Below are positions 1 through 42,298 of a DNA stretch of 42,298 bases, piece by piece. Each line of letters opens with the position of its first letter. Position 1 is the first letter of the stretch. The notes beneath the pieces were generated by a model. It saw only the letters and a list, made by a program, of their open reading frames with translations. It was not told the DNA's origin and made no database searches. This stretch comes from a virus: IMG/VR virus record IMGVR_UViG_3300036771_000018, positions 1-42,298 of that record, one strand, 5' to 3'. The position numbers were made by a program, and so were the translations under genes.

Positions 1-127
1 TACCACCCATGGAGCCCTGCATACCGGCGTTACCCATCAGGGTGAACGCTGCGGCGGTTTCCTCAACGGAAAGACCGGCCATCTTGGCCATGCTTCCGCC
101 GTACTTGAACGACTCACCTAGACCGGC
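1..127. repeat. Terminal direct repeat (assembly overlap), left copy
   Basis: Bases 1-127 are identical to 42172-42298. The repeat lies inside the tape measure gene, and the reading frame continues across the join, so the two ends are the same physical place. I read this as the k-mer overlap left by assembling a circular or circularly permuted molecule, not as a biological terminal repeat. Confidence 0.9.
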
Positions 128-721
128 AACGTCAACGTTACCCATCTGCGACGCCTTAGTAAGAAGGTCCGTCGCGCGGGTCGCCTCATTCGCCTTGAGG
201 CCAAACCCGGTCATGATGTTGGAAACGATGTTGGCCGTATCGCCGAGATCCATATTTGCAGCCGCCGCACCGTTCAGAACGGCGGGCATCGCCTCATAGA
301 TCTGCTTGGGCTTGAACCCGGCCATAGCAAGGTATTCCATACCTTGCGCTGCCTGAGTAGCACTGAACTGCGTTGAAGCCCCTAGATCCTTGGCTTGCTT
401 ACGCATCATCTCGAAGTCGCCGCCCGTGGCCTGCGAGATGTTCTTTACTCGGCCCATCTGGTACTGAAAGTCAGAGCCCATCTTGATGACAGCCGTGCCG
501 ATACCGGCAAGCGGTAGCGACAGGCTCTTAGTCATCGTTCCGCCGACGTTCCGCATAGTGGAACCCATCGACGCCATACGCTGAGTCATGCTCCGTGAGA
601 GCGTTGCACCAGCGGCCATACCCGCTTGCCTAGCAGCACGCTGCACATCGGACATGAGCCGGTCGGCACGCGCCTGTAGCTCGATGTACGCGGCACCGGC
701 GCGCATTGCGTTCGCGGCCAT
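1..721 (-). CDS. Tape measure protein, N-terminal part (split by contig ends)
   Basis: First 240 codons of the tail tape measure protein, which sets tail length and is held inside the tail tube. Start is ATG at 721-719 (MAANAMRAGAAYIELQ). The N-terminal part has the TP901/PhageMin_Tail look: an early basic helix, then a Gly/Ser/Met-rich stretch, a segment with MGRVKNISQATGG and the conserved QAAQGMEYLAMAGF. The gene runs off the window start and continues at 42171; joined, the protein is 879 aa, short for a siphovirus tape measure. It starts 12 bp after the tail chaperone T frame ends (734), the usual tail operon order. Confidence 0.93.
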   Translation of the reverse strand, partial: MAANAMRAGAAYIELQARADRLMSDVQRAARQAGMAAGATLSRSMTQRMASMGSTMRNVGGTMTKSLSLPLAGIGTAVIKMGSDFQYQMGRVKNISQATGGDFEMMRKQAKDLGASTQFSATQAAQGMEYLAMAGFKPKQIYEAMPAVLNGAAAANMDLGDTANIVSNIMTGFGLKANEATRATDLLTKASQMGNVDVAGLGESFKYGGSMAKMAGLSVEETAAAFTLMGNAGMQGSMGG

Positions 722-733
722 CCCCCACACCCC

Positions 734-1162
734 CTAGGACAGCTTCACCGGCTGCCCCATCTTCTGTGCCAACGTCATCAGTCCACGGTTGTTGGCAGGT
801 TCCGTTTCCGCGACATCAACCCCCGGACGCGGAAGCGACCTAGGCTCCGGAACCGGATTCTCCTTAACGGCTCCGAGCGTCACAAGCACACCACCCAGCA
901 AATATGAAGTTGTCCCCAAACGATCCAACACGCCCGCCAATAGGTGCCGGTCCGGCGTCCACAACGCGGCCTCTTCCCCGACCACGCTGCGAAATACGGA
1001 GGACTCGGGGGGCAGCCGCTCAATGAGAATCCTCAGCCGACGCCAAGTCAGCCGAGGGGTTCCCAAATCCGCCACTAGATCCAGGTTCCAGAACCTCAAA
1101 AGGTCCGACTCCAGGTCTTCCCCGAACTCCTCCACGAACTCGGCGAGCGCTGTTATTCCCCC
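734..1162 (-). CDS. Tail assembly chaperone T extension (made by -1 frameshift from G)
   Basis: This frame has no convincing start: its first candidate is GTG at 1135 with no clear ribosome binding site. The frame is open back to the 3' end of the G gene. A slippery GGGGGAA lies at 1162-1156 on the minus strand, just before the G stop TAA (1155-1153). Slipping back one base there continues as GGA-ATA-ACA-GCG into VEEFGEDLESD. The fused G-T protein would be about 239 aa. The gene pair sits directly before the tape measure gene, where siphoviruses place their frameshifted tail chaperones, which coat the tape measure during tail assembly. Confidence 0.85.
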   Translation of the reverse strand, partial: GGITALAEFVEEFGEDLESDLLRFWNLDLVADLGTPRLTWRRLRILIERLPPESSVFRSVVGEEAALWTPDRHLLAGVLDRLGTTSYLLGGVLVTLGAVKENPVPEPRSLPRPGVDVAETEPANNRGLMTLAQKMGQPVKLS

Positions 1163-1452
1163 AGGTCGATACCCTGCTCATCTGCATAGGCAGCAACCAC
1201 AATCATCACGTCGTCAGCGCGGCCACCCATGGCAGTGAACTCGTCGTACCGACCCCCCATCAGCGCACCGGCCGCACCGATGTCATCACCGGCCTTTAGG
1301 GCAACCTTCGCAGCGTCCGGCCAGAAGCCCGGGGCCGCAATCTCGAACGTCTCACCAGCGAACTCAAAGGCGATAGCGTCGCCGCCGTTCTTGTCGGCGT
1401 GCGCCTGACGCAGCGTCTCTAGCTTGTAACGAACCTTACCGGGCTTGGACAT
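1153..1452 (-). CDS. Tail assembly chaperone G
   Basis: Acidic 99-aa protein (starts MSKPGKVRYKLETLRQ) between the major tail protein and the tape measure gene, so the usual tail chaperone G by size and position. It is predicted to bind the tape measure protein during tail tube polymerisation and to be absent from the virion. Its last codons carry the frameshift signal described for T. ATG at 1452 follows an AGAGTT-type ribosome site; palindrome copy 1 lies 50 bp upstream. Confidence 0.85.
   Translation of the reverse strand: MSKPGKVRYKLETLRQAHADKNGGDAIAFEFAGETFEIAAPGFWPDAAKVALKAGDDIGAAGALMGGRYDEFTAMGGRADDVMIVVAAYADEQGIDLGE
1156..1162 (-). other. Programmed -1 frameshift slippery site GGGGGAA
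   Basis: Minus-strand reading is GAC CTG GGG GAA TAA. The five-G run allows tRNA re-pairing in the -1 frame, giving GGG GGA ATA ACA and entering the long open T frame. Position and outcome match the conserved G/G-T arrangement of siphovirus tails. Confidence 0.75.
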
Positions 1453-1501
1453 AGTGAACTCTCCGAAAGTCTATGAATGAGCAAGGGGGAAAGGGTGGGG
1501 T

Positions 1502-1523
1502 CACCTACTCACGTGAGGAGGTG
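1502..1523. repeat. 22-bp palindrome, copy 1
   Basis: CACCTACTCAC followed by its reverse complement, with one change (T to G at position 17). Outer bases extend the inverted repeat to GGGGT...ACCCC (32 bp). It lies 12 bp after the major tail protein stop and 49 bp before the G chaperone start. Confidence 0.9.
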
Positions 1524-1535
1524 ACCCCGGGTGGG

Positions 1536-2129
1536 CTACTCGCCAGTGGGCGGAGTCTCAAGCTCCGCAGCAAAACCGGGGTCGGTGATCTGCCACTGTG
1601 CAAGCGCAGAACCACCGCCAAGCGCCTGAATCGTCATGCCCCACGTGACCGCCTCAGCGGACGAGAACTTAGGCGACTCGACCTCGGAAACCTGACCGGT
1701 CGGAATGAACATCCGCCAAATCCGGTCGTCACCGTCCTGCCACTCGAACAGATACGCAGACTTGGGACGGGAAACGCTTGGCTTCACATCCAGCGTCACA
1801 GTCTTGGTGGATGCGTCGACTACCGGCGAAGCGCCGTAGAAGTCGCCGAGAACGGCCGGGGACGACTCAAGAGCCGAAAGCTTGAGAGTCAGGGTCCGGC
1901 CGGTGACGATCACGCGGACCGTGCCACGCTGCCAGGACTTGACCTCTTCGGTGTCCTCGGAAAACTCGTGCTCCACGCCGTCATCAGTGAACGTGCCGAG
2001 TGGCACGAACGACTTGCCGACAGCCTCACCCGGAGCGGGGGCCGCCGTGCCAACGGGGGCCTTGTAAATGGTGCCGGTGACTGCCACCCGCACTAGGTCA
2101 GTGTTGAAACCCTCAGCGTCACGCGCCAT
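1536..2129 (-). CDS. Major tail protein (tail tube)
   Basis: 197-aa protein from ATG 2129 (MARDAEGFNTDLVRVAVTG), with AAAGGGG as ribosome site. An earlier in-frame ATG exists but would overlap the upstream gene. Composition (beta-rich, many Val/Thr), size and position between the tail terminator and the chaperones mark it as the major tail tube protein. Its middle has a TDDGVEHEFSEDTEEVKSWQ segment typical of phage tail tube proteins that recognise their own strands in the ring. Many copies should form the tail tube. Assignment is by context and fold-type features, not a strict motif. Confidence 0.85.
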   Translation of the reverse strand: MARDAEGFNTDLVRVAVTGTIYKAPVGTAAPAPGEAVGKSFVPLGTFTDDGVEHEFSEDTEEVKSWQRGTVRVIVTGRTLTLKLSALESSPAVLGDFYGASPVVDASTKTVTLDVKPSVSRPKSAYLFEWQDGDDRIWRMFIPTGQVSEVESPKFSSAEAVTWGMTIQALGGGSALAQWQITDPGFAAELETPPTGE

Positions 2130-2131
2130 GG

Positions 2132-2518
2132 TCAACCCCTTTCGGGTCGTACGGAAATTTGGTAGGTGCAGACCCATTCGGAAAGCTCCGTCAGGTCCTC
2201 GACCATGTATGTGAGTCCAGCGATGACGACGACTCGCGCGAACGGCTTGCCGGTAAGGCGCGTAGCCATTAGCTCGGAAGCAACCAACTGCGCGACGTCG
2301 TGACCGCGCTCACGGGAGTTCGACCACACTTCGATTTCGACCGTGGCGTTATCCAGTGCGGGCCAATTCATAAACCCGCCAATGCGGTGCACCATCACGA
2401 ACGGCCGTGAGCCGTCGTAGTCGTGGGGGACGAAAGTCCCGTACTCCACGTCATCCGGCAGCAAACTGCGCAGATGTCGGATAACCATGGATTCCACGTC
2501 CGGGAACACAGGAGGCAT
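2132..2518 (-). CDS. Tail terminator / tail completion protein
   Basis: 128 aa, starting MPPVFPDVESMVIRHLRSLL. The pattern (N-terminal helix, RPFVMVHRIGG strand, then VEIEVWSNSRERGHDVAQLVASEL) is that of the phage tail terminator family, which caps the tail tube and joins it to the head. It overlaps the upstream connector by one base at 2518 and is followed 2 bp later by the tail tube gene. Called from position and family pattern. Confidence 0.75.
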   Translation of the reverse strand: MPPVFPDVESMVIRHLRSLLPDDVEYGTFVPHDYDGSRPFVMVHRIGGFMNWPALDNATVEIEVWSNSRERGHDVAQLVASELMATRLTGKPFARVVVIAGLTYMVEDLTELSEWVCTYQISVRPERG

Positions 2519-2862
2519 CAGCCACCCCCCGTAAGCCGACCAACAGCGGCATCAAATGCACGCCCCAGGTACCGGCCGTTCCGGCGGGGGCCACGGCGCT
2601 TAGGGGCTCCGAACTCAATCAGGTTCGCGATCGGGGAACTGTTCCACACGCGAACCCAGACGTAGGATCCGTTCCCTCGCCCCTTCACACCCTCGCGAAT
2701 CGAGAACGACGAACTGAACCCCTCTTCATCCGGGGCACCAGCACGGGCTATCGAAAGCGCGGAAGAAGCTGCGGAGTTGAGCAGTCCCTTAACCTCACTG
2801 CTCTGTGCCAGGCGCTGAATTGCGGACTCATCCACCACTACGCGGACTCCAGTACGCGCCAT
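2518..2862 (-). CDS. Head-tail connector (HK97 gp10-like)
   Basis: 114-aa basic protein from ATG 2862 (MARTGVRVVVDESAIQ). The C-terminal ANLIEFGAPKRRGPRRNG...GRAFDAAVGRL resembles the HK97 gp10/neck protein family, where the LIEFGT-like motif and a final helix are conserved. The longer frame to 2904 would overlap the upstream gene by about 40 bp and lacks a better ribosome site. It sits in the standard order adaptor, stopper, gp10-like, terminator. Confidence 0.75.
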   Translation of the reverse strand: MARTGVRVVVDESAIQRLAQSSEVKGLLNSAASSALSIARAGAPDEEGFSSSFSIREGVKGRGNGSYVWVRVWNSSPIANLIEFGAPKRRGPRRNGRYLGRAFDAAVGRLTGGG

Positions 2863-2863
2863 G

Positions 2864-3211
2864 TCAGACCACCGCCGATAGGTTCGCCGTGATGTGGTGC
2901 GCACGGGACATCGTCCGGCGCGTGACCGGGTGCCCCTGCACCATGAATGTTCCGGTAGCCGTCTCGACTCTGCACCGCGAGTTGATGACCGTTCCGGCGG
3001 GCAGAATCAGCGCCCATGCCGCCTCGGTGTACTCCCGCTTGGCCCCGGTCAGCTCCCCGTTGCCCTGTACAGCCACAGAACGGGGCACCAGACGGCCGTA
3101 GACGGCTTCCCGGGTACCCGTGGACCAATCGGCTATCTCGTTGCCGTACCGGTCCTTAGAGAGCCCCGGACGCACGATGACACACGCATCGGGTAGAAGC
3201 TCAGCGCGCAT
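2864..3211 (-). CDS. Head-tail stopper / connector
   Basis: 115 aa starting MRAELLPDACVIVRPG. A small beta-barrel type protein (DRYGNEIADW...RLVPRS...FMVQGHPVTRRTM) in the position of the head-completion/stopper protein, which seals the portal channel after packaging. The pattern P-x-D-x-x-N/E-x-x-D-W near the N-terminus fits this group. It ends 1 bp before the next gene's start and follows the adaptor gene by 1 bp, so it is translationally coupled. Confidence 0.7.
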   Translation of the reverse strand: MRAELLPDACVIVRPGLSKDRYGNEIADWSTGTREAVYGRLVPRSVAVQGNGELTGAKREYTEAAWALILPAGTVINSRCRVETATGTFMVQGHPVTRRTMSRAHHITANLSAVV

Positions 3212-3212
3212 G

Positions 3213-3647
3213 TCACCACCCCCACGTTACGGTTTCGCCGTCCGCCCAACCGGTAGGTGTCTCACGGCGCAACGTCTCGAACGTCGGGCCGGACGACATG
3301 GGGACGGACCCCATGTACTGAAGTCCGAGGCAGCGATAAAGCGCCTCACGCTCAGACGGCATAAGCGACATGCCGTTGATGGCGACCCGCGAAAGGCTGT
3401 ACGAGTAATCGCCGATGTTCTCGGTTGTGATGCCCTTTGGGTTGTTCAAGACTCGCCCGGCTAGATCCATTACTAGCTGTCGGACCGTGAAAGGAGGCGG
3501 GGCCGGTATCTCTACCGGGCCCACCTCTTCACGAATCAAGTCCGATGCATCCTGTAGCAGCAGCGCGACGCGCTTACGCTCATCAGGAGTAAGGGGCTCG
3601 GGTAGGCGAGCCTCAAAGTCCTCAATGGGGACCAGAGGCTCAGCCAT
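3213..3647 (-). CDS. Head-tail adaptor
   Basis: 144 aa, MAEPLVPIEDFEARLPEPL, then helical TPDERKRVALLLQDASDLIREEVG. A four-helix adaptor of the Gp6/gp15 connector type that docks under the portal is inferred from the helical N-terminal half and the position directly after the capsid gene (2 bp gap). The C-terminal tail (about residues 110-144) is polar and probably extended. Confidence 0.72.
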   Translation of the reverse strand: MAEPLVPIEDFEARLPEPLTPDERKRVALLLQDASDLIREEVGPVEIPAPPPFTVRQLVMDLAGRVLNNPKGITTENIGDYSYSLSRVAINGMSLMPSEREALYRCLGLQYMGSVPMSSGPTFETLRRETPTGWADGETVTWGW

Positions 3648-3649
3648 GA

Positions 3650-4627
3650 CTACTTACCCTCGACCGGCGGGGTAACAGTGACAGGCTTGAGCTTGAACGA
3701 GACAGCCCGAAGCTGAGTCGCCTTGGCCTCTTCCTGACCCTTCGGGGTGCCCTCGGGAGCATCCTTGACCTCACCGATACCGGTGTAGGTGGAGAGGAAC
3801 GAACGGTCCGAAGCGGTCTTCGAGTTGTAGTCACGCATCACACGGACCGACAGGCCCTCGTAGGACTGCGAAGCACCCTGAGCGGACGTCGGAACAACCG
3901 GCGCACGGTTCACGAGAATGTAGGCGGACGGGTGGAACGCGATAGCGGTTCCGGGGTCAACGTCGTTCGACACGACGATGGTGAAACCGGCTAGGCGACC
4001 GATGATGGACTCACGCAGCACGCTGTCAGTGCCGGACGTGTCGACGCGAACTAGCGTCGGGTCGTTGAGTAGCGCCGACTCGACGTCAGCACCAACAACC
4101 AGGTACCGGCCGGAAACCGGGACGTCCTGGCGGTTGAGCTTGTTGCGAGCCTTGACGATCGCCTTCCGGACACTGCCCGCCGTAACCTCGTCGCCGGTGT
4201 CCTTGTCGACATCGACAGTGCCGATAGCCGGGGCCGACTGAAGAGCAGTCGCTAGCTTCTTCTCGATGCGCCGGACGATGGTCTTAGCCTGCGGGTCGAG
4301 AACCTGAGCACCGAAGTCCTCAACGTCTAGGGTTAGTTCAGCGTCGGAGAGATCGACCGCCGAATAGACGTGAGTGTCGAGCTTGACAGCAATCTTCCAC
4401 TCGGCCAGGTTCTCGGACTCGATCTCACGAGTGCTGGACCGGGTTAGCGCCTCTTCGGAACCAATCAGCTTGGACGGGCGCTTGATGTTGACAGTGTCAC
4501 CGGAAGCACCGACGAAGTCAGCGCCGGAATCGCGGGCAACAAGCGAGCCTAGGATTACCTGGTGATCAAGCAGTCCGAGGGTAGCCGCCGCTAGCTTCTC
4601 TGCCTTGACGAACACGTTGTCAGCCAT
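3650..4627 (-). CDS. Major capsid protein (HK97 fold)
   Basis: 325-aa protein, MADNVFVKAEKLAAATLGLL. The length, the N-terminal helix, the KRPSKLIGSEEALTRSS region, the spine-helix-like stretch and the A-domain SGRYLVVGADVESALLNDP are typical of actinophage HK97-fold capsids. The scaffold lies immediately upstream and the connectors immediately downstream. A C-terminal extension rich in Pro/Lys/Val (FKLKPVTVTPPVEGK) may be surface exposed. No delta-domain protease segment is seen, in line with a separate scaffold gene. Confidence 0.9.
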   Translation of the reverse strand: MADNVFVKAEKLAAATLGLLDHQVILGSLVARDSGADFVGASGDTVNIKRPSKLIGSEEALTRSSTREIESENLAEWKIAVKLDTHVYSAVDLSDAELTLDVEDFGAQVLDPQAKTIVRRIEKKLATALQSAPAIGTVDVDKDTGDEVTAGSVRKAIVKARNKLNRQDVPVSGRYLVVGADVESALLNDPTLVRVDTSGTDSVLRESIIGRLAGFTIVVSNDVDPGTAIAFHPSAYILVNRAPVVPTSAQGASQSYEGLSVRVMRDYNSKTASDRSFLSTYTGIGEVKDAPEGTPKGQEEAKATQLRAVSFKLKPVTVTPPVEGK

Positions 4628-4652
4628 GCCAAATACCTTTCTTCAGCGTCGC

Positions 4653-5156
4653 TTAGAAGCGCACGCGCTTAGCGATAGCCCGTGCCAGCTTGACCGGGTC
4701 GATATCGTCGGAATCGTTGGGCGGCGCGTCAGTGCCACCGCCCACACGGGGAGTTGGGCGGGCGCCTACACCCTTGCCCTTGGACTGCTCAGCGATCTTC
4801 TGTGCCGCCGCTAGTAGCTCGTCCTTAGTCGCACCCTGAATAAGGGCCACGACGTCGGAAGCTAGGCCGGATTCCTCGGCGACTTCACGGAGCATCAGGC
4901 CCCGTCGCGCCGCATCCCGCTCTCGCTCCGCACCCTCTAGCGCGTCGCGTAGCTTCTGTTCCTCGGTCTTGCGCGCCTCTTCAGCGTCCTTATGCGCCTG
5001 CACAATTGGCGCAACCTGCGCAAGCTCAGCGCGTAGACGCTCAAGCTCTGCGGACGTGTCGTCGCCACCCCCAACACTTGGGGGCTCGGTCGGCATAGGC
5101 GGAACAGTCGGAGTCTCGTCGGTGGTCTCGGCGTCCGGCTTGATCTCATCACTCAT
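4653..5156 (-). CDS. Capsid scaffolding protein
   Basis: 167 aa from ATG 5156 (MSDEIKPDAETTDE) preceded by AGGAGAG. An acidic, disordered N-terminus (Pro/Thr/Glu rich) leads into a long coiled coil (about residues 35-95, TSAELERLRAELAQVAPIV...) and a basic C-terminus (KLARAIAKRVRF). This is the standard layout of siphovirus scaffolds, whose basic tail binds the capsid protein. It lies directly upstream of the capsid gene. An upstream in-frame start at 5183 would run into palindrome copy 2 and is less likely. Confidence 0.87.
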   Translation of the reverse strand: MSDEIKPDAETTDETPTVPPMPTEPPSVGGGDDTSAELERLRAELAQVAPIVQAHKDAEEARKTEEQKLRDALEGAERERDAARRGLMLREVAEESGLASDVVALIQGATKDELLAAAQKIAEQSKGKGVGARPTPRVGGGTDAPPNDSDDIDPVKLARAIAKRVRF

Positions 5157-5180
5157 ACGGGAACTCTCCTGATGTCCAGT

Positions 5181-5202
5181 CACCTACTCACGTGAGTAGG
5201 TG
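5181..5202. repeat. 22-bp palindrome, copy 2
   Basis: Perfect copy, 2 bp after the MuF-like gene stop and 24 bp before the scaffold start; flanking T and A extend the symmetry. Confidence 0.92.
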
Positions 5203-5204
5203 AG

Positions 5205-5987
5205 TCACGCGCGCCCCTCGACGAGACGGCGGAATTCGAGCGGGTTGCCCTTGGCTTCTCTCCAAAGCCCCTCGTACCGCAGAGCAGTCGCGTTAGGGCG
5301 AGAGTTGCGCGAGTAGACAGGCTCCATATGGCACTGACACGCGCGGTGCACCTGGGCACCCTTCGGTGAAGCCTTGCCGCGAGACGCGAGACTCACCCCA
5401 CCGGCGCCACGGCCACGGAATGAGTTCTCCTTGTAGACGGCGCCTCGGGTGGCGAGCATTGCGCAGAACGAGCAAGCGGCACCGCTACACACTCGGCGGT
5501 AGCCGATGCACTTCCGGTCGCCGCTGATTCCGGCACTAATGACGGACCGGCCCGAACCAAGAATGTGACCGGTGATGCTGCCGAACTGCCCAGAAAGCGC
5601 AAGGCGCTTGGCCTCTTCGAGCGACACACCGTTAGCTACGAGACGTCTCACGAAAGCGGGGCCATGCCCAGCTATCAAGCTCTCAAGCTCCCCCGCCACG
5701 GCAACGCCGGGCCTAGCAACCGTGAGACCGTCGGCAATCATGCCGAGTGCGTGCAACTCAGCTTTCCGGAACCGTTCTAGGTACCGAAAAGCCACCTGCC
5801 CGGAGCGGGTACGCGCCGAACGGCAGAGTTCTTCCGCCTCGGCGACGTATCGCAACCATGAAACCTCATCCGCCGGGTCAACTGCCGCCCATGCGGCGGA
5901 TAGCCGCTTAAGCGCGTTGCCCGTAAGTGCGCGTTGTGCGCGTTGGTGTGCTGCGGTTAGCTCTTCGCCTAGGTCACTGACCGCCAT
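5205..5987 (-). CDS. MuF-like minor head protein
   Basis: 260 aa from ATG 5987 (MAVSDLGEELTAAHQRAQRAL), overlapping the portal stop by 14 bp. The N-terminal two thirds are helical. The C-terminal third has a Cys-rich block, RVCSGAACSFCAML, then RGAVYKENSF and VHRACQCHMEPVY, as in phage minor head proteins of the VG15/MuF type encoded right after the portal. Such proteins sit inside the capsid and may be ejected with DNA. The Cys/His residues could bind a metal. No ADP-ribosyltransferase or nuclease domain is apparent. Confidence 0.78.
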   Translation of the reverse strand: MAVSDLGEELTAAHQRAQRALTGNALKRLSAAWAAVDPADEVSWLRYVAEAEELCRSARTRSGQVAFRYLERFRKAELHALGMIADGLTVARPGVAVAGELESLIAGHGPAFVRRLVANGVSLEEAKRLALSGQFGSITGHILGSGRSVISAGISGDRKCIGYRRVCSGAACSFCAMLATRGAVYKENSFRGRGAGGVSLASRGKASPKGAQVHRACQCHMEPVYSRNSRPNATALRYEGLWREAKGNPLEFRRLVEGRA

Positions 5988-7371
5988 TGCCACCACCGTC
6001 AGCCTGGAATGGCAACGGTGCACCGCGAAGAATGTCGTCTAGTGAGGCGGCGAGATCCTTTTCACGCTGACCCTTAAGGTTTGCAGCCTCACGCCATGCC
6101 TGGACGTCGAACGACGTTATGCCCGGCACGCGCTCCCACAGGGCCTCGGATGGCACGCCTAGCATGGTGGACAGCTTGCCGAGTGCATCGACTGTCTGAG
6201 ACAGCGAACGCGCTTCGGCGTCATGCCAGATGATCCGGGCCGACGTGTCACCGGCCGCACCTTCGGCGCCGTCCGCCTCACTGGCGAGACGTAGCACCTG
6301 TTCCCAAGCCTCACCGAACATCATCTGCCGTTCGTGCACCTTGCGACTCAAGCCACTCTCGGCAGCCGTCAGCGCGTCGGCCGAGATGTTCACCATTCCG
6401 CCGAGTAGGTAATGGGGCGGAACCTGCGCAATGGCGGACATGGACTTGATAGCGGCCTCTCGGGACGAGAGGTAACCGCCTAGGTCAGTCTGGGAGAACT
6501 CGCCGAACTTGACATCCTTGTTCTCCACCATCCACATGCGGTCAACGGCAGCATGGAACGAGTCAACCGGCTTACCCGTCTTAGGGTCGCGCGGAATACT
6601 GATGCCAGTTGCCCAGCGCTGCCGGAAAGCCGAGAAAGACTCAGCGATCTTCATGTTTAGCGTGGTCTCGTTGAGCCGATCCTGAATCGGAATGAGCGGG
6701 GCAACTTCCCCTAGCTCATGAGGCTTTGCGTCCGGCGCATCGGCCCAACGGTTCCGGAACGGGACGATGGGGCACCTGGACAGGCCATGCGGACTGGTCT
6801 CGCCGACCGCCCACACATCCGGCTTGTCGTGCTCACCCTCGGGGGTCAGCACTTCAGTAATGCCGTAGTCGTCCCAGACTTCCCAACGCTCAAGCGTCTT
6901 ACTGCCGTTCTTCACGCGCCCCAGGAACCGGACAGCTCCGTCAAGCCATTCCGCATCGGGCTCGATCGCAACACCAGTCACGGACAGCGGAGAAACGGGC
7001 CGGATAGCCGGACCACTGTCCCCCGGAGTCACGGCGACGTAGCCACGACCGAAGGTGAGGGCCGCTCGATGAACGGCATTCTGTCGCGAGTCGAGCTGAT
7101 TCGCCGACCAATAGCCCCACGGCTCAAGGTCGTTGGGGTTGTCGACGCTGCGGTATCCCTCTACTCGAAGGTTCTGCGCGACCACACCGACGATCAGCGG
7201 TAGCCAGTTCTCAAGCGACCGCGCAACGAGACGGCGAAACTCCGCTTCGGCGCGCTTCGGCATGTACGGCGCATCCTGGATGCCCCTCATGTACTTGTCG
7301 ACGCGGACCAGTTCCGGCATCTCCGCCTTGCGCTGGGCTAGGCCAAGCCTTAGCAGGCTACGGACGTCCAT
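5974..7371 (-). CDS. Portal protein
   Basis: 465 aa, start ATG 7371 (MDVRSLLRLGLAQRKAEMPEL). An SPP1 gp6-like portal pattern is visible: RYMR-type start helix, NWLPLIVGVVAQNLRVEG, FGRGYVAVT, then PIVPFRNRWADAPDAKPHELGEVAPLIPIQDRLNETTLNM and a Lys-rich stem. The dodecameric portal is the DNA entry/exit gate and the docking site for the terminase. It sits between large terminase and MuF-like gene, as expected. The longer frame from 7398 runs toward palindrome copy 3 and is not needed. Confidence 0.93.
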   Translation of the reverse strand: MDVRSLLRLGLAQRKAEMPELVRVDKYMRGIQDAPYMPKRAEAEFRRLVARSLENWLPLIVGVVAQNLRVEGYRSVDNPNDLEPWGYWSANQLDSRQNAVHRAALTFGRGYVAVTPGDSGPAIRPVSPLSVTGVAIEPDAEWLDGAVRFLGRVKNGSKTLERWEVWDDYGITEVLTPEGEHDKPDVWAVGETSPHGLSRCPIVPFRNRWADAPDAKPHELGEVAPLIPIQDRLNETTLNMKIAESFSAFRQRWATGISIPRDPKTGKPVDSFHAAVDRMWMVENKDVKFGEFSQTDLGGYLSSREAAIKSMSAIAQVPPHYLLGGMVNISADALTAAESGLSRKVHERQMMFGEAWEQVLRLASEADGAEGAAGDTSARIIWHDAEARSLSQTVDALGKLSTMLGVPSEALWERVPGITSFDVQAWREAANLKGQREKDLAASLDDILRGAPLPFQADGGGNGGQ

Positions 7372-7400
7372 ACGTACCCCCAAAAGCGGGGCACGCATCC

Positions 7401-7422
7401 CACCTACTCACGTGAGTAGGTG
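7401..7422. repeat. 22-bp palindrome, copy 3
   Basis: Perfect copy between the large terminase stop (12 bp away) and the portal start (29 bp away). Confidence 0.92.
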
Positions 7423-7434
7423 GGGGCCCAACGC

Positions 7435-9054
7435 TCAGAATCCATAAACGGTGGCGTCACCCGGACGGGCGCGCTTCTCGATCACGCCTGCCTCAATGGC
7501 CTTACGGCGTGCTTCGCGTGCCAGCACCAGGGCGGCGGCGGCATCAACCTTGCGGTCAGACTCGCGCGACTCCTTGCCGAAGCTCACGCCGAACGCATTG
7601 GGTCGACGGCGAGCGTTCTTGAGGTGCGTCACTAGGCGCGAATCGTTCTTGATCGTGATCGTCCGGTCCTCAAATGCGGCAACCGTCGATTCGGCAGCAG
7701 CGGTGAAGTCCTTAGTTCGGCGACGCATATCGAACGCGACAGAGTGACCGGGGGCAGCCTTGACGAATAGTGAGTCTCGGAAGTCCTCGGCCCATCGGTC
7801 TACGTACCCCTCGAAGAACGCCAAGTCAGCGAAGAACGCCACGACGTCCCAACGCTCAAACGCCGTTCTAACGGCCGTATCAACCGCCTCACGGTCAACC
7901 TCCCACCCGTGTGCTTCCGGGCCGTCTGGACGCTGCCAGATACCCAGGGGCCACACGTGGCCGGTGCTCACGTCGCAAGCAACCAGCCCGGTTGCGTCAT
8001 GTCCGCGCGAACCATCGAACCCCAGTGTGATCATCTCGCCATCCTCGGGAGGATCAAGGGGGGCAGCCGCCGCATCGACGTCCAGCGGCTCTAGCCACGC
8101 GTCGGAAGATGCAACTACCTGATTCATGTAGAACCGTCGCTTTTCCTGCGCGTCGGCGGTCGGGTCGTAGATCTCAGCTAGCAGGCGCTCAAGGTCGACC
8201 CACACCGAATCGCCGTAGGCGGCCCTTAGACCGCCTCGGACAGTGTCCGGGTCCGAAGGCTCCCAAGACTCCGCCGGAGCCTCTACGCAGTCGTACAGGA
8301 CGTCATCTAGGCCCCCGTCTTCCTTGCGGGCTAGATGCGCTTCATACTCAGCGCGTCCAACGGTCTCTTCGGACGGATCATGCGCGTTCGTCGTGAGAAC
8401 GGCGCGACCGCCCACCTTCGCAAGGTTTCGCTTGATGACCTGAATCATCTTCATACCGCCCTGCGAGTACAGCCAATGGTGAATCTCGTCCCCCACAACA
8501 AAGTTGGGGCGGGCACCTTCTAGGGATGCCGACGACGCCGTAACCGGCTCGATCTTCCCGATTCCGTGATTGAACTGAATGAGCGTCTTACCGGGGTCAA
8601 TGCCGTAGTCGGCAACCGCCGGACCCTCGGCGAGCATTCCGCGCACCGGCTCAAGCGTGTTCATGACCTGCTGATACGAAACAGCGGCCATCTGCACCCA
8701 TGCCGCGTTCCGACGCATGCCGGACGGGTGCCACCGACCGAACGGATCAATAACCCCCGGGCCGTCCGGATCCGGGACGCATGGACCCACGAACTCGATC
8801 AGCGCGAACGCGCCAAGCAACGGGGACTTTCCCCACCCCTTGCTACGCCGGAGCACACCCATGCGATAGCGGAACTTGTTGCTCTCGTCTAGCGCGTAAA
8901 ACCAGACCAGGAACCGGACTTGTTCACGGGTGAACACGAACGGCTCACCGGCGCGGGGGCCGTCAGGCTGACGGATGTAGCGCGTAGTCCAAGCGAGGAT
9001 GTGCCAGCCAAGGGACCGTTCCGGCCACCCATCGGGGAGATTTCCCGTCTGCAT
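7435..9054 (-). CDS. Terminase large subunit
   Basis: 539 aa, MQTGNLPDGWPERSLGWHILAW. ATPase domain in the N-terminal half with a degenerate Walker A (RRSKGWGKSPLLGA, about residue 70) and Walker B-like NFVVGDEIHHW. The C-terminal RNase H-like nuclease has GFDGSRGHDATG as first acidic motif, FFADLAFFEG as second, and a late acidic residue in ESDRKVDAAAAL. It translocates and cuts concatemeric DNA into proheads. It follows the small subunit by 2 bp and is the phage's best family marker for searches. Confidence 0.95.
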   Translation of the reverse strand: MQTGNLPDGWPERSLGWHILAWTTRYIRQPDGPRAGEPFVFTREQVRFLVWFYALDESNKFRYRMGVLRRSKGWGKSPLLGAFALIEFVGPCVPDPDGPGVIDPFGRWHPSGMRRNAAWVQMAAVSYQQVMNTLEPVRGMLAEGPAVADYGIDPGKTLIQFNHGIGKIEPVTASSASLEGARPNFVVGDEIHHWLYSQGGMKMIQVIKRNLAKVGGRAVLTTNAHDPSEETVGRAEYEAHLARKEDGGLDDVLYDCVEAPAESWEPSDPDTVRGGLRAAYGDSVWVDLERLLAEIYDPTADAQEKRRFYMNQVVASSDAWLEPLDVDAAAAPLDPPEDGEMITLGFDGSRGHDATGLVACDVSTGHVWPLGIWQRPDGPEAHGWEVDREAVDTAVRTAFERWDVVAFFADLAFFEGYVDRWAEDFRDSLFVKAAPGHSVAFDMRRRTKDFTAAAESTVAAFEDRTITIKNDSRLVTHLKNARRRPNAFGVSFGKESRESDRKVDAAAALVLAREARRKAIEAGVIEKRARPGDATVYGF

Positions 9055-9056
9055 GG

Positions 9057-9524
9057 TCAGCCCCCTTCGGCAAACATCCCCTTGTAAGCGCTCAGGTCAA
9101 GCACTGCGGCCGTTGGGCCGTCCGTGGACTTGCCGGGGTTGGTAGTAGTCATGCGACCGCGTAGGCGGTCAACGTGGGTCGCGCCGAGTAGGGATTCGTT
9201 CTGCCGAACCTCTTTGATGATCTCCAACGCTGCGCGCATCTTGCGCGTGTCCTCGGCATTCGCCGAGACGGTAAGTCGGTTGTAGCTGTCGACCAGCGGC
9301 AAGAGCGCTAGCAGGCGCTGCCAATCGGTCGCAGTGAAGTGTGAAGCCTGGCCACTCTCAGCCCAAGTAGCCCACCAATCGCGCGTGCCCTTGAGCCAAC
9401 GCTTAGGCGTAGGCAGTGCGGGAGCGTCCACAGCGGAGATATCCGGCGCGTCCGCCTCTGCGGCGAACGTGTCGGCATTCCGGCGACGCTTGTGCTCCTT
9501 GGGAGGGGGCCCGAAGCCTGCCAT
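9057..9524 (-). CDS. Terminase small subunit
   Basis: 155 aa from ATG 9524 (MAGFGPPPKEHKRRRN) with AAGGGGGG as ribosome site. The N-terminal basic, Pro-rich arm followed by the helical segment KRWLKGTRDWWATW and MRAALEIIKEVRQNESLLG is the P27-like small terminase pattern common in actinophages. It recognises the packaging site and feeds DNA to the large subunit. Its start is only 55 bp from the divergent rightward gene at 9580, so the promoters of the two must overlap or transcription enters from the HNH side. Confidence 0.85.
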   Translation of the reverse strand: MAGFGPPPKEHKRRRNADTFAAEADAPDISAVDAPALPTPKRWLKGTRDWWATWAESGQASHFTATDWQRLLALLPLVDSYNRLTVSANAEDTRKMRAALEIIKEVRQNESLLGATHVDRLRGRMTTTNPGKSTDGPTAAVLDLSAYKGMFAEGG

Positions 9525-9579
9525 GGTCACCCCCCTTGCCGTGGTACGGTCCACCCGTCACACAACGAGAGGAACACAG

Positions 9580-9801
9580 ATGATCGAGTGGGAAGAAGTC
9601 ACGGCCGATGGCACGGTCCACCCCATGCGGACCCAATGGCACGGCAAGTTCTACGGGCGGACACTGGCAATCACCGGCCGCGAAGGGTCATACAACGTCT
9701 TGACCGGCACAGATGGTCAGCCAGGGATGATCCTGCGCAAGACCGGACTTGCGACAATCAAGGAAGCCAAGGAATGGGCCCAGGAACGCTACGGCCACTG
9801 A
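9580..9801 (+). CDS. Small rightward protein of unknown function
   Basis: 73-aa ORF (MIEWEEVTADGTVHPMRTQW), the only credible gene on the plus strand. ATG at 9580 has a good ribosome site (AGAGGA, 7 bp upstream). TGA at 9799-9801 is followed 2 bp later by a strong terminator hairpin. The protein ends KEAKEWAQERYGH and contains YGRTLAITGREGSYNVLTG, which resembles small beta-hairpin proteins encoded by Streptomyces and their phages. I assign no function. Its isolated opposite orientation suggests separate control, for example expression in the lysogen. Confidence 0.8.
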   Translation: MIEWEEVTADGTVHPMRTQWHGKFYGRTLAITGREGSYNVLTGTDGQPGMILRKTGLATIKEAKEWAQERYGH

Positions 9802-9803
9802 GC

Positions 9804-9829
9804 AAAGCCCCTGCTACGGCGGGGGCTTT
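9804..9829 (+). terminator. Terminator of the rightward gene
   Basis: AAAGCCCC and GGGGCTTT arms around a 10-base loop, 2 bp after the rightward gene's stop; ends in CTTTCG on the plus strand. Confidence 0.85.
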
Positions 9830-9916
9830 CGCGTGTGCGCGCGGTGTTGAGCTGCCTACTGAAAAAGTTCGAGACCCGTACACCGGCAAGGCTGCTATTG
9901 GCCCCCGGCTCGGGTG

Positions 9917-9947
9917 AAAGGGGGTGGGGGGTCATCCCCCACCCTTT
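9917..9947. terminator. Bidirectional terminator between convergent genes
   Basis: AAAGGGGGTGGGGG-type arm pairs with CCCCCACCCTTT across a short loop. It sits between the rightward gene and the leftward HNH gene (stop at 9990), which converge here; the A-flank and T-flank would let it work in both directions. Confidence 0.8.
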
Positions 9948-9989
9948 GTGATGAGCGGAGTCGAAAGCGTCACGCTCAGCCACTCGGGA

Positions 9990-10337
9990 TCAACGATCAT
10001 CATCATTGATCGTTCGATCAAGCATCGCCTTGCGCATCGAGCCAAGAGACGTTGTGTCTCGCTCTCGCGTTGGCCGAAGCTTGTTCGCTGCTGTCGCGCC
10101 TTCACTCGCGCTCTTGCGTGCGTGATGATAGCGACAGAGGGACTGGAGATTGGTCGTACTGTGATCGTCACCAGGGTTGATGTGATCAACGTCTGTTGCC
10201 AGCATGCCGCACAGTCCCCCCGTATCCACCCTCACCCATTGGCATAGGTGGTGATCGCGGGATAGCACGTGGGCCCTACGAGTACGCCAGTCAGCCGGTA
10301 GCCGCCCCTTGCGGGTACTGCCTACCCAACCCCCCAC
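9990..10337 (-). CDS. HNH endonuclease 1
   Basis: 115 aa from GTG 10337 (MGGWVGSTRKGRLPADW). The HNH core is DVDHINPGDDHSTTNLQSLCRYHHARK: catalytic His in DVDH, Asn in TTNL, third His in YHH. WVRVDTGGLCG gives an upstream Cys possibly used in zinc binding. HNH proteins next to terminase are common in phages, and in HK97 one is needed for terminase-dependent cos cutting; that role is inferred here from position only. C-terminal tail is basic and polar. Confidence 0.9.
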   Translation of the reverse strand: MGGWVGSTRKGRLPADWRTRRAHVLSRDHHLCQWVRVDTGGLCGMLATDVDHINPGDDHSTTNLQSLCRYHHARKSASEGATAANKLRPTRERDTTSLGSMRKAMLDRTINDDDR

Positions 10338-10403
10338 AGCTGCCCCCTATGCCGGTACGTGCCCCCATGCAGTAGGTAACGGGGGTAGCAAATACCAGGC
10401 CCC
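10338..10403. other. Short GC-rich gap between the HNH genes; possible packaging (cos) site
   Basis: The 66-bp gap and its flanks carry repeated G/C runs (GCCCCCTAT, GTGCCCCCAT, CGGGGGTAG, GGCCCCCTATATGCGGGGCGCCCC). It lies just upstream of the terminase genes and between two HNH nucleases, a usual place for cos in actinophages. No overhang can be defined from an assembled circular contig, so this is only a suggestion. Confidence 0.25.
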
Positions 10404-10775
10404 CTATATGCGGGGCGCCCCGTAGCCCATGTCCCCACGGGTCTTATCCGCGTGGCACGCCTTACACAGGACCTGGAGATTCGACGCAACGTCTCGGCCA
10501 CCCGCAGACAGCGGGATGACATGGTCAACGTCCACCCCGGAGAGTGGGAAATGACCGGGGCACATAGCGCAAGCCACATACTCAAGCTCACGCGCATTTG
10601 CCCGAAGTTCCTTGCGGAGTACGGCAGCCGCGTCATTACTGATTGCCGTACGCGCGCGACGCTGACGGCGAGCCCTGGTAGTGGGCCGACCCTCATACGT
10701 CACGTGATGCCGCCTACAGCGGCCCCGATGGGTGGCAGGCTGCGCGCATTCAATGCAGTTCCGCAAACCTGCCAC
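10404..10775 (-). CDS. HNH endonuclease 2
   Basis: 123 aa from GTG 10775 (MAGLRNCIECAQPATHRGRC). An N-terminal C-x2-C...C-x2-HH zinc-finger-like element is followed by a very basic linker (TTRARRQRRARTA), then a C-type HNH nuclease: CAMCPGHF, VDVDHVIPLSAGG, SNLQVLCKACHADKT. The two CxxC pairs should hold structural zinc, with DH and N as active-site residues. It differs clearly from HNH endonuclease 1, so the two are not a recent duplication. It starts 9 bp after the preceding gene's stop. Confidence 0.9.
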   Translation of the reverse strand: MAGLRNCIECAQPATHRGRCRRHHVTYEGRPTTRARRQRRARTAISNDAAAVLRKELRANARELEYVACAMCPGHFPLSGVDVDHVIPLSAGGRDVASNLQVLCKACHADKTRGDMGYGAPRI

Positions 10776-10784
10776 CCTTCGAAA

Positions 10785-11195
10785 CTAGGCGCTCTTGTAA
10801 ACGCCGGAAATGGTCAGGATCTCGCCCTCGGCACCACCATAGAAAGAGGTGATGTTCTGGAGAGACCCGCCATTGGTGAGGCCCGGAAGGCGAACCCGGT
10901 CAATGTTGCCGGTGCCTGGAGTGCCGAAGGTCAGCGCCACACCGGACCAGTTGCCGTTGTCAGCCTGTCGACCCTCGACGTGCACCGTGAACAAATGACG
11001 CGTATTGGCACGCGCCGGAACGGGAAGAGTCACGCCGAAACCAGCGGAGTCAGCCGACTCAATCTCGTTCTTAGCGTTGATCTGAAGCTCGAAAGCAACA
11101 AACCCGCCCGGAAGAACCTCGTACTGACCCGAAGACGTGGAGTTGTCAACGCCCTTAACGTTCGTAAGGCGCGGAGTGAAGCTAGGCAACAGCAC
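10785..11195 (-). CDS. Putative virion fibre or decoration protein
   Basis: 136 aa from GTG 11195 (MLLPSFTPRLTNVKG) with AAAGG as ribosome site. Composition is beta-rich with many Gly/Asn/Thr, no signal peptide and no cysteines. The segment LPVPARANTRHLFTVHVEG followed by FGTPGTGNIDRVRLPGLTNGG looks like a phage beta-sandwich (head decoration or receptor-binding domain). It lies between the tRNAs and the packaging genes with its own palindrome (copy 4) 15 bp upstream. Function is inferred only from composition and place. Confidence 0.55.
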   Translation of the reverse strand: MLLPSFTPRLTNVKGVDNSTSSGQYEVLPGGFVAFELQINAKNEIESADSAGFGVTLPVPARANTRHLFTVHVEGRQADNGNWSGVALTFGTPGTGNIDRVRLPGLTNGGSLQNITSFYGGAEGEILTISGVYKSA

Positions 11196-11209
11196 AACCT
11201 TTCGTGTCG

Positions 11210-11231
11210 CACCTACTCACGTGAGTAGGTG
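11210..11231. repeat. 22-bp palindrome, copy 4
   Basis: Perfect copy placed between the 3' end of tRNA-Pro (2 bp away) and the start of the fibre-like gene (14 bp away). Confidence 0.92.
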
Positions 11232-11233
11232 AG

Positions 11234-11305
11234 TCCGGATGGCAGGGATCGAACCTGCGGCCCCTCGGTCCCAAACCGAGTGCGCTACCACTACGCCACA
11301 TCCGA
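11234..11305 (-). tRNA. tRNA-Pro (anticodon TGG)
   Basis: 72-nt cloverleaf on the minus strand: acceptor TCGGATG/CATCCGG (first pair U-G), anticodon loop TTTGGGA with stem CTCGG/CCGAG, and T-loop TTCGATC. Reads CCA. The 3' CCA is not encoded. Nearest the late genes in a cluster of four. Confidence 0.9.
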
Positions 11306-11349
11306 TCAAGGGCACGGATGGCCGACGCGAATCGGCACCCATGCCCACG

Positions 11350-11423
11350 TACCCACTCCCGGACTCGAACCGGGACACTTTGGTTCCTAAGACCAACGGC
11401 TTTACCAATTTGCCTAAGCGGGC
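11350..11423 (-). tRNA. tRNA with anticodon TAG (nominal Leu), unusual class I shape
   Basis: 74-nt cloverleaf: acceptor GCCCGCT/AGTGGGT (two G-U pairs), D-stem GGC/GCC, anticodon stem TTGGT/ACCAA, loop CTTAGGA, T-loop TTCGAGT. The anticodon reads CUA (Leu), but the variable loop is only 5 nt (AGTGT), whereas bacterial tRNA-Leu normally has a long variable arm. Charging identity is therefore uncertain. Confidence 0.8.
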
Positions 11424-11428
11424 TAGCT

Positions 11429-11499
11429 TGCGTCCGGCCGGATTCGAACCGACGTTAGCCCCGGCAAGGGGCTGTTCTGGGCCGCTGAACTACAGACGC
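11429..11499 (-). tRNA. tRNA, anticodon uncertain (TGC Ala or shifted), shortened anticodon arm
   Basis: 71-nt cloverleaf with a strong acceptor (GCGTCTG/CGGACGC), D-stem GTTC/GAAC and T-stem GTCGG/CCGGC with TTCGAAT loop. The anticodon arm is odd: full pairing GCCCC/GGGGC leaves a 5-nt loop TTGCC, while a 7-nt loop CTTGCCG gives anticodon TGC (Ala) but uses up position 26 and leaves C at position 37. About two bases short of a standard tRNA. Confidence 0.7.
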
Positions 11500-11598
11500 T
11501 TCAGGCCAAACACGGGAGCTACCCGCTAAGCCTAGGGATCCCGAGGGAGCCCCTAAGTCCGCACTACTCGCCCCACCCGGGGGTTTCGTGCGGGCTAG

Positions 11599-11671
11599 CT
11601 GGTCCGGCAGGAATCGAACCTGCAACCCCCGGTTTTGGAGACCGGTGCTCTACCAATTGAGCTACGTACCA
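11599..11671 (-). tRNA. tRNA-Trp (anticodon CCA)
   Basis: 73-nt cloverleaf: acceptor TGGTACG/CGGACCA with one A-G mismatch, D-stem GCTC/GAGC, anticodon stem CCGGT/ACCGG with loop CTCCAAA, T-stem GCAGG/CCTGC, discriminator G. Standard in every arm apart from the acceptor mismatch. No encoded CCA. Confidence 0.92.
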
Positions 11672-11786
11672 ACGTCCGTGTGCTTGCTCAGAACGACGGC
11701 CGGAGAGAGTTAGCCATCGGAGTGCACACGGAGTGAGAGCGGGGTCTCAGACCGCCGACAACCAAAGGGGTGCGCGGGAATCCCGC

Positions 11787-11817
11787 CCTCTCTATGTATC
11801 TAGTGAGTGAGCGGCCT
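11787..11817 (-). promoter_or_regulatory. Promoter-like element, copy f (tRNA unit)
   Basis: Minus strand AGGCCGCTCACTC-A-CTAGA followed by TACATAGAGAGG. It is the most diverged of six copies of this element, 116 bp before tRNA-Trp. Confidence 0.55.
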
Positions 11818-11876
11818 GTTTTGGGGGTTTTCGAGCCCTGGCGGGCCACTTTTTCAGCGGGAGGGGTGTGCGCTGA

Positions 11877-11896
11877 TGACGAATGACGGACGAGAC
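11877..11896 (-). repeat. Shared 20-bp element, copy A
   Basis: TGACGAATGACGG followed by ACGAGAC, identical to 30747-30766. It has a weak inverted partner at 11972-11985 (CCGTCATCAG). Confidence 0.8.
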
Positions 11897-12115
11897 GCTA
11901 AATCTGGCAACCCTTGTAACTTTCCAATGCGTTTCTGAAAAATCCATAAAACCATCACTCCGTCATCAGTGCAGCTCAGACGGCCCCGTTCGCTGTATGC
12001 CCGCCCGCGCTCCGTCATCCCCGTCATGACGCGACATGTACATGCCAATACGGAGAGTAAAAAAAGAGACACGCTCCGTAGCGACGCCCTGTGCGCCCGT
12101 CTGCGGGCATGAAGA

Positions 12116-12149
12116 AGCCCCGCCCGGCCGGAAGGGACCGAACGGGGCT
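12116..12149 (-). terminator. Integrase terminator
   Basis: AGCCCCG/CGGGGCT hairpin with a 20-base loop, 30 bp after the integrase stop; ends GGGGCTTCTTC on the minus strand. Very similar to the hairpin at 30911-30943. Confidence 0.75.
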
Positions 12150-12178
12150 ATGAAGCGCTCTACGGGGCTCCCAGGGGT

Positions 12179-13972
12179 CTACGCGGCCCCGCTAAGGTCC
12201 ACACTCGACCCCGTGTAGTCCGGTGCCTGTGCCCATGTGATCGTCATGCGCTCAGCGACTTGCCGCGCGAACGCCAAGGGGTCGTTCCGGCGCCCGCCCC
12301 GGATGGTCCCCTTGCGGACCGTGATCCGCTCAACGAACAGCACGACGAATGCCCGCCGTTCTTCCAACGTGGCTTGATGCCACCACGAGCCGGGGCCGAT
12401 GGGGTCGACGTCGGGACTGTCCGGCAACCACTGTCGGAGCGGCAACACCGGCACGTCAGATTCTCCCAGCGCTGCTAGCCGGTGCTCGGTGGCTTCTAGC
12501 CGGTCGTTTGCCGCTGTCTCGGCCTTGAGGAATCGCCGCCGACCGATTGCCGATCGGAAACCCCCCTCGTCGCGCTCGTCGTACAGCTCCTCTAGCGCCC
12601 TTACGGCGTCGGCACGCTCCGCCACCAGGGCCCGCCGCTCCTGCGCCGTCTCAGCGGGCTCTGAGAGCGCCCCGAAGCGCCTTGCAGCCTCCCGCATGAC
12701 GTCGCCCGCGTCGGCGTCCCGTTCAGCTGCCTGGATCAAGGCAAAGATGCGGCGGGCAACGTACTCGTCGGCGTACTCCTGCGAGATGGTGACACCGCCG
12801 GTGTGTTGTCCGGGGTATTCACCGCCACGGGGCCGGGTGCACCGGTAGGCAGGGTTCGACGTCTTGCTAGTGACGTTCAGGCTCCCGAAGGGTCGGCCAC
12901 ATTCGCATTGCGTTACCGCGTCGCTTTCGGGTGTGCGGAGCCCTGAAAGCAGCGACGTGCCACGGGCGAGACCCCGCCCACGGTCGCGCGTTTCCAACCA
13001 TGCCTGGAGTTCGTACCACTCGGCGGGGGGAATGATCGGCTCACAGAACTTGATGGGTTCGGCCGTCTCGGGGTCGCGCCGGATTCGGTACGACTTCACT
13101 CGTGTGCTTGGTGTGCCGTCTTCTTTCACGCCGAACACCGGGTCGGCTTCAAAACCTGCGATCCGAGGATCCATCAGGATGCGCTTAAGGGTGGACACTC
13201 CCCAACGGGAGTCCTTTCGGTCCTTCCCGTCCCGTTGTCCCCGGGTTGGTATTGCGTCGTCGTTCATCTGTATGCAGATACCGGACAGCGATCCCGGGTG
13301 GGTCTTGCCGCCCACGGTGGGGGTGTCGAAGTGGCGTCGGATGGTTGCCCATACCTGACGGATGTTCGCTGCTTCGGTAGGTTCGTGGTACGGGATTTGG
13401 ACGACGATGGGTTTTCCCGCGTCCGTGAATCGCGTTTCCGCTTTGAGCATGAAGCCGTAGGGGGCCGTTCCGCCGACGTACCCGCCAAGCTGTCGCGCTT
13501 TCTTCTTGGCGCTGGTTACGGCCTCACTCTTGTTCTTGCTTTCCTGGTATGCCGCGTCAAGGCGCATGATCAGGTGAATTAGGTCCATGACGTTGTTCTT
13601 ACGGAATTCACCCTCAGTGACACTGACGATGACAACGCCAAGATGAAGCAATTCGGTTACGAGCGGGATGATTTCCAGCGGCTCACGACGCGAAAGCCTG
13701 GATATGTAATAGACGACGATGACGTTGATACGCCCCGCTTTGCAATCGGCTATCAGCCGGTCGAAGTCCTTACGCGTGACCTCCGCTTTGAACGCAGAAA
13801 GCCCCAAGTCCTCGTACAGCTCGATGTGTTCCGGCTCGAATGTGCGCGCCCGCTCGATGCCCGCTTCTCGCTGCGTCACGGTGCTGACTTCCGAGCCGTT
13901 CTCGCGGCCCATCGACTGACGGCCGTACACGCCTACGTGCGTCGCCATGCCGGTAACCATCCCTAGTGTCAT
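12179..13972 (-). CDS. int: Large serine integrase (phiC31 type)
   Basis: 597 aa from ATG 13972. The start MTLGMVTGMATHVGVYGRQS aligns from its first residue with the known phiC31 integrase start, which is why I choose it over the much longer open frame. The catalytic Ser is in YGRQS. Resolvase domain motifs include YYISRLSRREPLEI and FRKNNVMDLIHLIMRLD. These are followed by the recombinase domain (GGYVGGTAPYGF, MDPRIAGF), a zinc ribbon with CECG and later Cys residues (about 390-440), a coiled coil (RALVAERADAVRALEELYDE) and the C-terminal WAQAPDY. It recombines attP with a host attB. A terminator lies directly behind it. Confidence 0.97.
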   Translation of the reverse strand: MTLGMVTGMATHVGVYGRQSMGRENGSEVSTVTQREAGIERARTFEPEHIELYEDLGLSAFKAEVTRKDFDRLIADCKAGRINVIVVYYISRLSRREPLEIIPLVTELLHLGVVIVSVTEGEFRKNNVMDLIHLIMRLDAAYQESKNKSEAVTSAKKKARQLGGYVGGTAPYGFMLKAETRFTDAGKPIVVQIPYHEPTEAANIRQVWATIRRHFDTPTVGGKTHPGSLSGICIQMNDDAIPTRGQRDGKDRKDSRWGVSTLKRILMDPRIAGFEADPVFGVKEDGTPSTRVKSYRIRRDPETAEPIKFCEPIIPPAEWYELQAWLETRDRGRGLARGTSLLSGLRTPESDAVTQCECGRPFGSLNVTSKTSNPAYRCTRPRGGEYPGQHTGGVTISQEYADEYVARRIFALIQAAERDADAGDVMREAARRFGALSEPAETAQERRALVAERADAVRALEELYDERDEGGFRSAIGRRRFLKAETAANDRLEATEHRLAALGESDVPVLPLRQWLPDSPDVDPIGPGSWWHQATLEERRAFVVLFVERITVRKGTIRGGRRNDPLAFARQVAERMTITWAQAPDYTGSSVDLSGAA

Positions 13973-13979
13973 GGCCAGA

Positions 13980-14028
13980 ACTTTAACTGACCTATCTACG
14001 TGCACTGAAAAGCTAACACAGTTAGGGC
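13980..14028. other. Candidate attP upstream of integrase
   Basis: In phiC31-type phages attP lies beside int. The 89-bp gap before this integrase carries an imperfect inverted repeat, TAACTG (13984-13989) and CAGTTA (14019-14024), plus CTAAC/GTTAG at 14013-14025. The spacing (41 bp overall) fits the size of a serine-integrase attP, but I cannot identify the central dinucleotide. Confidence 0.3.
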
Positions 14029-14061
14029 ACTTAGGCCCTGACCTGCGGAAACGTGCCCCGG

Positions 14062-14325
14062 TCATTCCTCCGTGACCACGATGGACAGCCCCTCGGTGCT
14101 GTACTCCCAGCGTCCCGACTCGGCTAGCTCCTGGCGGACGTCGGCGAGCAGCGCACGGGTGAGCGGTGCCAGCATGCGGGGCAACATCTGCGCTGCCACT
14201 CCCCCGACGTGGCGCCGGACAGCTTCGGCGATGATGCGATCCATTACCCCGGATGCTGCTTCTATTGAGACCGCCGACGCGCCCCCGGCGCCTACGCCTT
14301 CCGCATCCCATTGCACCTGAATCAT
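14062..14325 (-). CDS. Small protein of unknown function, paralogue of the gene at 16044
   Basis: 87 aa, MIQVQWDAEGVGAGG. Mostly one long helical segment (DRIIAEAVRRHVGGVAAQML...APLTRALLADVRQELAESG) with a short beta C-terminus. It shares an order of conserved positions with the protein at 16044-16301 (EG-x-GAG, EAA-x-G, H-x2-GV-x-A, APL-x3-L, GR-x-E), so the two are diverged duplicates. It sits directly upstream of int in transcription, with an 89-bp gap. I assign no function. Confidence 0.75.
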   Translation of the reverse strand: MIQVQWDAEGVGAGGASAVSIEAASGVMDRIIAEAVRRHVGGVAAQMLPRMLAPLTRALLADVRQELAESGRWEYSTEGLSIVVTEE

Positions 14326-14355
14326 GAATGCAGCGTAGAGCCAGGCAGTCTGTGC

Positions 14356-14691
14356 CTACTCGGCCCCTTCGGCCCTCCTGCGCAGTGCTTCCAGCTCTGC
14401 CCGCTTTCGCTCCCGCGACCGGCGTGCGTACTCCGCCTGTTTGGCCCGTGCTGCGGCTGCCTCTTCTGGCGTACGTGATGCCCTGGCCGCTTTCGCTTCG
14501 GCGTTCCGGGCGGCACGCCACTTGTCCGGGTCGGCCGCTCTGACCTTTGCGTTGTATGCGTTCTTCCGCTTCAGGACGCACGTTCGGCAACGCGTGTTCA
14601 GCCTTGCCGTTGCCCCCTTTCCGATGGGCTCGAAGTGATCAGCATCTAGGGGCTTCTCTTCCTTGCACCCGGTACATACGCGCATGTCCAT
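14356..14691 (-). CDS. Small zinc-finger, basic coiled-coil protein
   Basis: 111 aa from ATG 14691 (MDMRVCTGCKEEKPLDADHF). The N-terminus has CTGC and, 25 residues on, CRTC: a four-Cys zinc site like that at the start of recombination endonuclease VII and many phage HNH proteins. The rest is a long, highly charged Ala/Arg/Glu helix (about residues 45-111) with no nuclease motif. It could bind nucleic acid. A second ATG (MRV) is 6 bp on. A terminator lies between it and the upstream gene, so it probably has its own promoter. Confidence 0.75.
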   Translation of the reverse strand: MDMRVCTGCKEEKPLDADHFEPIGKGATARLNTRCRTCVLKRKNAYNAKVRAADPDKWRAARNAEAKAARASRTPEEAAAARAKQAEYARRSRERKRAELEALRRRAEGAE

Positions 14692-14725
14692 GCTGTGAGT
14701 GTAGGTCTTTCCCGGACAGCGGAAA

Positions 14726-14753
14726 GCCCCACCGGTAGCTACTCCGGCGGGGC
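14726..14753 (-). terminator. Terminator
   Basis: GCCCC-a-CCGG and CCGG-c-GGGGC arms around an 8-base loop; minus strand continues TTTCC. It ends the unit of small genes at 16.0-14.9 kb. Confidence 0.8.
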
Positions 14754-14893
14754 CTTGTTCCGTACCGCGAAAGCGTCCAATCGCGGGCGCGTCTCCGATG
14801 GGTGTCGGCTGGGCGGTCCGAGAGCTTCCGGCCCTGGTCCGCATGTCCTCACCACTGGGGAACGGGGCTGATCTTAGCGCCGTCGGCGACGGG

Positions 14894-15151
14894 TTATGGG
14901 CGAACCTGCCAACTGTCAACGGGCGGCCGGTGTCCAACTGCGTTCACGTACTCGCCCAGCTCTTCGAGCTGCTCCCACTCCCCGCTCTCAGGCTCGCATT
15001 GTGCCTGGGCTAGTTGAATGGCGCCTACCAGTCCCTGGCCGATCTCCCCATGCGCCGTGAACCGGCGGAGCGGGGCACCGAAACGGCGTTCCTGGTGCGC
15101 CCTGGCGATCTCCCGCGCCTGGCCGTCCGACAGTGGTTCGTGGTTGCTCAC
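14894..15151 (-). CDS. Small protein of unknown function
   Basis: 85 aa from GTG 15151 (MSNHEPLSDGQAREIARAHQ), overlapping the upstream gene's TGA as GTGA, so translation is coupled. Helical, with paired acidic/polar faces (IQLAQAQCEPESGEWEQLEELGEYV). No motif recognised. Confidence 0.75.
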   Translation of the reverse strand: MSNHEPLSDGQAREIARAHQERRFGAPLRRFTAHGEIGQGLVGAIQLAQAQCEPESGEWEQLEELGEYVNAVGHRPPVDSWQVRP

Positions 15152-15321
15152 GCTGCATCACCGCCGCTGTTGTTCTCGTCGGACAGCCGGGCCGTGATCT
15201 TTTCTGCCGTGGCCTGTGCGATCTTCTGTACGAACTCCGGTAATTCCGGGTTCTTCGAAGCGTTCAGCATGGCCCCCGCCTTTGCTGCGTCGCTTAGCTG
15301 GTCGTCGTCGGATGCCGTCAT
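15148..15321 (-). CDS. 57-aa acidic helical protein
   Basis: ATG 15321 (MTASDDDQLSDAAKAGAMLN) with GGGGGTGTCCC upstream; TGA at 15148 overlaps the next gene's GTG. The sequence continues ASKNPELPEFVQKIAQATAEK and ends in an acidic, Asn/Gly-rich tail. It is too short for most automatic calls, but the tight coupling to the next gene supports it. Function unknown. Confidence 0.75.
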   Translation of the reverse strand: MTASDDDQLSDAAKAGAMLNASKNPELPEFVQKIAQATAEKITARLSDENNSGGDAA

Positions 15322-15392
15322 GGGACACCCCCCTTTCTGGACTGGAGATCGTCACGCTAGCGAGCGGCGCCCCTGCCTGCATTCGGGCTTGA

Positions 15393-15434
15393 CAAAGCCC
15401 CGGCCACTCGTTCAGGGGAACGGGTCACCGGGGC
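15393..15434 (-). terminator. Terminator
   Basis: AAGCCCCGG/CCGGGGCTT arms with an inner paired GTTC/GAAC region; minus strand continues TTTGTC. Confidence 0.75.
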
Positions 15435-15454
15435 TTGCCGATAGGGTCGGGGCG

Positions 15455-15480
15455 GACCCCCGGACATTGTGAGTGTCCGG
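15455..15480 (-). terminator. Hairpin identical to the one at 18551, without a T-run
   Basis: CCCCCGGACA/TGTCCGGGG arms with loop TTGTGAG, 7 bp after the stop of the upstream gene. Loop and stem match 18551-18576 exactly. Here no T-tract follows, so termination would rely on the next hairpin at 15393-15434. Confidence 0.6.
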
Positions 15481-15486
15481 GGTTCC

Positions 15487-15813
15487 TTATCGCTGGTAGG
15501 GGATCTCCCACGGTTCCGGCGGGGTTGTGTACTGAGCCCATGGGGATTCGGTCTGCGGGATCTTCCGCCACCGCCGCCGTGGTCGCGGGCTAGTGCGCGG
15601 GCTAACGCGCGGGGGCTCTTCACCGTCCGCCGGATTCAGCCCCCAGGCGTCGTAGCAGTGCTCTAGCCACCGGTCAGCCTCACCCCTGGAACGCCAGGCG
15701 AGCACGCACCCATCAAGACCACACGACGCGCTGAGTGTGTAGTCATGGATCACAAAGGACGTGCCGGACGTAGTGGGACGCACCTCGTACCGGTCCCTTA
15801 TTACACCGCTCAC
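15487..15813 (-). CDS. Small protein of unknown function, paralogue of the gene at 15810
   Basis: 108 aa from GTG 15813 (VSGVIRDRYEVRP), overlapping the upstream TGA as GTGA with GGGGGGA as ribosome site. The first 60 residues share a pattern with the preceding gene product: RY-x-I/V start, Gly-rich turn, then R-x-G/R-x-A-x-R/D-WL-x3-C and a W. The C-terminal half is a Pro/Arg/Trp-rich tail unique to this copy (SPRTSPRPRRRWRK). Function unknown. Confidence 0.75.
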   Translation of the reverse strand: MSGVIRDRYEVRPTTSGTSFVIHDYTLSASCGLDGCVLAWRSRGEADRWLEHCYDAWGLNPADGEEPPRVSPRTSPRPRRRWRKIPQTESPWAQYTTPPEPWEIPYQR

Positions 15814-16016
15814 GCATCCCCCCACGTCCCGCATGCTGCCAACCAGTCGCGTGCAGCTCGGCCGGTGCGGAACCGAAGCTCTGCAAGCTCCCCGGTCTCG
15901 TCCGGCAGCGCACAGAACTCGCCGCCCATGTGGTCATCGGCGATCTTGTACCCGCCCGACAGTGGCGCTGCAACGATCCGGTACCGCGCCCTGGTCGGCA
16001 ATTTTGTTGTTGTCAT
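15810..16016 (-). CDS. Small protein of unknown function, paralogue of the gene at 15487
   Basis: 68 aa, MTTTKLPTRARYRIVAAPLSGG. A single small domain: beta strands with RYRIVAAPLSGGYKIADDH, then a helix TGRAARDWLAACGTW. The same arrangement is seen in the downstream neighbour, suggesting tandem duplication and divergence. The C-terminal helix pattern A-x2-WL-x2-C is the best shared mark. Confidence 0.75.
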   Translation of the reverse strand: MTTTKLPTRARYRIVAAPLSGGYKIADDHMGGEFCALPDETGELAELRFRTGRAARDWLAACGTWGDA

Positions 16017-16043
16017 GTGGGCAAGGTACCGACCGGTTCCGGC

Positions 16044-16301
16044 CTACGGGTAGAGCGTGGCGAGAATGCCGCCCCGGGACGCCGACCACTCGCGTCCCCG
16101 TTCTACCTCCCAACGGCCGTCCGTCACGAGTGAGGCTCGTAGCGGGGCCACCACGGACGCGAGGATGTGCGCCTGGACGCCTGCCCCGTGCTTGGCGTAC
16201 GCGTCCCGTACAGCGGCAGCCAGCGCCCCGGCCGCTGCATCCACATCCTTCACGTCAGCACTTCCGGCGCCGTGCCCTTCAAGTACCCATGCGATTCTCA
16301 T
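16044..16301 (-). CDS. Small protein of unknown function, paralogue of the gene at 14062
   Basis: 85 aa (MRIAWVLEGHGAGSADVKDV). ATG overlaps the upstream stop as ATGA, so it is coupled to the secreted-protein gene. Ala-rich helix in the middle, GRWEVERGREWS near the C-terminus. Conserved positions match the 14062-14325 product along the whole length. Function unknown. Confidence 0.78.
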   Translation of the reverse strand: MRIAWVLEGHGAGSADVKDVDAAAGALAAAVRDAYAKHGAGVQAHILASVVAPLRASLVTDGRWEVERGREWSASRGGILATLYP

Positions 16302-17083
16302 CCGTTGACACTAGCCGTGTCGGCGTCGGCGGCCTGGTCGACGGTGTTGTGCATCGTGTCGTCGGCGACGTCGGCAACGTCTTCCGGCGCGGTGACTTCA
16401 GACGTGCGGGTGACGCTCGTGTCCGTCTCCGGATCGGTTGCTGTCACGGTCACGCGCGACGGGTCGGCGATGCTCGCCGTCGTCGGGTCCTCGATCACTA
16501 GCCGGACGTCGACCCCGGTCCCCCCGGCCTGGTCGTCGCGGCTTACGGACAGCACCCTCAGCATGCTGCGCATGCCGTCAGGCTCGGCGGTCACGCGGGC
16601 CCACACAACCAGCTTCCCCGTCCGGTTCATGTACGCCTGCACTTGCGTGCCCTTGACTGAGTGCTTACGGACGTCGGCGACGATGGGCAGTGCCCAGTCA
16701 GGGAGGTGCTTGACGTCGGGCAGCACGCGTTCAAGTCCCCTACGCAAGGGCGACTTTGGGTGCTTGCTCGGCCGGTGCTTCGGCTTGCGTTCGGCCCGGT
16801 GCTTGGGTGCCCGCTTGGCAGGCTTTCCGTGGGCCGTGGGGGCCGGAGTCGGCGTAACCGCTGTACGGGCCGGAGAGGGGCGCTCAGGCGCCTTCCCGGG
16901 GGGCGTCGGCCGGATCGGTGCGGGCTCGGTCGGCATGGCGTCATCTTCCGTGGCTACCGGCTCCGGGCCGGACGGCCGGTAGTGCTTTCCTGCGGGTGCC
17001 GCTTGTCCGGTCGCGCTCATCAGCACACCGAACACACCTATGGAAGCTGTCATGGCCATTACCAGGGGTGCATGTCTTGGCAT
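16298..17083 (-). CDS. Predicted secreted protein with basic Pro-rich linker
   Basis: 261 aa (MPRHAPLVMAMTASIGVFGVLM) with AGGAAAG as ribosome site. Residues 1-30 look like a Sec signal peptide: short basic start, hydrophobic core, SATGQAAPA as likely cleavage region, no lipobox. Residues 30-110 are Pro/Lys/Arg rich (KPAKRAPKHRAERKPKHRP), suited to binding an anionic surface such as a cell wall. Residues 110-200 form a compact domain (VLPDVKHLPDWALPIVADVRK...LVVWARVTAE). The C-terminus is acidic and Thr/Asp/Val rich. Its place beside int suggests a cargo gene expressed in lysogens. No enzyme motif seen. Confidence 0.8.
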   Translation of the reverse strand: MPRHAPLVMAMTASIGVFGVLMSATGQAAPAGKHYRPSGPEPVATEDDAMPTEPAPIRPTPPGKAPERPSPARTAVTPTPAPTAHGKPAKRAPKHRAERKPKHRPSKHPKSPLRRGLERVLPDVKHLPDWALPIVADVRKHSVKGTQVQAYMNRTGKLVVWARVTAEPDGMRSMLRVLSVSRDDQAGGTGVDVRLVIEDPTTASIADPSRVTVTATDPETDTSVTRTSEVTAPEDVADVADDTMHNTVDQAADADTASVNG

Positions 17084-17130
17084 CTTTCCTCGCTAAGCGG
17101 AGTGTTGGGTTCCGGCGGATACTTTCACAT

Positions 17131-17499
17131 TCAAGCAATGATCGTTTCAAGTGCCGGAATCGCCATCGGGTTCAGCGGTATGTACTCCTCGGCCGTCCAA
17201 ATGCCAACAGGCCGGAAGACCCCCGTTTCTACGGACTGATGCCACTCCCCCATAGCGAGCATGCGGCCGGACAGAACGCCCCGTACGGCGACGCGGTAGC
17301 CCTGATAGGCGGTCGCTGCCAGCAGTCGCCCGACGATCGACCCTTGCCCCCGCAGGACGTCAGCAACATCCCGCCAGGACCGGGCCAGGTCGACGGCGCC
17401 TAGTCCATCGAGTTGCGGGCAGGACCCCCACACTTTCCGGCCGTCGACTACGGCGGGAACGGTGACATTCAGTTGAATCTCGTACGAGTTGGCTGGCAT
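17131..17499 (-). CDS. Protein of unknown function
   Basis: 122 aa from ATG 17499 (MPANSYEIQLNVTVPAVVDG). Beta-rich first half, helix in the middle (LARSWRDVADVLRGQ), then YRVAVRGVLSGRMLAMGEWHQSVE and WTAEEYIPLNP. No family recognised. It stands alone, with about 230 bp of non-coding DNA upstream that holds a terminator and an inverted repeat. Confidence 0.65.
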   Translation of the reverse strand: MPANSYEIQLNVTVPAVVDGRKVWGSCPQLDGLGAVDLARSWRDVADVLRGQGSIVGRLLAATAYQGYRVAVRGVLSGRMLAMGEWHQSVETGVFRPVGIWTAEEYIPLNPMAIPALETIIA

Positions 17500-17565
17500 G
17501 CCCAAATCATCAGCTACGACAGGGTTACGAAGCGTCCGACTCCGGGACGGCTTCACCTAGGGGCC

Positions 17566-17587
17566 GTCTCCTCCGAAAGGCGGAGAC
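17566..17587. other. Hairpin upstream of the 17131 gene
   Basis: GTCTCC-t-CCG/CGG-c... pairing: GTCTCC and GGAGAC arms with CCGAAAGG inside. Orientation does not favour termination; could be a leader structure or operator. Confidence 0.35.
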
Positions 17588-17651
17588 GCGACTACTCCGG
17601 GGGGCGCAAGATCAATGAACGCAACGCACGCAAGTAGGATTGTCGCTGTGC

Positions 17652-17667
17652 GTTACCGACCGGTAAC
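17652..17667. repeat. Inverted repeat GTTACCG-AC-CGGTAAC
   Basis: Seven-base arms separated by two bases, 7 bp from the terminator at 17675. Possible operator; GTTACC also appears in the structured region at 22989-23057. Confidence 0.45.
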
Positions 17668-17674
17668 ACAAAAA

Positions 17675-17696
17675 GGCCCCCACCGAAGCGGGGGCC
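17675..17696 (-). terminator. Early-region terminator
   Basis: GGCCCCC/GGGGGCC stem, 8-base loop, minus strand continues TTTTTG. It lies 13 bp below palindrome copy 5, giving the order stop codon, palindrome, terminator. Confidence 0.9.
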
Positions 17697-17708
17697 ATTC
17701 TATGGGGG

Positions 17709-17730
17709 CACCTACTCACGTGAGTAGGTG
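17709..17730. repeat. 22-bp palindrome, copy 5
   Basis: Perfect copy, 1 bp after the stop of the 17732 gene and just before a terminator; no gene start follows for about 210 bp, so here it cannot simply be a leader element. Confidence 0.92.
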
Positions 17731-17731
17731 A

Positions 17732-17923
17732 CTAGTCGCCTTCTCCATCTTCCCTACGCCACGCCTTGACGGGCATGTCCAGGGATGCCCACAACCAGCG
17801 GGCTTCATCCTCGCCTAGGTGAATCTCAACCGGGCCCCGCAACTCGTCGTCGGCATACACCGTCACGTGCCGATCGTCGGCAACCGCAACATGCCGGACG
17901 CTCACGATTCGCAGCTTAGCCAT
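17732..17923 (-). CDS. Small protein of unknown function
   Basis: 63 aa from ATG 17923 (MAKLRIVSVRHVAVADDRHV). Two or three beta strands followed by IHLGEDEARWLWASL, a C-terminal helix motif shared in outline with the products of 21217 and 21606. Last gene before the terminator at 17675. Confidence 0.7.
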   Translation of the reverse strand: MAKLRIVSVRHVAVADDRHVTVYADDELRGPVEIHLGEDEARWLWASLDMPVKAWRREDGEGD

Positions 17924-17959
17924 TCTCGAACTACCTCTCACCTGGATGCGCTACTGCGA

Positions 17960-17977
17960 CCCCCGCCGGAGCGGGGG
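17960..17977 (-). terminator. Hairpin without T-run
   Basis: CCCCCGC/GCGGGGG with CGGA loop, 12 bp after the stop of the 17990 gene. It resembles the rho-independent terminators lacking a U-tail reported for phiC31 early genes. Confidence 0.55.
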
Positions 17978-17989
17978 CCCTGGTCATGG

Positions 17990-18466
17990 TTAAACAGCGA
18001 CCGTACGAACGAACCGGTTACGCCCGATCCCCACAGCCTGAACGCCAGTCTGCACCCATCCGGTGCGCGTCCACTTGCACAGGTCCCGAACTCGATTCAC
18101 GGTGTTGGGCAGCGTGGGGTGAGGCTCGTCCGGGGTCTTGAACTGCCAAGAGAAAGTCATGATGGACTTCCCATCTTCGAACACAGTCACGGGCTCGGCG
18201 TACTCCGTGCGCTGGACTGCCGCCCACGCCTCAGCCTTTGTGCCGTACTCACCCTTGATCGGGAGGTTAGTGAACGTGCTACTGACCGGCTGGACAGAAA
18301 GGGTATACGTCGCCATGATCTTCTCTCCGTGGAAGGCAAGCCAGCACTTAGCGTCAGCCAGCGCCATACCTTCCGTGTAGTAACCGGGGGTGCGGTACAG
18401 GATGCTGTCACCCTTGCGGACAATCCCGCAGTGCTTGCCGTTGTTCGTCGTGACCGTGATGTTCAT
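17990..18466 (-). CDS. Protein of unknown function
   Basis: 158 aa from ATG 18466 (MNITVTTNNGKHCGIVRKGD) with AGGGGCGGGG upstream; the longer frame has no support. Two parts: residues 1-50 (beta, then a helix MALADAKCWLAFHGEKI) and residues 51-158 starting at an internal Met (MATYTLSVQPVSSTF), which could be a second start. No family recognised. Confidence 0.7.
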   Translation of the reverse strand: MNITVTTNNGKHCGIVRKGDSILYRTPGYYTEGMALADAKCWLAFHGEKIMATYTLSVQPVSSTFTNLPIKGEYGTKAEAWAAVQRTEYAEPVTVFEDGKSIMTFSWQFKTPDEPHPTLPNTVNRVRDLCKWTRTGWVQTGVQAVGIGRNRFVRTVAV

Positions 18467-18550
18467 CCTGCCCCGCCCCTTCGCTGCTGTCGTTGCGTGC
18501 CCATCATGGGGCACACGGGGCGGTGCGCGCAAGTCGGAAAACGCAAAAAA

Positions 18551-18577
18551 CCCCCGGACATTGTGAGTGTCCGGGGG
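18551..18577 (-). terminator. Terminator of the 18589 gene
   Basis: CCCCCGGACA/TGTCCGGGGG stem with loop TTGTGAG; minus strand continues TTTTTTGCG, a canonical U-run. Its core is repeated exactly at 15455-15480. Confidence 0.92.
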
Positions 18578-18588
18578 TCGTTCGCTGT

Positions 18589-18816
18589 CTAGCTGACGCG
18601 CCGGTAGAAGTCGGCGCACTTGTCGCATGCGGGCACGTCTCCGACGACAGGTCCACAGTTGATGATCTGCGTGGCACCGATCCCCCGGGCCGCGTGAGCG
18701 GCGCTGTAGCCGCACAGGATGACGCGCACTCGGTGCGGCTGGAAAATGTTCTCGTCGCACGCCTCCCCGTGGAACACGCACTCTGCAAGCTGTCCATCAA
18801 GCGTTCCGCTCACCAT
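18589..18816 (-). CDS. Small Cys-rich protein, possible zinc binder
   Basis: 75 aa (MVSGTLDGQLAECVFHGEAC) with GGGAGGAGAG as ribosome site. Five or more Cys, including CVFHGEAC, VILCGY and PACDKCADFY near the C-terminus. The last motif matches the C-x2-C ends of the zinc-like modules in the 30965 and 32105 products. Monocistronic, with its own terminator. Confidence 0.72.
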   Translation of the reverse strand: MVSGTLDGQLAECVFHGEACDENIFQPHRVRVILCGYSAAHAARGIGATQIINCGPVVGDVPACDKCADFYRRVS

Positions 18817-18910
18817 GTCGAACTCTCCTCCCGTGGGCCCGGTCCGTCCGGCCCAACAACACGCACATTACACACATCGGGCCTACCGCGCATCTTCTGA
18901 TCGAGCGGGG

Positions 18911-18932
18911 CACCTACTCACGTGAGTAGGTC
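18911..18932. repeat. 22-bp palindrome, copy 6
   Basis: One change at the last base, which is also the first base of the 31-aa ORF's TGA stop on the minus strand (TGA at 18933-18931); the stop codon overlaps the palindrome. Confidence 0.9.
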
Positions 18933-19026
18933 ATCGGTGCGCCACTACCGCCATAGCCGCAATGACAAGGAAGTCAAGGACGAACAGCGTGATGACGGTC
19001 ACGGTCCGGCGGGTCTTGAGTCGCAT
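18931..19026 (-). CDS. 31-aa single-span membrane protein
   Basis: ATG 19026 (MRLKTRRTVTVITLFVLDFL) preceded by AAAGGAG at ideal spacing. A basic N-terminus is followed by one hydrophobic segment of about 20 residues ending VVAHR. Very small, but the strong ribosome site and the stop codon merging into a conserved palindrome support it. Topology N-in by the positive-inside rule. Function unknown. Confidence 0.65.
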   Translation of the reverse strand: MRLKTRRTVTVITLFVLDFLVIAAMAVVAHR

Positions 19027-19095
19027 CGTGGTGCTCCTTTGATCTTGTTTCGCTGATGTCCGGGGACCGTAACACGCACCACTGACAGCGCGAAA

Positions 19096-19121
19096 ACCCC
19101 CTACCCGAGTGGGCAGGGGGT
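19096..19121 (-). terminator. Terminator after dCMP deaminase
   Basis: ACCCCCTACCC/GGGCAGGGGGT stem with GAGT loop, minus strand continues TTTTCG, 5 bp after the deaminase stop. Confidence 0.9.
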
Positions 19122-19126
19122 CAGGT

Positions 19127-19531
19127 TCACGCGCGCTTGTACTTGTGCTCAGGCGTCACGACTCGCGCGATACCAGCGGCCAGTACGAGTGTCCAGCACT
19201 GCGGGCACGGCTCACGCGTGACGTACAGGGTCGCCCCCGGTAGTTCGTTCGCCGGAGTGTGCGCAATCGCGTTGCGTTCGGCGTGATCGGCAACACAGTT
19301 CGCATAGTTGCTGTCCGGCGGGCACTCGTCGGCGCTCAACTTTCCACGTGGGCAAGCCCCTTGACTCGCGCACCCCGGAACCCCGGCGGGGGCACCGTTG
19401 TAGCCGGTGCCCCTCACCTCATGGTTCGCGTTCACGAGTACGGCCCCAACCTGCGAGCGGGTGCAGTCTGCGCGAGTCGCCGCCCATTGTGCCCCGCGCA
19501 TAAAGTATTCGTCCCAGGTGGGGCGCGTCAT
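19127..19531 (-). CDS. Deoxycytidylate (dCMP) deaminase
   Basis: 134 aa (MTRPTWDEYFMRGAQWAATR). Zinc-dependent deaminase: HAERNAI gives the His ligand and catalytic Glu, EPCPQC the two Cys ligands. CTRSQVGAVLV and GTGYNGAP are the substrate-pocket motifs of the dCMP deaminase family; an extra Cys-rich loop (CASQGACPRGK...ECPP) is typical too. It makes dUMP from dCMP, feeding ThyX about 0.8 kb upstream. ATG overlaps the upstream TGA (ATGA). Confidence 0.95.
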   Translation of the reverse strand: MTRPTWDEYFMRGAQWAATRADCTRSQVGAVLVNANHEVRGTGYNGAPAGVPGCASQGACPRGKLSADECPPDSNYANCVADHAERNAIAHTPANELPGATLYVTREPCPQCWTLVLAAGIARVVTPEHKYKRA

Positions 19532-19860
19532 CGGTAATTCTCCAATGCCACGAAAAACGAATTGGACGCGCGCGGATGCAGGATTAGGGAATAGTCACCC
19601 TGAATTCGCAGCATCCCGCTTTCTATGTAGCACTGGACCGACTGACGGGCCCGCCCATCGTCCTTGCGCAAGTCGAATTGCACACGGGCGTTACGGGGTA
19701 GCGGGGTGTTATCGCGCCCGTAGTCGAGAACGAACGTGTTCGCGTTGGGCACATCGCCCCGTAGCTCTGCGTTGCGCTGCCGCTCGATGTTCAACTGTCG
19801 TCGCAGCGTGGACAGTTCAGACTGTGCCCACTTCGGAAGCTTCGATTCGCGCGGGTCCAC
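19528..19860 (-). CDS. Conserved actinophage protein of unknown function
   Basis: 110 aa from GTG 19860, which shares its G with the upstream TAG. A helical N-terminus with coiled-coil pattern (AQSELSTLRRQLNIERQRNAEL) is followed by a beta domain (FVLDYGRDNTPLPRNARVQF...SFFVALENYR). I have seen this type next to nucleotide metabolism genes in actinophages but know no function for it. Confidence 0.75.
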   Translation of the reverse strand: MDPRESKLPKWAQSELSTLRRQLNIERQRNAELRGDVPNANTFVLDYGRDNTPLPRNARVQFDLRKDDGRARQSVQCYIESGMLRIQGDYSLILHPRASNSFFVALENYR

Positions 19861-20054
19861 TACTCCCCCTCGGTCACGTAACGGTCCTTGATGGCATCCC
19901 ACTTGAGCCCGTAGGCGGCGCCTCGGCCGTCCGGCCGGTACAGGAACGGGCTACCGAGACAGCCGCACCCGCCCACGTACACGCCGTGCGTCTTGCTCAG
20001 CTTGCCGAGTTCCCATAGGAACGCGTCTCGGTGCTCATCGGCCCTAGTCGCCAC
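19860..20054 (-). CDS. Small protein of unknown function
   Basis: 64 aa from GTG 20054 (MATRADEHRDAFLWELGKLS), overlapping the upstream stop. VYVGGCGCLGSPFLY in the middle suggests a small Gly/Cys turn. Coupled on both sides, so part of the ThyX-to-deaminase operon. Confidence 0.68.
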   Translation of the reverse strand: MATRADEHRDAFLWELGKLSKTHGVYVGGCGCLGSPFLYRPDGRGAAYGLKWDAIKDRYVTEGE

Positions 20055-20196
20055 TCGGCCACCCCATCTCGAACGGCCCCCAGTGATCGCGGTACATGTC
20101 GCTGTCCGCCCACGCCTGAGCCTGTGTCTCGTCGTGCGTCACGCCCTTAATCTGCGTGTCCGCGTACCAACCTTCGGTGAGTACGTACATGGTCAT
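20044..20196 (-). CDS. 50-aa protein of unknown function
   Basis: ATG 20196 ([20 protein letters not shown]) overlaps the upstream 28-aa ORF's stop as ATGA. Sequence ends HWGPFEMGWPSGD. The YVLTEGWYADTQIKGV start is a pattern found in small phage proteins with one beta-alpha-beta unit. The longer frame from 20250 is not used because the coupling fixes this start. Confidence 0.7.
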   Translation of the reverse strand: MTMYVLTEGWYADTQIKGVTHDETQAQAWADSDMYRDHWGPFEMGWPSGD

Positions 20197-20279
20197 TCCC
20201 CATCTTCCGGCACGTCGTCCATGCACCGCTGACCACCGCAGTAGCGGCAATCGTCGTCATCCTCAACCCATGCGATCAC
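20193..20279 (-). CDS. 28-aa Cys-rich mini-protein (putative zinc knuckle)
   Basis: GTG 20279 overlaps the ThyX stop (GTGA) and its TGA overlaps the next ATG (ATGA). The product ([14 protein letters not shown] followed by GGQRCMDD and an acidic tail) has C-x2-C-x4-C. Precise coupling on both sides, filling an otherwise empty 80-bp gap, argues it is a real gene. Confidence 0.55.
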
Positions 20280-20980
20280 TCGGCATCACTTCCGTAGGGG
20301 GCCGTTGGGACGTCCTGAACGCTCGCCGGAGCGACGTTCCGAAGGTGACCGAGGATGAGACCCGCGAAAGCCTTGATTTCCGCGTCAGCCGCCATGTGGT
20401 GCCGCTTGCCGAGTACGTCACGCCACGCGCGAAGGTTGCCGGTTACCACCATGTCGACCGGGGCAGCGTTGGGGAGCACTGCGCGGGCAGCCTCCCGCGC
20501 TTCCTTGCGCTTGAGTCCCTGCGCTTCGAGCCGGTGCGTCAGGTTCTCGTAATCGGCGAGTGCGTCAAGGTACGCAGTTTCCAAGATGTACCGGGCCTGT
20601 GGCCGGTCGGCGAGAGCCGGAGGAATGACCGGATCGGTTCCGGCGTAGTTCACGTATCGCTGCGAGACAACCGAGAACGACAGGTGACGATGCCGGGTCA
20701 ATTCTGCGAGCAGTGCACGCGAGACACCCCGCACAAGGAACGTGACGGACGAGTGTTCCAGGACCGAGTAATGCCCTTGTCGCAGGATGTTCGCCAAGTA
20801 GTCGGCGTTTGCTGCGGTGTTGGGGTTGGGCCGCTTGAACGACTTGTAGCAGATGCGTCCCGCCGCTTCGGCGAGAGCGTCAGCATCGGTCGTCTTGTCC
20901 TCGGTGTACGCGTCGTATGCGTACGCCTCCCACAGTGGAAGATCCCCCAGCATGGTGCCCGCGATCACGTCGACGTGCAT
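20276..20980 (-). CDS. thyX: Flavin-dependent thymidylate synthase
   Basis: 234 aa from ATG 20980 ([20 protein letters not shown]) with GGGGAGAGGG upstream. The ThyX signature RHR-x2-S-x4-SQR is present as [14 protein letters not shown] (about residue 98), followed by [20 protein letters not shown], a conserved C-terminal element. It converts dUMP to dTMP using FAD and methylene-tetrahydrofolate. Palindrome copy 7 lies 28 bp upstream of its start. With the dCMP deaminase and dNMP kinase it forms a dTTP-supply set. Confidence 0.95.
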
Positions 20981-21008
20981 TGTGTCCCTCTCCCCAACGA
21001 GACCGGGC

Positions 21009-21030
21009 CACCTACTCACGTGAGTAAGTG
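21009..21030. repeat. 22-bp palindrome, copy 7
   Basis: One change (G to A at position 19). Outer arms GACCGGG/CCCGGTC extend the inverted repeat to 21001-21038, the longest in the set. Confidence 0.9.
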
Positions 21031-21053
21031 ACCCGGTCACAGTGTTGTGTGTC

Positions 21054-21236
21054 TAGTTGTTGTGGTCGCCCGACAGGTACGCGGCTAGCTCTAGTACGTC
21101 GGCCGGATCGTAGGATCTCGGCCACTCGTGTTCGCTGATCAGCGTCCGTGCCGTGCGGTAGTAGTCCGCGCGTTCCGCAACGTACTCCGGTCCAGTCTGT
21201 TCACTGAACGGCTCACTCAGCGCCACAGCCGCGAAC
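21054..21236 (-). CDS. Small protein of unknown function
   Basis: 60 aa from GTG 21236 (VALSEPFSEQTGPEYVAERA), overlapping the 3' end of the upstream gene by 20 bp. Acidic and helical: YYRTARTLISEHEW, then VLELAAYLSGDHNN. It fills the gap up to palindrome copy 7 and has one long frame, but a weak ribosome site. Confidence 0.6.
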
Positions 21237-21477
21237 CCGTGCCGTCACCCGGAAGCTTGGCGGTAGAGAGCGGCGAACGGTCCGGGTCGCCCAGCCCATC
21301 GGCGGCCCTGATCAGCCACGCGGCAAGGTTGCGCGCTTCGACCGGGGACAGCTTGACCCGGTCACCCGTGGTGGCGATGGAAAGGATGTCGCGCTCCTTG
21401 TCCGTGTGCCAGGCGATCACACGACCACCCGCCCGCGCGGAAAGCGTTGCCTTGGTCTCTCGCGTCACGTTCAACAT
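21217..21477 (-). CDS. Small protein of unknown function
   Basis: 86 aa from ATG 21477 (MLNVTRETKATLSARAGGRV) preceded by GAGGAGAGAG. Beta strands followed by VKLSPVEARNLAAWLIRAADGL; the same strand-then-helix ending occurs in the neighbouring 21606 product and in the 17732 product. A tRNA-like gene lies 34 bp upstream. Confidence 0.75.
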   Translation of the reverse strand: MLNVTRETKATLSARAGGRVIAWHTDKERDILSIATTGDRVKLSPVEARNLAAWLIRAADGLGDPDRSPLSTAKLPGDGTGSRLWR

Positions 21478-21511
21478 GCTCTCTCTCCTCGTAGTGTTCG
21501 GCGTTGCCGAG

Positions 21512-21581
21512 TGCCCCGGACGGGAATCGAACCCGTGCACGTCGGTTGATCAGTCCTGCTCTGCCACTGAGCTACCGGGGC
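21512..21581 (-). tRNA. tRNA-like gene with an unpaired anticodon arm
   Basis: 70 nt on the minus strand: perfect acceptor GCCCCGG/CCGGGGC, D-arm GCTC/GAGC, T-arm ACGGG/CCCGT with TTCGATT loop. The anticodon region GGACTGATCAACCGACG cannot form a 5-bp stem; reading CTGATCA as loop gives GAT (Ile) with only two pairs. Discriminator A, no CCA encoded. A degenerate tRNA or a tRNA mimic among early genes. Confidence 0.6.
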
Positions 21582-21605
21582 TAGTGGGGCCGGAGCCCCT
21601 TAGCG

Positions 21606-21770
21606 CTAGACCACGGCGCGCATGTCGGCGAGCAGTGCCGCCGCGTCGTCGTCGTCCATGGTCACTGTGGCTACGGTTCGACCCGTTGCCGCTTTAACGT
21701 GCATGTCCACCGTGATGCCCATGCGCGTTACCTCAATGGTTCCGCCGTCAGCAGTGTTGAACTTCAGCAT
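21606..21770 (-). CDS. 54-aa protein of unknown function
   Basis: ATG 21770 (MLKFNTADGGTIEVTRMGIT). Short beta sheet followed by VTMDDDDAAALLADMRAVV, an acidic helix-capping pattern like the endings of the 21217 and 17732 products. TAG at 21606-21608. The frame fills the gap between the sigma-like gene and the tRNA-like gene. Confidence 0.7.
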   Translation of the reverse strand: MLKFNTADGGTIEVTRMGITVDMHVKAATGRTVATVTMDDDDAAALLADMRAVV

Positions 21771-21816
21771 TTCGTGTCTCCCCTACGTGAATGCGTGTGT
21801 TGTGTTCTGCGGAACG

Positions 21817-22725
21817 TCAGTTCTTGCGGCCAAGCTCTTCGGCCATGGCGGCGGTCAGCTCATCGGCCCGTGCTTCATCCTTGATGGCAACCTTGATGTA
21901 CCGCTTACCGAACGAGCGAAGCCCCTTCTTACGCGCGTCCTGAACTTGCTTCTTCTCAATGCCCATGTCGGCGGCCAATTCGTCGTCATTCTCGCCACGC
22001 CCGTAGAACCCCACGGGGTCGATTCCGAACGACGCGCGGATGACATGCGCCTGGTTGTCACCCATGGTGTCGATGACTGCCTGGACAACGGCGCACTTAC
22101 GGCGACGCTCCTCGGCGGTGACGTCGGAGGGAGTGATCAGATCCTCCGGAACACCCAGCGTTCCGGCAAGGGACTCCGCGAGGGTCAGCGCGTTGTTCCC
22201 GCCCGTGGTCGGCGAGTATCCCCGGTCGGCGTTCGCCTGCGACGGAGACGGAACGTCGATGCTTTCGGATCCCTGCCAGGCAAGGCGGGCAGCGTTCGCG
22301 CGGTCACGACCGAGGCGGCGACCCTTGGGCGGCACAGTCTGAGACAGCTTCTCGGCAACGAACACATCGCCGTTAGCGAGTTCGAGCATCGACGCAAAGA
22401 CCTTGAGCGCGTCATCGTCAGCACCAGCAGCGCCGTTCCGCTCGCCCCTCACGGCGTCCATGAGTACGTTCTCGACGGTGCTGTACATGAAAGCAAAGAA
22501 GCTGTCCACGGTCTCGCCGTTGAAGCGGCTAAGGGCCTCCCAAACTGCGATGCGGCCGACCTGTGCGAATTCCTCGCGGTAGTCGTCCAGGCGCCCGCCC
22601 ATGCGCCGCGCGGCGGTGTCTGCGAGCTTGAGAACGCGGCTTTCCGTTGCTTCGATCACTGCCGACGTGGCGGGGATGTCGTTGTTCTGAGCGGCGGTGA
22701 TCTGAGCGAAGGTGAGCGCGTCCAT
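21817..22725 (-). CDS. Sigma-70-like factor
   Basis: 302 aa (MDALTFAQITAAQNNDIPAT). Residues about 30-95 resemble sigma region 2 (DDYREEFAQVGRIAVWEALS, FFAFMYSTVENVLMDAVRGER). A 120-residue variable linker follows, then residues 215-285 resemble region 4 with a helix-turn-helix (DDELAADMGIEKKQVQDARK). Region 3 is not obvious. It may direct host RNA polymerase to phage promoters or act as a related regulator. A promoter-like element (copy a) lies 28 bp upstream. The assignment rests on pattern, not a strict signature. Confidence 0.7.
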   Translation of the reverse strand: MDALTFAQITAAQNNDIPATSAVIEATESRVLKLADTAARRMGGRLDDYREEFAQVGRIAVWEALSRFNGETVDSFFAFMYSTVENVLMDAVRGERNGAAGADDDALKVFASMLELANGDVFVAEKLSQTVPPKGRRLGRDRANAARLAWQGSESIDVPSPSQANADRGYSPTTGGNNALTLAESLAGTLGVPEDLITPSDVTAEERRRKCAVVQAVIDTMGDNQAHVIRASFGIDPVGFYGRGENDDELAADMGIEKKQVQDARKKGLRSFGKRYIKVAIKDEARADELTAAMAEELGRKN

Positions 22726-22752
22726 GAGGTGCCTCTTTCAGTGTTTCGGTGT

Positions 22753-22783
22753 CTTCTCCCCGGGTCTAGGGAGTCGATGGCCC
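22753..22783 (-). promoter_or_regulatory. Promoter-like element, copy a (sigma-like gene)
   Basis: Minus strand GGCCATCGACTC-C-CTAGA then CCCGGGGAGAAG. It ends 28 bp upstream of the sigma-like start. Confidence 0.65.
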
Positions 22784-23125
22784 GGACGGGCCCGTTTCGC
22801 AGTGCCAGCTTGTGTGACCTGAGCCACACACACATAGCCGGACCCATCCGGGCGGTTGCGCAGACACCGGCTTGCGCCCGCCGTCGTCGTTGCTGGGATG
22901 AACGTAGCCGAGCACATCCGTAGGCGAAAGCCCGATCTGACCTAAGAGACCGACAGTCTTTGTGTTCGGTTGCCTTGGATCCCAAGGCGTTACCCGGTAT
23001 CCACCTTTAGAACGATGGTTGTTTTACCGAGTCATACTTAGGTTGTACGTGGGTAACAGGCTGATGACCTTGGAAGCTAAAACAGGCACCCAACGGCCAA
23101 AAACCCACTGTTGTGACTCACGACG
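22784..23125. other. Structured non-coding region between DNA polymerase and sigma-like genes
   Basis: No gene seen. It has lower G+C than its surroundings and several inverted repeats: CCTTGG-ATC-CCAAGG (22972-22986), and the nested pair CCAAGG...GTTACCC (22982-22995) with GGGTAAC...CCTTGG (23051-23073). It could be a replication origin or a leader/control region. Confidence 0.45.
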
Positions 23126-23147
23126 CACCTACTCACGTGAGTAGGTG
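23126..23147. repeat. 22-bp palindrome, copy 8
   Basis: Perfect copy, 101 bp after the DNA polymerase stop, the largest distance from a coding end in the set. Confidence 0.92.
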
Positions 23148-23248
23148 ACCTGAGAGTAACCGCACCGTAACGGGCGAAGTCACTCCGCGTCGACAACGGG
23201 GCCACCCATCATCAGCGCAGAGTGACAAAACCCAACACAACACACTGA

Positions 23249-25096
23249 CTAGTAGTCAGCCCCGTACAGCGACCCCCACGACCGACGCCCGACCTCTGCC
23301 TCACTCTCGATGGGCACACCGAACAGGTCGAACGTCATGCACCGCTCAAACTCCCGCGCGAAATCCTCAGCCTCCCCCTCCGGAACCGAAGCGAGCATTT
23401 CGTCATGAATCGGGAGACGGCAGTAGTCCAGCAACCCGGCCTCTTCCATGTGCATCATGGACTGGCCGAGCACATCACGCGCCGCACTCTGACACGCGTA
23501 GTTCACGACAGCGTAGGTACGGTCCCGGTCCAGTGGAAGCCGTCGACCCGTTGCCGACACGTGGACCATGCCGGTTTGGAAAGCTTCACGCTGCCACCGG
23601 TTCGACGCGCGCTTAATCTCCGGGTACACCCGGTCATACGCGGAAAGCGCCTGTTGCACTTCCGCCATGGGTGCACCTGTTTGCCGCTGAATGGTGGATG
23701 CGCCACCGCCGTAGACCTTCCCGAACCCGATCCCCTTGGCAAGCTTTCGATGCGCCTTAGTGAAGCCCGGACCAAATACCAATGACGCCGTGAAGTCGTG
23801 CAAGTCGTGGCCATTCGTAATGGCCTCTTTCATTCGCTTCACATCGGCTAGTGCGGCGAGTACGCGCATCTCTACTGCGGCAAAGTCAGTGGACACCATT
23901 ACGTGCCCCTCGTCGGCGAGCAGACAGCGCCGGATCATCTGATCGGACGACGGCAGTGTCTGAAGCGCCGGGCGTGTGATCGACATGCGGCCCGTCCGCG
24001 CGGTCAGGGTATTTATGAACGGGTGTATCCGACCCTGATCGTCCACGGTCTCTAGGAACGTCTCGGCGTACGCCGAGCGCCACTTACCCGCACGCTTCGA
24101 CCTAAGCACCGCATCGGCGAGCGGGTTAGGTGTGCGGACACCTAGCCGATTCCACTGGAGATCCATATCAGCCAGGGCGAGCAACACAGCCTTATCAACC
24201 TTGACTGCACCCCCGGCCGTCGTCTCGGTCAGCACCTCCCCCATGCCCGCGAGAGCTTCGGCAATCTGCTTATTCGAGTTGACCGACTCGACCCCGTACC
24301 GAGCCGCACGGTGCGCGTGCTCCTCGGATTCCTCGGCTAGATGCGCGTTTAGCGCCTCGGTAAAGTCCCGGTCCAGCACAAGCCCCCTGCGCTGCATCAC
24401 GCTGCACATGCGGGCAATCTCGTGTTCGTACTGGACCAGCGCGTCTCGGACTTCCAGACGCGACAGCTCAGCCGTGAGTACCGGGTCGAGTCGGGCCGTC
24501 AAGATGACGTCAAGTCCCGCGTACAGGTTGTAAGTCGGGTGGTCTATGTCGATACCCCGCCACCCCGTCGCCTTAGTCAGCCCGAGGGACCGGAAGACGG
24601 CCGTAAGGTCCCCCTGGGTGTCCGGCGCCGTCCGGTCGACGTAGTACGCCGACAGGGGCTTGAGGCCGGTCCCGATGCCACCTTCCATTGCTTGGCGCGG
24701 ATCGATCAGGGTTGCTTTGATCTTTGTGTCAGTCGTACGGGGCGCCATCTCTTCGAGTGGAACACCCGCGTGACGGTCCAGCACAAGCCAATCAAACGGG
24801 GCGTTGTGAATCAGGAACCTGCGGATACGGTGCAGCGCTTCGAGAGCCACCCGGCGGAAGTGTCCGCCCCGCTCCCAATGGATGACCCATGCGGTATGCG
24901 CGTCGCCGAACTGCACCGTACGCAGACGGTAGCTAGCCCCGAAGATGTCAAGACCGGTCGTCTCGGTGTCCAGCGCGATCGGGCCCCGGCGGTTGGCATC
25001 CTGTGCCCACGCTAGAAACTCGTCCAACTCTTCGCGGGTTGCGGGTACATGAACGCTGACATCGTCACCGGCGACGTTGTGGCGGTAGGTAAGCAC
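23249..25096 (-). CDS. DNA polymerase, family A, with 3'-5' exonuclease
   Basis: 615 aa (MLTYRHNVAGDDVSVHVPAT). Exonuclease motif I is IALDTETTGLD, with further acidic motifs (IHNAPFDWLVLD, YAGLDVILTARL). Polymerase motif A is STDFAAVEMRVLA, motif B RKLAKGIGFGKVYGGG, motif C LPIHDEM. No 5'-3' exonuclease domain. It is the likely replicative polymerase, in the same transcription unit as the primase-helicase and with palindrome copy 9 between them. Confidence 0.96.
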   Translation of the reverse strand: MLTYRHNVAGDDVSVHVPATREELDEFLAWAQDANRRGPIALDTETTGLDIFGASYRLRTVQFGDAHTAWVIHWERGGHFRRVALEALHRIRRFLIHNAPFDWLVLDRHAGVPLEEMAPRTTDTKIKATLIDPRQAMEGGIGTGLKPLSAYYVDRTAPDTQGDLTAVFRSLGLTKATGWRGIDIDHPTYNLYAGLDVILTARLDPVLTAELSRLEVRDALVQYEHEIARMCSVMQRRGLVLDRDFTEALNAHLAEESEEHAHRAARYGVESVNSNKQIAEALAGMGEVLTETTAGGAVKVDKAVLLALADMDLQWNRLGVRTPNPLADAVLRSKRAGKWRSAYAETFLETVDDQGRIHPFINTLTARTGRMSITRPALQTLPSSDQMIRRCLLADEGHVMVSTDFAAVEMRVLAALADVKRMKEAITNGHDLHDFTASLVFGPGFTKAHRKLAKGIGFGKVYGGGASTIQRQTGAPMAEVQQALSAYDRVYPEIKRASNRWQREAFQTGMVHVSATGRRLPLDRDRTYAVVNYACQSAARDVLGQSMMHMEEAGLLDYCRLPIHDEMLASVPEGEAEDFAREFERCMTFDLFGVPIESEAEVGRRSWGSLYGADY

Positions 25097-25124
25097 GCGC
25101 TCTCTCCTTCACATGCGAACGGGC

Positions 25125-25146
25125 CACCTACTCACGCGAGTAGGTG
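25125..25146. repeat. 22-bp palindrome, copy 9
   Basis: One change at the centre (ACGT to ACGC). It sits 24 bp after the primase stop and 28 bp before the polymerase start; outer GGGCC/GACCC extend it imperfectly. Confidence 0.88.
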
Positions 25147-25170
25147 ACCCGTAGGGGTGTGGCTATGTGG

Positions 25171-27603
25171 TTACTTTGCGAAGATGCCCGGACCCTCGGC
25201 CGGAGAGACTGCGGCGGGCTCACGGAGCCCCACAAGGGCAATGCCCTTAGCCGTCTTCTTGCGGGTCACCCCGCGCTCTTCCATGGCGTCATAGAACGCG
25301 CGACGCGTCCAGCGCTCCTTGTCCGGCAGATTCTCCGCCTCACACCAATCCAGGTAGCTGTTGAACGCCTCGGTCCCGTTCATGACGTACGTCTCTTCAC
25401 ACTTCTCAAGTACGCCCGGGAAGAAGCCTGCAAGCGCATCGGACGTCTCGCGGTATTCCTTGCTCGCTTTGCTGATCACGCCCGGGTCCTGAAGTCCCCC
25501 GGCAAACCACTCGACAGCGCCACGGACAGCCCATGCGGCGATCCCTTCCGCCTCGGACATCAGCTTGTCGTCAAGGCCGTAATCCCGCTCATGGGGCGCA
25601 AACCAGCGCTTGAACGGGATCATCTTGACGCGTCGCCAAAGCCCCTCGTCCTGCCCGCGAAACTTGGGCTTGTGGTTCGTCGCAAGCATCAGAAGAAACG
25701 TCGGCTTGAACTCGAAGAACTCTTGCCGCAGGAACCGAGCGGCGATCATGTCCTTACCGGTCACCCGCTTGAGTACCGCCTCGGACATCGGCTTGCCGCT
25801 CTCACCCTCGGCGGCCATGACCAGCCGTGAACCCCTCAGCGCTGCAACGTCGTTGGGGATACCGCCGCTGGACTTCTCCTCGAAGGTGGCGAACGGGGTT
25901 GTCTTGGAGATCACCCGGAATACGGCCGTGAGTGTGTCTGTGAGCACGCTCTTGCCGTTGGCACCCTTGCCCCACAAGACGCAGAAACACTGTTCGGATG
26001 TGTGGCCGGTGATCCCGTACCCGATCATGCGCCGCATGTAGTCGGGCAAGTCGGGGTTCCCCGGGAAGATCTCAGTAAGGAACTGTTCCCACCTGGGGCA
26101 CTCAGCGTCAGGCTGGAACCTCACCTCAAGGCAGTAGGTCAACATGTCGTCCTTGTCATGCGGGCGCATCTTGCCCGTCCGCAGGTCGACAGTCCCGTTA
26201 CGGAAGCTGAGCAAGTCGGGCCGGTTGTCGAATTCCGAAGCTTCGACGTGCACCGTGGGCACGCTGCGAAGCTCAGTCATCAGCGCATCAATCCGGGTGG
26301 TCATGGTGAAACCCCGCGCTTTCTGTGTCTCGCCTGCCAGTACAAGCGCCGCACCCATGCGGTGAATCTCCTGGCGAACCTTGACTTCCGATCGCTCCCA
26401 CGTGCGGCCGTTCCACACGTAGTAGCCAAGCCCCGGAGCGAACTTGATACGCCCGTCCGACCACGCAACCAACGCATGCGCGTTCATCGCGTCAGACTCG
26501 CCGTAACGGTTGATGAGTCCCGCGAGGATGCGCGCCGCTTCGGTGCCCTGATCGGTCGAGACAACGTCGGCGCCGGTGCGGTCGGTCAACTCGGCGCTGA
26601 CAGCCTGCCGCTCTGCCTCTTTGCTGTCTCGCACGGGGCGAGCGGCCTTGACGGCCCGGTGCAGCTCACGCGCGAACCCGAGAGGGTCACGCTTGCGCCA
26701 ATCCGTAAGGTCGTCCCCCTTGTTGGGGATAGTCAGCGCGTAGACGTCGACCCCGTGAGCGGCGAGCCCAACGGACAGTCGACGCGTGAACCCCTGCCCC
26801 GCCGCATCGTTGTCTCCCGCGACGATGACCTGAGATCCACGCAGCCCGTACGCAAGTTCGGCGGAAAGCTCGGGATTACCGGCGAGCGACGCACCGCGCA
26901 CGGCTACCGCGTCGTACCCCACGGCAACGGCTGTGAGCGCGTCTCCGGGCCCCTCGGTAACGATGGTGACCCCGTAGCCACCCTGCCCGCGAAAGACGCC
27001 GTACGGCGACCAGCGGTGCCCCGTAGGGTTCATCAGTGAGAGCCAACGCCCGGGGCACTCTCCGGTAAGGTCGCGCCCCTGCAAGCCCCTGGGTACACCG
27101 TTGAAGTCGTTGAGCGGCACCGTCAGCCGGGCATAGTTCTTGTACCCACGGGAGAGGTGCGGGAACAGCGGGTTTACCGTCGTGTCATCGACTCCCACGC
27201 CAAGCTCAAGCGCGGTATCCACGTCCATGCCGAAGCGCTCACGCAGGTAGCCCCGCGCAATCTCCGACCACTCGTCATCAGCCGTCAGTTCATCCCGTGC
27301 CATGTCTGCGTACAGGGTCAGTGCTGCGGTGTGCTGTACGCCGACAGGGGCAGGCTTTTCACGCGGCACAGTGGCGCCGTCTCCCGTTGCGTTGAACAAG
27401 TCTCCCCAAGTGAGGTTTGCAGCCTTGACGACGTTTGCCGTTACACAACCGGCGCGGCAAGTAAGCCGCACCTTGTTGTCATCGCCCCGCCAGATACGCA
27501 GCGACGGACGAGAGTCCGTGTGTCCGGGGCAGAGTGCGAGGTATCCCCCGTCCGCCTCTTCGGAGACATCCGAAAACCGGCTAAGCAGTTGTGCGAATTG
27601 CAT
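25171..27603 (-). CDS. Primase-helicase (P4/D5-type)
   Basis: 810 aa from ATG 27603 (MQFAQLLSRFSDVSEEADGG) with AAAGGGG upstream. N-terminal zinc finger: CPGH (residue 25) and CRAGC. TOPRIM primase domain: VTIVTEGPGDALTAVAVG and VIVAGDNDAAG. The C-terminal half is a D5_N plus superfamily 3 helicase with Walker A GKGANGKSVL (about residue 560), then LVMAAEGE. One protein thus unwinds DNA and primes it for the polymerase encoded next. An earlier ATG at 27657 overlaps the promoter-like element and is rejected. Confidence 0.95.
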   Translation of the reverse strand: MQFAQLLSRFSDVSEEADGGYLALCPGHTDSRPSLRIWRGDDNKVRLTCRAGCVTANVVKAANLTWGDLFNATGDGATVPREKPAPVGVQHTAALTLYADMARDELTADDEWSEIARGYLRERFGMDVDTALELGVGVDDTTVNPLFPHLSRGYKNYARLTVPLNDFNGVPRGLQGRDLTGECPGRWLSLMNPTGHRWSPYGVFRGQGGYGVTIVTEGPGDALTAVAVGYDAVAVRGASLAGNPELSAELAYGLRGSQVIVAGDNDAAGQGFTRRLSVGLAAHGVDVYALTIPNKGDDLTDWRKRDPLGFARELHRAVKAARPVRDSKEAERQAVSAELTDRTGADVVSTDQGTEAARILAGLINRYGESDAMNAHALVAWSDGRIKFAPGLGYYVWNGRTWERSEVKVRQEIHRMGAALVLAGETQKARGFTMTTRIDALMTELRSVPTVHVEASEFDNRPDLLSFRNGTVDLRTGKMRPHDKDDMLTYCLEVRFQPDAECPRWEQFLTEIFPGNPDLPDYMRRMIGYGITGHTSEQCFCVLWGKGANGKSVLTDTLTAVFRVISKTTPFATFEEKSSGGIPNDVAALRGSRLVMAAEGESGKPMSEAVLKRVTGKDMIAARFLRQEFFEFKPTFLLMLATNHKPKFRGQDEGLWRRVKMIPFKRWFAPHERDYGLDDKLMSEAEGIAAWAVRGAVEWFAGGLQDPGVISKASKEYRETSDALAGFFPGVLEKCEETYVMNGTEAFNSYLDWCEAENLPDKERWTRRAFYDAMEERGVTRKKTAKGIALVGLREPAAVSPAEGPGIFAK

Positions 27604-27613
27604 GTGAACCCCT

Positions 27614-27643
27614 TTCTCTCTCGCTCTAGTGAGTCGATGGCCT
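27614..27643 (-). promoter_or_regulatory. Promoter-like element, copy b (primase unit)
   Basis: Minus strand AGGCCATCGACTC-A-CTAGA then GCGAGAGAGAA, 11 bp upstream of the primase start. Confidence 0.68.
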
Positions 27644-27697
27644 GTCCCGCGATTCACACCGTGTGGCGTGCGTCACGAGACAGGCCAGGGGTTCGAG

Positions 27698-28225
27698 CTA
27701 CTGCGCGCGTCGCACGTCGGCGAGTAGCTGCGCGTACTGCTCTAGCTCACAAGTCACGTACCAGCGGCCCGTATCCAGCCCTCGGAGCGTCGGCGTGAAG
27801 CCGTAGCGCTCCCGCATGGTGCGGGTATCCAGGGACAGCGCTAGACGCACGCGCGTCCACGTCCTGACATCGAAGTGCACCCGGCCCCGGGCAACGTTCG
27901 CGCGACGCACCTTGTGCACGGCGACCCCGTACGGGAATCCAGCGTTGCGGGCTTCGACTAGGGCCTGTCGTAGCCACGACGGTACGGCCGGGCTCTTGAC
28001 GTCCTTAGCTTCGAGGATGAAAGGCCACGCGTGTGCGTCCCCTACGTCGTAACTCCCCTCCTGCGCTTGCCTCTTGATGTTGAGCGGGTCGGCCGGATCC
28101 TTGAACGGTGTTGCCCACCCGGGGAGTTCGCGCCACCCATCGACGTACAGCCCTAGCCGATCGTTCAGGTAGTCGCGTATCGCGCTCTCCCACGCTGTCC
28201 CACGCGCCTTATTGGGGTTAGCCAC
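27698..28225 (-). CDS. Resolvase-like nuclease (PD-(D/E)XK)
   Basis: 175 aa from GTG 28225 (MANPNKARGTAWESAIRDYL), overlapping the upstream gene by 8 bp. RGTAWE (first catalytic Glu), then GSYDVGD (Asp) and FILEAKD (Glu, Lys) follow the PD-(D/E)XK order of Hjc-like Holliday junction resolvases. PSWLRQALVEARNAGFPYGVAVHK is the helix-strand that follows the core in this fold. Likely role: resolving branched replication or packaging intermediates. Named from motif order only. Confidence 0.72.
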   Translation of the reverse strand: MANPNKARGTAWESAIRDYLNDRLGLYVDGWRELPGWATPFKDPADPLNIKRQAQEGSYDVGDAHAWPFILEAKDVKSPAVPSWLRQALVEARNAGFPYGVAVHKVRRANVARGRVHFDVRTWTRVRLALSLDTRTMRERYGFTPTLRGLDTGRWYVTCELEQYAQLLADVRRAQ

Positions 28226-28397
28226 GCGTCCACCTCACATCGGCACCCCGTGAAGCGGCACCGCCGATAGCGTCGGCATACCGTGACCAGTCCTTACGTA
28301 CATGCGCGCCGTGCACAATCCACACGACGTCACCCGCACCCATGGCCCGAACATCCCCTAGCGCGGGGGCAGTTGCAGCCGTGATCTTCCTGTCCAT
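28218..28397 (-). CDS. Small protein of unknown function
   Basis: 59 aa from ATG 28397 (MDRKITAATAPALGDVRAMG) with AAGGGG ribosome site. VVWIVHGAHVRKDWSRYADAI suggests a strand-helix unit. First gene after palindrome copy 10; overlaps the resolvase-like gene. Confidence 0.72.
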   Translation of the reverse strand: MDRKITAATAPALGDVRAMGAGDVVWIVHGAHVRKDWSRYADAIGGAASRGADVRWTRG

Positions 28398-28409
28398 CAA
28401 TCCCCTTAG

Positions 28410-28431
28410 CACCTACTCACGTGAGTAGGTG
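28410..28431. repeat. 22-bp palindrome, copy 10
   Basis: Perfect copy, 12 bp before the 28218 gene start and 12 bp after a terminator hairpin. Confidence 0.92.
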
Positions 28432-28443
28432 GTGAAACGACAA

Positions 28444-28480
28444 AGGGCCGGACAGCACCACATCGGCACCGTCCGGCCCT
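28444..28480 (-). terminator. Terminator
   Basis: AGGGCCGGAC/GTCCGGCCCT stem with a 17-base loop; minus strand continues TTGTCG. Order: stop codon, terminator, palindrome, next gene. Confidence 0.8.
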
Positions 28481-28490
28481 AGCCGGTCTC

Positions 28491-28784
28491 TTACTCGTCG
28501 TCGTCGCTGTCGTCGCCCATCACGCCAGGCTCAATGAGCCGGACGTGTTCCGCCGAGATCCATTCAGCGCGCAAAGAGCGACGCTTGGTGAATCCGGACT
28601 CAGTCCCGGTCGGCTTCACTCGCAGCATGGGGCGGAGTCGACCACCTTCGAGAACGGCCGTCACATCCATGACTACCGCATCCGACATGCGCACCCGGTT
28701 ACCCTGCCGCGCCGAGTAGGCCACCAGGTCACCCCGGTACAGCTCTTCACCCGCATAGTCCGTGATGACGCCGCGCTTACCCAT
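28491..28784 (-). CDS. Small protein of unknown function
   Basis: 97 aa from ATG 28784 (MGKRGVITDYAGEELYRGDL) with GGAG 8 bp upstream, overlapping the previous gene by 8 bp. Beta-rich with YRGDLVAYSARQGN, then VMDVTAVLEGGRLRPMLRVKPTG and a final acidic run of Asp/Glu. It looks like a small barrel; function unknown. Confidence 0.75.
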   Translation of the reverse strand: MGKRGVITDYAGEELYRGDLVAYSARQGNRVRMSDAVVMDVTAVLEGGRLRPMLRVKPTGTESGFTKRRSLRAEWISAEHVRLIEPGVMGDDSDDDE

Positions 28785-28962
28785 ACTCAGGATCTCCACA
28801 CTCTTCATCGACACCGAAGCGTCGTCGCCGCTCGTGAATCACTGCCGGTCGCCCGCTAGGCGCGTACTCCCACAGTGGGAGCCTGATCGCCTCATCCGGT
28901 AGCACGCGGAGCAACTTCGGGAAGTCGGTCAGCGCGCTGCCGGGAATGTGAGTGTTCGACAC
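28777..28962 (-). CDS. Small protein of unknown function
   Basis: 61 aa from GTG 28962 (MSNTHIPGSALTDFPKLLRV), 1 bp after the RDF stop. LLRVLPDEAIRLPLWEYAPSG with a basic middle (HERRRRFG). Coupled to both neighbours in the RDF operon. Confidence 0.7.
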   Translation of the reverse strand: MSNTHIPGSALTDFPKLLRVLPDEAIRLPLWEYAPSGRPAVIHERRRRFGVDEECGDPEYG

Positions 28963-28963
28963 G

Positions 28964-29662
28964 TCAGCGCTCTTCGGCGATGGCGTCGTTGTAGGACTTC
29001 AGAACCTTGATGACCGGCTTACGGTACGAGACATCCCGACCCTTCTTGGTCCTGTACTCCACAAGCTCAAGCGAGAGTTCACACAGGGCCTCACCCTTGA
29101 CCATGGAAAGTGCGTTCTCATACTCGTGAAGCACCTCGGCCATGGTCCAGGATCCCGTCTGGAAACGGAACTTGCCCAGGTCGTAATCCTCGGCGAGACG
29201 GAACACAACGGAGATAGACGGGGCCGGACCCATGAAGTCCTTAGCAGCCTGCTTACGCTCCGCCATGAGCGCGGGGCACCGGCACGGCTCCCCCTTCTTC
29301 TCGTCCGGGGAAAGGAACGCAACCCCGTCACAGTGGTGGACAAGCTTGTTCCGGTTCCACAGCTTCATGTCGGAAGTGATCGCGCGGGTACCGTCCAGCA
29401 CAACCAGCAGCTTGTCAGTCTCACTGATGACGTCGATGAAGTTCTCATTCGTCGCGTCAGTCTCCACCGGCTGACCGCCGAAAAGCTGAGCGACCGAATC
29501 GGCAACGACCTTGTCACCGGTCGAGAATCGCCACGTGTTCAGCGTCTCGGGAACGCCGTTCACGGCACGGCCCGAGTGCAGTCGGCCAACGAAATCGTCG
29601 GCGAAAGACGGGCGAGCCTTCGGCATCGCGTCGGGGTCGGTCTCGAAGATACGGATAGCCAT
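28964..29662 (-). CDS. Recombination directionality factor (phiC31 gp3-like)
   Basis: 232 aa from ATG 29662 (MAIRIFETDPDAMPKARPSF) with GGGGAGAG ribosome site. The start (IRIFETDPDA), SGRAVNGVPETLNTWRFSTG, ITSDMKLWNRNKLVHHCDGV, GEPCRCPALMAERKQAAK and GKFRFQTGSWTMAEV are the conserved blocks of the Gp3-like family. phiC31 gp3 binds the serine integrase and switches it to excision. Cys in HHCDG and PCRCP may bind zinc. Present with a phiC31-type integrase about 15 kb away and expressed from its own promoter-like element. Confidence 0.82.
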   Translation of the reverse strand: MAIRIFETDPDAMPKARPSFADDFVGRLHSGRAVNGVPETLNTWRFSTGDKVVADSVAQLFGGQPVETDATNENFIDVISETDKLLVVLDGTRAITSDMKLWNRNKLVHHCDGVAFLSPDEKKGEPCRCPALMAERKQAAKDFMGPAPSISVVFRLAEDYDLGKFRFQTGSWTMAEVLHEYENALSMVKGEALCELSLELVEYRTKKGRDVSYRKPVIKVLKSYNDAIAEER

Positions 29663-29742
29663 ACGGGTCTCTCCCCTGGTAATGCGGATTGGGCCGAAAG
29701 GGGCGAGCGAGGATTCCCACACGTGTCCACGTGAGCCGGTAT

Positions 29743-29764
29743 CACCTACTCGCGTGCGTAGGTG
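29743..29764. repeat. 22-bp palindrome, copy 11 (most diverged)
   Basis: Two changes (positions 10 and 15) but intact outer arms CACCTAC/GTAGGTG. It lies between the promoter-like element and the RDF start, the clearest operator-like placement in the set. Confidence 0.85.
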
Positions 29765-29803
29765 AGTTGGGCTCATCTGCCGTGCGGTCCGTCGCTCGCC
29801 CCC

Positions 29804-29833
29804 TTCTCTCTCGGTCTAGTGAGTCGATGGCCT
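29804..29833 (-). promoter_or_regulatory. Promoter-like element, copy c (RDF unit)
   Basis: Minus strand AGGCCATCGACTC-A-CTAGA then CCGAGAGAGAAG, overlapping the last bases of the Cas4-like gene (stop 29832). Confidence 0.68.
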
Positions 29834-30671
29834 ACCGGGCGCGTCGCTGCGTGCCGGTCTCAAGCTGTCCCGAACTCTTCGCAATGGCACGGCCGATGAC
29901 GGTCTTAGAGACCTCCCGATCCCAGTCAAAGACCTTCCGCAGCGTCAGGAAGAAGTCGAAGACGTCACGGTCGATGCGGACCGGCTTGAATGCCCACTGG
30001 TCCGGGGTGATGTGCAGAACCGCCGCGCCGTCGAACTCCGGCATGGGCTCGCTCGTACCGTCCGGCCGGATGATGCGGTCAGCGTGCGCGTAGGCGCTCA
30101 TCTGCAACGCAACGTCGGGGTACGTGTCCTTACTGGTCTTCCAGTCGACCATCAGGAGGTGGGGCGTCCCGGACCGGTCCGGGGTCGGCTTTCCGTCGTC
30201 GTCGATCCACACACGGAGCACCGCATCGAAGGATCCGGCGTACTCGTGAGCGTCCGACCATGCGACGTCTTCAGCGCGCACAAGCTCGGGATTGACCGTG
30301 GCAAGGAAGTCTGCGAAGTGGTCGCGGTACGGCACTAGATCGGGGTGCACGCTACCCACGTACTCGCCCCTGATCATGCGCTCGAACAGGTCGTGTGCGT
30401 CGCTGCCGACATCGGCGCGAACCTTGGTGTACCGGCGACTTGCACCCTTGAGGTAGTCGACGGCCCCCTGTCGGTCCCGCTGCGCCATCTGCTCTACGAA
30501 CGGCAGGGAGTCGACGGCGAGTTCGGCCGTCATCTTCGCCGCCCAAAACATGAGGAACGGCTTAGGCAGCATTCCGACGACGCTGGTTACTCCGGGGACC
30601 TTGATTTCCGGTCGTTCCGGGTGGACGTAGAAGCGAGAACCACCGCGCTTGATGGTGCGGACGTTACCCAT
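29832..30671 (-). CDS. Cas4/RecB-like PD-(D/E)XK exonuclease
   Basis: 279 aa (MGNVRTIKRGGSRFYVHPER). Nuclease motifs in order: GSDAHDLFERM (motif with conserved His), EYAGSFDAVL (Asp), LLMVDWKTSK (D-x-K) and ALQMSAYAHAD (QxxxY). These are the RecB/Cas4 family motifs. No four-Cys iron-sulfur cluster set is visible. Phage members are thought to act in recombination or replication. No CRISPR or Cas genes are nearby. First gene of the RDF-upstream unit, 31 bp after promoter-like copy d. Confidence 0.88.
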   Translation of the reverse strand: MGNVRTIKRGGSRFYVHPERPEIKVPGVTSVVGMLPKPFLMFWAAKMTAELAVDSLPFVEQMAQRDRQGAVDYLKGASRRYTKVRADVGSDAHDLFERMIRGEYVGSVHPDLVPYRDHFADFLATVNPELVRAEDVAWSDAHEYAGSFDAVLRVWIDDDGKPTPDRSGTPHLLMVDWKTSKDTYPDVALQMSAYAHADRIIRPDGTSEPMPEFDGAAVLHITPDQWAFKPVRIDRDVFDFFLTLRKVFDWDREVSKTVIGRAIAKSSGQLETGTQRRAR

Positions 30672-30701
30672 GCTGTGTGCCCCTTTCCGGGGTGTAGGTG
30701 C

Positions 30702-30732
30702 CTTCTCCCGGGGTCTAGGGAGTCAGCGGCCT
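30702..30732 (-). promoter_or_regulatory. Promoter-like element, copy d (Cas4-like unit)
   Basis: Minus strand AGGCCGCTGACTC-C-CTAGA then CCCCGGGAGAAGG, 31 bp upstream of the Cas4-like start. Confidence 0.66.
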
Positions 30733-30746
30733 ACGGGGCGCCACAG

Positions 30747-30766
30747 TGACGAATGACGGACGAGAC
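30747..30766 (-). repeat. Shared 20-bp element, copy B
   Basis: Identical to 11877-11896. Here TGACGAATGACGG has a near-perfect inverted partner CCGTCATTCGTCA 55 bp away, with A/T-rich DNA between them. Confidence 0.8.
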
Positions 30767-30910
30767 AGCATTTTTAGCTAGCTTGTGGGTTTCTCACGAG
30801 CTTTTTGAAATCACACCTAAAACCGTCATTCGTCATCATCGGTTGCTCAGGGTCTCGCGCTGATCACGTACAGATGCGAAGCGTTAGACGGCCGTCTGCG
30901 GGCATGCGAA

Positions 30911-30943
30911 AGCCCCGCCGGACCACGGGGGTCAGACGGGGCT
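30911..30943 (-). terminator. Terminator
   Basis: AGCCCCG/CGGGGCT stem, loop rich in G/C; minus strand continues TTTCGC. It is 22 bp after the 30965 gene stop and resembles the integrase terminator. Confidence 0.78.
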
Positions 30944-30964
30944 AGGAGGCGCTTAGGCGAGCGT

Positions 30965-31507
30965 CTAGGGGGTGCGTTCCAGCTCTTCGCGGACTATCCG
31001 CGCAATCTCCGGCGTCATGTGCGACGACACCGGTACCCCCGCTTCGTTGAGCCGATCGGCGACACGCTCAGCGAACGTCGCCGCAGGAGTGTTGTCGCCC
31101 TTCCCCTCCCCCTGCCCGTACTCGTACGCGTACAGGCACGCTGCCGCGCCGTCGTACGTGTCGGCGTACAGGTACTCATCCGGTGCAGTCCAGCCCTTGA
31201 CGTAGACCCCGCAAGGGGTGTCATCGTCGCCCGCGTCGATGAGGAGGAACGAGCCGCGCAGCGTCGCCCCCTCGTACACCCGGCCACCCTTGGCACCGGG
31301 GTCATGCTTGAACGTGAGCCCGTTCGCTTGCGTGATCAGTTGCCCGGGGAAGTGAGGCAGCGCCGCCAAGCACTCCGGGCACGTCGGCGCGTCCGTGCTG
31401 CCCGTGGGGAAACTAACGGGCTTCTCGCAGATGCTCACCTTGCCGTTGTCCGTCACGGCGTGCGTGTCGTCGTCAAGGTGCGTGGTGAACAGTGCCCATG
31501 CCGTCAT
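30965..31507 (-). CDS. Protein of unknown function with an N-terminal zinc-like module
   Basis: 180 aa (MTAWALFTTHLDDDTHAVTD). The first 50 residues carry HAVTDNGKVSIC and PTCPECLAAL, an H-x9-C then C-x2-C arrangement also found at the start of the 32105 product. The middle is beta-rich, and the C-terminus is helical (FAERVADRLNEAGVPV, ARIVREELERT). Last gene before a terminator. Confidence 0.78.
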   Translation of the reverse strand: MTAWALFTTHLDDDTHAVTDNGKVSICEKPVSFPTGSTDAPTCPECLAALPHFPGQLITQANGLTFKHDPGAKGGRVYEGATLRGSFLLIDAGDDDTPCGVYVKGWTAPDEYLYADTYDGAAACLYAYEYGQGEGKGDNTPAATFAERVADRLNEAGVPVSSHMTPEIARIVREELERTP

Positions 31508-31818
31508 CGCTGCCCCTCCCGCTTAGCGTCGGCCGTCCCCGCGTGGTAGCCCCACAGCCATCCGGCAGCAACGGCCAGGTTGTCAACGCCTTGCCATGTG
31601 CCGGTTTCGGAACCGCTGATCTCTACGTTCTCGGCGAATTCCGGATTGCTGCGTGAGAGCAGTGATTCCCGAACGAACCCCTCTTGCGTCGCCCGGAAAT
31701 CTTGCTCGGTGTTGTCGCGCCACACGGTCCCCGTAGCAGCGCCGTTCCCATCCCGCTCGCCCCACACGAACAGGAATCCGCCCGCACGCTCTACGTCGCC
31801 GTTTTCTCGTCGTGCCAT
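31504..31818 (-). CDS. Protein of unknown function
   Basis: 104 aa (MARRENGDVERAGGFLFVWG). GTVWRDNTEQDFRATQEGFV and WQGVDNLAVAAGWLWGYHAG in the second half. Start and stop overlap both neighbours (ATGA type), so it is coupled in a three-gene unit. No motif recognised. Confidence 0.75.
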   Translation of the reverse strand: MARRENGDVERAGGFLFVWGERDGNGAATGTVWRDNTEQDFRATQEGFVRESLLSRSNPEFAENVEISGSETGTWQGVDNLAVAAGWLWGYHAGTADAKREGQR

Positions 31819-32030
31819 TAGTCGGCCCTCTCTTCGCTCACCTGATATTCGAACCCTTTGCTGACCAGCGGATCACCGGTCAGCAATGCCGTAACGGCGT
31901 CGTCCTCGGTGCCGTCCCATCCACCCGCACGGAGTAGGACGAACAGTTGCCGCGCCGCTACGTCGGCCGTCTCAAACGACCGAGACCATGTCTGTGCGCC
32001 TCCCAGGCGCCGGACGGTAGCTCTGTACAT
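31818..32030 (-). CDS. Small protein of unknown function
   Basis: 70 aa (MYRATVRRLGGAQTWSRSFE) with AAGGGG upstream. One helix (TADVAARQLFVLLRAGGW), then an acidic turn and ALLTGDPLVSKGFEYQVSEE. First gene after the terminator at 32054. Confidence 0.72.
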   Translation of the reverse strand: MYRATVRRLGGAQTWSRSFETADVAARQLFVLLRAGGWDGTEDDAVTALLTGDPLVSKGFEYQVSEERAD

Positions 32031-32053
32031 CTGTGGTGACCCCTTATGCGAAA

Positions 32054-32102
32054 GAGGCCCCCTACGCTTCGCTGGGAAGTTTCGGGGGCCTCGGACGGCT
32101 GC
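32054..32102 (-). terminator. Terminator of the 449-aa protein gene
   Basis: GAGGCCCCC/GGGGGCCTC stem with an inner hairpin; minus strand continues TTTCGC. 2 bp after the 32105 stop. Confidence 0.85.
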
Positions 32103-32104
32103 CC

Positions 32105-33454
32105 CTAGCTCAGGGCACCAAGCATCTTCTGGAGTTCTGCGATCTGCGCCTTGATGGACTTCTTCAGCGCGTCACGCTCCTTGTCTTCCATCTCGTCGGC
32201 GACCGCGTCGATGTCGATGTCTTCCGCAGCGGATACAGCCTTGACGGCCTTACCGGCCTTGCTCACAGCGGCCTTTACGCGCTCCGTCGGCGTCTTCTCC
32301 TTGGGGGCAAGCCCCGATTCCTGCGCTTCGGCCTCGGCCTCTCCCTCGGTCAGTTCACCGGCGGCGACGCGTGCGGCAAGAGCGGCCTTAGCCTCCCGCG
32401 CTGCCTTGGCGAGTTCCGCCCGAGTGTTGCGGGTGGTGATGTTGTGGAACGTGAAAACCGCTTCGGAAAGCGACTTGTCCGGGTGGGCATCCTGCGCGTA
32501 CTTGTACTGCGCCTTGATGTCGTCGGCCGACGTGTCCAGCGCGCGAATGAACAGAACTTTCACGTCACCCATGGCGTTCTGCGCGCTCTTCTTGATGCTG
32601 CCGATCTCGGCACGGATCGCGTCGTCCGCCTCATTCTCGCCTTCTTCGGCAAGCTTCTCCGTGATCGCGTCGTAGACCGTGCTCGATGCCTTCTTCGCTT
32701 GGTCCGTGGTCGCATCGAAGTCGATGTAACCCGCTTCCGTCTTGATGTGCGTGCGAATCTCGAAGATCTTCGCTGCGATCTCGTGTCCACCCTTGAACTT
32801 GCTGATCGCAAGTTCCCGAACCTTTGCCGACGCCTCCTTGACAAGCTCAGGAACACCGGGGATTTCGGTGAAGTCAGCAGGCTGCTTTGTAGCGACCTCG
32901 TTACTCTTAGTAGCCTTGGGCTCTTCCTTGGACTCCGCCCGCTTAGCGGCCGCAAGCTGCGTGCGGTAGCCCTTACGGATCGACGTGGTGTCCTTACCGG
33001 TCGCGCCACGCAGCTTGGAAATCAGCGCCTCAGTCTCAACTTCCAGCTCTTCCGCGCCCTCCGCGTTCTCAGCCTCCGCAAGCGAGCGCACGCGCTCGAT
33101 GTTCGCTTCAATCTCTTCAACCAGCGCCTCAGTGCTCTGTGCAGGCGCTTCGGTGGTGGCGTCATTCTTGGTGGGCATATCCCCGGCCTCTCCGCTGGTG
33201 TTGTCGTCGTGGTACTGCGCGGGCAGCATAGCAGACGCTGCGTCAACCACTGCGATCATGCGCTTCCAGCACGTGCCGCAGGGTGCAACATCCCCTTCAT
33301 AGTCGGTCGCACTGAAGTACGAGCTAACCGCCCGACCGCACAGCGTGTCGTCATTGCGGGTCGAAAGATGCGGGGTCTTGCCCTTGCCGACCAGCGCGAA
33401 CGAGTGCGACGCCTTCATGTCGAACCACTCCTGAAGTTCGTTGCGCTCGTTCAT
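32105..33454 (-). CDS. 449-aa early protein of unknown function, zinc-like N-terminus and coiled coil
   Basis: ATG 33454 (MNERNELQEWFDMKASHSFA) with GGAGAGGGG upstream. Residues 20-60 have HLSTRNDDTLCG and APCGTCWKRM, a probable zinc module. Residues 70-190 are acidic and low complexity, and the rest is charged helix/coiled coil (AKKASSTVYDAITEKLAEEG, LAARVAAGELTEGEAEAEAQ). An internal Met (MPTKNDATTEAPAQ, about residue 94) has GGAGAGG upstream and could give a shorter isoform. It is monocistronic between two terminators with a palindrome in its leader, as for an autoregulated gene. No helix-turn-helix is evident. Confidence 0.8.
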   Translation of the reverse strand: MNERNELQEWFDMKASHSFALVGKGKTPHLSTRNDDTLCGRAVSSYFSATDYEGDVAPCGTCWKRMIAVVDAASAMLPAQYHDDNTSGEAGDMPTKNDATTEAPAQSTEALVEEIEANIERVRSLAEAENAEGAEELEVETEALISKLRGATGKDTTSIRKGYRTQLAAAKRAESKEEPKATKSNEVATKQPADFTEIPGVPELVKEASAKVRELAISKFKGGHEIAAKIFEIRTHIKTEAGYIDFDATTDQAKKASSTVYDAITEKLAEEGENEADDAIRAEIGSIKKSAQNAMGDVKVLFIRALDTSADDIKAQYKYAQDAHPDKSLSEAVFTFHNITTRNTRAELAKAAREAKAALAARVAAGELTEGEAEAEAQESGLAPKEKTPTERVKAAVSKAGKAVKAVSAAEDIDIDAVADEMEDKERDALKKSIKAQIAELQKMLGALS

Positions 33455-33521
33455 GTTCGCCGCCCCTCTCCCCGCCCGGCCCGTTGCCGCGCTTCGAGAG
33501 GAACGTACCACACCCGCACCC

Positions 33522-33543
33522 CACCTACTCACGTGAGTAGGTG
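33522..33543. repeat. 22-bp palindrome, copy 12
   Basis: Perfect copy in the leader/promoter region of the 449-aa protein gene, 67 bp before its ATG and 14 bp after a terminator. Confidence 0.92.
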
Positions 33544-33557
33544 CCCGGGAACGCAGA

Positions 33558-33596
33558 AAAGCCCCCCACCTGCGCACATGGCAAGTGAGGGGCTTT
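33558..33596 (-). terminator. Terminator of the dNMP kinase gene
   Basis: AAAGCCCC/GGGGCTTT arms with an inner GTG/CAC region; minus strand continues TTTTCTG. 3 bp after the kinase stop. Confidence 0.88.
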
Positions 33597-33599
33597 GGG

Positions 33600-34199
33600 T
33601 CATGCGGTGAGGCTGTCAGCCTCGGTGTCTAGGTCGAAGAGAGACCCGCCGTTGATGAGTACGCGGTCTACGGGGTAGCCGTCTAGCGCCGTCTCGCTCT
33701 CGTGGTTGCGGTTGGTCATCTCGTCGGGTGTGACTGTCTCGGCGGTGCACCCGGGGCGGAGTACGCGAACAAGGGCAAAGCCCCGGTTCTTTAGCGCCTC
33801 GGCTTCATTCGGGTACCGAACATCGGTCACGACAACGGGGAGATTCCACGTGTCGGCAACGTCGACCTTATCCAGCGCGATGTTTACCCAGTAGTCCGAA
33901 TCGAATTCGCGGACCGATTGGCCGATCCGCTGAAGTGTCCGGCGAACTTCCGGGAAGTCCTCTTTCGCGGAATCCCAACCGTGCTGCCGAATGACGTCGC
34001 TAAGACGCCACGGAATGAATCCGTAAGAGCCTGCCCCCGGTGCGGCGGATATGACCGGGTCGACGGACAGCGCCATTCCCTTAAGCGGGTCGGCGAAAGC
34101 TACGCGGGTGTACTGAAAGCGCGACACGAGACGCGCGGCAACAGTGTCCTTACCGCTGCGCGCACGTCCCATGATCGCGATGTGGGGAAGCTTCGGCAC
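33600..34199 (-). CDS. Deoxynucleoside monophosphate kinase
   Basis: 199 aa from GTG 34199 (MPKLPHIAIMGRARSGKDTV) with GAGGAGAG upstream. The P-loop GRARSGKDTVA and VAFADPLKGMA are the hallmarks of phage dNMP kinases (T4 gp1-like). DVIRQHGWDSAKEDFPEVRRTLQRIGQSVRE and VVVTDVRYPNEAEAL follow in the family order. It phosphorylates dNMPs for replication, complementing ThyX and dCMP deaminase. Promoter-like copy e is 24 bp upstream. Confidence 0.93.
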   Translation of the reverse strand: MPKLPHIAIMGRARSGKDTVAARLVSRFQYTRVAFADPLKGMALSVDPVISAAPGAGSYGFIPWRLSDVIRQHGWDSAKEDFPEVRRTLQRIGQSVREFDSDYWVNIALDKVDVADTWNLPVVVTDVRYPNEAEALKNRGFALVRVLRPGCTAETVTPDEMTNRNHESETALDGYPVDRVLINGGSLFDLDTEADSLTA

Positions 34200-34222
34200 G
34201 GGCTCTCTCCTCGGGTAGGGGT

Positions 34223-34253
34223 TTCCTCCCCGGGTCTAGAGAGCCGATGGCCT
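34223..34253 (-). promoter_or_regulatory. Promoter-like element, copy e (dNMP kinase)
   Basis: Minus strand AGGCCATCGGCTC-T-CTAGA then CCCGGGGAGGAA; its first bases overlap the holin-like gene's TAG, as copy c does with the Cas4-like gene. Confidence 0.68.
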
Positions 34254-34455
34254 AGCCCCTTCGGTGTCGGCCGTCTCCCGCCGCATCGGTCTTTGCATCC
34301 TCTACGCGCTGCACCGCCTCACCGGTACCGAGGATCGCCGCAGCGACGCCTAGGACTAGTTCGGTCGGCATGTCGGGCACGTAGTGCGCAACGAGCGCGA
34401 GAACGGCCACAACGAGCGCGTATAGCCGGGTTGCGTGGTCCCTGATGAACCCCAC
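34252..34455 (-). CDS. Holin candidate (two membrane segments)
   Basis: 67 aa from GTG 34455 (VGFIRDHATRLYALVVAVLA) with AAAGGAG 9 bp upstream. Two hydrophobic stretches, LYALVVAVLALVAHYVPDM and LVLGVAAAILGTGEAVQ, then a charged tail with a basic end (GDGRHRRG): class II holin layout. Directly downstream of the endolysin, separated by a terminator-like hairpin. Phage holin by topology and position. Confidence 0.75.
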   Translation of the reverse strand: MGFIRDHATRLYALVVAVLALVAHYVPDMPTELVLGVAAAILGTGEAVQRVEDAKTDAAGDGRHRRG

Positions 34456-34490
34456 TTGACAAACTCCTTTCATCACTGTCTGTAAAAATT

Positions 34491-34553
34491 GGGGCGCCCG
34501 CCGGCATTCCCTATGTCCGTTTTGATCGGATTCTAGGGCTCTGCAGACGCCCC
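34491..34553 (-). terminator. Terminator after endolysin
   Basis: GGGGCG/CGCCCC outer arms with inner ATTCCCT/AGGG pairing; minus strand continues AATTTTTAC, a clear U-run. Confidence 0.8.
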
Positions 34554-34570
34554 GCGGGATACACGCAGAG

Positions 34571-35491
34571 TTACGAGCGAGGAACCTTCAGCGCGTCCCA
34601 CTGCTTCGCACCAGGCCAACCGTCGCAGTACGCCGGAGCGTCGCCTAGCTTGCGCTGCCACTTGCGGAAGCTCTCGCGGTCAGCGTTGGTCCACTTCGAG
34701 CCGGGACCGGACGCGTACGCCGAACAGCCCTCCGCAACAAGGCGCTTGCCCATCGCCGTAACGATCGGTGAGTTGGGGCTGCCCTTGAACCATGCAGCGC
34801 CCGGGAACGGCTCGTATCCAGCGGGCTTGCGGGTCTTGAGCTTCTGTCCCGGCTTGATGACATACGGAGCCTTGAGCCCGTTGAGGCTAGCGAGGGTCTG
34901 CCACTTGATGCCCAGCTTGGCGCCGATGCCCGAAAGCGTGTCGCCCGACTTCACGACGTACGTGCTACCGGCCGAACTTCCGCCCCCGCTGGTCGAGTTG
35001 CTACCACCCGCACGCTTCACAATCTCGCCGAGCTGGGCAACGATCTTCGAGCCAGGGCAGGAAGTGTGACCGCCCCACGCACTACCGCCCATCGCGTGAT
35101 AGCCGAGCCCCCGCCCGTTCGGGTCGCTGGTCACCTGTAGCGGCACGCCGTAAACCTCGTGAGCCCACCGCAGCACATCGGCGCACCGGGTGATCTGCGC
35201 GTCAGTCAGCGCATCGCCTCCCCGCCCCTCGTTCTCGACGCTCAGCCAGGTTCGGTTGCCTCCGGCCTGTGCCCATGCCCGGTTAGCAGTGTCAACCCAC
35301 TGATACAGCTTTCCGTCACGACCGGTGCCGAAGTGGCTCGACGCTTGCGCAGACTTGTTGCGGAACCAGGAATCGGTACCGGCTAGCGTGCCATCCATGA
35401 TGTGAATCACGACGCCACGAACGGAGTCCTGACCCCCGGCGGTGTAGTTGTCTGGGATGGGGCGCCAAGTTGCGCCACTGAAGCGGGACAT
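34571..35491 (-). CDS. Endolysin: N-acetylmuramoyl-L-alanine amidase with LysM and C-terminal binding domain
   Basis: 306 aa from ATG 35491 (MSRFSGATWRPIPDNYTAGG) with AAAGGAG. Amidase_2/PGRP domain (residues 1-155): VVIHIMDG gives the first zinc His; YHAMGGSAWGGHTSCPGSK gives the later His/Cys ligands. After a Ser/Gly linker, residues 165-212 are a LysM (YVVKSGDTLSGIGAKLG...NGL...IKPGQKL). Residues 220-306 form an actinophage-type peptidoglycan-binding domain (SFRKWQRKLG). It cuts the stem peptide from muramic acid at lysis. No signal peptide, so holin dependent. Confidence 0.96.
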   Translation of the reverse strand: MSRFSGATWRPIPDNYTAGGQDSVRGVVIHIMDGTLAGTDSWFRNKSAQASSHFGTGRDGKLYQWVDTANRAWAQAGGNRTWLSVENEGRGGDALTDAQITRCADVLRWAHEVYGVPLQVTSDPNGRGLGYHAMGGSAWGGHTSCPGSKIVAQLGEIVKRAGGSNSTSGGGSSAGSTYVVKSGDTLSGIGAKLGIKWQTLASLNGLKAPYVIKPGQKLKTRKPAGYEPFPGAAWFKGSPNSPIVTAMGKRLVAEGCSAYASGPGSKWTNADRESFRKWQRKLGDAPAYCDGWPGAKQWDALKVPRS

Positions 35492-35514
35492 GCCCTGTCT
35501 CCTTTCATGCGAAA

Positions 35515-35541
35515 GCCCCACCCGGAATCGCCGGACGGGGC
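35515..35541 (-). terminator. Hairpin upstream of endolysin
   Basis: GCCCC/GGGGC outer arms with inner CCGG pairing; minus strand continues TTTCGC. It follows palindrome copy 13 and precedes the endolysin ribosome site. Confidence 0.7.
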
Positions 35542-35543
35542 GT

Positions 35544-35565
35544 CACCTACTCACGTGAGTAGGTG
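35544..35565. repeat. 22-bp palindrome, copy 13
   Basis: Perfect copy 19 bp after the holin-like gene stop, followed by a terminator hairpin: same order as copy 5. Confidence 0.92.
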
Positions 35566-35584
35566 GGTTGATGGTGTGTGGGTA

Positions 35585-35827
35585 CTAGCGCCGCAGCAAC
35601 TCGGCGATCTGTGCCCGTAGTTCGGCATTCTCGGCACGTAGTGCGGCAACCTCGGCAACCAGTCGCTTTACGTCCTGGTCTAGCCGGTCGGCCCGCTCGC
35701 TCTGCGCTGTCGCTTCGCTCTTCCACGTGTCATGTAGACCGGCCTTCCACTTCTGCAACGAGTAGGCCAGGAACACCAGGATGGGGACGACGGTCTCAGC
35801 GACGCCGAATAGGTGCGTGAAGTCCAT
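35585..35827 (-). CDS. Holin-like membrane protein with coiled coil
   Basis: 80 aa (MDFTHLFGVAETVVPILVFL). One N-terminal membrane segment (ETVVPILVFLAYSLQ), then a helical region ending in a regular coiled coil (RLVAEVAALRAENAELRAQI). One-span proteins like this flank endolysins in many actinophages and are candidate holins or lysis regulators. It lies between the gamma-PGA hydrolase-like gene and the endolysin. Confidence 0.72.
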   Translation of the reverse strand: MDFTHLFGVAETVVPILVFLAYSLQKWKAGLHDTWKSEATAQSERADRLDQDVKRLVAEVAALRAENAELRAQIAELLRR

Positions 35828-35845
35828 GAGTTGTGCTCCGTCTCG

Positions 35846-36463
35846 TTAGGCGCGCATGCGTCGGTACGCGATACGGATAGCGTTCACGTAGCGGTCAAAC
35901 TCTGGCGTGGTGTTGCCACGGTTCCCGGCGGACGGGTCGTTGTCCTTGAACCACGCGGAACGCTGCCCCGTGGAGATTTCAAGCTGTAGACCCTTGCCGA
36001 GTAGGTTTCGGTTGCAGATGTTCGCCGGGTTGCGTCCAGCCTTGTCGGCCGTGGTAGTCGCCACGTTGAAACCTGCCTCGGTCAGCGTCAGGCGAGCCCA
36101 GCGAATGAACTCGTCATCCAGTCCACCGATCATGGTGGCTGGTGCCGCACCGGCGTACCCATGCCAGGACACCGTACGAACCATGCGCGCCTGTAGAGCA
36201 GTTACGTTCGGCTCGTCGAAGTGCGTAGACGTCACATGGAGATCGCCGTTCCCCGACGCCTTCTTGCCTAGCAGCGAAAAGTAGTTGTTGGTGCCGCACG
36301 CTCCGGCGCGTGCCGCTTCGGTCGTCCCCTGCTCAATCCCACCGCCGTGAATGGCGATGTGGGATAGGTCGGAGTCGTCGTTGAACCACCATTCGCGGGT
36401 CCACGCCTTGCCCTCCGGCTCGTTCGCTGCCATCTCGGCAAAGCTGCCGTACTTGTCACCCAT
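35846..36463 (-). CDS. Poly-gamma-glutamate hydrolase-like protein
   Basis: 205 aa from ATG 36463 (MGDKYGSFAEMAANEPEGKA). The zinc-peptidase-like motifs of the PghP/DUF867 family are present: SHIAIHGGGIEQGT, DLHVTSTHFDEP, VSWHGYAG, and a late RNPANICNRN and LQLEIS. Family members (for example phage PghP of Bacillus phages) cut gamma-linked polyglutamate. It lies between the minor tail and lysis genes, so it may be a tail-associated depolymerase or a lysate enzyme. No signal peptide. Confidence 0.85.
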   Translation of the reverse strand: MGDKYGSFAEMAANEPEGKAWTREWWFNDDSDLSHIAIHGGGIEQGTTEAARAGACGTNNYFSLLGKKASGNGDLHVTSTHFDEPNVTALQARMVRTVSWHGYAGAAPATMIGGLDDEFIRWARLTLTEAGFNVATTTADKAGRNPANICNRNLLGKGLQLEISTGQRSAWFKDNDPSAGNRGNTTPEFDRYVNAIRIAYRRMRA

Positions 36464-36480
36464 AGTGGGCTCACTTCCTG

Positions 36481-37371
36481 TCACCCATGGGCGACGTTTG
36501 AACCGTCCACACGCCACACCCAACGGGCGCCACTCGGCCACCATGACGGCGACGGGGCAGCCTCTTCGGGTGTGCCGTAGAACTCGAATGGGGCGCGAAC
36601 CTCTGCATAGTCCGTCGCCAAGTCAGCGGATGGAGAGCGCTTGGACTTCACATCCACTAGAAACCACTGCGGTTGGTCCCATGTCTCGAACCCATCCGGC
36701 CCCGTGGGCAAGTCGTGCACCCAAGCGAAGTACAGGCGCCCGGTACGGGTCGAAGCGTTGGGCATTGCCGGGATGGAGGCGGTCACACCGCCGGTAACCG
36801 ATCCCCCACCGCCGACCCGAGGAGCGGAAGCCAGCCGCACACTGAACCCGTAGTCGGGTGACGCGGTCACACTGAACTGTGAGCGGACCAGCGTCGACAC
36901 AACATCGATCCCGGCGGCCGACGCAGTGAAGAACGTCGACCAGTCGTCGTCAGTTGTGAGCGGGTCGCGGAACTCAATCGGTAGCTGTGTCTTGACCGAC
37001 GTAACGCCGGTAACAACACTCTGCGAGCCCAGCGCGTCCCCCGCTGCACCGGACCCCAGGTTGTTGACCCGAACCATCTTCCAATCAGGGTCAGTTGGGG
37101 GTGTGCTGGATCCCGTACCGGCAACCCATGCGATTACGCGCTGTCCGTACTGGGGGGCTAGCGCGGTCTCGACATCCAGGCCGGTTGAAACCGTGCGGTC
37201 ACCGGACTTGACCCGACCGGCAAACGCAAGGCGCGTCGAGTCGGTGTTGCGGGTCACTGGGAACCGCTCAACCCCGGAGCCACCACGGGCCCGCTCAAGC
37301 ACTGCGAGACGTCGCCTTAGCTCATTCATGTCTGCGCCCTGGGAGGGCGGGAGAACGGCGTTCAGTGCCAT
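36481..37371 (-). CDS. Minor tail protein
   Basis: 296 aa (MALNAVLPPSQGADMNELRR). Short helical N-terminus (LRRRLAVLERARGG), then a beta-rich body (VIAWVAGTGS, LPIEFRDPLTTDD, FSVTASPDYGF...GRLYFAWVHDL). Start overlaps the upstream tail gene's stop, so it is coupled. Probably a baseplate or tail-tip component; exact role unknown. Confidence 0.75.
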   Translation of the reverse strand: MALNAVLPPSQGADMNELRRRLAVLERARGGSGVERFPVTRNTDSTRLAFAGRVKSGDRTVSTGLDVETALAPQYGQRVIAWVAGTGSSTPPTDPDWKMVRVNNLGSGAAGDALGSQSVVTGVTSVKTQLPIEFRDPLTTDDDWSTFFTASAAGIDVVSTLVRSQFSVTASPDYGFSVRLASAPRVGGGGSVTGGVTASIPAMPNASTRTGRLYFAWVHDLPTGPDGFETWDQPQWFLVDVKSKRSPSADLATDYAEVRAPFEFYGTPEEAAPSPSWWPSGARWVWRVDGSNVAHG

Positions 37372-38519
37372 TAGAAGACCTCCGAGGGGGCAACGGTCAG
37401 CGTCACGTGTTCCGATGGGCCCGACACTTCGACTGCAACCGTCGTGACCACGAACTCAGCGTCGAACGAGACAAGCCCCAGACTCGCGGCGGCGGTCACC
37501 TTGTCACCGGGTCGAATCTCCCCGATCCCGGGGAACACGCCAGGGTGAAGCAAGATCGACGGCATGACGACAGGGGCCGAGCCCTCTTGCCGCATCTTCC
37601 GCGCCTTGCCGTTCAGCGTGGAAACCTTGGTCACATCCGAGAAAGACTCGACAGACTCAAGACGCGGCAACCGACGTTCGAGGGTGTTGTTAAAGATCTG
37701 CTCTCCCCCGTCGCTGGGCTCCAACGCGTTGGACTCAGACGAGAGTTGCCGCGAACCGTCACCGGCTCCGGTCGTCCATGGCAGTGTCACCATTGACGTA
37801 GCGTCGCTGGACACCTCAGTCACGTTGCAGTTGTCGCCGTGCCGAAGGTGGATCCCGGTTGCCTGGCCGTTCTGTGGCAGGAACTCAATGCGCATGATCG
37901 GGTTGCCGGTCTCCGCCGAGTAGACCGGGGTATGCCGGAACAAGAACCCCTTGTCGACAGCGGCAAGTTGCTCGACCAGTTCGGCAACCTGCTTACGCTC
38001 GTGTCGCCAGTAGGTGCGTTCGTGGTTGTACCCCTTGTTGGGGTAGTTGGCGTAGTCGCCTAGCTTCGGCAGCTCGTACAGTGGCGCCGCTTCATAGACA
38101 ACCTGACCAGGGTCCGGCGTGAAGCCCGAACCCATGTTGCGAATCAGGATGTCCGTCACCTGGTTGTAGCTCTTGAGTAGAACCGGGTCGCCGGTGTTGG
38201 ACCACTTCTCACGAACGAACCTGCGGCGGAAGTACGACCACATTCCCTCGCAGCGAAGCTCCAGCGACCCCGCCTCCAGGTTGGCATTCCATGCCCACAG
38301 GATGCCGCCCCACATCAGGACCCCATCACGCTCTACCCAAACTCCATGCATGCCCGGCTGGATCGCCTCAAGCCCCTCAGCCTGGCGTGAAGGGTCCAAT
38401 GGAATGGTGATGTTCGCGGACCCCGGGGAGTTCACAACTTCCTCATACGAGAGTGCCGTTGCTGGCATCTCTCCGCGAACGGCGCCCGACTTAAGCTCAG
38501 TCCAAAGGACCCTGTACAC
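37371..38519 (-). CDS. Minor tail protein (Gp37-like, tail tip)
   Basis: 382 aa from GTG 38519 (MYRVLWTELKSGAVRGEMPA). SANITIPLDP, GMHGVWVERDGVLMWGGILW and LELRCEGMWSYFRRR are the pattern of the siphovirus Gp37-like tail proteins related to baseplate hub proteins. A C-terminal domain with GDKVTAAASLGLVSFDAEFVVTT is typical of the same family. Likely part of the tail tip that contacts the host. Confidence 0.82.
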   Translation of the reverse strand: MYRVLWTELKSGAVRGEMPATALSYEEVVNSPGSANITIPLDPSRQAEGLEAIQPGMHGVWVERDGVLMWGGILWAWNANLEAGSLELRCEGMWSYFRRRFVREKWSNTGDPVLLKSYNQVTDILIRNMGSGFTPDPGQVVYEAAPLYELPKLGDYANYPNKGYNHERTYWRHERKQVAELVEQLAAVDKGFLFRHTPVYSAETGNPIMRIEFLPQNGQATGIHLRHGDNCNVTEVSSDATSMVTLPWTTGAGDGSRQLSSESNALEPSDGGEQIFNNTLERRLPRLESVESFSDVTKVSTLNGKARKMRQEGSAPVVMPSILLHPGVFPGIGEIRPGDKVTAAASLGLVSFDAEFVVTTVAVEVSGPSEHVTLTVAPSEVF

Positions 38520-38527
38520 ACTTCCCC

Positions 38528-39049
38528 CTAGCTGGACGTCTGCCCTAGTAGCTGCACAACCGTCCCCGGGCCAAGCCCAGTTGCACCGGCCTTGACCGTG
38601 ATTTCTGCTAGCCGCAGAACCTCGGGGTACGGGTACTCAGATGCCGGGGGCGCGGTAGGCACCTCCCCGGACGTAACGGCACCCGTGGCGAGCCCGAACG
38701 TCCACTTAGGGGCAACCGCCTCGGTGTCATTGATCGCGAGATACGCAACATGTTTCTGACTTCCGCTACTGACAGCGGGAATCGGCAGGTACAGGTACGA
38801 CGCTCCCGCGTCATAGTCGACTAGGTACAGGTCCGCCTTCCCGGCAGACCAGACGAACGCCTGTGACCCCTGCTTAGCACTCACACGCAGGTTGGCCGAG
38901 CTGGACCCCACGTAGAAGTTGCCAGCGGTGTACGTCAGCCCATCCCGGTTGCCCCGGAGGGCGGCAACCAGTCGACGCATATTGCGCGCCGAGTAGCTGC
39001 CACCCTGCCCGAACATGGGGGCCGTTGTTCCGTCAAGGACCGTGCCCAT
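38528..39049 (-). CDS. Minor tail protein
   Basis: 173 aa (MGTVLDGTTAPMFGQGGSYS). The conserved start (VLDGTTAPMFGQGGSYSARNMRR) is found in actinophage minor tail/fibre-base proteins. Then beta-rich (YLYLPIPAVSSGSQKHVAYLAIND) and a Gly/Thr-rich C-terminus. Its promoter-side gap holds palindrome copy 14. Confidence 0.78.
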   Translation of the reverse strand: MGTVLDGTTAPMFGQGGSYSARNMRRLVAALRGNRDGLTYTAGNFYVGSSSANLRVSAKQGSQAFVWSAGKADLYLVDYDAGASYLYLPIPAVSSGSQKHVAYLAINDTEAVAPKWTFGLATGAVTSGEVPTAPPASEYPYPEVLRLAEITVKAGATGLGPGTVVQLLGQTSS

Positions 39050-39066
39050 AATCGAACCTCTCTCGT

Positions 39067-39088
39067 CACCTACTCACGTGAGTAGGTG
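39067..39088. repeat. 22-bp palindrome, copy 14
   Basis: Perfect copy filling most of the gap between the distal tail gene stop (2 bp away) and the next minor tail gene start (17 bp away). Confidence 0.92.
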
Positions 39089-39090
39089 CT

Positions 39091-40263
39091 CTATATCCAT
39101 GCGTCGCGCCATCGGACACGACAAACAGCGGTAGACCCCCACGCGTCCGCGTGGACAGAAACCGAGGCAGAAGAGCCAGGCTCAAGCGCGAACCACCGGG
39201 ACGACCGGTCCAGGTCGGTGTAACGAGACTCGGAACCGAGCACAACAGCGCGACGCGCAGAGTCCAGCGTCAGAATCTCGGACGTGCCGATAGCGGGGCC
39301 GGTGTAGGCCAACTCTCCGTCTCCGTACCGAAGTACGGGGCGAGTGACTGCACCCTTAATCTCGAACGTCGGCCACGTCTCGACGCGACCACCTACCGAC
39401 TCAGCGGCCGGTAGTTCCGTCGCACCCTCGTTCTCATCCTCGGCAGGCCACGCGAACGGGAACGTGATTGGCCAAGCGAACCCATCCGGCGAGTACGACG
39501 GTGGGGAAATCTCGCGAACCTTGGTCGGCCCGTACATGCGCGGGTCGGTCGCGAACAGCTCCACAGTCACTTTCGCAGCACCACGCGCGTACAACTCATC
39601 TAGCTTCACATCCGATTTGCGCACACGGCACCACACCTCAGCCGCCTGCCCGTCGCAGACTCCGGGGAACCGGAACCGCAAAGGCGACTCATCACGAGTG
39701 GAAGAGAAAGCCGCCGAGACCTCGGCGATGTTCTCGTAACCCATGACAGTCATAGACAGGGTGACCGTACGACCACCCAGGTAGTCACGCCCCGGGGCCA
39801 GCCCATCGCGCTGCAACAGGTCCAGGTCATCCGACTGGATATCGGGGGTCTGTAGTAGCCCCCCAACCTCATCCAGGATTGCAGCGGACTCGCCGCCGAG
39901 TAGGACACCCCGATATGAAGCCGTCCACTCCGCGCCGGTGTACGGCAACAGCACCTCGGACATGTTCTCAGCGACTAGATCGAACCGGACGGGCCCGGAT
40001 CGGTCGGAGAGGATCAAGTGCTGATCGCTGCCAACAGCGGAAGCGAACACGCGGACGTCAAACGTCCCGTGCTTAAGATCCGTCAGAACCTTGCTCGGTG
40101 TGGTCGTGCAATACATCCCAACGATGTCACCCGACGCCGTATCGGTAACGGTCAGTTCGTACCGGTCGGCCCACGAAAGCCCATTCCACGCAACGTTGGG
40201 GACACCATCGCTGTCGACGGTGACCCCAACGCCCGTAGGAGCGGGCCGCAACTCAGCGGCCAC
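39091..40263 (-). CDS. Distal tail protein with N-terminal FN3-like domain
   Basis: 390 aa from GTG 40263 (VAAELRPAPTGVGVTVDSDG), start overlapping the tape measure gene by 11 bp with GGGAGG ribosome site. Residues 8-85 look like a fibronectin type III domain (PAPTGVGV...WNGLSWADRYELTV...FDVRVFAS). The rest is a Dit-like tail protein (GVLLGGESAAILDEVGGL, RDYLGGRTVTLSMTVMG, LRFRFPG, FATDPRMYG), with a galectin-like C-terminal region. Forms the hub between tube and tip; the FN3 domain may bind cell-surface carbohydrate. Confidence 0.82.
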   Translation of the reverse strand: MAAELRPAPTGVGVTVDSDGVPNVAWNGLSWADRYELTVTDTASGDIVGMYCTTTPSKVLTDLKHGTFDVRVFASAVGSDQHLILSDRSGPVRFDLVAENMSEVLLPYTGAEWTASYRGVLLGGESAAILDEVGGLLQTPDIQSDDLDLLQRDGLAPGRDYLGGRTVTLSMTVMGYENIAEVSAAFSSTRDESPLRFRFPGVCDGQAAEVWCRVRKSDVKLDELYARGAAKVTVELFATDPRMYGPTKVREISPPSYSPDGFAWPITFPFAWPAEDENEGATELPAAESVGGRVETWPTFEIKGAVTRPVLRYGDGELAYTGPAIGTSEILTLDSARRAVVLGSESRYTDLDRSSRWFALEPGSSASVSVHADAWGSTAVCRVRWRDAWI

Positions 40264-42298
40264 TAGTCCTAACCTCCCATGCAATCGCCTTGCCGATCTC
40301 GTACGGGTTCGCGTTCGTGCGAACGTTGACCGTGACCCCGTCGCGTCGGCCCAACAGCGCAGGAGCGCTACCGGCATTCATCGGGACAGCACCCAACGGG
40401 GTGTTCCCATTGACCCCTGGTGCGTCCAGGGCAGGAAGCTTCGGGAGCGGGGGCACCGTGACTAGATCTCGCATCGTGCGGTCTAGTTCCGGCTTAGCCT
40501 GGTCGATTCCGTCGATCACACCCGGCGGGATCCACTTACCGATCTGATCGCGCATGACGCGGGACGGCGAGTGGATGCCCAACGCCTTAGCGATCGGCCC
40601 CGGGATCATGTCCTTAGCCCAGCCCATAAGCGTTGACTTGAGCCAACTGCCCATGGACTTGATGCCCTTCCAAAGGCCCTTGATCAAGTCCTTGCCCTTG
40701 TTGTAGAGCATCATGTTGAAGTTCCCGAAGAACCCAACGATGCGCTTGGGTAGGCCCTTCACGTAGGTCAACATCTGACCGGCCACGCGAACCGTGCCGG
40801 TCTTGATCGCACCCCAATGCTTGATGATCAGGCCGGGCAGCGTCCAGTTCAGGAAGAACCCAACGATGCGCCCGGGGATGCCCTTGACCCAATTCACGAT
40901 GCCGTTCCACAGCCGGGTAGTCCCGGACTTGATCGCATCCCACTTCGAGATAATGATCCCGACGATGGACCACGTCATGAACAGGTCCAACATGAACTGC
41001 GCGAAACCCTTGATCTTGTTCCAAATCCAGTCCCACGTAGCCGCCGAAGCGGCCTTAATGGCATCCCACTTCGCGACGATCAGCACAACCAGCGCGATCA
41101 CTGCGGCTGTGATCCAACCAATCGGACCCATCGCAATGAGCCACTGAGCGGCCATCGTCGCCGCCCATACGATCGCCCGCGCGGACATCATCGCGAACTG
41201 AGCAATGGACACCGCCGCCACCCGGATCATGGACGCGAGGAACTGCCCTGTAGCCACCGCAGCTTGCACAGTGAACTGAATGGCAATCCTCGCCACACTC
41301 ATAGCAGCAGAAGCGGCCATGCGCGCCATGGAAAGCCCGAACTGGATCGCTGTACGGGCCGCACTGGCAGCCATCGTCAGCATCGCGCGACCGGCACTTG
41401 CCGCAGCCGTTCCGGCCGTACGCGCCATGCCCAGCGCTGCTGTGCCCATGGTCCGCAGACCAGAACCAACCGCACTTGCACCCGTGCGTATCGCGCCACC
41501 CAGCGACCCCATGCGCCCCGAGAACTGCGACGCAGCGACCTGCGAGGAACGGAATCCACCGGCAAGACGTCCGAGGGCACCGACCGTTCCCGTAGCCCCC
41601 TTAGAGACCAACCGGAACGCCGGACCCAGACGGGCAGTCCAGCCGAACAGAAACCCCATCGCTGCAACAGTCGGACCGATGGCTACTGCCACCGCACCGA
41701 TAGCGAAACCCCACTTCATGATCTGTGGATTCGTCTCGGTCAGCTTCCGCACAAACGCAGTGACCTTGGTGAGCACCTGCGTAAACGCGTCGAGTACGCC
41801 ACTCTCAGATACTGCAATTGCCAGGCCCTCAAGGGCCGACGTGAAGCCCTGCATTCCCGCCTTAGCGGTAGTGCTCATGTCCTTAGCGAATCGGTCGGTG
41901 GTACCCGACGCGCCTTCAATTTCCTTTGTCAGCTTCCGCATCGCGCCGGAGCCCTGCTCAGACAGAGCCGAGATAGCGCGACCACCTTCGGTCCCGAAGA
42001 TGCGTAGGAACTGCTCATTGGTGGCACCGGACTTGCCGACTTCATCAATGATCTGCGGAAGGGGCTTGAGCTTTCCGTTAGCCGTCTGGAACGAAAGCCC
42101 TAGAGCCTCCATCTCCTTCTTAGCGAACCTGGAAGGCTTCATCATGGAACGCAGTGCGGCACCAACGGCCGTACCACCCATGGAGCCCTGCATACCGGCG
42201 TTACCCATCAGGGTGAACGCTGCGGCGGTTTCCTCAACGGAAAGACCGGCCATCTTGGCCATGCTTCCGCCGTACTTGAACGACTCACCTAGACCGGC
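40253..42298 (-). CDS. Tape measure protein, main part (split by contig ends)
   Basis: Remaining part of the tape measure gene; 42172-42298 duplicates 1-127. Stop TGA is at 40253-40255. It includes the conserved core (FTLMGNAGMQGSMGGTA), a long Ala/Gly/Met-rich helical region around 41,650-41,150 with predicted membrane-like stretches, and a tandem repeat region at about 41,130-40,680. There, three units share the pattern K/H-W-D/G-A-I-K, followed by a Trp-rich amphipathic stretch and KG-I/L-P-G/K-RIVGFF. The C-terminus carries IPGPIAKALGIHSPSRVM, a motif common near tape measure ends. The gene overlaps the downstream tail gene by 11 bp. Confidence 0.95.
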   Translation of the reverse strand, partial: AGLGESFKYGGSMAKMAGLSVEETAAAFTLMGNAGMQGSMGGTAVGAALRSMMKPSRFAKKEMEALGLSFQTANGKLKPLPQIIDEVGKSGATNEQFLRIFGTEGGRAISALSEQGSGAMRKLTKEIEGASGTTDRFAKDMSTTAKAGMQGFTSALEGLAIAVSESGVLDAFTQVLTKVTAFVRKLTETNPQIMKWGFAIGAVAVAIGPTVAAMGFLFGWTARLGPAFRLVSKGATGTVGALGRLAGGFRSSQVAASQFSGRMGSLGGAIRTGASAVGSGLRTMGTAALGMARTAGTAAASAGRAMLTMAASAARTAIQFGLSMARMAASAAMSVARIAIQFTVQAAVATGQFLASMIRVAAVSIAQFAMMSARAIVWAATMAAQWLIAMGPIGWITAAVIALVVLIVAKWDAIKAASAATWDWIWNKIKGFAQFMLDLFMTWSIVGIIISKWDAIKSGTTRLWNGIVNWVKGIPGRIVGFFLNWTLPGLIIKHWGAIKTGTVRVAGQMLTYVKGLPKRIVGFFGNFNMMLYNKGKDLIKGLWKGIKSMGSWLKSTLMGWAKDMIPGPIAKALGIHSPSRVMRDQIGKWIPPGVIDGIDQAKPELDRTMRDLVTVPPLPKLPALDAPGVNGNTPLGAVPMNAGSAPALLGRRDGVTVNVRTNANPYEIGKAIAWEVRTSGR
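40680..41130 (-). repeat. Tandem repeats within tape measure gene
   Basis: Three protein repeats of about 38 residues share K/H-W-D/G-A-I-K, then a Trp/Leu stretch and KG-I/L-P-x-RIVGFF. Such repeats are common in tape measure proteins and may follow tail-length change. Confidence 0.7.
42172..42298. repeat. Terminal direct repeat (assembly overlap), right copy
   Basis: Exact second copy of bases 1-127. Removing one copy gives a unit of 42,171 bp and restores an uninterrupted tape measure gene of 879 codons plus stop. Confidence 0.9.

Follow-up and report, generated by a model that had tools for sequence, protein, structure and literature searches.

The window, by which we mean the whole stretch of 42,298 nucleotides analyzed here, ends in a 127-bp direct repeat, and its genes, when followed along the minus strand, have the order known from phages such as Rowa, Shady, and phiC31; the end repeat together with the phiC31-like gene order indicates that it represents a complete phage genome, opened at an arbitrary position. 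Dispersed over this genome are 14 copies of the 22-bp palindrome CACCTACTCACGTGAGTAGGTG (Table 1), and all coordinates and sequences given for them in the first-pass annotation were found to be exact: nine copies are perfect, four carry one change, and one carries two. Every copy sits in a gap between genes or a tRNA, as had been claimed, with copy 6 touching the upstream TGA stop, and the gene calls, tRNA calls, and flanks likewise place 10 of the 14 within 25 bp of an upstream stop codon or tRNA end. None would be expected by chance (0 palindrome matches in 100 dinucleotide shuffles), and an unsupervised search of the window for 20-bp near-palindromes returned the same 14 places, with no second family of three or more copies. 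The sites average 1.94 bits of information per column versus 0.09 in the flanks. The proposed conservation of the whole sequence holds for the inner 14–18 bp, which are strictly kept, but not for the outermost pairs, which differ among relatives.

Table 1 Candidate operators and associated genes in the window. Distance is counted in nucleotides from the upstream stop codon or tRNA end.
Feature	Position	Strand	Distance	Description
Candidate operator copy 1	1502..1523	.	12	CACCTACTCACGTGAGGAGGTG, one change; gap between tail-module genes
Candidate operator copy 2	5181..5202	.	2	Perfect; gap between protease-like and scaffold-like genes, inside late operon; next ATG 24 nt on
Candidate operator copy 3	7401..7422	.	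12	Perfect; between terminase large subunit and portal
Candidate operator copy 4	11210..11231	.	1 (tRNA-Pro)	Perfect; upstream of genome-end HNH genes
Candidate operator copy 5	17709..17730	.	1	Perfect; then separate intrinsic-terminator-like hairpin 17696-17675
Candidate operator copy 6	18911..18932	.	overlap	One change
Candidate operator copy 7	21009..21030	.	22	One change; upstream of thyX
Candidate operator copy 8	23126..23147	.	101	Perfect; slot between DNA polymerase and sigma factor
Candidate operator copy 9	25125..25146	.	24	One change, at centre; slot between primase and DNA polymerase
Candidate operator copy 10	28410..28431	.	59	Perfect; slot between gp4 and gp5, after terminator hairpin 28480-28444
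Candidate operator copy 11	29743..29764	.	67	Two changes; slot between exonuclease and recombination-directionality factor
Candidate operator copy 12	33522..33543	.	56	Perfect; slot between dNMP kinase and repressor; candidate autoregulatory operator
Candidate operator copy 13	35544..35565	.	19	Perfect; slot between tail gene and lysin
Candidate operator copy 14	39067..39088	.	2	Perfect; between minor-tail genes, downstream of tape measure gene
Repressor gene	32105..33454	-		449 aa; PF25746 Phage_Repressor_c; predicted recognition helix ~345-359; proposed reader of all 14 sites
Operator-free island	11232..17708	.		Holds serine integrase and tRNA cluster
Serine integrase	12179-14590	-		Within operator-free island
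dNMP kinase	33609-34184			Flanks repressor gene
Exonuclease	29835-30665			Flanks repressor gene on other side

The same element occurs in phiC31, whose genome contains 16 copies of the core TACTCACGTGAGTA (one of them with a single change), five of which match the full 20-mer ACCTACTCACGTGAGTAGGT of the window. We take these copies to be the "conserved inverted repeats" (CIRs) of phiC31, described in the 1990s as the operators of its repressor c. The palindrome had been annotated as an unrecognized sequence; with the shared core and five exact 20-mers, it is instead the phiC31 conserved-inverted-repeat sequence. Palindromes of the phiC31 type are present in 14–16 copies each in phiBT1, Shawty, Lilbooboo, Vash, and Samora, and those of the window form in 15–17 copies in six further near-complete uncultured phages.

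Perfect inverted repeats lying right after stop codons and a tRNA, and transcribed within operons, might also act at the RNA level, as terminators, processing sites, or protein-binding RNA elements, but the pattern of sequence change makes such hairpins very improbable. The 35 substitutions seen in site pairs of the window's clade are one-sided without exception, none being compensatory, and 16 of them break the pair even with G-U pairing allowed, which argues against an RNA hairpin; the first-pass annotation had named conservation of stem pairing alone as the sign of an RNA element, and this clade does not display it. The inner site positions, including the centre of the would-be loop, are nearly invariant over 194 sites, and the site sequence follows the recognition helix of the repressor, as described below. 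The outer pairs change on both sides in the phiC31 clade, a behavior that is also compatible with a symmetric protein site. Furthermore, none of the palindromes has a downstream T-run or was called as a terminator, and separate terminator-like hairpins adjoin the copies at 17709, 28410, and 33522. The missing T-run and the one-sided substitutions in the window's clade likewise speak against an intrinsic terminator.

The most plausible reader of the sites is encoded by the phage itself. The product of the minus-strand repressor gene matches PF25746, "Streptomyces phage repressor protein c," with an E value of 2.2e-50 and 172 bits against a cut-off of 27 bits, and the gene is located between dNMP kinase and the exonuclease/early genes, which is the position of c in phiC31. 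Copy 12 lies upstream of this gene, between the terminator-like hairpin of dNMP kinase and the repressor start. When related phages were scanned for co-occurrence of palindrome and repressor, as had been suggested, a PF25746 repressor was found in seven of the seven near-complete window-type phages with the exact palindrome (window included), these repressors being 32–80% identical to that of the window. Among Streptomyces hosts, multiple copies likewise coincide with the repressor family: two genomes with several spread-out core copies have a PF25746 gene between them, and an S. uncialis prophage carries 15 copies of a variant palindrome with the inner core unchanged. A tblastn search with the window repressor recovered one distant phage record only, because the family is too diverged, so that profile and synteny were required. 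Foldseek retrieved no informative PDB hit for the predicted repressor structure (best E 0.81), nor did PDB sequences searched by profile yield anything credible; at some PF25746 loci, de novo searches detected no multi-copy palindrome, several of these loci being short fragments and Euratis-like phages having retained few copies. With only ~21% identity between the window and phiC31 repressors, the case for a common function relies on the repressor family, its gene position, the helix pattern, and the site being identical. Judging from these sequence features, it is very probable that the 14 palindromes together serve as operators for the phiC31-type immunity repressor that the phage itself encodes, and a DNA-binding, probably dimeric, protein, already suspected in the first-pass annotation, is the best-supported reader of the genome-wide set.

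Most full-genome relatives possess their own 20-bp palindrome in 8–25 copies at syntenic gaps, even when its sequence differs, and relatives with other repressors have other palindromes in the same slots, with one dominant family per genome. Slots recurring across wholly different palindromes are those between dNMP kinase and repressor, gp4 and gp5, primase and polymerase, and polymerase and sigma factor; others precede thyX, lysin, and the end HNH gene or surround the head genes. The slot between terminase large subunit and portal (copy 3) is occupied likewise in phiC31, phiBT1, Shawty, Vash, and TG1. The copy-free integrase region noted earlier is real and is the largest operator gap in the genome; in each of the 16 genomes that could be evaluated, representing at least five operator types, the integrase falls within the longest stretch devoid of operators.

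The AlphaFold2 model of the repressor (44-sequence alignment) is mostly helical with a pLDDT of 81.5, and its helices 329–336 and 345–364 may form a helix-turn-helix, as we infer from their sequence pattern. When all repressor stretches were scanned, the best 15-residue stretch for operator-core distance was 345–359 (Spearman -0.61), and the stretch 342–356 gave a partial Mantel r of -0.53 (permutation p 2e-4) after controlling for the remaining repressor sequence, with hand-chosen representatives and a test that is liberal under shared ancestry; the best stretch outside the helix was 286–300, with S286 and N293. An R-x-E-x-A-[RK] helix is common to most repressors with the inner core CTCACGTGAG, including those of the window, phiC31, TG1, Abbey, and L122, which are otherwise far apart. 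In Heather-type phages, Q replaces A in the helix and the core is CTCTCAAGAG, and in Rowa, Shady, Sycamore, and others both the helix and the operator core are different. Four held-out prophages are largely consistent with this pattern: the core CTCACGTGAG is found at 17 sites in G278 (phiC31 helix), 15 sites in G013 (RAETAK), and 8 sites in G061 (RTELER), and an altered core ATCACGTGAT at 8 sites in G074 (RTEAMR). Euratis-type phages, with the helix RTEQMR, keep the core CTCACGTGAG in only five copies, or one or two per fragment, and those retained include a copy immediately before the repressor gene and others between polymerase and sigma factor; the occurrence of a different helix with the same core in Euratis and its relatives means that the helix–operator rule is not strict. 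The covariation suggests that the predicted recognition helix at ~345–359 reads the operator inner core.

A host-encoded DNA-binding protein, or a phage protein other than the PF25746 repressor, would explain how one sequence is shared despite repressors that are only ~21% identical, and also the lone copies in Streptomyces chromosomes. The core CTACTCACGTGAGTAG is present in 7 of 121 Streptomyces genomes (some of these being PF25746 prophages), whereas two rearranged control palindromes occur in none of the 121; the 18-mer is present in 13 of 394, and 9 of the 11 tested carriers have no PF25746 gene, several copies adjoining tRNA-Pro or an integrase-like gene. However, most Streptomyces genomes carry zero copies, those with several spread-out copies have the PF25746 gene among them, and members of one phage family can have entirely different palindromes in unchanged slots, the switch following the helix of the phage repressor. 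A reader other than this repressor is therefore improbable, if slightly less so than an RNA hairpin. Several of the chromosomal core copies are embedded in longer palindromes beside the end of tRNA-Pro and an integrase-like gene, and the outer arms of these longer palindromes are different, yet matching.

In the predicted mode of action of the PF25746 repressor, each palindrome, with its two-fold symmetry, would accommodate a repressor dimer, in which the recognition helix of each subunit would read the inner core in one half-site, and in the lysogen all copies would be occupied and repressive. The copy at 33522, located at the repressor gene promoter, would confer autoregulation, and that at 23126 lies in the long gap between polymerase and sigma factor, a likely location of an early promoter; it is thus proposed that both block initiation, and control of initiation at these two places is most likely the primary function. 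Most other copies, lying 1–60 bp past stop codons inside operons and often leaving no room for a promoter of its own ahead of the following gene, would probably act as roadblocks to leaked transcription. The integrase stretch would be left free of sites so that integrase can be expressed.

It may be argued that all sites are ordinary operators of adjacent promoters and that none acts on elongation. The copy at the repressor gene and the ~400-bp polymerase–sigma gap do leave room for a promoter, and the few copies kept by Euratis-type phages include the repressor-upstream and polymerase–sigma ones. On the other hand, several interior copies directly after stop codons are followed by the next start at only 24–45 nt, a distance too short to accommodate an independent promoter with its leader downstream of the site; no promoter motif is shared in the flanks at a fixed distance from the sites; and sigma-70-like promoters are few in the stretch scanned, with none near the copies. 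Promoters overlapping the site or using the phage sigma factor may nonetheless be present. Overall, we regard a purely promoter-based function as unlikely, though a serious alternative, and consider that the sites in operon interiors probably act as elongation roadblocks.

The assignment of these sites ties an uncultured phage directly to phiC31, the best-studied Streptomyces phage, and turns the old descriptive phiC31 repeats into a family-wide, testable repressor–operator code, from which immunity groups can be predicted for Streptomyces phages and prophages serving as genetic tools. With each group filling the shared slots by a palindrome of its own, these phages provide a natural data set on the joint change of specificity of ~15 operators, a multi-operator version of how immunity groups evolve. 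Taken to its furthest, and as a tentative and rather doubtful proposition, symmetric-operator phages of the phiC31 type would have evolved their genome-wide roadblock silencing network independently of L5 and R4 phages, with specificity residing in one helix of a fold without a close PDB match, and ~15 operators replaced in concert at fixed slots. If this is true, the lone Streptomyces copies would be places at which the repressor of a resident phage governs unrelated integrative elements.

The operator system of the window is worth comparing with those of other phages. R4-like phages have been described as using a repressor–stoperator system, with the sites of R4 and cluster A phages proposed to act as roadblocks (PMC10276819); the cluster A sites are described as asymmetric and bound by a monomer (PMC9283540). 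These phages resemble the window in having many repressor sites across short intergenic gaps, genome-wide, with proposed silencing of elongation, and the layout of the window sites is compatible with a repressor halting elongating RNA polymerase, as in L5-type systems. The parallel with L5 stoperators drawn earlier thus holds for the genome-wide layout but not for the components: the R4 repressor is of the unrelated L5 gp71-like type, whereas that of the window belongs to PF25746; the 20-bp near-palindrome search found no such family in R4; and the asymmetric cluster A site contrasts with the symmetric 20–22-bp palindrome of the window, L5-type stoperators being short and set in one orientation relative to transcription. 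Membership of the L5/R4 stoperator group is rejected on the type of repressor and the symmetry of the site.

TG1, Heather, Abbey, Rowa, Shady, and Sycamore are closer, all having a PF25746 repressor, the same slots with 8–25 copies per genome, and a site-free integrase gap where evaluable. In TG1 and Abbey, the palindrome is partly changed with the same inner core, whereas in Rowa (ACCTCCGAAAATCCGGAGGT) and Shady (ACCTAGTAACGTTACTAGGT) it is wholly different, as are the recognition helices.

The phiC31 repressor comprises several in-frame isoforms. At 449 aa versus 683 aa, the window repressor lacks most of the long N-terminal part of that of phiC31; the outer bases are more uniform among the window sites; and phiC31 has one copy inside its repressor gene (at 19771), whereas the window repressor gene has none. 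Despite these differences, the two phages share the core, its intergenic and genome-wide placement, the identical 20-mers, the slots between terminase large subunit and portal, gp4 and gp5, primase and polymerase, polymerase and sigma factor, and dNMP kinase and repressor, as well as those before thyX and before lysin, and a repressor of the PF25746 family at the matching gene position. The parallel with phiC31 drawn in the first-pass annotation thus amounts to near-identity, and with phiC31 core sites, phiC31 gene order, and a PF25746 repressor having a copy just upstream, the phage is a further member of an already known system, that of the phiC31 repressor c and its CIRs.

Because an exact direct repeat stands at both ends of the window, the record is a complete genome, and its cut point lies within the tape measure region. 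In the serine integrase reading frame, the resolvase domain begins only at residue ~222, so that the true start may be located downstream or an N-terminal extension may be present. No tRNA was called by ARAGORN at the site of the Rfam tRNA match, which overlaps the end of a predicted gene.

Positions of features in the window and in compared loci (L-numbers)
Feature	Position	Strand
Direct repeat, 127 bp	window 1-127, 42172-42298	
Serine integrase frame, 803 aa	window 12179-14590	
Predicted gene	window 21217-21540	
Rfam tRNA match, 49 bits	window 21512-21581	minus
Lone operator core, Streptomyces	L042:953-974	
Lone operator core, Streptomyces	L043:3666-3687	
Lone operator core, Streptomyces	L204:1501-1518	
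Lone operator core, Streptomyces	L205:1501-1518	
Tandem palindromes, Streptomyces	L198:1501-1546	
Exact 22-mer, Thermoplasmata MAG	L044:2523-2544	

At four loci in Streptomyces chromosomes without PF25746, the lone core copies are embedded in larger perfect palindromes (half-length 16-20), adjoined by the 3' end of tRNA-Pro and, in L043, also by an integrase-like reading frame; the outer arms differ from genome to genome with the symmetry kept. A Streptomyces chromosome lacking PF25746 (L198) carries, between two convergent reading frames, a tandem pair of unlike palindromes, both with the ACTCACGTGAGT core. The single copy in the archaeal MAG, for which a phage origin is not obvious, possibly reflects chance or contamination.

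Among phages with PF25746 repressors, the subgroup bearing RTE[QA]MR in the predicted recognition helix (Euratis, L098-L099; L172-L182) has kept only a few candidate operators, one of which precedes the repressor gene, and represents a natural reduction of the operator network to core sites.
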